Made by a program: the position numbers and the translations under genes. Of a DNA stretch of 64,000 nucleotides, positions 1 through 64,000 are shown piece after piece; position 1 is the stretch's first letter; every line of letters starts with the position of its first letter. Under the pieces are notes generated by a model that searched no databases, was not told the DNA's origin, and saw only the letters and a program-made list of their open reading frames with translations. The stretch lies in the NCBI RefSeq assembly GCF_010093535.1, contig NW_022985164.1, forward strand, positions 1,279,485 to 1,343,484. The letters are read 5' to 3'. The stretch comes from Lindgomyces ingoldianus. Its lineage: Eukaryota > Ascomycota > Dothideomycetes > Pleosporales > Lindgomycetaceae.

Positions 1-1039
1 TGTTAGGGTCAGAATTCCACTCTGTCCCCGCAAGGCATGTGAACTGATCCCACAATGCCTCGACCTCCTCACCCTCCATTTTAGTTTCTGAGACCAGCCG
101 TTTTTTGATGGCCGAGTTGATGGATGGGCTCATTACATGTGGGCGGCCAGGATATATCGGCTCCTGCTTTGGAAATCCCAGGTAGGGGGCAGGAACACGG
201 ATTTTGTAGAATATGTGAGTCTTGATATGAGTATTGGTTGCTTCACAGTCGGAGCATAGGTCGTAGTCGGCACAATTAGCACACCGCCATCTGATGCCGC
301 GGATAGGCTTCGTGTCGCATGCATTACAGGTTATGCCGCGATGAATAACACCCTCCTGCCTTGCCCGGTCCTCTGCAATGTGATAGAGGGTGCGCTGCAG
401 AGTCTGCCCGTCGGGGTCTGTAGTTAAATCATCCGAGTCGTCCTCGCTCAGTAGTGACAGCTCTGTGGGGGCAATGCTCTCAGCGCCATCTGAACCATGA
501 ATTGCATTAGTGTCCCCTCCAGCGAATCTGGCGCTGTGCCTTTCGAAAGCCCGGGTCAGAGGTTCCAGGCTATGCATCCGACCGTTCAGCAACTGAGTGA
601 GGGCTATTCCGTCAATTTCGGAAACAGGCCCGTTCGGAAACGTGAGAGCAAGTAGACGGTCGAGAAAGGTTTCGTAGAGCTGTCCGATCATGGTGTCAAC
701 CAGCTCGGGACTGGCACCGGGCTGAGAGTGCTGGGCGATATCGCGCAGTTCAGCCGCAGATATAAGGTCGCGAGGATCGAGGACAATGGGGTGGCCGAAG
801 AAGTCAAACTCCCCAACTGGCTCTGCATTCTGCTGGAGGTGTTGGAGGGTGCGCGCAATGCGGGAGTGTGTGCTGCGGGGGCCCGGTCTTCGCACGGCAT
901 TGCTTCGATGGAGCGGTGGTTGAGAAGGAGCGTGGGTGCTGTTGTACAGAAGGTATGCGGCATATCCGGCGATAGCTCCAGTCAATATCAGAATCGCAGG
1001 GCGGTATCGGGAGACCGAGGACGGCGTAGAGCTCGACAT
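1..1039 (-). CDS. ZZ-type zinc finger protein with N-terminal membrane anchor (3' end cut by window)
   Basis: A single reading frame runs without a stop from the ATG at 1039 to the left edge, giving the first 346 residues. A hydrophobic stretch at about residues 13-31 looks like a membrane anchor. At about residues 245-290 there is a ZZ zinc finger, with Cys pairs in CNACD, CANC and CSDC followed by two His. Fungal proteins of this layout usually continue into an EF-hand region, which would lie beyond the edge; I infer this. ZZ fingers generally bind proteins, so an organelle-surface scaffold is possible, but no function is shown here. No intron is needed. The upstream region carries the 21-bp tandem repeat. 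Confidence 0.8.
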   Translation of the reverse strand, partial: MSSSTPSSVSRYRPAILILTGAIAGYAAYLLYNSTHAPSQPPLHRSNAVRRPGPRSTHSRIARTLQHLQQNAEPVGEFDFFGHPIVLDPRDLISAAELRDIAQHSQPGASPELVDTMIGQLYETFLDRLLALTFPNGPVSEIDGIALTQLLNGRMHSLEPLTRAFERHSARFAGGDTNAIHGSDGAESIAPTELSLLSEDDSDDLTTDPDGQTLQRTLYHIAEDRARQEGVIHRGITCNACDTKPIRGIRWRCANCADYDLCSDCEATNTHIKTHIFYKIRVPAPYLGFPKQEPIYPGRPHVMSPSINSAIKKRLVSETKMEGEEVEALWDQFTCLAGTEWNSDPN

Positions 1040-1239
1040 GGGAGGAAGAGGTGGATGGTGAGAGTATTAAGGAGCGTGAGGACAGAGCAGAGGGCTCCAG
1101 GAAGGTCGAGGCTACTTGACGGGCATGGTGAGTGCAAGCAGCCGTCCACGAGTCCTCCTAGCTGTGAAATGTTCCCCCGTTTGGAAGTCGCCTTGTTTGG
1201 CTTAGTCAGCATCCAGTCTGCGAGGTTGCGATCCTTCAC

Positions 1240-1407
1240 ACAACATCTTCAAGTCTTCACAGAACATCTTCAAGTTTTCACTGAACATCTTCAAGTCTTC
1301 ACTGAACATCTTCAAGTCTTCACTGAACATCTTCAAGTCTTCACTGATCATCTTCAAGTCTTTACTAAACATCTTCAAGTCTTTACTGAACATCTTCAAG
1401 TCTTCAC
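1240..1407. repeat. Minisatellite, 8 copies of a 21-bp unit
   Basis: Eight head-to-tail copies of a unit close to CATCTTCAAGTCTTCACTGA occur with single-base differences. Because 21 is a multiple of three, both strands stay open across the array. The minus strand reads a heptad close to EDLKMFS, and the plus strand reads EHLQVFT. The array sits about 200 bp upstream of the ZZ-finger gene and downstream of the dehydrogenase. Neither flanking reading frame has a convincing start or domain. Confidence 0.93.
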
Positions 1408-1618
1408 TCCGATATACAAGAATATACAAGACGTCTGCCAAGCTGCGAGGCAATCAATTTCATCTGTGGCAGATCTTAGGAATATGCTTCTACAATATAC
1501 GAGGTCTGATTTTGGGCAGATATCTGCATCCCCTGAATCCCTTTCCAATTCTAGGACTGGCTTGCCAGATTAAAGAATCCTTGGTAGTGTCCTGTGGTAG
1601 TTGCTAATATACTGCACG

Positions 1619-2770
1619 CTACCAACTGGAGTGTCCACCATCCATCCGTAGATCCGCTCCCGTCTACTATGTATCAGCAATCTGGAACATCGGTAAGAGG
1701 AGATCGGAGTGGGACACACCATGAAGCTACTGGCATCGCTGATCAAGAAGACTCCAGCACCACGATACTCTCTCGGGCCTGACAATCTCTGCAGCATGTT
1801 CTGCTTCGGCCACTCTGTCCGTCTCTCGGGAAACTGCTTAAACAACTCTTCCACCATTGCAGTCACAATGTAGCCAGGCGAAATGGTGTTGACGCGGATA
1901 TTGTACTCGCCCCACTCTGCCGCCAGATTGCGTGCGAGTTGCATCACTCCAGCTTTAGATGCATTATATGCTGGGCAAATCAGGCCCTATGAGGTAGGTC
2001 AGTCAGTGGGTGTATCTCCTAAGTTCGTCGTTACAGAACGTACCCTATTCGCAACAGTCCCGCTCATACTTGCGATCATTACAATGCTTCCTCCGTTGCC
2101 GAATCTGATCATCTGCTTCGCTGCAGCCTGGGAAGTCATGAAGACACCAGTAATATTCACTTCGAACATTCGATTCGCATCTTCCGGGGTATACTCCAAG
2201 GCTGGCGTTTCTTGCTGTATGCCCGCAGCCGCAATCAGCCCGTCCATTCGTCCTTCCTTGTCACCGATTTCCCTGATTATTCGGTTTAGGTTGAGCACAT
2301 CGCGAACATCAATCTGGCAGTATTGCAATGAGGTGCCAAGCTCCGACTTTGCTCTCTCTGCGATAGTATGGAAGTCTGGAGAAGGCTCAGGAAGTCGATC
2401 CAAGGCATAAACTAATCACTATCAGATTTTCCGGGCCAGGATATTCCCCAGGAACGCAGGAGGCCTTACCAGTTGCTCCCGCCTCCAACAGCGCCTCTGC
2501 TTGCGTGAGGCCGAGTCCTCGGGCAGCTCCAGATACCAATACCACCTTGTTGCTGAGGTTGAACTCTGAAAGCCCTTTCGAGGTTCTAAGAAAGGGGTTC
2601 GCGGCACTGCCTCTAGCAGGAGCATCTGGAGGTCCCCCTTGATGCCTTGAGACAGTACTGGAAAATGGTCGCATAGTATTCCGGACTGCCGTGTGGAGAA
2701 GTGGCCTTTGTTGACGAAGCACTTGCGGGACACATGGAGCCGACCGCAGGAAGAATCGAGCAGGCGTCAT
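1619..2770 (-). CDS. Short-chain dehydrogenase/reductase (SDR), probable mitochondrial
   Basis: The gene has four exons: 2770-2470, 2411-2044, 1986-1720 and 1663-1619, joined by GT-AG introns, giving 326 residues. The cofactor motif SGAARGLG lies at residues 80-87, with AAAG in the NNAG position, an SMSG serine region, and the catalytic pair Tyr230/Lys234 in YNASK, which is created by joining exons 2 and 3. The tail TGADLRMDGG is the usual SDR C-terminus and appears only if the last intron (GTGTGT...TAG) is removed. The first 60 residues are Arg-rich and nearly free of acids, like a mitochondrial presequence. It resembles sorbose/arabinitol-type NAD(P)(H) reductases. The substrate is unknown. 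Confidence 0.9.
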
Positions 2771-2828
2771 AATGTGATATGTTGTTTTGTTGTGGTTTTG
2801 CCAAAATGAAAATCGAACTCAAATTAAG

Positions 2829-3353
2829 CTACCAGGACGCCTCGCGGTATACAACGGAAAGCACGACGAGCATACAGAACAAATTGTGCTGGAGGGGACG
2901 ACACACAAAGCATTTAAATCTTCCACCTAAGAAGGAATAAGTGCCGGGCCATCTGATTGCTTCAACAGCCAGCCCCGTCGTGGCCTCACTCTCACTCTGG
3001 CATGCCGTTGCCATTGCATGCGTAAACGCCCCAAAGCAAGCAACCAAGTCTTGGAGCTTGATGCAGTCCAAGATAGAGCTACTGTTCTGCGGGGAATGAC
3101 CAGCATCCGGGTTTCCGCAAACGGAAATGCCGTTTGGGGACAGGAGCCACTGAACATCCACCTTTGTGTCTGACCAAGCTGAAGAGTGCTTGCCAATGGC
3201 TTCTAAGCGACGTTGAAGGCTGGATTCGGGGAATTGGCTACCCGATGACAGAGCGAGATGACACTGGGCTTGAGAGAGCTGTTTGTCATGTAACAGGGCA
3301 GCTGTAGCTCGAGCAGGATTGCGCGCTGCATCTGCATCATTGTTGTGTGCGAG
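2829..3353 (-). other. Orphan open frame of 175 codons without a clear start
   Basis: The minus strand is open from just after a TGA at 3356-3354 down to a stop at 2829. The translation has ordinary protein-like composition (for example ...SILDCIKLQDLVACFGAFTH), but I recognise no family. The only in-frame ATG-like start would be well inside, so this could be an internal or last exon, a gene relic, or chance. It lies 58 bp upstream of the dehydrogenase start, leaving that gene little promoter if this frame is transcribed. Confidence 0.25.
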
Positions 3354-3882
3354 TCATGTTGTGGGAGGCCAAGAGAGCGAAGCGAGCCAGTCAAGGGACG
3401 TCGTCTATCTTGACATTCCCCGCATTATTCGCGTGTGGCCTGTAGGTATGTTCTGCCTTATCCTTCCAACTGCGCGTTCCACGGCAGCACCCAATTTACC
3501 AATATCGACTTCTCTTATCAATGACCATCACGTGCGTTCAAGCCCTCTCTACCTGCTATTCGCTTCAACCCAGCGTAGCAGTATAATGCTTGAAGTGTGT
3601 ATGTCTACTATATGCACTGGCCAGAAGTCCCCCGCATCCATTTTCCCTATCTAGCTACACCAAAATTTGTCATATCTGGAAGGTGAGGCGTCGGTACGCC
3701 CCGTAGCTGCTAATATTGAATGACATCAGTGGTACCAAATGGAAACAATGGAGTGTGTCCAGGAGAAGATTAGGATGCAGGTTGTTAAAGGAGTTTGTAT
3801 GGGTCGAATCTTAGAATCTAGATAGCAGGTATTCCAACACTTCAACTATGTCTGATAGATTTCATCCACTAAATTGTGTATC
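3354..3882. other. Intergenic, nothing recognised
   Basis: No frame has a plausible start, domain or splice pattern. It contains the 3' flank of the hydrolase gene. Confidence 0.5.
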
Positions 3883-5205
3883 TTAATTCAGGTCTGTATG
3901 ACCTAGCGCACCCTCCCATCCCTTCACCTTACCTCGCTCCCATGCTTTCAGTGTATCTCGAAGTTGCCTTTCAACGCCAGGCTCATGCCAAAAATGCCCC
4001 GCACCAGCAACCTCCACGAATGAGAATTTCGTGCCTAGAACTACGCACAGTTTCTTAGTCCATTGCTGGACTTTCTTCGCTGACGCGAATCCATCTTGAT
4101 CTCCATAGATAGCCAAAGTGGGATTATGGACTAGCGTTTCGTGATGGCTCCCCAGGGTCCCATTCCAGAACTTATGACCTAGCCCCGTGGCTGCTAGAGT
4201 CGACAATGGCGGCACAAGGGGAGAGATTAGCAGATATCGTGCATCGGGCACTTCAATCTCCAGTCGGCCCTGCTTTACCTTAGGATCATCAGGCGGGGTT
4301 TGAGGTCGTATCAGTCGCCGATGACTCAAACTCCGCATCCTCCGCCCTAAATCCAGACTTCGACTTCCTTCCATGCTCCGTCGGATTTCTCGACTGCTTC
4401 TCCTGACATCCGGACTTGTTTCCTCACCACCGATTGTCACGGAGAGCTTGTTTTCGTGGCCTTTGCCCTTTTGGGGGCTGTTCTGTCGCAAGCGGTCCCG
4501 GGCGAGGTTTATCCACTCTTGGTTACTCTGGTCCGCCAATTTACGTGCACGAAGGAGTATTTCGGATGTGGCGGTGCCGTCGAGAGGCATGGAGAAAGAC
4601 TGTAGGAGAGGGAGAATGGGTGGGAGATGCCTGAGGATTAGGGATCCGTAGGAGTAGCCGCCTAATATCACTAAGGGCTTTTCCTTCGTTGATGTTCTCG
4701 ACAGGCCACCCTGATTCTGTGATGGTGGAGATATTGGAGATTGATCTGGCATGAAATTCGCGTCTGATGAGGGGAATAGATTTAGGTAGGAGAGGTAGTG
4801 TATAAAAAATGCCGCAAAGGAAATGTAGTCGTTCAGCTCAGGCTTCCCAGTCCAGGATGTGCGACCTTTGGAGCCATGGGCCCCTCTACCACGCGTCAAT
4901 GACTCCTCGAAATTCTTGCATATAGTGAAGTGTGCATACCTGAAGTTGAAAGTCCCTACAAAATATCCTAGCGAGAGGGATTCTTCAACGACGATGCCCA
5001 CAACACGATCATCGTAGCTTCCCCCCATCGGCGCGTAAGGATGTGCCATTACAATTCCTTTTGTCCTCCATGGTCTTGAGTCCTCGGACCCTTTAATCTG
5101 CGGGTTCGATACATCTTCTGGATGATATATGCGGCAATCAAGTGTGGTATCGTCGTGGATGGAAGGGATGGTGAAGCTAAGGTGGGGTTCGGGTGGGCGG
5201 TGCAT
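3883..5205 (-). CDS. Alpha/beta hydrolase
   Basis: Two exons, 5205-4940 and 4885-3883, give 422 residues. The nucleophile elbow is GYSYG with Ser167. The acid is in YGDQDG and the His in GAGHFWHE near the C-terminus, so the catalytic triad looks complete. A conserved FNFRGAHGSKG stretch near residue 86 is restored only by removing a 54-nt GT-AG intron (4939-4886). That intron is divisible by three and has no in-frame stop, so the unspliced frame reads through with 18 extra residues. The region between nucleophile and acid is charged and probably disordered. Substrate unknown; related fungal proteins are annotated only as hydrolases. Confidence 0.88.
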   Translation of the reverse strand: MHRPPEPHLSFTIPSIHDDTTLDCRIYHPEDVSNPQIKGSEDSRPWRTKGIVMAHPYAPMGGSYDDRVVGIVVEESLSLGYFVGTFNFRYAHFTICKNFEESLTRGRGAHGSKGRTSWTGKPELNDYISFAAFFIHYLSYLNLFPSSDANFMPDQSPISPPSQNQGGLSRTSTKEKPLVILGGYSYGSLILRHLPPILPLLQSFSMPLDGTATSEILLRARKLADQSNQEWINLARDRLRQNSPQKGKGHENKLSVTIGGEETSPDVRRSSREIRRSMEGSRSLDLGRRMRSLSHRRLIRPQTPPDDPKVKQGRLEIEVPDARYLLISPLVPPLSTLAATGLGHKFWNGTLGSHHETLVHNPTLAIYGDQDGFASAKKVQQWTKKLCVVLGTKFSFVEVAGAGHFWHEPGVERQLRDTLKAWERGKVKGWEGALGHTDLN

Positions 5206-5558
5206 CGTTCGTCAGGGTCGCTAGAAGACCCCGCGTGCAACTTTCATCGCATTTTGAGGAGGAATTTTTTGCCCAATGTCCCGATCATGGACCGAAGATG
5301 TTGTTTATCGGGGGCGGAAGTTGGTGATTGTGTTAAGGAACTCGTGAGTAGCTTGTAATCAATAACTTGACTAGGATTAGGTGTATTATGTAAGCAAGAC
5401 GCGCTTCATTCAACATCACGAGATAGCGAGGACAATATGTTGGAGTCAATATCATCATTGTCCAATACTAGGAACAGTCAGTCTATTGCCGAACAGGAAC
5501 ATCCAATCCGTCTACCCAAGGATGCCAAAATGCCTAGGGGGTAACCCTTTGGAATACG
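5206..5558. promoter_or_regulatory. Intergenic promoter region of the hydrolase gene / 3' flank of the Atg28-like gene
   Basis: 353 bp lie between two minus-strand genes. No coding frame or clear motif was seen. Confidence 0.4.
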
Positions 5559-7016
5559 TTAATCCGTGTCGGTATCCTGATGCGATATCATAAGCTCCGG
5601 ATCGGGGTCCTCGTCATCTGTATCGAAGAATTTCGGCTTTAGCGGTATTGAGGGCTTCGGCGACCGACCAATCCGTATGGCAGACAAGGACCCTTCATCC
5701 TCACTCTCTGTATTCGAGCTCTCAGTATCAATTAAATCATTTGAAACCTTGGCCTTCCCCTTCACTTTCATACTCAATCCTAGCACTTCTTGCAAGATTT
5801 CCTGACCCTGCTTGAAAGCCTCCAGTTCGGCACCAATAGCACAGACGAGCAGGTTCCAGTTCCTAGAGGTAGCAAGGTCCATCTTTTCTTCCAGGAAACT
5901 TATTGCCGTCTCCATTTGAGAAAGTAAATTCGAAGGGTCTGCGCCACTGTTTCGTCCCGCCTGTTGCATGTGGTTCTGAAGCTTCGCCTCGAAATCCACT
6001 ACCCTCTTGACCACGTTATTCCACAGCACCGCACCTTCATCCAAAGCAGCGCGATCAATATCCACCTCTTGACATTTCTCTGCCAGCCGCGAGTGTTCGT
6101 CTTTCCAGTAGTCATGCGCCATTTCGAGTGTGCGTCGTTTCGGGGGGAGAGAGAGGAACGGAGACGGAGAAAGTGAGATATGGTCGGTATCTGGCGGTCG
6201 TGCGAGAAAAGAAGCAATCTCCTTGTCGAGGATTGATAGCGAGGCTTTGTAAGATGAAAGTTTTGCTTCCATGGAGTTCTCGCTATCCGCAAGCTCATCA
6301 AGCATTCGACGATGGCGTGCCTTCAGTGCCCACAGTTCTTCCTCCTTCTGGCGTATCTCCTGTTCCAGTTTTGATGCATCTTCCTGTAAAGCCTTTGCTC
6401 GTGCGCCAGTGCCTTCTCCCCCAATGTCCGAGATCCTCTTCTCCAAGCGAGAGCGCTTGTGTGTCCAAATATCCGTCTTCTCCCAAATAGCTTGCAGGTC
6501 CCTCAGATCTTGATCCAGCATGTCCATCTCTTCAGCTTTGACGGCTGCCAGTTGCTGTATCCGCCTGAAAATGCCCCTTCTGGCGGCATTCAGTCCAATC
6601 TTCCTCTTTCGTGGATGAGGTCCGTATTCGCCGTTCTCTGCACTTCTATCATTCCCTCTAATACTGCTGACTGTCGGTGTGGTGCTTCCATTGGAGAAAC
6701 TTTCATCTTGCGAGTTGTCGTTACCTGCGAGGCCGCTCATCAACCCATCTGCTTGTGCGTCGAGTAGTTCTTGGAGTTGTTGTTCGAGATGACGAGCTTT
6801 CCGTTGCAGGGCCAAAAGATCGTCGGGGACCCTCGGGGGTGGGGAAATAGAAGGCGGAGCGCTCCGCAGCACCGTCGAAGCTATCGGTGGAGGTATCCGC
6901 GGGGACATAGGTGGAGAGTTGTAGAGCGGGAGCTCATGATCGCGTGCATACGGATCTTCGAAGGAATTGCGGAACTTAGGAGAGAGAGAGCCAAGTACTG
7001 AGTTGAACAGCGACAT
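5559..7016 (-). CDS. atg28: Coiled-coil protein, probable autophagy-related protein 28
   Basis: One uninterrupted exon encodes 485 residues from the ATG at 7016. The N-terminus is Pro-rich with a DPYARDHELPLY motif. A first coiled coil at about 67-90 (ALQRKARHLEQQLQELLDAQ) is followed by a basic KRKIGLNAARRGIFRRIQ segment and long helices at about 150-270. The C-terminal 80 residues are acidic. The layout and the two conserved segments recall fungal Atg28, a pexophagy/autophagy factor that works with Atg17/Atg35-type scaffolds in yeasts. The assignment rests on memory of the family, so another fungal coiled-coil protein is possible. It is divergent from RPS2. Confidence 0.6.
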   Translation of the reverse strand: MSLFNSVLGSLSPKFRNSFEDPYARDHELPLYNSPPMSPRIPPPIASTVLRSAPPSISPPPRVPDDLLALQRKARHLEQQLQELLDAQADGLMSGLAGNDNSQDESFSNGSTTPTVSSIRGNDRSAENGEYGPHPRKRKIGLNAARRGIFRRIQQLAAVKAEEMDMLDQDLRDLQAIWEKTDIWTHKRSRLEKRISDIGGEGTGARAKALQEDASKLEQEIRQKEEELWALKARHRRMLDELADSENSMEAKLSSYKASLSILDKEIASFLARPPDTDHISLSPSPFLSLPPKRRTLEMAHDYWKDEHSRLAEKCQEVDIDRAALDEGAVLWNNVVKRVVDFEAKLQNHMQQAGRNSGADPSNLLSQMETAISFLEEKMDLATSRNWNLLVCAIGAELEAFKQGQEILQEVLGLSMKVKGKAKVSNDLIDTESSNTESEDEGSLSAIRIGRSPKPSIPLKPKFFDTDDEDPDPELMISHQDTDTD

Positions 7017-7574
7017 AGGTGCGACTAGAGAGTTAGGAATGAAGGTGAACAGGGAGACAAGAGCTTAGAAGCTCCGTCCTGGTGAGATGTCCAGGTGAGC
7101 TCTGAGCAAGGCTGATACCTAAAGGCGAATCAAGCCGCTCGGAGGCTCTTAGTCAGCTGCCCTAACTTTCATGTGCTTGGGACTGTGCCGAATGACACTC
7201 TCTGGGCTGCTGCGTGACATTGGAAAAGCCTTCGACCACGAAAGATTGAGCATGAGGCTATGGGTTTATACACTGATGTCATTTCTCGCAAGTAAAAGAG
7301 ATGATTGCGTTAAATTGTCTGGTAATTGCAAAGTTGAGTTGATTGATGGACCGATGACTAAGGCAAGCCCTCGCTTAGTGGAGAAACTCTTGGCATCCCA
7401 CCTCCACGCCGAAATTCGACTTCACGACTTCGAAAGTTGCGCATCCGTGACGACGACAGCTAACCCTCCAACAGCACCATGTAAGTGCCATTAATCACTC
7501 ATTGTAGCCTACTCTATTGAGCGCGTCTAACATAGCAAATTTACAGCAGTCACCAATCTCTCTCAATACACAAC
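7017..7574. promoter_or_regulatory. Divergent promoter of the Atg28-like gene and RPS2, with probable 5'UTR intron of RPS2 at 7481-7546
   Basis: A GTAAGT donor at 7481, a TCTAACA branch-like site near 7527 and a TTTACAG acceptor ending at 7546 define a 66-nt intron just upstream of the RPS2 start. The donor breaks an upstream ATG (CACCATGTAAG), so splicing would remove a two-codon upstream ORF. 5'UTR introns are common in ribosomal protein genes; that this one is used is inference. Confidence 0.55.
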
Positions 7575-8602
7575 ATGGCTGACGCTCCCCGTGGCGGAGG
7601 TGGAGGATTTGGTTCTCGTGGCGACAGAGGAGGAGATCGAGGCCGAGGACGAGGCCGTGGACGAGGCCGTCGTGGTGGAAAGACTGAGGCTCGTCTTCTT
7701 TGCGACCCGCGATATTGGACCAAATTTTAACAATGGCATAGGAAAAGGAATGGCAACCCGTCACGAAGCTCGGCCGTCTCGTGAAAGCTGGCAAGATCAA
7801 GAGTATGGAGGAGATGTTCGTACTCGAAAACTCCGAAATTAATTTACATACTGACGTGCAGCAGCTACCTCCACTCTCTGCCCATCAAGGAATACCAGAT
7901 CGTCGATTTCTTCCTGCCCAAACTTAAGGACGAGGTCATGAAGGTACGATGCACTCCGAGGTGATGATGGCAAGGGAAATAAGCAGCGAGGAGTCTGAAT
8001 AACTTCGATAATACGACTAACCACCATTGGTACACAGATCAAGCCCGTGCAGAAGCAGACTCGTGCCGGTCAGCGTACTCGGTTCAAGGCCATCGTCGTA
8101 ATTGGAGACTCTGAGGGGCACATTGGTCTCGGTATCAAGACCTCCAAGGAAGTTGCTACCGCCATCCGTGCCGCCATCATCATTGCCAAGCTCAGCGTTG
8201 TGCCGATTCGACGGGGATACTGGGGTACCAACCTCGGCGAGCCTCACTCTCTGCCCACGAAAGAAAGCGGAAAATGCGGTTCCGTTACTGTCAGGCTGAT
8301 TCCTGCTCCCCGCGGTACTGGATTGGTCGCTTCGCCCGCCGTGAAGCGTCTCTTGCAGGTATGTACAGCTCAATTGGATGTCATGTGACTATGCTAAGTC
8401 TTGACAGCTCGCTGGTGTGCAAGACATCTACACTGCATCTTCCGGCTCCACTAAGACTCTCGAGAACACACTCAAGGCCACTTTTGTTGCCGTCGCCAAT
8501 ACCTACGGCTTCCTAACGCCCAATCTCTGGAAGGAGACGAAGCTCATCCGCAGCCCACTAGAGGAGTATAGTGACGTTCTACGAGAGGGCAAGAAGTATT
8601 AG
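7575..8602 (+). CDS. rps2: 40S ribosomal protein S2 (uS5)
   Basis: Five exons (7575-7688, 7742-7815, 7865-7943, 8038-8358, 8408-8602) give 260 residues. The product has an Arg/Gly-rich N-terminus, then [13 protein letters not shown], the S5 double-stranded RNA-binding region around [11 protein letters not shown] and the C-terminal S5 domain ending in REGKKY. uS5 lies near the mRNA entry of the small subunit and acts in decoding fidelity. The first intron (7689-7741) can keep the conserved frame (GGKTE-EKEWQ) only with a GC donor (GAG|GCTCGT) and a CATAG acceptor, since no GT donor in that stretch gives phase 0. The other introns are GT-AG. The stop codon is TAG. Confidence 0.96.
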
Positions 8603-9669
8603 AGTATGAGGCGCGGCAGAGAGATATAGGTCTTTTTACTAGCATTCCCGGGGTCCTTAATGGCGTGGAGTAGTGCATTTGGAGCCCTTCTTTCCGTCTA
8701 TCTGTGGCAGGACCTGGGTCACCCAGTAAGGAAAATGACAATTCATTATGAATCTTTCTTTGACGATGCGTGATATATCTCAGTTTGAGGAAACAGAGCT
8801 CCATGAAGTAGCTGATTTCATATCCGTTGTCGTGTGCTTCTGGTTTGTTGCTATGGCGGTGTCTATCCAAACAACGCTCTCTTAACCTTGAAGCCCTCCA
8901 CTTTACCCCATAAGAGGCCAATTTGGCGACGACATCGCCCTAGAAAGCAGCTATCAGAGTAAGATTCCCCGAATACCGCTCCTCGAAGCTCTCAAGTGAC
9001 TTCCCCATGCTTGAAAGCGTCCAGCCTTAGATATTAAGCTCTAAGCTAGCTACCTGGAAAGATAATATTTCCTGTCCACAGTGGTCATGTCTAAGAAGAA
9101 TGGTACACAGACAGCGAAGAAGAAGAATAAGCCAACGTCACTCTAGCCATGAAGCTTTTAACTACCTCGCGCGAGCTCATCTCGTGCGACTGAAGACGGT
9201 GAGCAAAGAACTAGGTGGAGAATTTAGCACAGATCGGGTGGAGAGTGTGAAAGAGTGAAGACGGAATAATAATGGTGTAAGGAATAAGGGGTCATAGGGG
9301 TTTGGAGGATAGGGAAGATGGGTGGGTTGGGCCGGTGTGGTGTTGGTGCTACTGTTTATGGGTTGGCGAACAGGGTGGCATATTTACGGTATTCTGGCGC
9401 TTGTTCTCTGCGATCACATACCCTCTTAGCTCTCCTGCTGATTTCACAACCTGTCTCGACTCAGGAACACGTAGGGATCAAAGTATCCTAGAATTACTTA
9501 GGGACCTGCAGTACTAGCCAAATAATCCCATTTGACTACATGTGTGAGGCATTGTATTCTTAGAGATACCCTTAACTGCTATTATTCGTACACATTCGTG
9601 CAGGTACAGGCAATACCCAGAGGACAACACAAGCTAGAAAAACTGCTCTCATAGACCACCTGGTATCTG
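8603..9669. other. Intergenic, no gene seen
   Basis: This is 1.07 kb downstream of RPS2. Short frames exist on both strands, but none has a start, domain or splice pattern worth reporting. Confidence 0.5.
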
Positions 9670-11034
9670 TTAATCGCCTACAAATTTTAGCCCCTCAAAG
9701 TTCTGGAACCTGTCTGAATGAACCACTGGGCCCTTCTTCTCTGCAATTGGTGACCGTTGAGGAGCTGAAATGACACTCAAAGGCCTACCAGACCATCCTC
9801 CATCCCTAATCGACAAGGTGAACTGGATATTGGAGTAGTGGGCTAATAAGTCATTGACCTCGAAAAGAATCCCGTGTGCCACCCTGAAACGCTCTAGGTG
9901 GTCCTCAATGCTCATTGGGGGTACGCAGAGGATTGTCCTGTATACAGGCATCAGAGCAGCAGCGAAGCTATTCGGTACCGGTGGCAAAGCCACAGGCGGT
10001 GAGGATAGCTGCACCACAACGTTGCTGGGACACTTTGAGCAGCGTCAAGACCCATTGGATCAGCTGCCAAACCCGCCTGTGGAAACACAGGCGAAGATGG
10101 GGTTCGATATTTGATAACAGGAGTAGCGGGGTTTCCGGAAGATCGGACAAAGGATTCGGGCCCGGTAGCTTGAGAGTGGGATTGAGCTGGAGCTTCTTCA
10201 TCGAAATTATAGGGAGTCAATCTACCTGCGTTTCGGTTGTGATTGAATCTCTAGCTCGAATTAGACATTGGAAAGGCAGGGTGCGACACATAATCGCATG
10301 CAGAGCCCACTTTAGTGGGGTCGTTCTCGCTATGCTGGTTAAGGATGAGTGAAAGGTGAAGGGAAGAACAGTGAGGATTGGGACTCACTGCGTTGCCCTT
10401 CTTTGACCGAGACCCAGCGCCGTAGTTAGTGTTTGCCGTCGACAACTCCCTGAGCTCACCCCAGTGCTGTCGCGGCTTCTTTGGCGGAGGCGGCGCTGTC
10501 TACTCTGATTGCCTCGCTTTTGCTTCACCAGCCGCCTCACCGCTGAAAGTAGCGTTGTTTCCCACATGATTAGTCTGATTCTTGCCTTTCCTCTTCGAAT
10601 TCCTATATGGTTGTATCCTATCTGAGACGGACGGGAAACCCGACATATTGTCATTCTCTGAAGCCGCCACGTGAGGTTTATTTCCCAGTTCCTCACCCGA
10701 AGCCTTGCCTTATACTCAAACCAGGTCAGGATGGTGTCTCTTCCTCGAAGAGGCATAAAGAGACCCTGCGTACCTTCGACAGTTGTAGTATATTGGAGGA
10801 GAGCAGCATGATCAAGTGCTAGCGGAGCCATCTAGGCAGGGTAGAGCTTCGGCTTCGTCAAAGGCGGCTCCGAGATGGCGTGCAAGCCCCTGACTGGTCG
10901 TGGAGAAGACGACGTCACCTCACCTTCTTTCTCAGAGGACGATTGTGGGTAATGGCCCCTATGTCCTGAAATTGAAGGCACAGCTGGTGCTACTTTCATT
11001 GGAGGCGCCGCATTGCTCCCCATAGCTCAGTGAG

Positions 11035-11603
11035 CAGCGTTTCCAACAGGAAGTAGTACGATTGATACTTTTGCTCTACCTACGATCACGTGAGGCAAAC
11101 AAACGTAACTACATTTTTAACTGTTACGATTCGATTGATGAGGCTTAAAGGTGAGCAGTATACGATTGAGGTAGACTATTTTGAGATGGCACTTGATTTC
11201 CTATGTATACCCCCCACGAGCTGCGACTGCGAGAGCGACTGCGAGAGAGCCTTCAGCGGGGGGAAAAGGACAGTTACTTGTGACCGTAATCATCTCTCAG
11301 GCTCTACAATTGAAGCTTTGCAACTCCAGAAGAACTGGCTACGTTATAAGGTTGTTTTCAGTGAATTGAATAACCTCGCGTGCCATATCAAGAGTAAGGG
11401 GGACCCTGCTACTCTAAAAGCTTTAACAGTTACGTCGTAACTTTTAGTGAAAAGTTGAGAAGTACAAGCAGCTTCAATCGAACCGTAACTCAATCGTATT
11501 GACCCCTGCTGTCAGGTGAAGCAAACAAAAGTATATGATAAGTGAGACGTAACTTGTCTAGAAAGCCTGAGTCGAATCGTACTACTTCCTGGTAGAAACG
11601 CTG
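11035..11603 (+). mobile_element. Non-autonomous hAT-superfamily DNA transposon, 569 bp
   Basis: The ends are inverted repeats of 29 bp that match at 27 positions and begin CAGCGTTTC. The copies flanking the element, TCAGTGAG at 11027-11034 and again at 11604-11611, form a perfect 8-bp target duplication, the hAT hallmark. Inside, copies of TACGATTGA and its complement recur near both ends and resemble subterminal transposase-binding repeats. The only coding remnant is the C-terminal dimerisation region of a hAT transposase, so this is a deletion derivative that would need a transposase in trans. The intact duplication suggests a fairly recent insertion. Confidence 0.95.
11090..11440 (+). pseudogene. 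hAT transposase C-terminal dimerisation domain remnant
   Basis: The open frame reads ALDFLCIPPTSCDCESDCER, then AFSGGKR, then HLSGSTIEALQLQKNWL. This matches the hAT dimerisation pattern (L-x-IP-x-TS, SER-x-FS, R-x-x-L-x-x-x-x-x-EAL). A 12-bp tandem duplication (GCGACTGCGAGA at 11223-11234 and 11235-11246) inserts four residues into the normally tight TS...ERxFS segment. There is no ATG start and no catalytic DDE part. Confidence 0.88.
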
Positions 11604-12021
11604 TCAGTGAGTCCCAATCTCAGTCGGAGCTCGATCAACGATAGTAACTAGTTTATTGCTGGAGTTTGAGTGGTTGCCAGCAGATCCAACAGGTATATCT
11701 TTCATAACAACTTCCCTGCCAGATACAATAGATAGCAAGGTAGTAGAGACAGTGGGGGTGTTGGCCAAGGTGCTCGGTAGAGCAGTTGGTTGGTGAATTG
11801 TGCCTTGTCCTGCCTCATTGCCCTTGATGTTTACCATGAGCTCGCCGAAGGCTAGAATGGGGTATTAGTGTGTGTTCTAGTTCAATTGATAGTGCGATGA
11901 AACCTTTAGGTAGCACACTAAAGGTCGGGCTGGGTTTTGGAGAGGAGCTATTCTCACTTCCTCCACTGGTAATGCTGGTTTCAGACGTCGTCAGGGTGTG
12001 AAGCTGGTCGCTGTTAGCCAT

Positions 12022-12988
12022 GCTTGCTCTGACCGCAGATGCGCTGAGCAAGTGGCGTTGTAGTGTTGGTGTTGAGATAAAGGAAGTTCAAAGGGGAAGT
12101 GAAGGCATGTATTAACTAGCGTGGTGGGTGACTGGAAACAGCAGTAACGGCGGTCGCGCGAGGAGCACCTTTAGAACCGAGCCAGTCGCACCAGACTTCA
12201 CCCAGAGTTAAAAAAAAAAAGGACCAAAATTGAGAGAAGCAGGCCGCAACGACGCAGCCCGTGGAAATAAAAACTAGTATTGAACTACCCCACCAAAGTG
12301 TGAGCAGTCTGCAACTGACCATGTTCACCAGAACAACCTGACATAGTTCGCTGCACATAAGCGCCATGACGCTCATGAAAACCCCACGCTTTCCCTAATA
12401 CTGAAAGAAGAGTGATCCCTACGTCGATACATGTTAAGGAAACAGGTGGTATAAATATGAATGAACGAACACCTCCTTGTTGCCCTCGCCTGGGCTTCTC
12501 CATCCAGGGAGCGGTGTGAGCCAACTAGTAGTATCAAAAGGGCCGTAGTAGCGACAGATAGGAAGCCTTCGAGGAAACAGATGCGAGGGATATAACACGG
12601 AAGAAGTGATTACAACCCCAACGTACAGAAGAAGGAGCAATGGTGTAGAAGTGAAGAATTAGAAAAAAAAAATGAGATGGCACTGGGGAATAACCGTCTT
12701 ACGCCTTAGAAACTCCAGTATATCCAGGCGGACCCCATGATTAGAACCAAAACGCCACCTGAACGCCGTAGCAAAGAACCCGTTCTCGATGACCGCGAAG
12801 GTATTGCACTAGGAATCGAACGCTAAACCCCAGAGCATCGTGATGAGAAAGCGGGAAGGTTTTCTAAAATCGCAGGCAAGACTCCCCATTCAAACAAGAA
12901 GCGAACTGTAGGCGGTATGATCGTTGAGTGTCGCGGCTGTTATGAGGATATCTGGTCCAAGTTAGGCACGAAGAATGGCAAGCCAATC
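12022..12988. other. Intergenic, no gene seen
   Basis: The region includes homopolymer A runs near 12210 and 12663. An isolated GGAATCGAAC at 12808 resembles a tRNA T-arm on the minus strand, but no cloverleaf can be drawn around it. Confidence 0.45.
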
Positions 12989-14832
12989 TCATTCTCCTAC
13001 CCTTCTCCTTCTGCCACGACTTCCGCCCTCAGGGCGTTGCGCAAGAACTTCGCGCAATTGCGGGTCATCCTTGTCCTTGTCTACGTGGTGTACGCGTACG
13101 TGTCTGTCACGTCAACCGTCATCAGCACTGAGGTCACATAATTTGTAAACAAGATCTTGTTGGAGCATCGAACATACCTTTGTAGATTGTCGGGTCGTGG
13201 GTATTTGTGTTCGCGGTCGGGGCAAAAAGGACAGACGTAGCCGGGCGAGGCGTGGACAAGACCGTGCCGAATCATCTCATTCTTCCGCTTAAAGCCTTTT
13301 CCACCTTCGCCTCGTGAACAGCCAGCGACTGGACAGTAATGCGGTCGACTTTGGGAATGGACGTTTGCATGTGAGCTAGAACGGACAAGATTAGCATTTG
13401 TAGCAGTTTTGCGAGGGGCTCAACAGTGCACACTGCAAGGGCATAGGAAAGTGACTTACTTCAAGAGATACTGGGTTTGGAACGGAAGTGCGGTGCAGTT
13501 TGGATAGTCACATTTGAATCCCCCCGATCCATGCGGTGGAACATGTTGAATGGGTGGCCCATTTAGTGGTGGTAACGTTCTCGACGCTATTGTACCATCT
13601 ATGCTCATACGGTGCGTCTGGTTTTCAATTGGCGTAGGTTGCGATCTGGGGCTAAGCCCATCGGAACTTTGATAGCTATCATTGGTTGTCGATGCGGATG
13701 GCAAAGTGCTACAGTAAGGAGGGCCATTCTCTGACGCCTGCGAAGGCCTGCGAGTGTTGCTGAAGAGTGTGAGATGTTGACCAGATCTTAGAAACGGGTC
13801 TCGGGTTGCAATTTCACTATTTGCGCTAATGGGTGATGTTGCGCTCAACGAGGGAAATGCACTTCCCGGCGAACGTGCCGAACTGATGGAGAGTTGTCGC
13901 GATATTTGCGTCGGTGATTGGCCTGTGGATGAGATGGATTGTCGGTGAGCGAATCCATTTGCTCTGGACTCGTCTGCCAACTCGGATATGTGCTTGAAGG
14001 GGGGTAATGATTGCTTTTGATTGGGTGATGCTCCCGGCCCGTCCCGTGAGGGCGAGTGAGGATTCTGTAATGCCGGCAATTTTTGGCTGGGTGACCCTCT
14101 TGACGGTGGTATGGTGAGTTCGCGAAGATTGGGCGACGTCGCTAATGATTCCTCGTGGGGGTAGCCATTCGCATACGATCCCGCCCGGTTCCCAGTCAGG
14201 TTTGGCGACGTGGCCTCGAGTTTGGAAGAGCTATTGATAGGTGATTTTGAATCCACTCCATTTGGACCCAACCACCCCCCATTCGTCAATGACCCTGCAA
14301 TCGTCTTCGGGGCGGAAGCATCTGCACTGAAGGGGCCGCGTGATTCACTGTCGACTTCTACCACAGAGTCGCGGTGGGGAAAAGGCGGGGGAAGCTTGGT
14401 TGTCGTGTTCAGCGCCTTCTGCGCGGTGGCCTGGAGGTTGATAGGAGGCGCATTTGACTGTGTCTGTCGAGTTTGTACGGTTTCTGAAGATACTGCCTCT
14501 GCAGGCTGGGGTGACTCTTCCATTTCCTCGTCATCCGCCTCCGATCCCGAATCCGAATTCAATGCTCGTTCGCCAACTTGTCGTGCAATATCGGGTCGGT
14601 TCGGTTCCATCTCCCGAATGAGTACGACGTCACCTTGACTGGGCCGAGTCTTGCGCCGATTAGGTTTCTTTCGTCTTCGAGAGGAAGGAGGACTGACGTT
14701 TTGAGTCGAAATTGATATTTGCTGCGTCACAAAGGGTGGAGGGGACGGAGACGGCGTCGCTTTCGGTCTGACTGGAGTGAGGCCCGGAGATCGTTGGAGA
14801 GCGTCGTCTGAATCGTAGTTTTGAGTATTCAT
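12989..14832 (-). CDS. C2H2 zinc finger protein, fungal-specific, probable transcription regulator
   Basis: Exons 14832-13460, 13375-13178 and 13103-12989 give 561 residues. The first 430 residues are Ser/Pro-rich and disordered, with an RRRKKPNRRK basic patch near residue 52. A finger begins with FKCDYPNC and its His residues are supplied by exon 2. A second reads HYCPVAGC...KRKNEMIRHGLVH. A third reads YVCPFCPD...PDNLQRHVRVHH and spans the exon 2/3 junction. The C-terminus after the fingers (KDKDDPQLREVLAQRPEGG) is a conserved tail of this filamentous-fungal family. Both introns are GT-AG and fall inside the finger region. A nuclear DNA-binding role is inferred from the fingers; targets are unknown. 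Confidence 0.9.
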
Positions 14833-16626
14833 CCGTCACGATCGGGAGGCTAGTGAGTGTAGCCTCGTTGAAAGACAGCAGAAGGGCAGGAGTTGTGGGA
14901 AGATGACAACTATCTACCCCGCACGATGCCTTAAGATAAGTGAAATAGTGAGCGCAAAGCCAAAGAGTGAAGGGGTGAATATCACTGAAAGATCTGGGGC
15001 TGCTAGATATCTGAGGATAGTCAGTATAGCTAGATCTGGAAGCATAGATTGGCAAATTTGAGACGAGGCGAGCGATATTGAAGCAAAGAGACAAATGAGA
15101 AGCGGACAGAATTCAGACTGCAGATTTGCGCATCTTGAGATGAAAGTTATTGAAACATTTGAAGAAAACAGTAACACCGATCAAAGCACACAGCGCGTGA
15201 CAGGGAGCGATTCCAGTGCAAGCCCAGACTAACGGGCCAGGCAGGCGGCGGGCATCAACAGAAAATTACATGTGTTTGATTGCTTGGGGAGCTATCTTGA
15301 AAGTTGAAGTTGAAAGGGAGAGCAGAAACATGACGGGAGGCGGCATGGAGGGGGGGCGCGGACGCGGCTCTGTGAGCTGGTAACGTACCCGAGGGTGCAA
15401 CGACTGACTTTCAGCCTCAAGGCGGTGGAGAAAGAGTGCCGATCTTGAGCTTGTGTTGACCAAGGCGCTGGTGAGATGGACGTCTGATCACTGGCATGGG
15501 GAAGACGATCTCAGGGGCCGTCTGGCCATGAAGCTTCTGGACAATGCGCTCGAGGCCGACGACGCCCTCGCCTTCGCGTGCTGACGAGGGCTGTTGACAC
15601 TGACTGGTGGGGGTCTGGTTTGGCTGCCACCTGCGACGCCCGCAGCTATCGCGGGCGCAGAAAGAGGCTGTGCGGTCGACACGAGAGCGGCGTCGTGGAA
15701 CACGCGCGCAGTTGTGAGAGGTGGGAGGTTGGCGGAGGAAGCAGGAGCATCAGCGAGATGTCGCCGTCTCATGGATGTGGGAGCACATTCACAGAGCGAG
15801 AGCTGGAGGCGCAGCCCAGCAAGTAGGCTTACATGAGAGCTTCGAGAGCTCGTAGTTCGCGGCTCCAGTCAGCCTCAAATTCATCGGTCCTTGACGTTCC
15901 CCGCTCTGGCTGGGAGCTTGGACACACACTCAGAAAGAGGGAGGCTACTAAGAGGCGAGTGGGCAAGTACCGCGCGAGGAGCAGGCCGTTTTGACCCCGC
16001 AGCGTGCATTGCACATTCGCCAGGGTCCGTCGTCCTGCACCCAAACCGGTCGTCGAGATATATTAAATGCCCCGTCTGCATTCCAGCTACCGGTTTGCTA
16101 TGTACCCGCCCTGTCCGGAAAGTCCCCTTCATCGCTCAACGGCTTTCTTCCTGCCTCGATGCAAAATGCTCGCTCGTATGAAACTGCTAGACAGCCATGC
16201 AATGCAACCATTCACCCAGCCATCCATCGCCTGCTGCCTCTGCTGCAAAGTGTTGCTCCTCGTCTTCGGTGCGTCCTCGATGCGTCCTCTCCGCCTATCG
16301 TACATCTAGCATGTCAGTCTGGTCGTCTATGTCTCTTCGTCTAGGAAGTGGCCAGCGCAGTGGCGGCCCCGTCTATGTCATGTGCATGCAAGCCCGCAGC
16401 GCTCAAAGGAGAATCGTTCCCTCGCCGAACCCCCACCATGTGCGGCTGAGAGAAGGGCGAGTGAACTCCCTCAAAGGCGGTCGGACGCCAAAAGAAAATA
16501 ATTGGATGATAAACCAGAACCGCGCCAAATGCGAAATCCCATACGAGAATCCATCCAATCCCCATTTACCCACGCTGCACCTCTCCTCTCAGGAATCCCT
16601 CCAGGCTCGACGTGTGCAGGAGGACC
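14833..16626. other. Intergenic 1.8 kb, GC-rich, no gene accepted
   Basis: Several overlapping frames exist on both strands between 15.5 and 16.6 kb. They reflect high GC and lack domains or splice logic. The part next to 14833 is CT-rich on the coding strand of the C2H2 gene and is a likely long 5'UTR/promoter. Confidence 0.45.
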
Positions 16627-18914
16627 TCATGCCTGCGGTTTTCCGCCCAAGCCTGCAAGGCCCGGCCACGTCTTGCCCTGCGGCAATTTCGGGCGTCCAA
16701 AGTTCTCGTCTAGGTCCAAGATAATCTTGAGTGCGTTTCGGCTGCGTAGGTACGGCAGCGGTGCTTTAGCTTCTGCAAGTCCGACTCCGGGTTCGACGTG
16801 ACTGCGAGGACCCTCCTCGTCAGCGTGGCCCGGCATAGGGAGGGCCCGCTGCAGCACTTCGTAACCGGCCAGCGTAAAACCAAACTGGGGAGAGGATCGC
16901 AAGATACGGGCTGGCCCGCCCTTGAAAAACGCCTTGAATCCTTCCTGTTGGTAGATTGTTTTCGCCGCATGTCGGAGGCCAGTGTAAGTGGCCTCACCCT
17001 TCCGCGCTTCGACCTGCAATCTGGTCTTGATGACATCGCACGGCGTCGTGAAGTAGGCCGCCGGCATGCCAGCGATGGCGCCAGCCGTGAGCATCTGCAG
17101 CACACCAAGCGACTTAGTCGGACTCTCACCAAAGAAGTCCCTCTTCAAGTGGCTGTAGGTGGGGAAGTAGATGGCCGAGAAAGGGACTAGACGCATTTGT
17201 GAGTTGCATCATCTGGGATTATCTTGAAAAAAAAAACATTTAAGCTCACCATCCCGCAAGAGACATGCGCTAGCGCCCTTGTACAAGCCGACGAGACCCA
17301 GGTTCCTGATGATCCACATCGCAGAGCGTTTAGGAGTGCCATCGACCGTCTTTGCGACTTCACCCTGGACCTGCAATCTAATCTTGACAATCTCGAGTGG
17401 GTTCGTAAAGACCTGCAGCAGTTCGAGGTTACCGTGTGTCCGGCCGAGGCTTTCGGCAAAGCACGAGGATAATACCTACCACTTGACAGCCGCCAGCCGT
17501 GCCACCTGCAATAAGTTCCATCGGCCACCAAATCTTGCCTGTCTGCTTATCTGTGAATTTCCCTCTGACCAGATCGTTCACTGTCAGCTTGATGGCTTTC
17601 TCCGGCGCAACTCCGACGAGCTGTGGGAGTACCCCAGAGTACAGTCCCCTGAACCCTTCGTTCTTGATGACCTTCCGCGCGCAATCGAGCGAGTTCTTGT
17701 ACAGCATCTCTCCGACGCGTGAGCTCCTCTGGTTCTGCATTCGTGTCTTCACTAAATCAATGGGGTACACCATAAAGGCACCAAACGCGCCCGCCAAACT
17801 TCCCAATGCGAAGTGATGAACGCCCTCCAGGACGTCATAGAGCAATGACTTTGTCGTCGAGAAAGCCTTTTGGCCAGCATCCGCAATCGCGCTGGAACCC
17901 AAGGAATACGCCGTGTGCCATGACGGATCCAGCACTCGAGCGAAATCCTTTAGGCCCAACCGTCCTGACGGCTCATCGAGACCGGCAAAGTGAAAGAGGA
18001 TATCGGCCTCCATGGGGGTATACAGGTTGAATCGGCTGATCCTAGCAGCCTCATTCAGGAAATCAGTACGAGTAATCTTGCCATCTGAACTCTTGTTGGC
18101 CGCATTTCGGATGATTAGCTCTACCATATCCATCTGCTGGATCATATTCTGGAAAGCCCGTACGTTGGCGTAGGAAATCTTGCTGCCGGCGGAAATGTTG
18201 CAGAGAGTGTGTAGGTTCTCGAGGAGGTGGTCGGACAACTTGTGGCTTGCGGTCTCTAGGATGATGCGCTGAAATTCCTCAGGCTCAATGTATCCGTCCT
18301 TGTTCTTGTCGAAATGCAGGAAGGCCTGCCGGACGCGCTCGCCCTGCAATCCGCGAAGCATCTGGGAAAATTGTGGGTAGGTCATGGTGTGACGCTTGTC
18401 CTTGGATCCGATGTATAGCGTTGCCCACTCTGAATTCCAGTCGAACGGCAGGCTGTCCTCGCCCTTGTGCGCCTTCCATACATTGTAGAACTCGCTGAAG
18501 TCAATGAGGCCGTCACCGTCCCAATCGAAGAGGCGGTAGGTGACTTCGTACTCGGCGTCGGGCTTCGCAAGCAGGTTCTGGAAGTTGCTCCAGTCACGCA
18601 GGGTGACGCGGCCCTTCTTCTCGCGATCTGCGACGACGAAGAGGATGCCATACTGGAAGCGCTTGATTTTGTGCTGAAGGGACGGCGTCGTTAGCTCTAC
18701 CAAGAATCGACACGTTTCAGGAGCGGGTACAGACATAATCTTCGCTCTCGGGCGCGACAGCATCAATGAACTCGTTCTCGCTGAGATAGTATTCGCCACT
18801 GGCTTCGTCCTTGAGGGCATGCTTCATAAAGGCGGCCCGCGTCAGTTGCGACATCTGCGGCTCCTCGGAGGTGCCCAGCAACACCTCGCCCACCTGGTCC
18901 TTGACGGTGGACAT
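16627..18914 (-). CDS. agc1: Calcium-regulated mitochondrial aspartate/glutamate carrier
   Basis: Four exons (18914-18735, 18673-17480, 17412-17250, 17186-16627) give 698 residues. The N-terminal half holds EF-hands; canonical loops are DWDGDGLIDFSE at about 110-121 and DKNKDGYIEPEE at about 182-193. The C-terminal half is an SLC25 carrier with the three signatures PIDLVKTRMQ, PLEIVKIRLQ and PCDVIKTRLQ. The protein exchanges mitochondrial aspartate for cytosolic glutamate plus a proton in the inner membrane, feeding the malate-aspartate shuttle. Length and order match metazoan citrin/aralar and fungal AGC1. An upstream in-frame ATG at 18962 would add 16 residues; I prefer 18914 because family members begin near MSTVKD. 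Confidence 0.95.
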
Positions 18915-19986
18915 GGCGGAGAGAAGGCGCAAATCAGCGTCGCAACACTCTTGGGCAAGCAATTGGCGTCGAGAGAGGGGCAGAGTGGTATAGGGATGGG
19001 CAGCACGGAAGCAATGGGGACAGGCGGTCAGTAGGGAGTGGTGGAGCTCAGGATGCAGAGCTTGGAAATTTTGAGACTATCGATTAGCGCGCTCGGAAAT
19101 CGGAGACAAGCTGTGGAGCAAGCACGGGGATGGGGAAGGCGGAGAGGGAGCGCGAGTGTCAACAAACACGATGTAGCTATAGCGCAAAAGTAGGAGGTAT
19201 CCAGGCTCGGCGAGCAGATGTTGCAGCTGACGGCATGAATTTTTTTTCTGCCGGAATTTGTTCTTTCGTGGTGGTGACTGTGGAAGTATTACCAAACCGC
19301 TATTCACCGCCCTATCGCGACCGTCGGTCTCCTCCGGTAAAAGTTCCTGCATGTGACTTCGCCACAGGGCCACAGCGTGGGATAAATTGACCATCATTAA
19401 CAGAGCCGCAGGCCTGGAGAACCATGTGCCGCCAACAAATTGGTGTACCTGTCGGCAGCCATGAGGCTCTGTGCACCTCTTGGGATCGTCGGGGCCATGA
19501 AAATGCCCTTCTTTAGAATCTCTTCCTGTCAACCGAAGCAAACCCGTTCCTCCAGCGGAGCACAGCGGAGCACCAGCAACTTCGGATGGTACGACAGGCC
19601 ATGGCCTCAACCTATCAATCAAACGCCGCAGACGCGGCTCCGCCAACTGGGCCCAGGTGTTTCGAAATACCGCAACGGGCGTTTCCGCGAGGATTTTGGA
19701 GGCTAGAGTCTCGAGCAGCGCTGGAGCGAGGCCATTGGTATATAATTCACTCAGTCTTAGTCTCGGGCGGATGGCATCATGACCTGATTGTGCTTGCATA
19801 GTGTAGTGAGGATCTAAAGTGGAAAAGCGCAGCCTCACGCCCGCTCATGACACGGGATGTATGCGAAGGAATTTGATGATGGATTAGAAGCCGCTGGACC
19901 AAGACATTCTGCGCCCCATCTAACTAATGACATGCGGTAATAATATACAAAAACTACATGGCGAAGTTGAAATCCCATTTTTTTTT
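18915..19986. other. Intergenic between AGC1 and PDX1
   Basis: This holds the AGC1 promoter and PDX1 3' flank. A 253-codon minus-strand frame (19838-19077) begins with GTG and has no recognisable domain; I treat it as chance. Confidence 0.5.
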
Positions 19987-21444
19987 TTACACAACCAGCC
20001 GCCCAGGCTCAACCTCTAAGATACTTTTCACCCGCTCAAGGAACAGCTGCGCTCTCCTCTCGTCCCCCTTTGGCACACTGACGCTAAACATATTGACGGG
20101 CGCGATAACCCTATCCGCTCCGCCGATGAGGGGTGCCTTACCCGTGCGGGCGACAGGCTTCTTCCCAGTAAGGATGTCAACTATATCAACCTTCTTTGTA
20201 GTCGGTCTTGATGCACTTAGGGTCGTAGGAGGCAGAGCAGTGACCTGCGGTGTGAATTGACCTCGAGAAAGCCCCTTCCCGGCGACCTTGTTCAGGCCCA
20301 GCACAGCATTAAATAGCTCGTCTGCGGAGGGCTTAACAGTTTTTGATCTAGGGAGGTCCTCATTGGCAAGTTCCGTTGCGCGGGCGATGAAATTGGAAAT
20401 AGGTAAGAACACCCCAATAGATTCCTGCACGCGCTTCTGGCACTCTACCACGGCCTTGAGAGAGACCGGTAGAGCAATGTAAATATCAGGCTCCTCCATG
20501 GGAGTAATTGCTGGAGCTGCGACCGCTTTTTCTGCCTTTGATGGTTTCTTCGACGCTGCAAGTTTGATGTTCGAGAGATCCAGTTGAGTCAGTTTCCCTA
20601 TCCGTTTCGATTGTTCCTCAGCATATGAACCCTCAATGCGACTAACGTAAGCGAGAACATCACCCTTTAACAGTCTGCCACTAGGACCCGTGGCTGGAAT
20701 TTTGTCCGCTTCCTCCTTTGGCAGACCGTTTTCTCTCAGCAGGTGCTGGACAGATGGGTATAGGGGGTATGTCTGCTTCTGTGCCCTTCCGTCAGAGGGC
20801 TTCTTCGGGGTATCTTGGGATGGGGTAGGCTTCGGTGTCGGCACGGCTTCCTGTTTAGCTGGCTCTTTTGGGGCCTCTGGTTTCTTTGTCACCAGTGTGC
20901 TGTCCACAGGTAGCTCGAGGGATCTTAGATCATCTCCGGGCTCCGCTGTAACTGCTATTCTGGTGCCAACCTGGACTGCCTTGGAACCGTCTCCTTGCTG
21001 CAGGTCTTGTTAATGCTGTGCTCAATAGTTGGAGGACTAACTCTGACGTACAATGATCTTTGCAAGTATGCCGTCGTCTTGCGCCTCCACGTCCATCTGA
21101 GCCTTGTCTGTCTCAATCTCCAAAAGAACATCTCCAGCGCTGAAAGAGTCGCCTGAGATCCGTCAGTGACTTCATTCCCGAGTCAGTACTAAGTCCGATG
21201 TATTCATACCCTCCTTCACCCTCCAAGCTGCAATGTTTCCCTCGGTCATGGTCGGAGACAGCGCCGGCATATTGAAGTTTTGAGCTGCCTGCGAGGCCGG
21301 TGCAGCATGAAAAGCTATCGTGATCCCGTAAGTGTTGATTTGATTCCCGAAGGGGAAGATCTTACCTCTCCGTGTGCCATGGCTTCGAAGCTGGCGAGTG
21401 GCAGCTCGCGCCGACAATCTGTATGCCGTAGCAATTGAAGCCAT
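19987..21444 (-). CDS. pdx1: Pyruvate dehydrogenase complex protein X (E3-binding protein)
   Basis: Four exons (21444-21366, 21314-21210, 21152-21052, 20997-19987) give 431 residues. An Arg-rich mitochondrial presequence is followed by a lipoyl domain whose acceptor Lys78 sits in ETDKAQ. Next come a Pro/Lys-rich linker, a peripheral-subunit binding domain at about 172-213 (YPSVQHLL...[11 protein letters not shown]), and a reduced acyltransferase-like C-terminus without the HxxxD catalytic motif. It docks E3 onto the E2 core in the matrix. The first intron (21365-21315, 51 nt) is divisible by three and stop-free, so it would translate if retained. Removing it joins the presequence to the RAFHAAPAS...AAQNF stretch normal for this family. 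Confidence 0.95.
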
Positions 21445-21748
21445 AGAGCAACGATTGACAGGAGAGTCTCGCTGGACAAGCGGGGTGGAAGAGAGCGGCG
21501 GACGTCAAGTGTTGAAGAAAGTCCAGCTGTTTGTTGGGCTCGGGCAATCTTCGTGGTCCGAGCGTTGTCGGTCCGGGAGCCGCGCTAGAATCTGAGCAAA
21601 AGGTAGATTCTCCCCAGCATAATGCGACAAATCGTTGCAATTGATCTGCTTCCCGCTCGTTAAGCTCTCATACGCGGACATTTCACCTTCCAAAGGTACT
21701 GAGAGCCTGAACAGCCGTGAGGAAGGCGTGGCTAATAGCCGTACCAGA
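21445..21748. promoter_or_regulatory. Divergent promoter of PDX1 and the predicted mitochondrial membrane protein
   Basis: A 304-bp gap separates the two starts, so the two genes probably share regulatory sequence. No specific factor site was recognised. Confidence 0.55.
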
Positions 21749-22689
21749 ATGTCTACCTTCTCTCGGGGTTTCTCGAGCCTCTTGCACCAGCACTCTCTCT
21801 GCCTGCCTTCCTCCATTAGGGTCGCCATCTTCTCCACTCGGTCACAAACTCCAACTAGCAATTGTCGCGCACACTTCTCTACCCAAACCTTCTTCCGACA
21901 GTATGCAAAACCGACAGGATATCCCACCGTCCCCAAGCGGACCCTCACGCCACCCTCTGGGTCATTCTTAAGCTCTGATCCCGTCCTGCGAGCTGTCGGC
22001 GTAAGCGGAGCGCCCATACTTCTATACAGATCACCCCCGCGCCAGTTATATATGCTAGGAGTCTACGCCCTTGCGTGTAGCACGGTCGCTGGAGGGCTTT
22101 ACCTATGGCGATGGAGATATGATTTACCTAAAGATCTGCCGTTCTTCGTCGGACCTACCTATACTGTGTGCTCTCTCATGTTACTCGGAATTGGTGCATA
22201 TATTTTCTCGGCGCCAGTGTCGCGCTGCATCTCCATTGAGATCGTTCCTAGTGTACTTGGTCGGCCACCGCAAATGCGAATCAAAGCCCAGCAGGTCCCT
22301 TTTTTCATGAGAGAGAGAGTTATTCTTACGAACATAGGCGAGCCATTGATATCCGAAAAGACTCTCCCGGTCGTGCGAGAGCTTCAAGAGGCTGAGCGAG
22401 CGAGAAGACAAAATATTTCCGAAGGACTGGAGGATATTTTCATTGCAACCCGCTTTTGGATACTGGTTGAGCGATTCTTCTCGCAAAAGTGGACGTCTTT
22501 CTTTCTTCGATTCAAGTTTACGATTCTCCGGTTTGGCAATGTCAAGATAGACGTTCAAGGGCAGAAGTGGAAAATTGACTGTTCGGGGTACCTGTTGGAG
22601 GATGGCAAAGGTATGTTCGAGTTTGCTTGTTGGCAAAGTTGGCGCTGACTTCAAAACAAGCTATCGACCGCTTACTGAGCGTAGAGTGA
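21749..22689 (+). CDS. Predicted mitochondrial two-helix membrane protein, fungal, function unknown
   Basis: Exons 21749-22610 and 22661-22689 give 296 residues. The first 60 residues are rich in Arg and Ser and poor in acids (MSTFSRGFSSLLHQH), a likely mitochondrial presequence. Two hydrophobic helices follow at about 105-125 (LYMLGVYALACSTVAGGLYL) and 138-160 (PTYTVCSLMLLGIGAYIF). A soluble C-terminal half with a basic, aromatic segment (FFSQKWTSFFLRFKF) ends in AIDRLLSVE, supplied by the short last exon after a 50-nt intron. An in-frame ATG-less extension upstream was not used. I recognise the pattern as conserved-looking but cannot name a family. Confidence 0.75.
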
Positions 22690-24379
22690 GCCACCCTCAC
22701 TAATGCCTGGCAACGAGGAGTTGCTTCAAGCCTAAATTCAAAGTGCTGGAAAGGGCTTGGAAATGGTATATAAGTCGACAGTACGTTTGCGTCAATATAA
22801 CCTATTCAGGGCTTTTCAAGGCAGCACCACGAAACTGCACATAAGGCGAGGAATGTAACATGTACAGAGTACGCTACTGGAACTTTGGGGAGAGCCAGTT
22901 CGACAAATTTACGCTCCTGCTTATATTTATGGAGAACCTCAATATATCCACGCTTCTTTTAGTGTCATCTCTAATCTTATACATTCTCGCAAAAAATTGG
23001 TATCAATTTGATGCTACACGCGAGCACTCCAATTTGCAAGAAGCATTTCCTGTTGGGCTGAAGGCGGCATAATTAGGAATGCACAGTCCATTGCTAGCAT
23101 CAATTTTAATAGCTATTATTGCCCACACTGAGCACTCATTAGCAGTTCAGCTTGATCAACATATGAATCATCATCAAGGAATTCAAATAGCACCGAAAAC
23201 GACAAAGCGTTCGCGGGGAGCTCCGCAGGTGGCCTCATTGCTCAACACCAAATGCGCTTAGTCATCCTGCATATCTTGATTTCGACTTCGTACTCCGCCT
23301 CACGTAAGAAAAGCATAGTATGAGCTACCAAAGAACCAAAATGCAGATCAAAATTGAGAGAAAATGCTTTTACGCTGGGTGGAGCCATCTGGGATTCTAC
23401 AACCCAAGGGCTATCCACTGACCTATACGCCCCTAAGCCATCGGGGAGGCACATAGTAAGAGCAATCGCGCCGACGACATTTTTTGCGAGTTTTTCAAAC
23501 AAAGCACTGTTCGCTGGGGCGTAGGGCTGAGAGTAACAGTGGAGGTGGAATGGTTTCATGGCACGTGTGTGCACGTGCGTGGCTCTTCCCCACAAAGTCC
23601 CATGACGGCAACATGCTTGAAAGTCATTAAGCTTTTGAGCCTCATCTGTTCCTGCAGTCGATCGCCAGCAGCGAGGGCTGTCAAAGATGAAGGTGTTTTG
23701 ACACCAAAAGGGGGTAGAAGGAGGCCCTGGAGATTCCCAAAAAGTGAGCGGAAACTGTGATTGAGCATCCAAATGAGCGTTTTTCAACTCAAAGGTTCCA
23801 TAAGAGTGCATTAAGGTGGATAAAATGCAGAATTCGTGGTGACGGTGAATGCATCGCAATGGAGCTTTTTCGTGGCCGATTTCTGGAAGACAACCAATCT
23901 GGCGGGCGCTCGGGCCGCCTGCGGGCCTTTTGGTTTTGCGCGACCACAACACCCCGACTCCAAAAGCTGCACCGCATCGCCCACCCACCGCCGTTTCACC
24001 CCCCAAGTGTTCGTCTCATTTCACCGATATTCGTGGAGGGGCGTCTGGGCATTGTTTGTGCCGAGTACAGTCGTCCAGATCACCTTCGGTCGCATTCTGT
24101 GGCGCGTCACCCTCCTGAGCGCCTTCCACAACGGAGCCGCGACACCACAGCCCCGGGTCACCAAAAGCCCGCACCGCATCACCCTGAGCCCAACTATTGC
24201 GGTTGCGGATGCTAATGACACTCTATCTGCTGCCGATGCCATCCTTGTGTTGAGGTCTGATACGAAGCGGTGTAAGTTGCCCTGCGACACTGCGCCCGCA
24301 CCCCCTAGACTATTCACTGACGGCATGCGTCCATAGACCTGCATTCGCGCTAGAATTCTGTCCCGCCGCATTCACTCTC
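22690..24379. other. Intergenic 1.7 kb with two small AT-rich frames
   Basis: Two ATG-started plus-strand frames occur: 22860-23072 (70 codons, one possible membrane helix, ENLNISTLLLVSSLILYILA) and 23079-23261 (60 codons beginning MHSPLLASILIAIIAHTEHSLA, which resembles a signal peptide). Neither shows Cys pairing or a known domain, so I do not call them genes. 23242-24371 holds overlapping GC-rich frames upstream of YTA7, probably promoter and 5'UTR. Confidence 0.4.
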
Positions 24380-27300
24380 ATGTCTAGCCGCGCCAAGAGG
24401 AAGTTAGACACGTTCGACCCCAACGCGTCTGACCCTGAGGACCTCGACTACGACGGTTCTGAACGGGCCCCGCCACAGCGCCATCGCAAGAGGCACCAGT
24501 CCTCCAGCGGGAAGAAGAAGTCTTCCAAGAGGCCCCGCCGCCGCTACCGCGGCTCCGACTCTGACGTCGTCGACGACAACGATTCTATCGTGACCGACGA
24601 TTCTTTCACCGATCGCTCTTCTGAAGAGGACGAAGTCGAGATCAACCCGGCAACCGGCCGAAGCGTGCGACGCGCCGCGAAGAAGGAAATCAAGTACGAG
24701 GAACCAAGCAGCGACGAAGACGAGATCGAGGACACCCCTTCAGCGGACGACGAACTGGCAAGTCCACCTCCTAAGCGCAAAGCCAGAGAACGCAAGTCCC
24801 TGGTAGTAGTATTGAAGATGCCTGAACATCCATCTGGCCGGTCCTTGCGCGCCCGGACTGGGAGCAAGTCGATCGCGCCACGGGGCAAGACACCGGAAGC
24901 CAGCGGTGCTCGTCGCAGCAGCCGCCTCTCGCACGACGTAGAGACGCCCATGGTGCAACTCTCAGACTCCGGAAAGCATGTCAACATCATTCGCCAGGGT
25001 ACTCGAAGCCCGGAGCCAGTCATCGCCCGAGCGACGAGAGGAGGGAAAGGACCTATAACCCAAAAACATCCTAGTGCCATCATGGAAGCCTCGCAGGAAG
25101 CCTCGCAAGTCCGCGACGAAGACAGTCCGGGTCCGTTGGAGGCATTGCTTGGCGCGGACGAGACTCAGGTCGAGGCTAGCCACGAAGCTTCACCGGAGCA
25201 CGAAGCCCAGGTACAGAAGGATGAAGACGATGAAGACGATGAAATGGAAGGCGTCATCCAGGAATCCCAGCAAGAGCCAGCAGCCGAGGACTCTGATGAT
25301 GAAGAAGACCCCATCACACGCGGCGGCAGGAACCTGAGGGTGAGTCTTCCTTGATCCTTCGCAAAGAGTGCACTGACCTTTCTCCAGTCTAGAGCGAAAT
25401 CAGCCAAACGGAAGCGAGGTGCCGATGAAAGCAGCGACTTCGAACCAGCTGCGGAAGATGAGAAGGAAGACGAGATGTCTGCGTCCGACCACGGAAGGAA
25501 GGGCAGGCGGTCTACTTCCGAGGACAGTGGCTCGGGCTCGGGTAGAAGGTCTACTCGCATCCGGGCCAAGCATAGGCAGTCTCAGAGAAGTAGGCGAAAT
25601 TCCGACTATGATGACCAAGACTCAATGTTGGACGCCGCAGAACTAGCAGAGGAAGCTCAAGAGCTCGCCACTACTAAGCGACGTCGTCTGAACAGAAACC
25701 TCCCTGATAGCGATCTCGCCTACGACACAGCCCCAAAGCTACGAAATCGTGGACGGAACAATGTTGACTATCGTCTCATTCGCCCGGAACTCAACGAGGT
25801 CTTCGAAAATCTTGAAGAAGGCGCACCCGCTGGGAAGTCCCGTTCCAAGGGAGGACGATCCACCTATCGAAGCCTCTTTTCCAACCAAGGCCCCTTTGGA
25901 GGTGGCTTGGAAGGCGGTCTGGCAGGACCTAGTGCTGTCGGCGGCATGGAGTCGGACAGCAGCGATGACGAGGTTCAGAAAGTACCACGGGGTATTGGAG
26001 GCACCGTTGGTATGACGCCAACCACTGCGACGGCACCTGGTTTCGCTTTCCCACAAGCCCATGGTGCTGACCCCCAGCAAGCAACTGATCGAGGGGGGGG
26101 TCCAGCCAACTTTGGGAAGGTGAAAGACAAGAAGGCGCTCGCGGATGCCGATCCCCTCGGTGTTGATCCTACTGTTAACTTCGACGGCGTTGGTGGATTG
26201 GACGACCATATCAACAAGCTGAAGGAGATGGTCATGCTTCCTCTCTTGTACCCAGAGGTCTTCCAGCGCTTCCATGTCACACCACCACGAGGCGTTCTAT
26301 TTCATGGTCCTCCAGGTACCGGTAAGACTCTTCTTGCCCGTGCTCTCGCTTCAAGCGTTAGCTCCCAAGGTCAGAAGGTCACTTTCTACATGCGCAAGGG
26401 TGCCGACGCTCTAAGTAAGTGGGTTGGCGAAGCCGAGCGACAACTTCGTCTTCTCTTCGAAGAGGCACGCAAGACTCAACCCAGTATCATCTTCTTTGAT
26501 GAAATAGATGGCTTGGCACCCGTACGATCGAGCAAACAAGAGCAGATCCACGCTTCTATTGTTGCTACCCTCTTGGCTCTCATGGATGGCATGGACGGCC
26601 GTGGTCAGGTCATTGTCATCGGAGCGACCAATCGTCCCGACTCCGTTGATCCAGCTTTGCGACGACCCGGACGATTTGACCGTGAATTCTACTTTCCACT
26701 ACCGAATGTTATTGGTAGACGAGCCATCATCGACATCCACACAAAAAACTGGGATCCACCACTCAAGTCTGATATGAAGGATTCATTAGCGGAATTGACT
26801 AAAGGGTACGGAGGAGCTGATCTTCGAGCACTCTGCACTGAAGCAGCATTGAATGCCGTGCAAGGAACTTACCCTCAGATCTACCAATCGGAGAAAAAGC
26901 TCCTCATTGACCCTACCACAATTAAAGTCCTCGCAAAAGACTTCATGGTTTCAGTCAACAAGATGGTCCCCTCCTCTCAGCGGACGGTAACTGCAAGCGC
27001 AGCGCCATTAGCAAAGCAAATCGAGCCATTGTTGCGCAAGCCTCTTGCAGATATCCTGAAGCGCATCGATGAGCTAATTCCGCGGAGGAAGAAGCTCACT
27101 GCTCTCGAAGAAGCCCAATTTGATGACCGAGAGGATGAGAAAGGGTTCGAGAAGGAAACTACGCTCCGCAACTTCGAGAGCGGTAGAATATTCCGTCCAC
27201 GACTGTTGATCAATGGCTTGCAAGGAATGGGTCAGCAGTACCTTGGAGCAGCACTGCTCAACAAAATCGAAGGCCTTCACGTACAGTCCTTCGATCTCCC

Positions 27301-29509
27301 TACTATCCTCGAAGACTCTTCCCGCACACCCGAGTCAGCCATTACTCAGCTCTTCACCGAAGTTCGACGCCACAAACCAAGTGTCATCTACATCCCCAAT
27401 GTCGATGTTTGGTACCAGACGCTCCCTGGTCCAGCTATCAAGACGTTTAAGCTCCTTTTGCGTAGCATTGGCGCAAACGAACCAATTCTTCTTCTTGGAG
27501 TGATGGAGCTGCTTAACGAAAAGGAGAAACCGGATGCGCAAATGATGATGGACTTGTTCTCTTTCTCTAAGAGCAACCAGTACCAACTGAACAGGCCCGA
27601 CCATGAAGGCCGATCAGAGTTCTTCAACAACATCAGCCAGTACATCCGGATGTCACCGGCGGACTTCCCTGACCCAGACAACCGAAAGAAACGAGTTTTG
27701 CCCGAATTGGAAGCTGCGCCACAAACGGCTCCGGTCGTAGATCCAGTGGAAATAGCAGCTCGGGAGCGGCGGCAGAGGAAACAAGATCGAATGACTCTGA
27801 ACAAGCTCAAGGTCATCATCCAGCCGATCATGGATCAGCTTAAGAAGTCATACCGACGCTTCTTCAAGCCAATTATCGATGAAGCCAACTATGCGTATCT
27901 GTTGGATGAGGAAGATCCAAATTACTTCAGAACAGACCTCGCGCCTGAACAGCAGCAAGAGCAAGGGGTCTTCCGGCCGTGGGAACGCTCGAAAGATTCC
28001 AAAGGTGTCGATGTACTCATTCATGTCGAATCCGGTAATATCTACTACAATCTCGATCTCACGAACATCGAGAAGCGCCTGTCTAACGGCTACTATAAGC
28101 GACCGAAAGACTTCCAGGCTGACATTAGAACTTTGGCCAAGGATGCCAAGATGTACGGCGATCCAGAACGAATGCTCAAAACCAACGAAATGGTGGCCAA
28201 CGTGGAAGTGGACATCGAGATGATCTCTACAAACAATCCAGGCTTAACAGCCGAGTGCGAGGCTGTGTACGCTCGTGAGCTTGAGAGGGAGCGAAAGGCT
28301 AAGGAGAAGCGTGAGAAAGAAGCCGCCGCTGCTGGCAAGGAAGCCCCATCTCATACAGCCAACGTCCCACCGCAGATATCCACCGATATGGAGACGTCAG
28401 GTCCCATTATGCTTGGTGAGCCTATTCCTGGTCAAACCAACATACCGCCAGTGACGCCGCACCGAGCGTTTGCGCCGGCAGGTCCACTCTCGAATGGTAC
28501 CACAACGGAAGAGGGTAGTCACGCTCAACACAGCGAGCAACGAAACGGATCCACCGTACCGTCACGACCTGAGGAAGACACTCATATGACAGACAGTCAA
28601 GATCTCGACAAGAACACTCACGGAGAATTTCAAACACCAAGCCGGTTCGGCACACAGACTCAGACCCAAAAGTCTCAAGTATCTGGCCGTACCTTTATGG
28701 CGCCAAATTCTCATCCAGGGGAATACCACAACAGTGCATCGACCACGACATCCGGCCAAAAGACCTCAGATCGGTCGTCTGTGGGCAGATTCAATACCCA
28801 AAGCACCAATGGCGTCACTCCAGCAGGCGTCCCTGACTTTGGAGAAATGATGCCTCAAGCGGGTGGCTCCCAACTTCCCGACACACAAGGTTCGTCGCCA
28901 AGTCTCTTTTTCCAGCGTCAAAAATCTTCGTCATTCCAAGCTAACCTCGCTCGCATTGCAGAGGTGCACTATATCAGCAGCCAACTATCCAACTCTCAAC
29001 CTTCACAACAATCACCACAGCACTCTATGCCAGCCCCAGCCCCTCCACGCCACACTGCAAACATCGCATCCATCTTGAACGACGAAATTGAGCGTCCCCA
29101 ACTCATCCTCGACGAATCCCACCTTAACAAACTGCACTCAGACCTCGTGGAGAAAACCTCAGGCCTCTCCCTCGAGCAACTCGAGCAAGTCAATGCAGCG
29201 CTCATGGATGCTATCTGGAAGCACCGAGCCGAATACAACCGTAACGTGGTGCTCCAGAAAGTTGCAGATTCCTTCAACGAGATCATCGCGGATATCCAGA
29301 TGATGCAGATTATTCTCAAGAGCAGCCAGGAGGAACTCCAGGAGAGTGATCCGCAGAGCCAATACCCATATCCCCGGATAGAGGACTGGAGGGGAAGAGA
29401 AACAACCCAGCTGGCAGCAGAGTGGAGGTTTGCGAGAGGCGAAATTCAGCAAGTCACGGGGATGGGTGGTGTGAGGGCAACGCCGATTGAACCGAGTCAG
29501 TATTCTTGA
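24380..29509 (+). CDS. yta7: AAA+ ATPase with bromodomain, YTA7/ABO1/ATAD2 family
   Basis: Exons 24380-25339 and 25388-29509, joined by a 48-nt GT-AG intron, give 1693 residues. The N-terminus is acidic and Ser-rich. The first AAA module has Walker A GPPGTGKT at about 627-634, Walker B IIFFDEIDG at about 687-695 and an arginine-finger region RRPGRFDREF. The second AAA module has a degenerate Walker A (GLQGMGQQYLG) and no acidic Walker B pair, as usual for this family. A bromodomain spans about 1120-1270 (SYRRFFKPIIDEANY...NIYYNLDLTNIEKRL). The long C-terminal tail is disordered with a final helical segment. The family forms a hexamer that handles histone H3-H4 at chromatin. Confidence 0.96.
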
Positions 29510-30418
29510 TGGTAAGAAGGGGAGATGTGAAGAATGAATGACAGCCTGGTTTTTCCAAAACGAGCGCATATAGATTTGTTGCTTGCTAGACTTTTACCAA
29601 TCAATCCAGTATAGTATGGCGGACAAGGCGGATAGGTGGGCGGGCACACCATCACGACCACAGTGGCCATGTCTCTGAATTTGCCTTTTGCTCTCTTTCA
29701 AGCTCCTTCCTTTCACCGCTTCTACACCCGACCTCTTAATAGAGAACCAACATGCAGCATTATTCTCCACTTCTCTGTTGGTAGAATGTTTGCGCAATCC
29801 TGGAGCATTGTGGCGTTTTTTTTTCTTTCTGGAGGTGGGTTCACGCCCTTCTTGGATTCCCGGCGGGACTGCAGACGGCTAGGCCCGGAATGCAGGGATA
29901 CAGCATGGTCGGTCTAAGAGTAGATAGGTCAATTCTGTCAATTCTGGATTCCTTTTGATAACCTGATAGTGGGGATTTGAGTGGGGATTTGAATGGGGAT
30001 TGCTGTGATGCCATGTGATGTGCGTGTGGCAGATATACTCAATTGTCGATAGCTAGGACATGGTTGTAGTGCTGTTTTGTTATTCTACAGTTGCTTCAGA
30101 CTTGGGCCGCGAATGTTCAAGCTGGGTAAGTACCCTTGCTACAGCCGGGGTTGTTGTTTTATGATTTGAGAGTGGATATACTATGTAAACACTTATGCTT
30201 TGAAAAGACCCCTCCCCTGAATCAAAAGAGAGGAGGGGGGTTGAAGAAAATTTTATCTACGTTGCCGTCTTCAATCACTTTCAAGTGTGCTTGTGTTACT
30301 TGGAAAAGCTATCCTTCCTTGGCAATCTGATTCTGCCCTTCACATTTTTCAAATCTTCAGGAGCGCTAGCAAGAAAATCGAAATCAGCTCGCTCCTCTCG
30401 AGGGGCGAGCTCGTTTGC
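29510..30418. other. Intergenic 0.9 kb, no gene seen
   Basis: Near 29965-30000 a short GTGGGGATTTGA-like motif is repeated three times. Polypyrimidine and A/G runs occur at 29817 and 30220. Nothing coding was recognised. Confidence 0.5.
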
Positions 30419-31901
30419 CTACGCATTGAGTTCGTCCTCTTGTTGTTCCAGTTTCTCTTGCTCGGTCTGGGCATGCCGTTGTGCTTCTATCCAAATGGCC
30501 TTTGCTTTGGGCGTAAACTGCCGTTGTCGTCGCGCCAGAGCGTTTTCCTTTTCGCGCTGCTTCAGCAGAAACTCCTGATGCGCCATCTTCCTTCCTCGTG
30601 CATTCAGCTGTGCCTCCCGGCGGATAAGTGCTTCGGTCTTAGAAAGCTGGCGTTCACGCTCCACAAGTATATTCTCTTTGGTGGCTAGCTGTCGCTGTTT
30701 ATCGCCCAACTTCTGGAGGACTGGGGAGGCGGATTTGGGATCTCGGCATTGCGCTCTTCTATATGTTGGCGTCATAGGTTGTGGAGACGGAGATTTGCTG
30801 GGGGCCTTAACGTAGACTGGGGAATGCGGGATGGGTAGACCGTTGTGTAAGCGCACATTTAGTTAGAGGATGTTGTCCACAAATGTCCCGCGAAATGATT
30901 GAAACGCTTTGGTCCTGTCGTGGGTAGTCGGTCCATACCAATGGACACTTGGACTCTGGATCAAGTTTGTATCCTGCATATGCACCCCAATCATTCATTC
31001 GCACATTGATTACTCGAAACGGTTCATCGAAGATGGCCTGTCCCGCAAGGGCAGTTCGAGCCAGGAAGCGGAAGTTTTCTGGGTCCCCTACTGGGCTGAG
31101 TCAAACATGTAAACTAGCCTGAATGTTAGCACTCAGTTTTCTTCAAGCGTTCTTGGGGCTGTGTTGACTAACCCTATTACTATGGATCTGTGTCTTCCAG
31201 GCTCCTCATTGCTAGTTTGACATGGTTGGGTAAGATTATGCAGGAAACAGTGGATAAGCCGCAATTCAGTCTCCAGGGCATCGTGTTTTAGATGCTTGCT
31301 CAGACGAATGTAAACGGATCCATCTTTCAAATACGCCCAAGCTCCGGGGTGTTTGGAGAACCTTTTCTGACTATAAAGGCCCCCGAGGTTGACAAGATTG
31401 GCAACCGGGTTTACGATTCTCAATTGTGGTACAATGTATAGGTTACCGAGATTGACAGGATTTCTCGAGTGTCGAAGATATGTCATTGCGCTTCGGGGAT
31501 ATGGGAGGATTCGTGCGTTCGCTCGCGTCTCCAGGTATTAGGTTCGATGGTGGGTTGGCTCACATTCCAGAATACTGAAGAACAGCAGCCATTGCAAAGA
31601 CTGCAATCCCTCATCCCATATGGCATCGCGCGGGAATGCGAAATACCAGCTACAATACCAGGAAGAGGTCTATCTGAGAAGGGAGTGTCGTTTATCAACA
31701 TGCGAAATGGAATTCATCACTGAAATACTTACAGGGTTTTTGGTGCCACAAAGGGGTGAATGCTGAAGTGGTTCTGCGAGCTTGGTTGGTCAGAGATCTA
31801 AAAGTGAAATTTCCACATGCCCAAATTTGACGCCGATGCACAGACCTACTCCAAAAGAGGATCGACAAACGTCCAGTTGCCCAGCGGCTTCTTAATTTCA
31901 C
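30419..31901 (-). CDS. Hypothetical multi-exon gene with C-terminal coiled coil; exon borders unresolved
   Basis: Four minus-strand segments have protein-like composition but lie in different frames. They are 31901-31730 (ending at a good GTAAGT donor), about 31690-31480 after a TTCTCAG acceptor (RDCSLCNGCCSSVFWNVSQ), 31440-31150 (GAWAYLKDGSVYIRLSKHLK), about 31095-30860 (DPENFRFLARTALAGQAIFDE) and 30835-30419 (a charged coiled coil rich in Glu, Gln and Arg). A CTAAC branch site near 31120 and another near 30866 support introns. I could not join the first two segments to the rest without a stop, and no ATG start is clear, so the 5' part may be decayed. No domain is recognised. Confidence 0.35.
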
Positions 31902-32586
31902 CTCACTCCATCATCTCTTCATCTCTTTCTCGCATTTTCGTAATTGATTCTTCATGCAACGACCTCGTATTACTCCGAAAGTGCCAGCAACCCGGCTCAG
32001 CAACACGGACGAGGCATCTTACCAGGTTACATCACACGTCTTGGCGGCTCACTCGCACGCGTCGACAGTTCGAGTCGTGAATTGATCGGCGCTGTCACTA
32101 CATACCACCATTCTCGAGAAAGAGCTTGGTGAAAGTTGAATATGTCAGTGCTTTAGCAAGATCCTTCCGTTCTAGGATAGATGTTGCGATTGAAATTCTG
32201 GTCGATAATATGATAATTCTTTGCTATCTTTGTATTGGCGCCTCATGCATTTACTATTCATGCCCTTTTCCAATGCGCCACAAACACCAAGCCACTTTTC
32301 TATAGAGTCACTTTGTCCCTCCTCTTCCTCATCACACCTTGTCAAGTCCTGGTTCACTCGTCTCCAAGCTCGTATGGATATGCAAAGACTTCACACTTCG
32401 TTCAATCCATGACAAACGCAAGGCGGTATCTGAGGTGTCAGACGAGACGGGAAGTCGTCTAGCAGATATTCTGTTTGAGCAACGAATGGCGGACAGTAGG
32501 CTTTAGCTTATGAGCAACCCTTAGCCTACCCTGGCCTCGTGCCAGTAACTCGAGGGCTCGGGAGTGCATTACCGCACATTTTTATG
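31902..32586. other. Intergenic, nothing recognised
   Basis: Only short frames without domains were seen. It holds the 3' flank of the DUF7896-like gene. Confidence 0.45.
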
Positions 32587-33303
32587 CTATGAGGCGTCGA
32601 CTTTGTCAACAATACTCTCAATAGCCATCGATCGAGTCGACGGGGTTGTGGGCGTAGGCGGTGCTTTCATGTCCACCTTTTTGACGACAGGCTGCGGCTG
32701 CGGTTCAGGCAGAGACATCTCCACGTCCCCCTTTTCACTATCTCCCTCCATCTCCTCCCCTACGACTTCCTCAACTTCTCGTAACCAGTTCGCCTTTAGT
32801 ACTTCCATGGGTGGGTCGAGGTCCCCCGGTTTTCCCCCTCTTCGAGCTTCAGCCGCAGTCATCTTTCTTTCGCCACGCTTATGAGGATGAAAGTGCATCC
32901 GCCGCAGATGGCTTGCGGCGTTGTAACACTCGTTATACCTCTTGCCGGTCTGGCAGGCTTTGCAGTTTGCAAGAAAGCTTTTGTCTGGGGATGTGTCGAT
33001 GGTCATCCAGACTTTACGCGTCTTTCTGTGGATACGGTTGGTATGTCGGCGTAGTTCATGTTCACTGCGGAAGCCCTCGGGATAGTCATTACAAGACGGG
33101 CACTTAAGGCGAAGTACTCTTCGCGGCGGCGTCTTTCCCGGTGCTTGAAAGGTCGGAGATGTTGTGGGCGTCTCAATCGGTGGAGCAGTCACAACAGTTT
33201 CCTTTGGCGGCGACGGCTCGACCAGGTTGCTGGTTTGCGTGCCTGCAGACGTGCCAGTGGGCGGTTCCAGTTTCATTTTGGCCTTGGATCTTGTTGGGGG
33301 CAT
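32587..33303 (-). CDS. DUF7896-like zinc-finger protein
   Basis: A single exon encodes 238 residues from the ATG at 33303. After a Thr/Pro-rich N-terminus comes RLKCPSCNDY...FRSEHELRRHTNRIH, a C2H2-like finger. A second Cys/His cluster follows (FLANCKACQTGKRYNECYN, then HLRRMHF). The spacing and the KVWMTIDTSPDKSFLANCKAC segment match a fungal family known to me as DUF7896. Fuller family members are several hundred residues longer upstream, so this copy is short; it may be a compact paralog. The C-terminus is acidic and Pro-rich. DNA binding is likely but untested. Confidence 0.75.
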   Translation of the reverse strand: MPPTRSKAKMKLEPPTGTSAGTQTSNLVEPSPPKETVVTAPPIETPTTSPTFQAPGKTPPRRVLRLKCPSCNDYPEGFRSEHELRRHTNRIHRKTRKVWMTIDTSPDKSFLANCKACQTGKRYNECYNAASHLRRMHFHPHKRGERKMTAAEARRGGKPGDLDPPMEVLKANWLREVEEVVGEEMEGDSEKGDVEMSLPEPQPQPVVKKVDMKAPPTPTTPSTRSMAIESIVDKVDAS

Positions 33304-36300
33304 TGAACTTGATATTCGAGAAGGCTGTTGACGCGTCCTCAGCCCAGCCGGATTGCAACGGAAGTTCTTTTTCTGATATGGTGGGGCGACTATAATGGCT
33401 CTAAGGGATGTTCAGTGGTCGAATGGCGATGCAAAGAGTGAAGTGGAATTGGGAATGTGGACAGAGCGATTGATCCTTCCGGAGCGTTTCGTCTGTCGAT
33501 CTGGGACAGCGGGGGCTGGGCTTGCCAAAATACCTTCTGCCTGGCATCCCGACGTTCGCTGGGGAGGGTCGACGGTTGCGCACGAGGCTGAGTTCAGCCC
33601 GGCGTCAGCCTCGCTTTGGCCATCTGAGTGGGCGATTTGGCCTGCAGCCACCACCTGAAGCGGCCAGCTCAGGCCAGCTGACTGCTCATTGGGTCCTCAG
33701 CCTCAGCCTGAAGGACGACTTTCAAGGCCTCGCCAATCACGCTGCACAACACGCACAGCTGGGGAGCCCCTTTGCCAGTTTGGTTTGATAATAAAAAAGA
33801 AACGAGTGTCCCGCACAACCCTGTGTCGGATCATTCCGCGCGGCAGGACGAGCAAGTCAAAGAGAGACTTGTGCTGGTTGCGGCATGGCGACATGCTGTG
33901 ATCGCTGCTTGGTCATGATCTTACTATTTCCAGACTTCACTCGTCGTCCAATTTTGCGAGGTACGAAACGCGACTCGGCCCTCACCCTCCTCCCTCGGCG
34001 TCGTGATCCAGTGGTGTCTTCGACAAGCTTGTTTCCCTTAAAAACAGACCAGCATGCGCGACATCAGCACTGTTTTTGCTTCTCTACTTTGTTTCCTTCT
34101 TCAGCCTCGCGACCCTGCTGCCGGAACCATCCGCACCTGGGCGGCCACCTCGCTATTCCAAGCCTTGCCCTGTCCACGGCCAAATCAGCGAGCCGTGAAA
34201 AGCATGTTTTATTTACGACGCTCGCCGACGGCTAGCCAATTGTTCCCTGCCGATGCCGTCCAGCCCTCCCTGGCCCGAGCCCGGAACCAGCACCTGATGG
34301 CACCAACTCACCAGATGTGAGCCACCTCCCGACCATGATGCTTTAATTAACCACTGTGTCTCAACCTCAAACACTTCTCGTGATCAAACAAGTAGCTCTC
34401 TCAAATCCAAGACTTGTTGGGAAGCTCGCTGGAAACACCTCCGTATGGTTGAGCAAATGCTTGGCTCTGCCGTCTGATACGGCAGAGGGAGTAAGATCGG
34501 CTGCTCCCTTCCCCGAGGCTGACGAACCGCTGTCATCAAATCGTGTCCAGCCTCGTAATAGAGAGCATTGTCTTGACAAATTTGGCTGTGAGGCGTCATG
34601 AGGCATCTTCATGCTTGTCACTGCCATCACGAATCCTCCCCGAGCTCTAATTATCTGAATCTGTTTCCAGCCTCGTATACCTATTCACCATAAAACCTAA
34701 TCGTCTCCTATTATCACACGATATCACGATGTCTCTCCTACCAGCCCAGCGAACCTAGTGTGACATCCATGGATGCTCTCAGCACACTCCTCAAGCCCTT
34801 TTCCCAGTTATAGCAATATTTCGACAGGTATACCAACAGCCCGGATAACGTGCTTACTCAATCGTAAGCCTTGCTTTCAAACAGTGTTGAAAAAATACCG
34901 CGCGTTTCAAGTCTATCTTCCATCTTCAACCTCAATTGTTTTGCACGCTTTTACCCGTTTTCCAATAATGTTAAAGGGGCTTTGATTGGGAGCGTTCGCA
35001 CCCTCCACAAGTTACTCGGTCTTACTTTCTTGTTGCCAGTGGACATGCTAAGACCTGAATGGCTTTAAGGGACCACTCAGCGCACCTCTGCATGATGTGG
35101 CACAGAAACACCAGCTGAGCTGCTTCAGGTCGCGCTAGAAAGACATCGAACGAAGAATTGAGAGGAAGCGGTTCTCACATTTGCTCAGTCAGCTGAAAGA
35201 GAGATACATGGACACAGCATGTATTGTTTTTTGCACAAGGAGACTCAGTAAGTTAATCAGATCCTTTGTGGCTTTTTGAATAATGAAATCAATAATACTG
35301 CAGAGAATGTATCGATTAAGCTTCTGAGAACCCTTCTATGCGCCTATGTCCCCAAATATCGTGCCTCTACCTCATCTGCTATGAACAGGACTCGGTTCTA
35401 CATTTGGGATGCTTGATGGATGTACCCTCTACATGAAACTTGCCTGCAGCTCCCATGCTGAGCTTACTCTGTCGCAGGATGCTACTACCGGTTGGCAACG
35501 CCTGGGCAAAAGACCAATTGTATAAGCAGGATACACTTGGACCCCACACATGTACGCGCCTTGCCAACGCCAACGACAGAGACACCCATAGCTACCAACA
35601 TTAGGACGTCAAATATGCCCTCATATGTCGCCCCATGTGTCGAATCCTCCTCCTGCAATGATCAGGTGGTACTGCAGATATTGGTTCGCATCCAAGCTCA
35701 GTTTCACGGTTAGAATCGGAATAGTGTGGCCCCCAAGGAAGATAATCGTGAACGCCGCGTAGCGTAGTTTTGCCCCTGCTCGTGGCCTTTGGTGATCCTT
35801 TGTGCGACCTTGAGGGAGACGTCTCAAGGCTCACGTCTCTTTAAGGCGTACTTAGACGCAGACTGTCAGCCGTGTGCTATATACATTCCAGAACGAGGTT
35901 GCGATATCGTCAATGTGATTTGCGCACAGCATTCCAGTGTCCATTTAATCGTAGCTAATACATTATGAGGCGTTGACTTTTCGGCCTAGATTCTAAAGAA
36001 CTTCCCTAGGTGGGTAGTTTCTGGCGAAGGGTTGGCGAAGGGTCGGCGAACGTTTCTTCGTGAATGTCATTCTTCTCCACCGAAATCTATTATGTGCAGC
36101 TACTTCATGTGGAAATCTGAACTGTCATACACTAATTTTAGTGCTTTCCTCTTCTTACGGTGTTTGCTTCTCCCCCTCTCCAGTACTGGGGTGGCATTTT
36201 ACCTTCACTCACATCAACACATTCAATCTCTCTCCCTGTTTCCGCGAGTCGAATCTTACGCCATCGCTGCCGTGCAAATCTCTGCTAGGTCAAAAAATAT

Positions 36301-36566
36301 ATGCTTTCGCTCCTGCTTAGTTCTATGTGGTGCCTTCCTTGACCACAGGGACTCCTTCCACGAGCCCGGTCCCCCATGTTTCGGCCCACCTACAATGGCA
36401 CAATATCGGTATTGATCATTAAGTTTTTCACTCTGCCCACCTAGTTACAAACTTAGCTCACTATTTCCACCGCTTCAGTTCTTCCCCCTAGCCTCCATGT
36501 TTCTTAGACAACCACGCTCTTTAATTGCATCCGGATAATCCATTGACCCTCTGTTACCCTCTAACC
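33304..36566. other. Intergenic 3.3 kb, no gene accepted
   Basis: The largest gene-free gap before 49 kb. Frames are short and overlapping, and no transposase, terminal repeats or tRNA was recognised. The last 300 bp before 36567 are CT-rich and look like the promoter/5'UTR of the peroxidase gene. Confidence 0.4.
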
Positions 36567-37392
36567 ATGCGAATTAGCTTTCCCTTCTTCACCCTGGCCG
36601 GACTGGCTGGTGCCGCCAACACCTTTGGTTACTGGCATCCCCCTGTTCAAGGTGATGTTCGCTCTCCTTGCCCAGCTCTCAGTTCTTTAGCAAACCACAA
36701 TATCATCCCCCATAATGGCAAGAGTCTCTCTGTTCCGCTGTTGGTCAATGCAATGGTGATTTCCCTCAATTTTGGCGAGGATTTGGCTACATTTCTCGCA
36801 CTCGCTGGCCTGAAGACCTCCTCAAACCCAGCCAGCACGATCTTCAACCTTGATGATCTCAACAAGCACAGCCTCATTGAACATGACGCCTCTCTCTCCC
36901 GCGCGGATTTCAACCTCGGCGGCGACAGCCACACATTCAGCCAGGAAATCTTCGATGAGACTCTCAGCTACTTCGGGGCCCTTGAGGAGATTTCCATCGC
37001 GGACGCGGGAGCTGCTCGGTGGGGTCGGGTCCTGACTGAGCAAAAGAGGGATCCGAAATTCAATTACACGGCTCAGGCTCGATTTCTCAGCTACGCCGAG
37101 TCCGCCGTCTACTTCCGAGTCCTAAACAACCCGAAGACGGGCAGGACTCCTGTAGATTTCATCAAGATCTTGTTCGGTAAGTGTATACACTATCAATACC
37201 CATGGTCTACTTCTAGCTAACCTGTCTCTGCTAGAGCAAGAGCGATTCCCTGCCAAAGAGGGTTGGGTGACACCGGCCTCGCCTATCGGCAGTTTCACCG
37301 TTGCCGCGGACATCCTGGCACTCGCATTGGCCACTTCGGAGAAGTCAGGTACTTCCTTCAACGAGACAGATTTCCATGGATACAAGGTCTAG
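36567..37392 (+). CDS. Secreted heme-thiolate peroxidase (chloroperoxidase/unspecific peroxygenase family)
   Basis: Exons 36567-37176 and 37235-37392 give 255 residues, the size of the short family members. A signal peptide (MRISFPFFTLAGLAGAANT) precedes the heme-ligand motif SPCPALSSLANH with proximal Cys35. The acid-base motif is EHDASLSR with Glu105-His106-Asp107, as in chloroperoxidase. The second exon supplies the conserved end of the domain (ERFPAKEGWVTP...). Such enzymes use hydrogen peroxide to halogenate or oxygenate organic substrates outside the cell. Substrate and whether it halogenates cannot be read from sequence. Upstream in-frame TTG was not accepted as start. The neighbourhood is gene-poor with relics. 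Confidence 0.93.
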
Positions 37393-38413
37393 GACATCTT
37401 CCCCGAAAGATAGATGAGATTCAATTGATTAGAAGGGCGGTACTAATTGCCCTAAGCAGTAATACTGACTAGACGTTATAATCTAGAGACCGAAGAACCT
37501 AGAAATGTGCTTCATTCACCTCTTCATATCTGGAGGCACCAAACCCATGTAAATCCTTCTAGGTCATAGAGTAATGAGTATTAGAGCCTTCTACACAAAG
37601 CCTGAACAGGTCTGCCTTTCTCCTTCATCGGTGTAGCGACTCTGAAGAGGAGTCCCTTCTCTAATTCCCTTTGTATCAACCTCTGCTACTCAAGCGATGG
37701 ATTGGATGGGTGAGAATGAAGGCGCCTCAAGCGCGGTTCATCAATCCGTGGGGAGAAGCCGCTAATTCCAATTCAGTTAACCGATTTTACTTGTTCAAAC
37801 TCCACTTGAGGTCATTCCCACCCCTCGCATCACCCTGTGTGCGCAACAAGACCTCTCACTGCAACAGAGCTGTATACAAGATTAACACGCTCCAGGGTGG
37901 TTTTCTGAGATGGAAAGATCGACCTCAGCGTTCTACTCTTGATATCACTCTGCTCCGCTTCGCTTATCCCAAATGAGTGCTCTATAAAATATCCGTGTCC
38001 AGTGTTAACACCAAGGATGAAGAGCCAATTTATCGCACCCTTTCTTTTACCTCCTCAGCCTGCCCACTTGTTGGTTGTGAGGGCCGTCGAATTCCTCTTT
38101 GCTCCATTCCTACATCGATAATAGTGGTCAACCATATGATATTTACCCAACGTCCAAGAGAGCGGAAATGTGGTCTGATACATCGACCAACTCAAAGTCC
38201 CAGCCTCAGGATGCTCACCCCCCGCCAGCCCAAAGCTCTGGAGACAGGCGCAATTGCACGTAAAATAAGGTCTCAACGAAATCACGCCCGGTATCTACCA
38301 GATCCCCGTGCTAGATATTTCACGCATGATGATATTGAGGGAAAGAGGGCAATGTTGTTGTTGACCCTTTGATGATGTGTGAATGTGCGGCAGCAGCGTT
38401 GGGGATTTACTAG
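37393..38413. other. Intergenic, no gene seen
   Basis: No domain or splice pattern was found. The N-terminal part expected for the alkylsulfatase fragment that follows is not visible in any frame. Confidence 0.45.
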
Positions 38414-38872
38414 AGACATCAGAATCTGGAGAAGCAAAAGCGTGTAACGGGGGTTATTTACTCCCATTCCTACGTGGATCATTATATGGGCGCTAGAGGC
38501 TTCCTTTCTTCTGGAAAGGAGAAAGTTCCCACGATCCCCATCATCGCTCCTGATGGATTCACCAAAGTCACTATGAACGAGAACGTCACCCCAGGCCCGG
38601 CTCTGCGCCAAAGAGCGAATTTCAGGTATGGAAAGGCGCTGGCAAAAGGTCCGGAAGGCCAAATTGGAATTGGACTTGGCATGGGAACAAGTGTTAGGAA
38701 AGGATCATTGACTCCTATAAATAAGTTGGTTAAGAGGACCGAGGAGGCACATGTTGCTGGTGGGGTTAAGATTGCGTTTCAGGTGGTACCTGAGACTGAA
38801 GCGCCTGCGCAAAAGATTTTTTGGTTTCTGGACTTTAGGGCTTTGTGTGTTCCCGAGACGGCTGAGAGTTGT
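38414..38872 (+). pseudogene. Fragment of an MBL-fold linear alkylsulfatase (SDS hydrolase type)
   Basis: The open frame between TAG at 38411-38413 and a possible GT donor at 38871 reads RVTGVIYSHSYVDHYMGARGF, then IIAPDGFTKVTMNENV, EGQIGIGLGMGTS, and AFQVVPETEAPAQ...ALCVPETAESC. These are successive conserved blocks of alkylsulfatases of the SdsA1 type. Only about 150 of an expected 600 or more residues are present. The zinc motif HxHxDH is altered: the second His is Tyr (CAC to TAC). The truncation and the lost metal ligand argue for a dead relic. A downstream exon at about 38957 does not resume the family sequence. Confidence 0.75.
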
Positions 38873-39318
38873 ATGCACAGTATCTTATACCTTCATTTTC
38901 TGACGCTGTCTCTTAAAGAAAACGCGTAGCTTGCGCCATTACTGACACATCTACAGGTGGCGCTTCGAGCTGTGTTAACGAATTTGGAGTTGTTGCGGGT
39001 GTTGAGAGGGGAGGAAGGAGTGTCCTCGCTACTGCCCTTCAACCTTCAATCGAGTGTGCAGCTCACTACCATATCGTTTTCGGCCAATTCGAATCCACAT
39101 TGTAGATCAGACGTATTAGCTTTAGCAGATGTCTGGTGAAGGGCGATGGTGGTTGCTCTATCGGTAAGCGACTGCGGACATCTGCGAGTAAATGAGACAG
39201 ATCTCGGTGATGGACTGGGTACGAGCAATCATATTTCTACTCATACGGTTCTAGGATTACGGGGGACAAACCCAAGGTCGTTTAAAGCCTTGAAATCTCA
39301 ATTGACCGTCTCAGTTCT
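38873..39318. other. Intergenic, no gene seen
   Basis: Short unremarkable frames only, including a plus-strand stretch after a possible CTACAG acceptor at 38956 that matches nothing known to me. Confidence 0.4.
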
Positions 39319-40047
39319 CTAAAGGTGCGTAGGCACTAACGATTGCTTGATTTTGAGGTAGGGTAGCGATTGCACAACTGCCATCAGTTTAGCACTAGCT
39401 TCGTATTGGTTAATGAGGTATGTTGCTTCGAGATCCGCCACAAACTGAACCAGATCGCGCAATTCTTGCGTCGCATTGTCCCATTCCGGATTGGCTAGCT
39501 GCGGCGCCTGACAAGCTTTAGTGTGCTCGCCGAAGTGTTCATGGTTTTGCTTCCACTGATTGATGAATTGAAGTCGCTTTTGCAGGATTCTTTCCGAGAT
39601 ATTAGATTTAAGTGCGCAGATTCGGCAAGTGTAGTTAAAGCCACAAGGTTTCCAGAATGCCTCCTTTCCCTTCAGAGTTTCTGGCCAGATGGGTTTGTAA
39701 CTCAAGGTAATCTCTTCTCCAGGCTCGATATTGCGGACAGCGTGGAGATCAAAATTATCTCCCATAAAATACACCTTTGAATTTGGAATACCGGTGTGAT
39801 TGACATATGGACAGCAATTCCAAAGTCCCTGGATGCTGGTCATCTCCATAGATCTACTAGAAGGCTTGTAGGGCGTTAAATTGCATTGGAAAGAATTGAA
39901 ATCGTGGATCCTATGAATGTGAAATCTAAGAACGTAAATTGTAAACGTTGTACAAACCCCAAAATACGAATCCAGTATGGCCTGCCCATCTACCATTGTA
40001 CATCCGTAACTACCAGATGGCAAAACACTGTCGTAGAGGCTGAGCAT
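39319..40047 (-). CDS. SET-domain protein, truncated and possibly decayed
   Basis: One frame of 242 residues starts at the ATG at 40047. VNHTGIPNSKVYFMGDNFDLHAVRNIEPGEEITLSYKPIW corresponds to the C-terminal half of a SET domain: NHS/TxxPN, the F/L-x-A-x-RdI-x-x-GEEIT-x-SY motif, then a post-SET-like CRICAL. The usual NHSC is NHTG, losing the Cys. The N-terminal half of SET is absent, and about 25 residues near the N-terminus (YFGVCTTFTIYVLRF) interrupt an otherwise family-like stretch (VDGQAILDS...HDFNSFQC). This resembles the TPR/SET family of fungi. It may be a shortened paralog or a pseudogene; methyltransferase activity is doubtful. Confidence 0.5.
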   Translation of the reverse strand: MLSLYDSVLPSGSYGCTMVDGQAILDSYFGVCTTFTIYVLRFHIHRIHDFNSFQCNLTPYKPSSRSMEMTSIQGLWNCCPYVNHTGIPNSKVYFMGDNFDLHAVRNIEPGEEITLSYKPIWPETLKGKEAFWKPCGFNYTCRICALKSNISERILQKRLQFINQWKQNHEHFGEHTKACQAPQLANPEWDNATQELRDLVQFVADLEATYLINQYEASAKLMAVVQSLPYLKIKQSLVPTHL

Positions 40048-41963
40048 GCTGTCGCGTTTTATTGTATTGTGGCTTTCCTAATCAATAGCCTCCGAACATG
40101 GGAGCGAAAGAAATCTCTCAAAGACATTATCTCCACCTCGATTCACCATATGAGGGTAATTCTTCTCTTTTCCTTTAGTCGTGAATGCAAGTGCTTTTCA
40201 TACATAATAAGGGTGTCTGCGAGAGAATTTACGTGTCGCTAAGTGTCCCCGTCCTGCTATCTCTGTTTCCTTGACTTGGGTACATTTCGTGAAAGACCCT
40301 AGGCCAGTCGTGAAGCATTCACTTCAGATGCCCACTAACGGTCGCGATTGAGTAGGAAAATGGCGCCTGATCCATGGTCAACCTAGATGCTGTACTCGGT
40401 AGCAAGTTATATCCAAGACTTTTTGGTGGTGACGTATTCCTTGGGGAAAGCGACTTTGAATGCACGGTTTCCTGGGACATTGTACATACATAAAAAGTCG
40501 TCCAAATTTTCTTTCTGACCTTTTACGGGGTAATGGGTCCTAGTATCAATGCAAGTCTTCGAAGAAGATCTCACAAAACGAACGAACATAGCCGTGGTGG
40601 TGAGTCTTAATAATCGAGTGGGGATTAGGATCGGCTTCAGCTCTTGGGGCCTTCTCGTGTAAGATAAATAAACATGCGCTGTGTAATACTTTGGAATAGT
40701 TTGCGGCTCAAGCGATATCGTTAATCATTGCCGTCCCAAGGCAACACAAGAACCTTGATGAACTTATAGTGTTGTGCATTGTCGCCCCCAGATGAGACGA
40801 GACACGGTCCGCCGACTCTGGTTAACATATCCGATTCATTGCTCCCATCAACACAATGCAATTCTTTTGATCAGGCCATCTCAGAGTTCTGCCTATACTT
40901 CTCTATTTGCTTATCTTCGGGGGCTATTGAAAATACCGCTTTGTCTATTGAAAATACCTCTTTGTCTATTGATCTAGGATTGCCGACCTGAATGCAATGT
41001 GAGTTAAATTATTCGAGATGACCTGAAAGATTCAACCCCAAAGAACTTGAGGCCATGGTTATATGTTGAAAGGGATCTACTCAAACATGATTGATCAAGC
41101 AATCAGCTGAAATTTGAGAATTAACAAGAAGGCCCTTTGAGCGTGAATTCAATAGCTGGTGAATATTAGACGATGCCAAAGGGTATTGTTCCCGAATTCT
41201 AGGGTGCCTAAGTAAGGCTGCATGATAGCAGGCAATCTTGAATCTCAGGGATAACTTAGGAAGTATCAAGAATTTAATAGAAGAAATGGAGCGAGTTTGA
41301 GTTGAGCACAGCTCTATTAGTCTTCGAAGTACGGGATAAACCGTTGAGACTTGTAGGAGACGAAAGACAAAGATGGCAGAAGAAATTGGGGCATTTAACG
41401 AACTAGTCCAAGACAGGTAAGACCTGTTCACGCTCCCCGCGCAGCCGTGTCATTGATCCAACGTCAACATCGTTTAGGTGAAGCACAAAAAGTAACAGGA
41501 GATGCCTACCCAACCCCAGGGCTAGCGGAACCCAGCGATTCAAAAGCTCAAGAGGTCGCGACTTTCTTGTGATGAATCATCGCCTGTAGCGTGAGTCTCC
41601 TCGGGAGTTGCCTGGAGAGACAGCTTTCACAGATCTCATTGGCCCTGTGAATTGGCCCTTTTTGGGAGGCCGCCGTCCTCAGCCCCCACCACTGTAAAAT
41701 GCCCCTCTCGACATTGGCTCCATTTCACGGCTGTGGTGTCCTGAGGTGTTCAGCCTCGTTCCGTTCTGTGCAGATACAGCCCCTCAAAGCCACCTCCCAT
41801 GCATTGTTGATAAGGTAACCTCAGCCTGACCTCGCTGTTTCCACCACAACCTCTCCTTTGTCTTTTGCAGTTCCAGTATTCGTGTTTGTGCCAGCATCTG
41901 GTGTGCCTTTGGAGGAGTTTTGTATGCTGGGCACCGTCTCATCTAGGTTGATGTGTTGTTGGA
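40048..41963. other. Intergenic 1.9 kb
   Basis: It includes one ATG-started minus-strand frame of 60 codons (40589-40407, containing KENLDDFLCMYNVPGNRAFK) without a known domain, and a 21-bp tandem duplication. The last 300 bp are the promoter/5'UTR of the RBR gene. Confidence 0.4.
40924..40965. repeat. 21-bp tandem duplication
   Basis: Two copies of a unit beginning CTATTGAAAATACC differ at one base (CGCTTTGT against TCTTTGT context), followed by a 7-bp start of a third copy. Confidence 0.85.
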
Positions 41964-44216
41964 ATGGGGTCCCATACCTCAAAACCGCACGGTGCCTACG
42001 ACCAGGCTGTGGAATATCCAACTGCAACTGCTCAAGTCTTGCAAGACGACAGCGAACTCAACAGATACCCTTTCATTCCACTAAAACAACCGCCAGTCGG
42101 TAATCCTTGGCAAGAGAGTCCCAGCACCTTCCCGTCCGAGCTGCCTGAGCGTCCTCCTAAACACTCTCGATTTTCTCTGCGAAGGTCCTCGCTCAAGGGC
42201 CTTCCACCGACTCCACCAGCCACTTCTCCGGCTCCTCTCTTTCCACTTTCTCCGCCACAAAGCACGAACTCCACCAGGTTTGAACCGGTGTCACCACCGA
42301 GCTCAGATTTCGATCCAACGGCGTCGCGAATTACCCCACCGGCCTCCCCTGTCCCTGGAAGGTTTGGAAGGAAGCCCTTTCGCTTTGACAGTGTTTCACA
42401 GAACCTGAGATCTGCTGTCTCCTCTCCCAATCTCACCACCTCTTTCAATGGCCGTAACTTTTCCCGTCCATCACGAAGGTCACGTGGATCTGATTCACAT
42501 GAAAGCATCTCAGCCCCATCGCTGACTGACCTCCCACTACACCGGGAAAGACCATCACCGTTTGGAAACAACATTCCTCTAGAACAAGGATTTTCCCGTC
42601 TTCAACTAGGTCGGAACGGCCCGCTCTCCCAACCTGAGACACCGTTAGTACCAAGCGCACCTGTCCCTTCACCTTGGCCCTTGCCTACTACAACACAACA
42701 AAATAATAACCACCTTCACCCAATTGAAGAGGATGCCACGGTGGGTGCATCTCGTCCCGCCCGCCGGCGGCCAGCGAGGGATATTTCTGAGCCTTACCAG
42801 GAGCTAAGTAGAAGGAATATCCGTAAACACACACGCCGCACCCAATCCGAGCAAACGTTAAAGGAGCTCCCTTCGCACAATGAGTCTTTTGGCCAGGCAA
42901 ATGTGTCTTCTAATAATGGCTCTGCCCCGGAAACATTTCCTTCGGCGAGCTCATCCCGTAGTAGAACCGTTCCACGAGCCTCGCCTTCCGGCCCATTTCC
43001 CGTGACAAGACGCCATGCTCAGAATCAAGAAAAAATAGACCGGGAACTTGCAGAGCAGCTACAGCGCGAGGAAGACGAGGCTTACGATCTCTACTCTTCA
43101 TTGGAACCAGCAAATCCCCAATCTCCACCAACTCGTGTCCACTCACCGCCTCAGTCGCCCGATGACTTTTTTGATAACCTATATTATGATGCTCCCGTGC
43201 TTCCTATTCAGAATCCAAGTGGAGGAGCTACGAGTAGCGGGACCCGAGATGACCCTGTCTATTCTCCGGAGGCAAACTTCGCTCGTGAGTTGCAGCAACG
43301 ATACGGAGACGAAATTCCCTTACCAGACCATGAGCGTGCGCAACAAGAAGATACTGATGCGCAAATTGCTCGCCAACTTCAACAGGAGGAAGAGGAAAGG
43401 AGACAGCGAGAGACATCACCTAGTTCACGGGACTGTGTGGTCTGCGGCGAAAATACACCTATTCCAGAATTTCCCGCACTTGCTGAATGCGCTCATGAAC
43501 CTGACATCTGCGTTGATTGTTTCAAGGGTTGGATTGCTTCTGAGCTCAATACCAAGTCTTGGAGTGAAATCAAATGTCCAGGGGATGGATGCAGGGTTAT
43601 CTTGAAGCACCACCACGTCCAACAGCATGCCGACCCTGAGATTTATGAAAGGTAGGCTCCATTTCATGTATTCTCGGCAGAGCTAACAGTAATTCAGATT
43701 TGATTCCTTATCCGCACGAGATGCACTTAATGACGACCCCAACTTCCGCTGGTGCCGAGGTCCTGGCTGTAAGTCTGGCCAGATTCATCTCAGCGGAGAA
43801 GAAGGCAACATTTTCCGCTGCATTGCTTGTGGCTTCCGAGTCTGTGTGAAACATGAAAACACCTGGCATGAAGACGAGACTTGCGAAGAGTACGATTACC
43901 GGAAGAGTGGGAAAAAGGAGAGAGATCAGAAACAGCAAGAGGAAGCAAGTGTCAAGGCCATTGGCGAACTCACGAAGCGGTGTCCGGGGAAGAGTTGCAA
44001 GTGGCCAATTGAGAAGAATGAAGGATGCGTATGCTCTCCCATCCCCAAGATCTGCGCGAAGTTCATATACTAACAGAGCCGTAGGATCATATGACGTGTT
44101 CGAAGTGCCGTCATGAGTTTTGTTGGATCTGCTTGGCCCCTTATGGCCCGATCCGTGACAGAGGCAACTCAGCTCACAAGAAGCACTGCAAATATCATTC
44201 GAGTAGGCTTAACTAG
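41964..44216 (+). CDS. RBR (RING-IBR-RING) E3 ubiquitin ligase, probably N-myristoylated
   Basis: Exons 41964-43651, 43698-44028 and 44085-44216 give 716 residues. The N-terminus MGSHTSK fits an N-myristoylation signal. About 360 disordered, Ser/Pro-rich residues follow, then helical repeats with the pattern D-x-x-x-AxxLQxEE (near 355-375 and 465-480). RING1 begins at CVVCGE near 490, the IBR includes WCRGPGC...CIACGFRVCVKHENTWH, and RING2 is [32 protein letters not shown]. The acceptor Cys of RING2 is Cys673, in NEGC. Intron 2 falls immediately after that codon. Such ligases pass ubiquitin from E2 to this Cys before the substrate. Substrate unknown; membrane recruitment is inferred from the N-terminus. 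Confidence 0.93.
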
Positions 44217-44741
44217 CAGCCGATGAAGGGATGCAGCGTATATTTTTAGCATAGCATTAACTTGGGAGACCTAGAAACACATACAGGAACACTTAAGAAG
44301 TGGAGAGCGAATTAAGCAGGAACCATATTTATACCCAACTTGAGCGGGAATCTTGGTAGCACTCTATATAAAACACGATTCGAGTGATTTTCAAGTGCAA
44401 TTGATTGATTCTGTGCGACTCGCAGAGGATACGGGGAGCAATGAAGCGCTTAGGTGGCGCTCCCCCGCGGCAAAATGGTCGATCTCATATCAATGTCAAG
44501 CGAGTCGTGCAAGGTTAAAACTTTGCCGACCCAGATGTCAACAAAGAGGACAACAACCCTTTTCCTCGGCACTGCGAGACTAATTGAGCGACCCTGACGC
44601 TCAAAACACCCTCATGCGTGCGTTGTAGACAGCATTGAAGGACGTCTTTTCATATTTCTACCTTCTTCCACACCGCGAGTGGTGCGCGACCTTTCGGCGC
44701 ATCCTACCCCTGAACTGTGCCTCTCCACAGCTGCTGCAGCC
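44217..44741. promoter_or_regulatory. Intergenic, upstream region of ERG4
   Basis: No coding frame was accepted. The region is the only space between two plus-strand genes, so it should hold the RBR 3' end and ERG4 promoter; no sterol-response site was recognised. Confidence 0.4.
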
Positions 44742-46649
44742 ATGACAGAGCGCGTTACCCGTTCCAGAACTGGGAAGACACCCAGGTGAGCCCTTCTATA
44801 ATTCCTAAGTGTAGAGAATGTATGGTAGTGGTGATTGATAGCCAATGGCTGACGGACGCGAATTAACAGTAAGCCCTTTAACCCCGGCTTCGTTGAGACT
44901 CCAGGCCGCAAGAAATACACGCGCAAATCCACCTTCACTGGCCTCAGCGATGCCGAAAATTCCACTCCTGAGCCTTTCACCTCCCTCACCGAGCCGGTCG
45001 AGAGCGGGTCCGCTGCAAATGGCGGTAGCAAACAGAATGGAGGCACGTACACCAACGGTTTCGCTAACGGTTTCGTCAATGGCCACGCGAACGGCCACAC
45101 CAATGGCTCTGCGACTAAGGCGCCGAGGGAAGAGCTGAAGAAGATAGAGAATCCGGCAATTGATACCTCTGGGCGCTTCGAATTCGGTGGCTCGTTTGGG
45201 GTGAGCGCCCTTATGATCCTCTTCCCGTCGATAATGTACTTCATGTGGATTGGCGCCATCTTCTACGACGGAAAAATTCCTTGGCCAACCGCAGACCAGA
45301 GCTTCAAGGAATTCCTGCTGCACATGGTGAGCCTCATCAAGACCGAAGCGTATCCAAGTAATCGCGCCTGGTCCATCTATTGGTACTTCGGGCTCGTACA
45401 AATGGCATTCTACATGTTGCTTCCGGGTGTCTACCGCAAGGGTAAACCACTTGCGCATCTGAATGGGCAGCAGCTGGACTACTATTGCTCTGGAATGTGG
45501 TCGTTCTACACAAGCATCGTTCTCGGACTCGTGCTCCACTTTACAGGCGTATTCAAACTATACACTCTGGTGGAAGAGTTCGGGCCCATCATGTCAGTCG
45601 CAATCATCTCTGGCTTCCTCTGCTCCTTCATAGCCTACTTCTCCGCCTGGGTTCGTGGAGCGAGGATCCGGATGAGCGGCTATCCCGTGTATGATTTTTT
45701 CATGGGCTCGGAGCTGAATCCGCGTCTTTTCGGAATCCTTGATTTCAAGATGTTCCTCGAGGTCCGCATCCCATGGTTTATGATGTTCTTTCTCTCTCTG
45801 GGTGCCGCTACGAAACAGTATGAGGAGTACGGATATGTCTCTGGCGAGGTTTGCTTCATTCTTCTGGCGCACTATCTTTATGCTGGTGCTTGTGCAAAGG
45901 GAGAACATTTGATCATTACTACTTGGTGCGCCCGAAGCCCCTGACTCAGTTGTTCACCGAATGAAATGCATACTAACCTCGTTGTCAGGGATATGTACTA
46001 CGAGAAGCTTGGCTTCATGCTCGTCTTTTGGAACATGGCCGGTGTTCCTTTGTCTTACTGCCATTGCACGCTGTACCTCGCTACTCACCACCCTGACGAG
46101 TACCACTGGCCAACTTGGTTCATCGCTCTTTTGATCATGGCCTATCTCGCGGTGTATTACGTGTGGGATACCTGCAATAGTCAGAAGAACCAGTTCAGGC
46201 AAGAGGAGAGAGGTGTCGTGGAGGAGCGAACCACTTTCCCCTACTTCAAATACGGAAGGATTAAGGACCCCAAGACGATTACTACCAAGCACGGAAACAA
46301 GATTCTTTGCGATGGGTGGTGTAGGTATTCGGTTCTTAGTCAAGTGCTCCGACGCTAATTTAATTCAGATGGCAAGGCTCGCAAGGTCCACTACCCTTGC
46401 GACCTTTTCTTTGCTCTTTGCTGGGGTTTGATCACCGGTTTCAAGTCACCATTTCCATGGTTCTATCCAGCTTTTTTCTCTGTCATGATTGTTCATCGCG
46501 CTATGCGTGATATCGAACGATGCCGTGAGAGGTATGGCGAAGCATGGATGGAGTATGAAAGGAGAGTCCCTTATCTATTCATTCCAGTATGTTCACACCC
46601 AACCTTATATACGCTTACAAAGCTAATTTGCTGATAGTACGTTTTCTAA
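44742..46649 (+). CDS. erg4: Delta(24(24(1)))-sterol reductase, last step of ergosterol synthesis
   Basis: Five exons (44742-44785, 44870-45925, 45989-46320, 46369-46586, 46638-46649) give 553 residues. A disordered Asn/Gly-rich N-terminus ([16 protein letters not shown]) precedes the polytopic ERG4/ERG24 domain. Diagnostic blocks are [55 protein letters not shown] and [13 protein letters not shown]. Eight or more membrane helices are visible. The enzyme reduces the C24(28) side-chain double bond with NADPH in the ER membrane. The last exon adds only YVF. All introns are GT-AG and removing them restores the family sequence at each joint, for example TTW-DMYYE. Confidence 0.96.
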
Positions 46650-47100
46650 TTATTTTCTTATCAATATTCTGAGGGGATTTTCAGCGATGAAGGCTTTGAT
46701 TCTGATCGCTGCTTGCGTTTGGTATGGAGTTTACCCTTGTATTTCTACAGTTACACGTCTCTGTCTTGAATAAGAGGCCACTTAAGGTCGTAAGTAGAGT
46801 AATGATATAATCTCTGAAAATGGGTCCTGGTGTCTTTAGGAACGTTATGCGATCGTCCAACTACATTTCCTCATCGTACAAGTTTGCAGTAGTCTGCTAG
46901 TATGTTCTAGGCCCTAACTGGAAAATGCAGAGTTCTTGTAATCCTCCTTCACGCACCGGAAATCTCTCTCCAACCCTCACCAAGAACATCGACAAACCCC
47001 TAGTCACTCCTCGCTCGCCTATCCCTCACCCTCTTCAATGACCTAAACCTTTCCTTAAACCCTCCCCCGCTACCTCTGACTTCGACCCACACTCTCAGCC
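46650..47100. other. Intergenic, ERG4 3' flank
   Basis: No coding frame. CT-rich stretches occur from about 46940 onward. Confidence 0.45.
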
Positions 47101-48870
47101 CTAGCCCTCTTCCCTTTCCTCCGTCTCTAATTCCTTCTCTAATTCCTTAACCTTCCGCTCCAACCACTTAACCACATGTTCACTCTTCCTCTTCTCCTGC
47201 TCCGGCTCCTGCTCTGGCTCCAGCTCCAGCTCCAAATAATCTTCGCCTCCATCCTCATCTTCCCCGCAATCTCGACCAGCTTGTGCATTAACATCGTCCG
47301 CATAGTCTGCAGTTGCGTGATGGAATGCGCTTGTATAGTCGAGCCATCCTGTTTAACCGCATTCTCGCCATCCTTTCGCACAGCAGCTGCTAACAGTGAC
47401 TTGAGATCGGCAATCGGTGAGTTTTCGTCCCGCGTCCGTTAGAGTCGTGTGCGTTAGAGCTAGATGAGCCAACGCGAAAACACGATGAGATTGAGTGTCA
47501 GTCGTCCAGTGTAGGTATTGGCGGTGATGGCGGTACGCATTTCTTTCAAAAGGCTGGAAAGTTAGTCTTGTGGCAATATCGAGGACAAGGCGGGAGTGGT
47601 GGACGATAGGGGGGACGAAATCCAGTCTTGCCCCTATTCGGAACCGAACCGAGGGCGAGAGTATATTAAGATGAATAGACATGCGGTGAGTGAAGACGCT
47701 CGCGAAGAGACTGTTTTGGTGCGGTGGAAAGTGCTAGTTATGAGCAGAGAGAGGTTGGGCAAGGCGAGTTAGGGGTTTTCAACAAGATTCAAGGGTAATC
47801 TGGGGTGTTCTGAAATGGGAGCGTGGAGAAACATGGGAGATTATGGGTTGTGGATAGTGTACTGCTCGTTACTTGAAGACACTTTCAACCGTGTGCCATA
47901 TCCTGCAAATGTTTGCTAATCTGAATTGTTGATGATCTTTATATCATGATCATATAACACGTCACCTTAAATTAATGTAGAACTAGTTACAGTTATATAT
48001 CCCAGTAGTCCTTAGCATTGTTGTCAAAAATAATCTCTACTAACACCACCTTCTAAGCCCTAATGTATGAACCTGGGCTCTCTAGCACTATAGATGTATG
48101 CCTCTTCGCTTTCGGCAGAAATGGCATCTCGATGGAGCTTCACACAACGCTGGAAGCAGAACTTGTAGCCAAGAACTTCTTCCAAACCTCGCCCAATTAA
48201 CCCAGAGACATTTCACATCACTCAGCACTTTCATCTCCAACCGCCGGCATCGTAGGTTAGGCGCCCTCTCCCTCCTGGTTTCCTCTCTCTTTCTTGCTAG
48301 CCTCCTTCTCAACTTCATGCTCCCTTGAGGGGGGGGGGAACAGTGTCCTCGTCACGTTTCCGCTAGCGCAAGGGAGAGCCAGTGGTGCAATTGTAGTCTG
48401 CGGTTGGTGGAGCGGGAGGTAGACGTTTAGGCCTGGAAACAGTAACAACAGAGTCAGCAGCACTAGGAGATATGGGGCTACGCGCAGCAGCGCCATCGAA
48501 AACATCCATGTATTCTGTATCAGGTATGCCCGTAGCCTTCCGCGTCTTATCCTTATTCCCCCGGCCGCCCAACTCCTTCTACAAGACAGATCCCCTCATC
48601 GCATATTCCACCTTAATCTTCTTTTTCACTTGCTCACTTTTAGCATTGCACTTCTGCTTCATCTACAGCGCATGTCGCGCACACTGCCACTAAAACATCT
48701 TCTGAAGCTGAGTCCCATACTCATCCTTCATTTCCTCAAGTTCTAGATGGCGGGCATACTCTTGAACCGGCGGTGTTGTTAGAGGTGTTTTCACAAACTA
48801 CTGAACGTAATCCAAAGTTACTGTCACACACGCAATGGCGTTCGTAAGGCGGCTTTGCGGCGCTCAGGAA
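47101..48870 (-). pseudogene. Decayed coiled-coil gene with five in-frame TAG codons
   Basis: From about 48870 to 48310 one minus-strand frame is protein-like over about 180 codons (PPVQEYARHLELEEMKDEYG, QWQ..., KSEQVKKKIKVEYAM, ATGIPDTEYMDVFDG). It is broken by TAG at 48800-48798, 48692-48690, 48665-48663, 48581-48579 and 48365-48363. Each fits a former CAG. The frame is then lost at a run of ten C. A second stretch at 47440-47100 reads SPIADLKSLLAAAVRKDGEN, then LQTMRTMLMHKLVEIAGK, shifts frame by one base and continues as an acidic coiled coil (EHVVKWLERKVKELEKELE). I infer that both belong to one dead gene; the family is unknown to me. Confidence 0.55.
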
Positions 48871-51800
48871 CTTGTGGTTGGTAACTTTTACGGCAGATTT
48901 GTCTTCGTTATTGTTGAGATTAAACAAGTAGTTGGTTGGGGTTCGGTTGGAACGGTTGATGTCCGATGGACCACTTCTTACAGGTTTCGCGTCGTCGACC
49001 TTGACAGTGGAGCTATTAGAAGAACAAGAAGAAGCTATGGTAGACAAGTGAATGGATGTTAAAGTGATTGTGGCTAGAATCACTAGCTGCCGTGTTGGCT
49101 TCGTTCTATGTCAGGAGGATCTATACCCTGCTAGATAATGAGTCTTTAATGTAGAAACACTCTACAGGGGTCTGCCTGGAACTGCAGCAGTGGTAATCTT
49201 GGCTGGTTTGGCTGACTCTACGGGAGGAGGAGGGCGGGCAAGGTCTAGTTAAGGAAATTGCACTAACCTTTCCACTCCAAAAAAGGAATGGAAGCATGTT
49301 GTGTGGAAGAAATGGTGTAATCAAGTGGTCAGCGGTGGGAGTATAGATGACGTGAGGAAGAATCGTTGTCAGGGTAAGTTTGAAGGTAGGTAGCAGAGCT
49401 GGCGTGGTTTTAAATGTGGGTTGTCAGAGGTTGTCCCAACGATTCCCATAGCCACTAATATTCTAAGCAAGGACAAAAGAACTGTAGGATCAGTTGGCTT
49501 GGTGAATATTTACTGCGTTTTGACGACAGGGAAGTAGGAGGGCGGTCTGATGTTCGCTGACGCTTCCATCAAATCGTTTATGGAATGGGCCAAGCACCCC
49601 TCTCACCTTCGCAGAATGTGATCTAGATTTCCCTTTAAACACCTCGGTCTAGACGCCTTAAGATGGTCGTATTCGTCGCTGAATCTTCATGATCATTATT
49701 TCAGTGTGCCAACAAAGGAGAAAATTCACACAGGAAATCAATCTAGTGTAGGATCAAGCTTCACAGGTCGGGAAGAGCTATTCTTTCGACCGTCCGCCAG
49801 CTAGAGCAACTATAGCCTACGTGTTTGCAGGCTTGATTACAACATGCATGCTCTACACCCTCAGCGAAATGTTAGCGTGACGGAAGCTCTCGTTGACCTA
49901 TCTCACACCAACTTGAAATCAGGCGGCCTGGGCAAAGGGCGTTGAGATAGGGACTAGATTGGGAGTCTTTGAGCAGAGTTTCATCGAACAAAAGCAGCCG
50001 GCTACCTCAAGGTCCTCAACAAGCGTACCACTGTCCCTATTCGCCTTCATAAACTCAGTAATGCTGGTAGCACGATTCCTCATATACCAAGCAACTTTGA
50101 AAGTTGACTGGGGGAGAAGAGGATTACTCGAAGGAAAACCTGAGTTGCGCCCAAGAGAGTGGTGTTTCTTGAGACCGAGAAAGAAAACACTAGTGGCAGG
50201 TCTAGTGCCCTGACGGCTATATATGGATTAGTCACTCAACCTTGGCGATGTTAAAACGTCTTGGTAGTTAGCGTAAGGGGTTGTGGTCTTCCAGGATACA
50301 TATGCATAAGTATAACTTTCGTAATTGCTATATTGAGATCTTGAAGGAGCTAACTGAGCCCTCTCCGACAGGTGTTTGAACCGCATACCCTATATTTACA
50401 TATACATTGCTCCTCGTGGCATATGCCATCCACGGTAGTGTACAGCCTCGAATTTTGTAGGGTGTTGAGAATCGTATTTTTTGTGGTATTCTTCAGTTCC
50501 GGTCGTCACGGGTTGCTCGGGAGTATTGGTACTGCCGCGGAAGAACTAGGGGTCGCCTGTTGGTTCTCGAGAAGACTTCAGTGGCAATGGGTGAGCTGTC
50601 TGTTCGAATAGTAGTGCCAATGGCCATGAAAAACCTAGTGCGCGAATGGTCAGCGATCTATCCTCCCTCCTTCAAGCATTCGTATGCCTACCCGAAGGTC
50701 GCGGAAGATCCTAGCATATATTGTCCTAATGTTCGTAGCATTCCATTAGGTCCCGGCCCAAAGCGAATGATGTTTGTAGCGCCTAATGCGGTCAGACTAG
50801 CTCTTGTGTGTTGGGTGAGTTGTGCGCACCGAATATGAAGCCAATGATCAACCCCACAGCTGGATTAAGAGTTAGGGAGGCGTCTTCTTAGGTATTAGCA
50901 TAATTAAGACGCACATCCACCCATCATGCCGCCCATCTTCACTACGGGCTGTTAGCCCATCATTCTCGCATAGACCACATAACACCTACGTTTATCAAAA
51001 GTGGAAGGGCCATGGGGACCACTACCGCCAGGTATGGCACCGACCGGCACAGGCATGGCGGAAGACGTTCGATGTCAGTGTTTAGACAACCAAACGAATC
51101 GGAGGGAAACGTGAGATGTTTGGCAGGCCTCGGACGGCAGTCGTTCCACTCGATGCTCGCGCGGATTTTGCCGCAGGATGAGGTAAGGCAACGATCACGT
51201 GGTATTACCATTCATTCAGGACAACGCTGGAATGTGCAACGCCATCGCCAGCCGTTGAAGCTACATTCTTCTATCCATATCCTGCCATTCTATTTGCATT
51301 TGAAGTCTGTTTTGGCCGCCGCTGGCCAGCGTCTCTACGCAACACCCAGATCACGGCCCCCTTGGCGACGCGGCCAGCCAATCCGCAGGCGAGCCGTCAG
51401 TGGAGACAAGACCCGGAAGCCCTGACGACTGAACTCCTCCGCTCACTTCAATAACACGCCCTCTCTCTCGCCCTCCACCGCACAGCTAGCAGCGCTCGTG
51501 CCGTTTCTATCGCCATCTCCTTCACCTCACCCGCCCGCGCTGCCGTATCCTACACCTGTCTACTGCGCCTCTCAGGCCTGACGTCGCACGGCGACCACAC
51601 GGACTCGCTGCACACGACAGACATCCACGGGTCTCATCGCGAGCTGCATCCCTCGGCCCCGCTGCGCCAGCCCGCTCGTCGACACCTCCCGCGGCGTATG
51701 AGTGTGTGACAGGCCGTCCCTGCGTCGTTGCTGCTGTCGTCCAGAATCGCGGTCGCTCGAGGTTGTCACGCTGCTGCAGCGCTAAAGCGAACACAGGGTG

Positions 51801-51884
51801 CGTGCGAGAAAAAAGTCACCCCGACGGCGCCAGCGTTCACCACCTGTAGCCCCCGGAAGCCGCAGCCTGCGCACCGCTTTGTCA
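48871..51884. other. Intergenic 3 kb, possible relics, no gene accepted
   Basis: A minus-strand frame (49083-48736) overlaps the pseudogene in another register and may hold part of its 5' end. A plus-strand frame near 50590-50835 (SAIYPPSFKHSYAYPKVAED) is protein-like but has no domain or start. From about 51430 to 51884 the sequence is CT/GC-rich and is the likely promoter and 5'UTR of the FHA gene. Confidence 0.4.
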
Positions 51885-54218
51885 ATGACGGCGGTCGCCC
51901 CTCCCCCCAATTTCCAAAACATCGCCCGCCAAGGATGGAGTGGCTCTAACGGCGTCGCCAACGGTGTGAACCCTATGGGCGACAACGACTTCCGAATGTT
52001 CATGCCTCGCAAGAACGCGCAACGATCCACGTCTTCGTCGTCCCTTTCGTCGTCGGCATCGTCCAGCACGACAATACCAGCACCGTCCGCGCAGACCAAC
52101 GGTGTCGGTCCCTCACCAGCTGGAGAAGGGTCGACGTGGGCAGCACGCAAGAAGGCGCCAAGAGGGCTATGGCCAGCGTCCAAGACAGAACCTATCTCGG
52201 GCATATCAACAGCACGGCCGCAGTCAATTGCTTCGGCAGGACCTGGCCCCTCGGCAGCCTCTTCAATATCGGCCCTGCACTCTCCTGCCGCAATGGTTCC
52301 CTCACAGCACAGTGGGCAGTCGCAGTCACAGCAGAACGGCGCGCCGCGGCCCCAGCATCAGGAAAGCAGCGCCATATTACACCTAATACCCATGAACGGC
52401 ACCTTTGAGCGAAAGACCATCACCGTTCCCTTCTTCCCCGACGTGCTCCGCATTGGCCGACAAACAAACAACAAAACAATACCAACGCCTTTGAACGGAT
52501 ACTTTGACTCCAAAGTGCTGTCTAGACAACATGCGGAGATTTGGGCCGATCGAAATGGGAAGATTTGGATACGCGACGTAAAGTCGTCAAATGGTACCTT
52601 TGTTAACGGCCAGCGACTGTCGCAAGAGAACAGAGACTCTGACCCGCACGAACTACGGGAACAAGATATGTTGGAGCTCGGTATCGATATCGTTAGCGAA
52701 GATCAAAAGACGATTGTGCATCACAAGGTCGCTGCACGGGTAGAGCATGCAGGTATCTATTCCAACACAGGTAACAACATGCTTGACCTCAACTTCGGTG
52801 AGATTGAGAATCAACAGTTGTCTAATATGATGGGTCCAGGTGGACAGTCGCAAATGGCCAATATGCGGGGCCGGGCTCCTAGCCAAGGCTCAATGACTGG
52901 GGGGCGAATGCAAGGATCTGCAGGTACAATGGGAAATAATGCGAATGCGATGCAGCAGCAGCAGCAGCAGAGACATACCAACTTTTGGCTGCAGCCCATC
53001 ACCATGGAGCAAGTGGTGAAGAAGCTCAATGTGAGTTGACGTAGTGCTACTTTCAATTGCACGGCTAATAATAGGGATACCTAGGCTGAGATCAAAACTG
53101 CACGACAACAGTCCCATGAACTCCAACAAACCCATCACTACATCAACTCGATACTCTCAATGGATCCCAAGAAGGAGGCCGCCAAACCCTCGCCCAATAA
53201 CCATGTGAAGGTCTCTCCCATCAAGGATCTCAAAACAAGGTTCTCCGAACCTCCAGCACCACCACCCCAACAACCATTGCCAGAGAAGCCTAATACTCAC
53301 CAGCCATCGCTCCGGCGGTCAGACACTGAGCGACCCAAGAGTACAAGCTCACCGGTTCGATCAGATTCCCACTCTCAGATATCTTCCCTCGCTCAAGAAC
53401 TGACATCTGCGAAGAAGGAAATCGAGTCTCAAAGCGCTCGATTACGGAATCTGGAAACCTTGCTAAGCGAGGAACGCCGTGCTCGAGAGGATGCCGAGGA
53501 GCGAGCCAAACGGTTCGAGCGTGAATCCCCCAGGGACCGAGAAGTTGCTGAGCCCACCCTTGCCCAGGTTATTGAAGAAACTCCTGAACCCGAGAGTGGC
53601 ACTCAGCCTGAGCGTGCTGAAGGCACCGGGTTAGAGAATGGCTCTGCGTCTCCTAGTATCGCTGACATTGCAACCTCTCGTCTTCAACAACGGCTGGAGT
53701 CGATGGTGTCTGAGATGAATGAGATGAAGCAGCAAATGGAGAATTATCGTATCCGAGCTGAGACTGCAGAGGCCGAAAGCGCAACACACCGCAAGACTCT
53801 TGCAGAGATGGTCGAGAAGATCAGACAGGATGACGCAAAGAGGGCCACAAAAGAAGCTAAGCGCCGAAGCCAAAGCGATAGCGACCCAGGACTAGAATCG
53901 ACTAGCAGCAGGATGGATGGGCCAGACGAAGCTGACAACTCTGAAGAGGGTGAAATCACAATTATTAATGAGAAGGATATAGACGAGGATGGCGCAGGCG
54001 CCTTATTGCGAAGGGTTGCTCAAAATGGGGAACCAGGCTCTTCCCAAGATCCGGCAAGCGCGGGCCTCGTAAAAGCTACACACGCGCTGGCAACTCAACT
54101 ACCCAACCGTACCGATACTCTCACAGCTAGCGGCCCCGTAGTGTCTCTCTTTACCGTTGTCGCTCTTGGTGTCGCAGTCATGGCATGGTTGAACGCCTAC
54201 CCCAAGGTAGAACGGTGA
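51885..54218 (+). CDS. pro45: Tail-anchored FHA-domain protein, PRO45/FAR10/SLMAP family (STRIPAK)
   Basis: Exons 51885-53030 and 53085-54218 give 759 residues. An FHA domain at about 175-265 shows VLRIGRQT, LSRQHAEI and SSNGTFVNGQRLS, the phosphothreonine-binding core. A poly-Gln run (six Q) precedes ITMEQVVKKLN, and the spliced exon 2 continues AEIKTARQQSHEL. Coiled coils lie near 460-500 and 560-620. A single C-terminal helix (GPVVSLFTVVALGVAVMAWL) ends five to ten residues before the stop, making a tail anchor. This order matches Sordaria PRO45, yeast Far9/Far10 and human SLMAP, which tether the STRIPAK phosphatase complex to ER, nuclear or mitochondrial membranes. The ATG at 51885 was chosen because the upstream frame has only GTG. 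Confidence 0.9.
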
Positions 54219-55389
54219 AGCACAATTTGCCAAGGTTAGTCTGCTACAACACCGCTCGCGGGGCGCTGCTTCTGGGGATGAAGGGGCAAAGAGTAGACGT
54301 GGAGAAGAGAATTAAATGCGTGGTGCAGCAATAATTAACGCGGAAGCACTTGGTCATCTCCACTAGTGGTCTTTTTGCTGCCAGGGACTATTGCACCAAA
54401 CTACTCCCCACGCAAGTTCGCAACGATCTGCACGCCCACCTTTCGAGACTACTCACGACTTTGGAGACGATATGCCTGCCTTCGAATTGGACAGTTGCAA
54501 GACATTGCACGACACTGCACGACAGGAAAACGTTACCATTTACGAAACGTCCATTTGGACAGCCTATCAAGACCGCACGCGTTGTTCTACATGAAAGGGC
54601 GACCTATGTTCAACAAAACATGCACACACACAATACCGCATTCAACGACTATACATATTGACTTTGTTTCCTAGCCTTTTTTTCCTGTCTGATCTTTGTG
54701 TACCCATCATTCACTCTGGGTGACGAAAGCACTCTTGTATCAAGCAGGGTCTACGGTCCCTTGCATATGCGGGCTTTTTGGTGTTTCTGACATTGAAAGG
54801 TTGGCCTGGGCGTTTTTTGAAGGGCGTAATTTCCATTCCATTGGTTGGGCGTTTGCCATGCCCTGTCTTGGTATCCGTGTTTCTGTTTGGTTCAGTTGTG
54901 GATTAGTCTCCAAACAAGGAAAACCCTTGCATTTTTTGTAACCCTCCCTTCGATATTTTTTTCCCTTTGTCAAGCGAGAGAGAGGTCTCTCAGTCACTCA
55001 TTTGTCAGGACTCTTAGTTTGGTCTGGATTGGATTGGGCTGGACTGGGGTTGGTTGGTGGTAAGTGGGGATTGGGGGTATTTATTATGGGTGTGGGGTTA
55101 AGGAAAGGATTTTTGAGGATCTTTTTCTGGGCTTCAATGATACATATTTGATCAACTTCACCGAGCTGGTCTACGGTATTTGGATATTGTGATGTTTTGT
55201 CTTTCGTTGGGGCCATTCATTATAGAAGGGCGTCAGGAAAGACACCCACTCTCATAGAATTCTGGCCAGAAGAAAATATGTCTCCTCAAACATTGACGTT
55301 AGGGAAGAACGTTAGACCAACTGCTTCTCTTCTGAGATGGACGCTGCCTCAGTGTAGAATCGCACTCCTCTTAAACACCACACCACTCG
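54219..55389. other. Intergenic 1.2 kb between convergent genes
   Basis: It lies between the FHA gene and POP7 3' ends. GGATTGG-type short repeats occur around 55025-55075. No gene was recognised. Confidence 0.5.
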
Positions 55390-56850
55390 TTACTTCAAGC
55401 TGATAGCCACAGTAACCGAGCTCAAGAACCTGATGCGGGTCTCGGGGACCTCGGCCTCGTCGTCAAATTTCCTTTTCTTCTCCTGCTTGCCCTTGATTTT
55501 ATGCTGCTTGTGGAGCATAAGTTTTTTTTCATCCGCGAACATAGTGTCCGCATTAGCCTCGTCATCGGACATCTCCTCATCTTCGTCCTCGTCATCATCC
55601 TCATCCTGCTCCTCTTGCTTGGCATTCTTCAAGGCAATATCATCAATGACCTTCACAGTCCCCGCCTCAACCTGGACTTTGCAATCCACCTGTTTCTGGA
55701 AGAACAGACCGAGATTCAAGGCTACTGGAATGGCTTTTCCTGTCCCTTTAATCAAGACTGGCTCAGCTTCCTTGGTTGTAGGCCGGGGGCTGCTAGCGTC
55801 GGCGATTGCTTGCTCGACGGCTGGGGCGGTGAGAGTGCCGGTTGCGATGAGAGATTGGGTCTGGCGTTTAGAGATTTCCCCGAGGAGCTTGCGAACGAGT
55901 TTTATTGTGGGGACAAATTTGGTGGCTGCCTTTACGTAGATGATTTTGGGGTCTGAGGAGGAGAAGGGGGTTGGGATTGCGGGACGGAGGATGGGTCGTT
56001 TGGAGACTATGGCATCTGGAGAAGTAAGCGGTGGGAGGGACAGATGTGAGAGAAGAGAAGAGAAGAGAAGAGAAGAGAAGAAAAGGGAAGAGAAGAGAAG
56101 AGAAGAGAAGAAAAGGGAAGAGGAAGGGGGCTTACTGATAGGCAGTCTGGGGAGCTTCTGCTTCTTTGACTTGGGCTGGCCCTTCTGCGACTTTTGCTCT
56201 TGTCGCTCTTTCTGGTCTTGGTCTTTGGCGAGGTCGTCGGAGCCCTCCTCATTCCCTACCTTCTGCTTTTTGCGACTGGACCCGTTGTCCTTCTTGGGCT
56301 GCTCTGATGCTGTAGCCTTGTCCTGTCTCTGTCCTTGCTTTCTTCTCTTGGGTGTTGTGGCAGGAGTGTCCTTTGAAACTTCACCATCAGTTTGCGTTTG
56401 TCCAACCTTGACAGTCGTCAGGTCGATGTCCATAGCATCGCTCGTCTCTTTAGCCTCAGTCGCAGGCGGGGGCTTCTCGTTCCCATTCCTCGCCCTCTTC
56501 TTGCCCCTCTTCTTGGGCTGGGCCTTTTCTTTGGCAAGAGACTCTGTCACAGTGCCATCCTTTGCCATCTCTGCAGCTGTTTCTTCTGTGGTTGTGTCAG
56601 GATTTTCCTTCCACTTTTTCGCTACAACTTCCTTTTGGATACCGAAGTATTTCCGCATATGGGATTTACCATTCGAGTGCGTTGAGGATTCGGCGAGTGA
56701 CTCGGCAGAAGCTTGAGCCATCTCTGGCGCATTCGATGACGGAGAGGTCTCGGCGGAGGGCATCTGCGGCACGGTCGATGGTGGGGTGAAGTTGAAGGAG
56801 AATTTGGAAGGCTGGAGTTTATATGCTCCTAGTCCTACCGCGGACAGCAT
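55390..56850 (-). CDS. pop7: RNase P/MRP subunit POP7 (Rpp20-like, Alba fold)
   Basis: Exons 56850-56136 and 56015-55390 give 446 residues. The N-terminal half is Lys-rich and disordered. The Alba-like core is in exon 2: KRPILRPAIPTPF, KIIYVKAATKFVPTIKLVRKLL, PVLIKGTGKAIPVALNLGLFF and VKVIDDI. The C-terminus has an acidic run followed by KFDDEAEVPETRIR. POP7 pairs with POP6 on RNase P and MRP RNAs. The intron (56135-56016, 120 nt) is divisible by three and stop-free because it is a pyrimidine repeat; splicing joins LPI to NAIVSKRP. An internal ATG at 56763 (MPSAETSP) may be the true start. The N-terminal half is longer than in most relatives. Confidence 0.85.
   Translation of the reverse strand: MLSAVGLGAYKLQPSKFSFNFTPPSTVPQMPSAETSPSSNAPEMAQASAESLAESSTHSNGKSHMRKYFGIQKEVVAKKWKENPDTTTEETAAEMAKDGTVTESLAKEKAQPKKRGKKRARNGNEKPPPATEAKETSDAMDIDLTTVKVGQTQTDGEVSKDTPATTPKRRKQGQRQDKATASEQPKKDNGSSRKKQKVGNEEGSDDLAKDQDQKERQEQKSQKGQPKSKKQKLPRLPISKPPSSSLFFSSLLFSSLFFSSLLFSSLLSHLSLPPLTSPDAIVSKRPILRPAIPTPFSSSDPKIIYVKAATKFVPTIKLVRKLLGEISKRQTQSLIATGTLTAPAVEQAIADASSPRPTTKEAEPVLIKGTGKAIPVALNLGLFFQKQVDCKVQVEAGTVKVIDDIALKNAKQEEQDEDDDEDEDEEMSDDEANADTMFADEKKLMLHKQHKIKGKQEKKRKFDDEAEVPETRIRFLSSVTVAISLK
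56048..56124. repeat. AGAAG pentanucleotide microsatellite inside the POP7 intron
   Basis: Runs of AGAAG alternate with AAAAGGGAAG, giving a higher-order period of about 30 bp. On the transcribed strand it makes an uninterrupted pyrimidine tract upstream of the CTCCAG acceptor. Confidence 0.9.
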
Positions 56851-57067
56851 CGTGACTGTCAATGGTGTTCACGGTGGAAGGTGCGGACCAGAGTAGCGGA
56901 AGGTGAGGACGGAATTTCAATATTTCGTGGCTTTCAGGCTTCCTATCGATAGCCCGCTTGAACCAATTAGCGATCCGTGTTCGGCTAGGCGATAGGTAGC
57001 TCACATTCTATTCCCTGTCCCCAGCATCTGATGGTCATGAATAGTTGATACTTTCTTAGTGGGCCCA
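56851..57067. promoter_or_regulatory. Divergent promoter of POP7 and LIP2
   Basis: Only 217 bp separate the two start codons (304 bp if POP7 starts at 56763), so regulatory sequence is probably shared. No specific site was identified. Confidence 0.5.
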
Positions 57068-57787
57068 ATGCGGCTCAGACATATCCATTTCCCAAATGTT
57101 ATCCCATATTCCGCTGCGTCAGCGCTCCAAGAAGCCTACGTATCCCGTTTCCTGGCCTCAAAGCGACAATTAAGCCCTCAATCTCCCTCTCCACTAGCAC
57201 CCACGCCGCATATCATCACCGCCGAATTCCGTCCCGTATACACATGTGGCCGGCGCGAAATTGGTACCGTATCTCCCCAGCAGCAAGAATACCTCCGTGC
57301 CAATGGCCGCGCTGAATTCGTCGAAGCCATGAGAGGCGGCCAGACGACCTTTCATGGTCCTGGCCAACTCGTCGCTTATCCCATCATCGATTTACGCGCG
57401 CATAAATTGACGCCGCGGGATTATGTCTGCGTGCTGGAGAAGAGCTTGATTGCTACGTGTGCGAGATTTGGTATTAGGACTATGACGACAGAGAATACGG
57501 GGGTGTGGACAACGGAAGACGATAAGATTGCAGCGATTGGAGTGCATATGAGAAGGCATGTCACTAGTCATGGGGTTGGTCTGAATGTGAATACGGATTT
57601 GTGGTGGTTTGAGAGGATTGTGGCATGTGGATTGGAGGGGAGGCGGACGACAAGTTTTGAAAGGGAGGGGAAAATAGGGAAGAGTGTGCGGGAGGTGGGG
57701 ATAGCGTTCGTCGAAGAGTTTGGGGAGAAACTTGGTGCTGAGGGGGTGGATGTTGAAGAGGTTCCGCCACTGAATATGGAAAATTGA
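57068..57787 (+). CDS. lip2: Octanoyl-[acyl carrier protein] transferase (LipB family)
   Basis: A single exon encodes 239 residues from the ATG at 57068. The family signature RGGQTTFHGPGQLVAYPI lies at 89-106. The conserved Lys153 is in DDKIAAIGVH and the catalytic Cys187 in IVACGLEG, separated by SHGVGLNVNTDLWWF. The enzyme moves octanoate from mitochondrial acyl carrier protein to lipoyl-domain lysines, the step before sulfur insertion; PDX1 in this window carries such a lysine. The N-terminus (MRLRHIHFPNVIPYSAAS) is compatible with weak mitochondrial targeting. The C-terminal 40 residues are acidic and less conserved. Confidence 0.94.
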   Translation: MRLRHIHFPNVIPYSAASALQEAYVSRFLASKRQLSPQSPSPLAPTPHIITAEFRPVYTCGRREIGTVSPQQQEYLRANGRAEFVEAMRGGQTTFHGPGQLVAYPIIDLRAHKLTPRDYVCVLEKSLIATCARFGIRTMTTENTGVWTTEDDKIAAIGVHMRRHVTSHGVGLNVNTDLWWFERIVACGLEGRRTTSFEREGKIGKSVREVGIAFVEEFGEKLGAEGVDVEEVPPLNMEN

Positions 57788-57788
57788 C

Positions 57789-58068
57789 TCAGGACTGAGT
57801 GATAAGCGGTGGAGTGTTTTGATGTGCATACATCCAGCGAGGCATATTCCATCCCCAGTTCTCTACAACAGCTCCAGTTTGTAAAGAAGTTTAGCCGTTA
57901 TCTCAGCTACATCCCATCTCGAATGGGGCATAGACTGAGCAATGAATGGTGGAGTGCTTTGGTGTATATGCGTTGAGGGAGGCAGACTCTGCCCCGACCC
58001 TTCACAGCATCTCCGGTTCTTCAAGCAAGTTCAGCAGTTATCACGACAGCAGCTCACCTCAGCTGATG
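57789..58068. repeat. Imperfect direct duplication, 140-bp period
   Basis: Two adjacent copies align with constant 140-bp offset: for example GACTGAG...GGTGGAGTG(T/C)TTTG at 57795 and 57934, and later CAGC(T/A)(C/T)C pieces followed by AGTT(T/C)AGC(C/A)GTTATC. Identity is roughly 70 percent by eye. The first copy begins at the LIP2 stop codon. Confidence 0.75.
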
Positions 58069-59399
58069 AACATCCTTGATTTCGAGGAGCATTGACATTA
58101 ACTTCCCCAGTGAGAAGGGGCTGAACTCCCCCCAATACACCGCTGTACCCGGGAAAAGGCCCAAAGTGGACCTATGTTTTCATTGACCCATACCATGGTG
58201 ATACTTGGCGACCGACAATCCCCCCGATGCACATCATCCAATGATCTTCCTTATCAGCAGCAAGATTCTGTGCGGACTCCCCAGGCCCCAGAAGTAAGCA
58301 TACACAGCTTCAGAAACAAGTAGTTTAAAGACGATGGTTGCCACTTCCCAGCCCCAACCTAGTAACCGAAGCCATCAGTGGGTTGTCATGGCATATGCCA
58401 AAACAGGGAGTGTTCTCGAAGCCGCTATAACAGCACTCGAGCTAACTCCCCACCAGCACTTCTTCGTGTAAACCACTGCTAACCATCCATCTTCCCTGTT
58501 CATCACCACTTCTAGCGTCCTGCGCTACAAAAAGGCAATGTTTGCTGGCTTTAGGTGCGCTAATGCAAGAGGAAATTATGTCGAGTTTCTATAGTGAATT
58601 ACTATTTCAATGCGGATGCAGATGCCTAGCCTCATATAGCCCACTAAGATAGCGAACACTTTGCAGGGAATCTTGATGATGAAATGGTGCAGAACCACAA
58701 GGATCTGGATTATCATTGGTAAGCTTGGCTATCTCGCTGATGCTTCATCCTTTTCTGACTGGTTGCATTAGTCGCATTCACGTTTGCCGTTGAAGTCTGA
58801 GAGATTTGTCGGAACTGGAGGTGCGAATTGTGCCTCTGACGGCGCAGGCCCGTTTGGGACCTAGTTGCTACTTTACAATCTTCTGACATCTCGAACCAGT
58901 ATGTTTATACCCCAAGGCACTTGTTCCTGCAATCGCTATCCACTCATGTCTACTGCCCACCCTCCATGGGCGATATCTACGCCGCCACAGGTGCAAATAT
59001 CCTGATTTTTGGTCTCCTAACAGCTGCTAGTCCGCCGTAGCTCTGCAGCGTTGCAGCGCTAAATTATAATTGCTATTACATTGCTACGTAGGCACTGCAG
59101 AGCTGCTAGGTACTTCTCTATCTATATATAGTTTGACAGTTACTATCTCTACAACTACCCCCCTGCACTCTTTCTTTTAGCTTTTATTAGTTTTGTATTA
59201 TGCGCTAGTATCTCCTCCTACTTTTTTTTACAACATTTTTAGCCCTGTAGCTGTTGTTATAACCAGTTAAAGTTGTCACCTTTTATCTGTGCAGCTACTT
59301 TTTACCTGTGCAGAACTATTAGAGTAACCTTGTTCTAAAAATCTTTAATGCCATTTCTACCTACTTTTCTTCTTTTCTTCTTCTTCTCTCTGTACTAGC
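58069..59399. other. Intergenic, AT-rich toward the right
   Basis: No gene was seen. An inverted pair AGCTCTGCAG (59039-59048) and CTGCAGAGCT (59095-59104) can form a stem. AT content rises from about 59040, marking entry into the repeat-rich block. Confidence 0.5.
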
Positions 59400-59489
59400 A
59401 AATTGCTGCAAGCTACAGTAAACTACAACAAATTGTAGCCAACTGCAATAAACTGCAGTGGATTACAACAACGTACAGAAAACTGTAGT
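59400..59489. repeat. 10-bp tandem array, nine units (copy A)
   Basis: Nine units with consensus near AAACTACAGC follow each other with strict 10-bp phase, from AAATTGCTGC to AAACTGTAGT, then TACACACC. Unit-specific variants match those of copy B 504 bp to the right. Confidence 0.9.
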
Positions 59490-59694
59490 ACACACCGCCT
59501 TATTACAAGTTTCTGTATGAACCGCCTAGGGGCACATTATAAGCCATGCACGTCCTGTGCTTCTGTACGTATTCCTTGTTACGCACTGTGTTTGCTCACT
59601 GAATGACACTGCCCGTACGAGTCGCCGCTGTCCTCGCCGTTCATCTGCTTCAGCCCCTCCATCGCCTGCCCTAGGGACTAGAAAATGGGCTTGT

Positions 59695-59742
59695 TGTAAG
59701 GCCAGGATGGCGCTTACGTGTAAGGCCGAGATGGTGCTTACG
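59695..59742. repeat. 24-bp tandem duplication
   Basis: Two copies of TGTAAGGCC(AG/GA)GATGG(C/T)GCTTACG lie head to tail with three differences. They sit between the two 10-bp arrays. Confidence 0.9.
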
Positions 59743-59903
59743 TGCGACGGGTATATATACTATTCTGCACCCGAAAATCAACGTTGGTTGATTATTCGTA
59801 CCTTTTGGTTGTATTGGCGGAGTGGTGCGGAGCCCCGTCCTTACACTTGTGCCTAGGGGTATTAGCTAGATATTAGCTGGCAGCGTTAGGAAAGGCATAA
59901 AGT

Positions 59904-59993
59904 AAATTGCAGCAAATTGCAGCAAACTACAGCAACTTACAGCAAATTGTAGCAAACTGCAGTATATTAGAGCAACGTGCAGCAAACTACAGT
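59904..59993. repeat. 10-bp tandem array, nine units (copy B)
   Basis: Nine units run from AAATTGCAGC to AAACTACAGT, then ACACATT. The eighth unit starts AACGT in both arrays and the seventh is the most divergent in both, so the whole array was copied, not just the unit. It lies about 390 bp beyond the 3' end of the recombinase gene. Confidence 0.9.
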
Positions 59994-60381
59994 ACACATT
60001 AGTTGTGTTGTAAGTGGCGCTAACTATCTGTCACGGTTATGTTACAGCTATCCAACCCCTGAGTACCCTAGGCTTGGCACGGGGTATATAGGCTCCTCGG
60101 CCTCCGTACCTCTGCCTCCGACCCTAAGGTTTACTCTCGTTACCCCCCCTATCCTGCATTCCCTCTCTGTGACCTGTGTTTCCTGCTCGATACCTCTCAC
60201 ACTATCTTGTTAACAACGCTACCCCTAAGCTAGCTAGGTGTTAGGTATAAAACCTAGTTTAATAGTAAGGACACAGTTTCTTTACTAAATTTAACATTAT
60301 TTCTACTTTCCCCTCGCTGGCCCTTAGGGCTAGCGTAACACTAAACACTAAGACAAAACTATATAACTATATATACTAATA

Positions 60382-62700
60382 TTAATTCCCCCCTTTCCGA
60401 GCAGCTCTAAGCTGCTTGCAGAGCTGGTCTAGCGAGCACCTCTGCTGCTGCTGCTGCTGCCGCTGGCTCACCTGCCACATGGCCGCCTCCTCGCTGGTCC
60501 TCCGTGCCTGGGCTATGCGCCTGACCTCCTTGATGACCCCAAGCCGTAGAGAGTACCACTGTAGCTCGCTCTGACGACCTGCCCTCCATCTGTTCCCCCA
60601 GCGTCTGTCTAGCTCAGCGATTGAAGGTTGGCCCTGCAGGCCTACTGTCCATTCGCGCCAGAGGTCCTCTACAGTCCTTACAGCACGGCACATGCGATGC
60701 TTTGGTGCAGGTGCAGGCGCAGGCTCAGGCTCAGGCTCAAGCGCTGCTGGCAGAGGCGATGGGCTAGGCGAGCACACAGACGGTGTAGGCGCGATGCTGG
60801 TCTGGGCAGAGGTATATCTGCTCGAAGCTACGTCTGTTGGCGGCGACGGCGGCAGCGACGACGGCAGGGCTGATAGCAGCGCTGCTGCTGCTGGCCTGAG
60901 CCCAGGAGGCGGTACTGGCAGACTGCCTGGCTGCTGGGAAGTCTCTAGGCGGAACACGAGGCTGCCAGAGGTGAGCATCTGCAGGTGCTGAGACTGCGAG
61001 CTCTGCAGCTCAAGGAGGCGATCGATAGACCCCTTGAGCTCCTTCAACTGCTGCTCGTTCCGCTCGTTCCGGGCATCTAGCGCTTGTAGCTGGTCGGCGA
61101 GCAGGGGTATCGCCTGGTACAGGACTGACAGCCGACTAGGAGCCGCCTCTGCGTCGAGGGACGCGTCGATTTCCTGAGCAAAGACTGTGTACGCCTTGTG
61201 CTGGAACACGGGGTGGTTCCACACAGGGTGGCTAGGGAATCGCCGACGCAGCGCGACTGAATCCTAGAGGATTACTTCTCTGAGGTAGAGCAGCAGGTTT
61301 GTGAGGCCTCCTGCGGCTAGGTCGTTGATCTGGCCAGCGTGTGGGCCAAAGCGGTCCTTCCACGCGTCCAGCTCCGGCCAGATGAGAGATAGGAGCTCGT
61401 CTGGGGGCGCGATGGCGGCGCGCGGGATCTCGAAGCAGCCCATCTGGGGCGGGTGGCCAGCCATAGTCCTCATGAACTTCCGCGGCAGCGAGTTGAGGTA
61501 GCAGCCGACCATCTGCTCCTGGTTCCACCTGCCTGCGCGCCAAATCTGGTCCTCACTGATCCCCTTGAGCTCTGCTAGCTTGGCAGCCCCATTGCTTGGG
61601 AGGTGGGTCTTCTTCTGTGACGAGATCCCAGCGTAGCTATACGCCTTCGCGACCCAGTCGCGCTGGGTGTTGTAGGAGAAGGCTGCCGTACGATCGCCCG
61701 TGCTGGCCTTGATCAGCCGTATGCGGTACCAGGCCGATCGCTGGCTGAAGTCAGGGAACGGTTCGTCCCCCAGGTCCCAGCGATAGAGCAGGTAGAAGGC
61801 TAGGCTGCTAAGCATGCAGAGAAGCGGCTTCCGATGCCGCAGCGCGCCAATCGTCTCTAGCCGGCCGTGCTGGTTCTGCTTGCTTGCGCGCGTAGTGAAT
61901 ATGAGCGGCATGCAGCGCGTAGGGCCCTCGCCCTTAAACTCAAAGGTAAACAGGTCAGATATCTCCGCAGAGCGGCGGTCGCCTCCGCGCGTGAGCATGT
62001 AGTGGCCGAGCATGAGACCGACCAGGGTACGGAAGTGGCACTCTGCTGCTGCTGAGGATGAGGCCGCATCGGCGCCATGTATCCACAGCTCGCTGCAGAG
62101 CCGCTCGAACTCGTCCTCAGAATAGCCGTCAAGCAGCATGTCTCTCCCCTTGTCGGCGTACTGCTCTCGATCCCGCTGGGCATCCCTGCGCTGCAGAGAC
62201 TTGAGGTACTCCCTCGCGCTGTCCTCCCGCGGTGACGGGTGGCTGTTCATGCCCAGCGCCTTCTGCTCTCGCCAGAGGTCGGTGATGGCCGTGATGTAGG
62301 CGCGAACTGAGCGCCAGGCAAGATGCGTCTAGTCTTGGGGGACGTCGCTCCCTACCTTGCGAGACCTAGTCCTCAACGGCCTGTTTGCAACCTCCTCAAC
62401 TAGGAAGAGCAGCAGCTTGTCCTCTGTAACTGTTCTGCCGTCGTGGTACTGCTTCCTCTCACAGAACGCCTAGATACGCGTGGTTAGCACGTGAGGCACA
62501 TACACGTTCTAGCTCTAGTAGGCTGTATACTACCTTAAATTCCTCCTGCTTTAGACTATAGACCTAGTGCGTACTCTCTGGCCGCTGCTCACAGATTGTA
62601 GCTAGGATACGGTGCGCATTAGCGCGTAGCTCAGCGTTGTTCGCGATATTAACGTCTGTGCTGCGGACCCATGCTTGCCTTCTCTGACCCTAATGAGGAG
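60382..62700 (-). pseudogene. Crypton-type tyrosine recombinase gene with GCR1_C domain, three in-frame TAG codons
   Basis: The minus-strand frame reads ...ESTH-TAG-VYSLKQEEFK, then a 64-nt GT-AG intron with a GCTAAC branch site (62533-62470), then AFCERKQYHDGRTVTEDKLL and on to SVRAYITAITDLW. TAG codons lie at 62566-62564, 62331-62329 and 61266-61264; each fits CAG and the frame continues past each. The middle (LWREQKALGMNSHPSPRED...GDRRSAEISDLF...GRWNQEQMVGCYL) matches the Ndc10-like/Crypton recombinase family, with a candidate catalytic Tyr in GCYL; the usual HxxR reads HLPS. The C-terminus (TVEDLWREWTVGLQGQPSI...NRWRAG) is a GCR1_C DNA-binding domain. The N-terminal limit is uncertain; a TAG near 62690 may be an intron acceptor. 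Otherwise the gene is well preserved and GC-rich in an AT-rich setting. Confidence 0.82.
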
Positions 62701-63605
62701 AATATACAACAGCAAGACAGCAGCAAGCAGCGCACGCTGAAGCTCAGGCTCAGGCTCGGGATGAGGACGAGGGCGAGGGCAGGCCCGCTCCTATTTACAG
62801 ACGCCATTAGGGATGCGGTGCAGCAGCATAAGGGCAGCGCGCGCAAGATATCCCACAGTGTGGGCGTTCAGCAGCGAGGGTGTAAAGGAGCTACAATACA
62901 GGGCGCAATACAGCGTCAGCAGCGCTAAGGAGAAGCTCCACAGGAGCAGGGCTAATTAGCAGCAGACAGGCGTAACATCTTAATTCAATACAGCAGGTAC
63001 ATAGGCAATCTGCGGCGGGCTCAGCCGGCAGCTGGCAGAGAGCGAGATGTCCACGGCGGGGGGCAGCGGAGCGGCCGTGGACATGCGCGGACGCTGGGGC
63101 GGGAGATTGGCCGGCAAGTGAGGCAGGCGACTCAGCGGCGGTCAGCGACACCTCTAACACCTTTCAGGACCAAGACCTGAGCCCTAGTCCTACTGTTAGC
63201 AGGCACCCCACACACTTTCTTCTAGGTCGTTATTCTGAAAGCAATGCTGATAACCTAGAAAGAGCCCCAAGGCTCTTCGGTTCGCCAACGGCCCAAGGTG
63301 GGGATTTCGTGAGGCTAGCTTGATAGAACATCCCCAAGGATGTGTGATATGCAGGCATCACTAGACAAGCATTGAATTCTTGTGACGTCGATATTCCGGC
63401 TCGAGGGGGTAGGGTCATAACTTCACAGTCTCATACTTCCGACGATTTAGTCCACGGCACGATTCTTTGGGAGAGGCCATTGCATAGACTGGGGAGTGAA
63501 CTTCTATGCACCCTAAGATTCAAGGGCTAGAATCCGTTATATACCAGGATATCAGGTAAGTTATCTTACTATCCTATGTATAACACCGTTCAGCTGATCC
63601 TCTAG
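62701..63605. other. Upstream region of the Crypton gene, no separate gene accepted
   Basis: Frames on both strands in the GC-rich part (62.7-63.2 kb) have no domain; some may be undetected 5' exons of the recombinase gene. GC falls again after about 63200, which may mark the right edge of the element. Confidence 0.4.
63047..63084. repeat. Perfect 11-bp inverted repeat with 16-bp GC-rich loop
   Basis: ATGTCCACGGC at 63047-63057 is answered by GCCGTGGACAT at 63074-63084. It lies about 350 bp upstream of the recombinase coding region and could be part of the element, a binding site or a hairpin. Confidence 0.85.
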
Positions 63606-63823
63606 AATATGGACAAACTTACTTCCTGGGTAGCGAACCCGTTCACGCCAACTTCTTTAAGACTGACTACAAGCCCCAATTCGCAGCTGCAGCCGGGCCT
63701 TCGGAGTCTGAGTATCTTTTAATTGAGAGAAACTTCGTCGAAGGACACACCTTAATGGAATTTGACTTCCAATTCAAGCTTGTGGACTCAGCAGCATATG
63801 CTTTGAACTGTCATCTCACGGCC
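63606..63823 (+). CDS. Internal exon of an unidentified protein, partial at right edge
   Basis: Between a TCTAG acceptor ending at 63605 and a GTAAGTAT donor at 63824 the plus strand is open for 72 codons with protein-like composition (YGQTYFLGSEPVHANFFKTD, then IERNFVEGHTLMEFDFQFKL). The frame does not start with Met. Beyond the donor no clear acceptor is visible before the window ends, although 63891-64000 is open in one frame (LKFLVNAPFGSAKSIFVPFI). It could be a real gene crossing the edge or a relic displaced by the Crypton. No family recognised. Confidence 0.45.
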
Positions 63824-64000
63824 GTAAGTATCGAAGAAGTCAGTATTTGAACTAACTAAAATACTAATGGGAATCGGACGATATTGAAATTCTTGGTGAA
63901 CGCTCCTTTCGGATCCGCGAAAAGCATTTTCGTACCATTCATCGATAGCTACAATGGGTGTCGTCCCACTCCACGGCTGTCCCCGATGAAGGCTACAATC

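Follow-up and report, generated by a model that had tools for sequence, protein, structure and literature searches.

C-to-T mutation at the trinucleotide YCR in transposons of Lindgomyces ingoldianus, and probable ordinary decay of single-copy dead genes

The sequence analysed here (the window) is a 64,000-nt stretch of the Lindgomyces ingoldianus genome (GCF_010093535.1, NW_022985164.1:1,279,485-1,343,484, forward strand), which contains dead genes at 9.7-12, 38.4 and 48.3-48.8 kb and a transposon at 60.4-62.7 kb. An original prediction, made from the sequence of the window, attributed their premature stops to a single lesion, CAG to TAG, in the context preferred by repeat-induced point mutation (RIP). 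The features are as follows.

9672..12021, minus strand: locus 1, a probable decayed single-copy gene with TAG at 10834, 10502 and 10253, TGA at 11029 and a hAT insert
11035..11603, no strand assigned: hAT-derived element of 569 bp within locus 1, with target duplication and genomic copies
38414..38929, plus strand: alkylsulfatase relic (alkylsulfatase alignment, best E 3.9e-28)
48320..48779, minus strand: locus 2, probably a decayed coding stretch present in single copy, with TAG at 48692, 48665, 48581 and 48365
59000..60200, no strand assigned: Crypton 3' flank, where RIP-like composition reaches its highest value within the window (index D 1.49)
60382..62469, minus strand: Crypton exon 2, with Pfam matches to NDC10_II (E 2.3e-79) and GCR1_C (E 1.3e-19), and TAG at 62331 and 61266
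61264..61266, minus strand: genuine TAG of Crypton exon 2, from aligned copies
62329..62331, minus strand: genuine TAG of Crypton exon 2, from aligned copies
62470..62533, minus strand: Crypton intron 1 (GTAGTA...TCTAG), from sibling copies L005 and L014
62534..62672, minus strand: Crypton exon 1, with ATG at 62672; siblings L005 and L014 read MGL...QEEFK, then GT
62564..62566, minus strand: genuine TAG in the true frame of Crypton exon 1, where L005 and L014 have CAG

The element at 60.4-62.7 kb, which we take to be a Crypton as the original prediction named it, combines the NDC10_II core with the GCR1_C domain (NDC10/GCR1 type) and has dispersed copies. The minus-strand frame read earlier held seven TAG and one TAA ahead of its end at 60384. 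Two of these eight stops, 62331 and 61266, are genuine, five fall outside the true frame or within the intron, and one is a splice acceptor: 62604 and 62553 lie out of frame within exon 1, the TAGs at 62532, 62517 and 62511 are inside intron 1, and that at 62472 is the 3' splice site. Position 62604 reads TAG in 15 of 15 aligned copies, 62532 in 14 of 15 (one TAA) and 62472 in 12 of 15. A further genuine stop, 62566, was recognised in exon 1, where the frame of the window copy shifts after the ATG. At 62331, 10 of 15 copies have the codon AAG, L014 has CAG, one copy has AAA, E7 and L022 have TAG, and L019 has TAA; that at 61266 is CAG in four of 16 copies (L005, L010, L014 and L018), TAG in 11 and TAA in one. 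In these frames, loci 1 and 2 and the Crypton together hold 10 TAG and one TGA instead of the eleven and one first counted, and the dominance of TAG stands. Among frames of the window of at least 180 aa with at least two interruptions by one stop alone, 26 are broken by TAG, 81 by TGA and 12 by TAA, and picking TAG-only broken frames is not above chance.

The hAT-derived element is flanked by an 8-bp target duplication, TCAGTGAG (11027-11034 and 11604-11611), and was assigned by a Dimer_Tnp_hAT match at C3:1290664-1290825. Codon usage gives partial support to the frames of loci 1 and 2 as putative former coding sequence. Two pieces of locus 1 (+0.095 and +0.061) and locus 2 (+0.074) exceed the null of 0.041, the best-of-six maximum over 45 intergenic stretches; another locus 1 piece scores +0.028 and its last piece -0.060, and values of -0.077 and -0.031 were obtained for the upstream portion of locus 2 and for the 38 kb relic. 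One true gene of the training set scored -0.046 when left out, and three of the frames in that set lack a Pfam match. DNA searches found no repeat copies of locus 1 (the hAT insert apart), locus 2 or the 38 kb relic, a protein homologue search returned no match for locus 2, and no intact relative of loci 1 and 2 was found to polarise their changes. P0001 was rejected as a homologue of locus 1: it is the gene model of the same locus, its pieces being identical except at splice edges, and is not independent. In the relic, the alkylsulfatase alignment confirms the predicted replacement of His by Tyr: the codon at 38471 is TAC where SdsA-type enzymes have a His of HxHxDH, presumably zinc-binding. 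This codon is preceded by C and would derive from CCA.

Standard RIP indices in 1-kb windows are clearly raised only at 59-61 kb, with weakly positive values at 11-12 and 62-63 kb. In the index check proposed with the original prediction, the Crypton region is positive; loci 1 and 2 and the 38 kb relic resemble intergenic DNA in their composition index and give no clear RIP signal. The median of index D over the 64 one-kb windows is -0.09; it is 0.87 at the window Crypton, 1.07 to 3.55 at seven Crypton copies, 0.84 to 2.02 at five DDE_1 loci, 0.12 to 0.46 at three hAT loci (mostly flank), and -0.33 and -0.15 at the DIM-2 and RID-like loci described below. By this index, across the window and the fetched loci, RIP is confined to repeated DNA. 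Values of 0.07 in the main part of locus 1, 0.49 in its 5' part (few counts) and 0.27 in locus 2 were obtained, the last only slightly above plain intergenic stretches (0.13 and 0.18). Heavily mutated copies are detected by CpA-based indices too (CRI up to 2.07). As to the repeat length that RIP requires, the 569-bp hAT element is mutated (see below), and a repeat of about 175 bp is 95 to 100% identical in at least 18 other places.

Comparison of paralogs, also proposed earlier, reveals C-to-T change among the Crypton copies, while loci 1 and 2 yielded no copies to compare. The Crypton copies L005 and L024 align over 3,267 bp without gaps and differ at 697 positions, of which 696 are C>T or G>A and one is the reverse, with no transversions; young DDE_1 pairs also lack transversions, while older pairs and subfamilies hold ordinary changes as well. 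Between young repeat copies, change is almost purely C-to-T in four transposon groups. Together with the methyltransferase genes, this supports the view that RIP is active in the genome, and strongly so outside the window. Rates in L024 are highest at TCA (.94), TCG (.89), CCA (.88) and CCG (.74), intermediate from.53 (GCA) down to.32 (CCT), and lowest at GCC (.01) and at GCT, ACT and ACC (.00). In the most heavily mutated copy the classes RCR and YCY reach about.4, which makes them slow rather than forbidden targets.

These changes follow a trinucleotide context, pyrimidine-C-purine (YCR; Y, pyrimidine; R, purine), rather than CpA alone. In eight lightly mutated pairs from four transposon groups, selected after inspection of the data and comprising related copies whose changes are not all independent, 496 of 1366 YCR cytosines are changed against 115 of 6673 at all others, including 4 of 2304 at RCY. 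The rate in lightly mutated copies is about 36% at YCR, 1 to 4% where only one neighbour fits, and close to nil at RCY. By dinucleotide, CpA is the most often changed (394/2173), as the original prediction supposed, followed by CpG (175/1563), CpC (19/1643) and CpT (23/2660), but the 5' base matters as much: CpA is changed in 46 of 1308 cases after a purine and in 348 of 865 after a pyrimidine. For CpG after a pyrimidine (148/501) the rate is about three quarters of that for CpA after a pyrimidine. Since C-to-T change on either strand keeps Y as Y and R as R, the target class of each site is fixed, and RCY would serve as a built-in control. The base at +2 has an influence too (within YCR,.55 for A and.21 for C), so YCR is not the whole rule.

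The same order is seen in the separate families. The 569-bp hAT element is mutated by C-to-T: in 29 copies, referred to the little-changed window copy (11035..11603), which itself carries T at as many as 10 positions that are C in another copy (L038), the changes are YCR 665/1112, RCR 203/1110, YCY 123/1258 and RCY 26/1529, with never more than one RCY change per copy. From the DDE_1 copy L068 to L074 they are 66/114, 1/166, 3/192 and 0/221 in the same order (7 reverse changes, no transversions), and from L070 to L071 27/125, 5/210, 0/179 and 0/204 (26 reverse, no transversions). The older DDE_1 pair L069 to L070 keeps the order less cleanly (.27,.12,.08 and.07, with 104 transversions), and the older divergence of the Crypton L014, used as a control, has no clear class bias (.127,.112,.110 and.098). 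The window Crypton was discarded as ancestor: it made CpA and CpG appear equal and inflated CpC and CpT through subfamily differences, which the L005 reference reduced. Clustering of neighbouring changes by strand is typical of RIP; here it was above the null in 4 of 36 tests (p 0.03 or below).

Stops in the transposons follow this target. The TAG excess is overwhelming: 18 Cryptons hold 379 TAG, 102 TAA and one TGA, and 150 DDE_1 matches hold 999 TAG, 195 TAA and five TGA. The TAGs of the Crypton copies align to codons CAG (158) and TGG (132) of the window copy; TGG would become TAG through CCA on the opposite strand, and TGA would be lost through TCA, the hottest target, on the opposite strand. 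With YCR as target, TAG therefore piles up and TGA is nearly absent in dead transposons. In three light Crypton copies, CAG codons became stops in one of 75 cases after a purine and in 37 of 63 after a pyrimidine. At loci 1 and 2, a purine precedes three and a pyrimidine four of the seven TAGs, although this neighbour test is weak if some of them came from TGG (p 0.08, with an estimated mixing rate). RIP at loci 1 and 2 and at 38.4 kb is unlikely on present sequence evidence, and the dead genes at 9.7-12, 48.3-48.8 and 38.4 kb are most likely the product of ordinary decay plus a hAT insertion.

RIP has hit the window Crypton lightly at most, in agreement with the light mutation predicted for it. 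After its divergence from the L005 line, 13 of 157 YCR cytosines have changed against 23 of 751 others (p 0.0055); after that from its nearest sibling, the counts are nine of 210 against 23 of 1007 (p 0.10); in the latter comparison RCR is at 16/337, and a YCR peak is absent.

In Neurospora crassa, RIP runs through RID and, by a second route, through DIM-2. The L. ingoldianus genome has a DIM-2 gene on contig C1 (match to PDB 9baq at 1.1e-127) and, on contig C36, a gene whose motif VI reads LEQTYGL, with the EQT triad. Its motif IV, SPPCCYW, keeps the catalytic Cys and has Cys in place of Gln; the gene is called RID-like rather than RID because this motif reads PCC, not PCQ. In the three pieces scanned, the methylase domain was the sole domain above the cut-off. 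RID/Masc1 enzymes are marked by EQT or EET in motif VI in the available text of PMC6709928, and by this mark the genome has such a methyltransferase. The PCC motif could mean that catalysis by the RID-like enzyme is altered or impaired. The enzyme, possibly together with DIM-2, would mutate YCR before meiosis.

Taken together, it is very probable that the genome RIPs transposons at YCR, that the single-copy dead genes of the window result from ordinary decay and a hAT insertion, and that RIP has touched the window Crypton lightly at most. That classical CpA-directed RIP hit all dead genes of the window, as first proposed, is improbable: the rank of CpA among dinucleotides, the two methyltransferase genes and the C before the Tyr codon at 38471 speak for it, but the low rate of CpA after a purine and the high rate of CpG after a pyrimidine do not, and locus 1 (the hAT insert apart), locus 2 and the 38 kb relic have no other copy in the searches and a near-intergenic composition, so that a lesion shared by all loci is not shown. 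An origin other than RIP, the slow deamination of methylated cytosines in repeats that are silenced, would explain why CpG sites are among the targets and could draw on DIM-2, yet CpA is changed more often than CpG, and the changes in L024 were fast relative to ordinary mutation because 696 of them come with one reverse change and no transversion; this origin is very unlikely.

For loci 1 and 2, RIP long ago in the presence of a second copy, later lost, would fit the partial codon-usage support, the seven TAG to one TGA, the four TAGs after a pyrimidine and the D values of the locus 1 5' part (few counts) and of locus 2; it is nevertheless unlikely, given the low D in the main part of locus 1, the barely higher value of locus 2 than of intergenic DNA and the three TAGs after a purine. 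That L. ingoldianus translates TAG as a sense codon, and the genes are not dead, is hardly credible: TAG is nearly the sole stop in these frames, but among the Crypton copies it occupies both CAG and TGG codons, which encode two different amino acids, and these copies also carry many other C-to-T changes; the NCBI gene model of locus 1 omits the TAGs.

RIP at YCR resembles that of Neurospora crassa in C-to-T change of repeated DNA, in DIM-2 and in a RID-class enzyme with EQT in motif VI, as far as described in the available part of PMC6709928. The Neurospora preference is given as CpA/TpG in the portion of PMC12543289 at hand, whereas in L. ingoldianus the pyrimidine on the 5' side weighs as much as the purine on the 3' side, and CpG is a target too. 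The closest trinucleotide rule with a 5' pyrimidine is the RIP-like TpCpG mutation of Microbotryum violaceum, a basidiomycete in which, according to the available text, the target is TpCpG only and a RID/Masc1 gene was not found (PMC4352252). Mutation of both CpA and CpG in transposons is described there for Aspergillus niger, A. fumigatus and Tuber melanosporum, where a single enzyme acting on CpA and CpG is suggested for the Aspergilli and Tuber may have two mechanisms; a 5' base rule was not found in that part of the account (PMC4352252). Amber and ochre triplets typify RIPped regions of Fusarium, as of RIP-capable fungi, and the near-absence of TGA and its explanation by a TCA target were not found in the available part of that account (PMC6963459). 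The YCR rule was not found in the available portions of the RIP-context literature searched, and within that scope YCR-targeted RIP appears to be a previously undescribed variant of RIP.

The usual CpA-based RIP indices ignore the 5' base that decides most changes and have no built-in control. The YCR rule, with RCY nearly exempt, separates RIP from base composition within one sequence and, if true, would give a clean RIP index for any genome, with RCY as control. It lets premature stops be judged by their neighbour, and in this way could set the single-copy dead genes of the window apart from the transposons, and accounts for TAG and hardly ever TGA in the dead transposon genes of this fungus. 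It may also link the choice of target to a RID-like enzyme whose active-site motif is unusual: tentatively, and with slightly less than even confidence, RIP in this Pleosporales lineage may be carried out by a RID-like enzyme with altered specificity (PCC in place of PCQ at motif IV) that senses both neighbours, so that CpA and CpG form one class and RCY is exempt.

The genome of Lindgomyces ingoldianus, a freshwater saprobe of the Dothideomycetes, was searched over 68.4 Mb in 99 contigs. For Crypton elements 97 matches are listed; they stem from 1,082 candidates, 40 of which were scored, and the copy numbers are therefore lower bounds. The comparison set of 18 copies was built from 22 loci, taken among the loci cut out; L020, L026 and L028, being second views of places already included, were left out, as were L030-L033, which belong to another short repeat, and all matches that had no cut-out. 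The C-to-T load of these copies does not track age, since the heavily changed copies show few other differences. Relative to the reference copy L005, copy L024 carries 696 C-to-T changes in 3,267 ungapped bases, one reverse transition and nothing else; reverse transitions and transversions number 5 and 6 in L016, 4 and 6 in L019, and 17 and 14 in L011. Positions 1127-5030 of L024 hold two Crypton copies head to tail in the same direction, separated by one base, and no other Crypton copy compared is as heavily changed as the first.

The changes depend on both neighbours of the cytosine. In L024 the rates are.74 to.94 with a pyrimidine before and a purine after (YCR),.32 to.53 with one neighbour right and.00 to.01 with neither, while the lightly changed L009 shows sharper tiers (.30 to.53,.03 to.07 and.00). 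The same three-tier order was seen in a hAT element (29 copies) and in two mutually unalignable groups of DDE_1 elements, in which older pairs keep the order less cleanly. The class of a site is fixed under C-to-T change on either strand, because pyrimidines remain pyrimidines and purines remain purines. In a pool of eight pairs, YCR sites were changed at 203/443 (TCA), 145/422 (CCA), 99/303 (TCG) and 49/198 (CCG), against 38/1999 for YCY and 4/2304 for RCY; the p-value of this pool test is only nominal, as the pairs were picked as lightly changed and the copies partly share history. The strong C-to-T change in transposons agrees with the original prediction of repeat-induced point mutation (RIP), but the context is YCR rather than plain CpA; RCR sites were changed at 73/2370 in this pool.

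In the exon 2 frame of the 18 Crypton copies there are 379 TAG, 102 TAA and a single TGA; at these TAG positions the window copy has CAG (158), TGG (132), CGG (39), TAG (25) or other codons. The 150 DDE_1 matches from 735 candidates contain 999 TAG, 195 TAA and 5 TGA, nine being stop-free. In three light Crypton copies CAG became a stop in 37/63 cases after a pyrimidine and 1/75 after a purine, and TGG in 14/45. The opposite strand of TGG is always CCA and that of TGA is TCA, the hottest target; the YCR rates would therefore account for both the abundance of TAG and the scarcity of TGA. Enrichment of TAG and TAA in RIPped DNA is already described in published work (PMC6963459).

The loci of the window to which RIP had been ascribed, and an inserted element, are as follows.
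9672-12021, minus strand: locus 1, a probable decayed gene
11035-11603, 569 bp, inside locus 1: hAT-derived element with an 8-bp target duplication and part of the hAT dimerisation domain
38414-38929, plus strand: alkylsulfatase relic
48320-48779, minus strand: locus 2, a probable decayed coding stretch
60382-62672, minus strand: Crypton (exon 1, 62534-62672; intron, 62470-62533; exon 2, 60382-62469)

The siblings L005 and L014 have exon 1, a GT...AG intron and a long exon encoding NDC10_II and GCR1_C, a layout that rules out the Crypton frame as first read upstream of 62469. In the Crypton three TAG stops are genuine: 62331 and 61266, which belong to the frame as read, and 62566, in the true frame of exon 1; all are preceded by C. 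CAG is found at 61266 in four little-changed copies and at 62566 in L005 and L014; 62331 is CAG in one copy and AAG in most. That any RIP of this copy was light is supported: since the split from the L005 line 13/157 YCR and 23/751 other sites were changed, a weak excess (p 0.0055), and since the nearest-sibling split the YCR excess is not significant (9/210 vs 23/1007, p 0.10). The 3' region includes a repeat of about 175 bp (about 60029-60207), which recurs with 95 to 100% identity at 18 further places among the matches listed and may be too short for RIP. Beside the Crypton, at 59397-60008, lie decayed short tandem repeats with a GCAGCAAATT-like unit; translations suggest a similar unit next to copy L010.

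A YCR-based index, log(YTR/YCR) minus log(RTY/RCY), has a median of -0.09 over 64 one-kb windows and reaches 0.87 in the window Crypton, 1.49 in its 3' flank, 1.07 in L005 and 3.55 in L024. L014, of a different subfamily and with an exon 2 frame open for 692 codons, gives 0.79, so a raised value partly reflects the element itself; its older divergence showed no clear YCR bias, the direction of changes being uncertain. The index is 0.07 in the main part of locus 1, 0.49 in its 5' part, 0.27 in locus 2 and -0.04 in the 38 kb relic, against 0.13 and 0.18 in plain intergenic stretches, and thus there is no clear RIP at these loci, contrary to what had been proposed from their stops and a His-to-Tyr change at 38.47 kb.

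The predominance of TAG itself stands at loci 1 (three TAG, one TGA) and 2 (four TAG). Codon usage partially supports both frames. Protein P0001 (BDR25DRAFT_349558, L. ingoldianus), the gene model of this very locus 1, is fully identical to it piece by piece, splice edges excepted. Frames interrupted by TAG and no other stop are not uncommon within the window (26; for TGA alone the count is 81). The base before the seven TAGs is a pyrimidine in four and a purine in three, a split with p 0.0006 if every TAG were a RIPped CAG and p 0.08, at a self-estimated rate, if an origin from TGG is allowed. The TGA, at 11029, sits inside the target duplication of the hAT-derived element. Two copies on other contigs are 99.8% and 99.1% identical to this element, whereas many YCR changes are seen in most of the remaining 27 that were compared.

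A genome search for cytosine methyltransferases found two loci outside the window, with three matches in all; an L. ingoldianus-named protein is 100% identical over 86% of one of the enzymes. The RIP machinery is represented by DIM-2, with BAH and methylase domains, a sequence match to PDB 9baq and 9bap and some relatives named Dim-2, and by a RID-like gene (L066, about 1916 and 2096). The latter has EQT in motif VI, which the description in PMC6709928 gives as the RID/Masc1 signature, but its motif IV reads PPCC, with PCC where that description has a conserved PCQ; an altered specificity owing to PCC is speculation.

Mutation of CpG alongside CpA is described for some ascomycetes (PMC4352252), and a kingdom-wide survey reports a shared CpA preference (PMC12543289). 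As no YCR rule was found in the literature searched on RIP and its context, mostly open-access, the YCR context is rated as new in a process, RIP, that is itself known.
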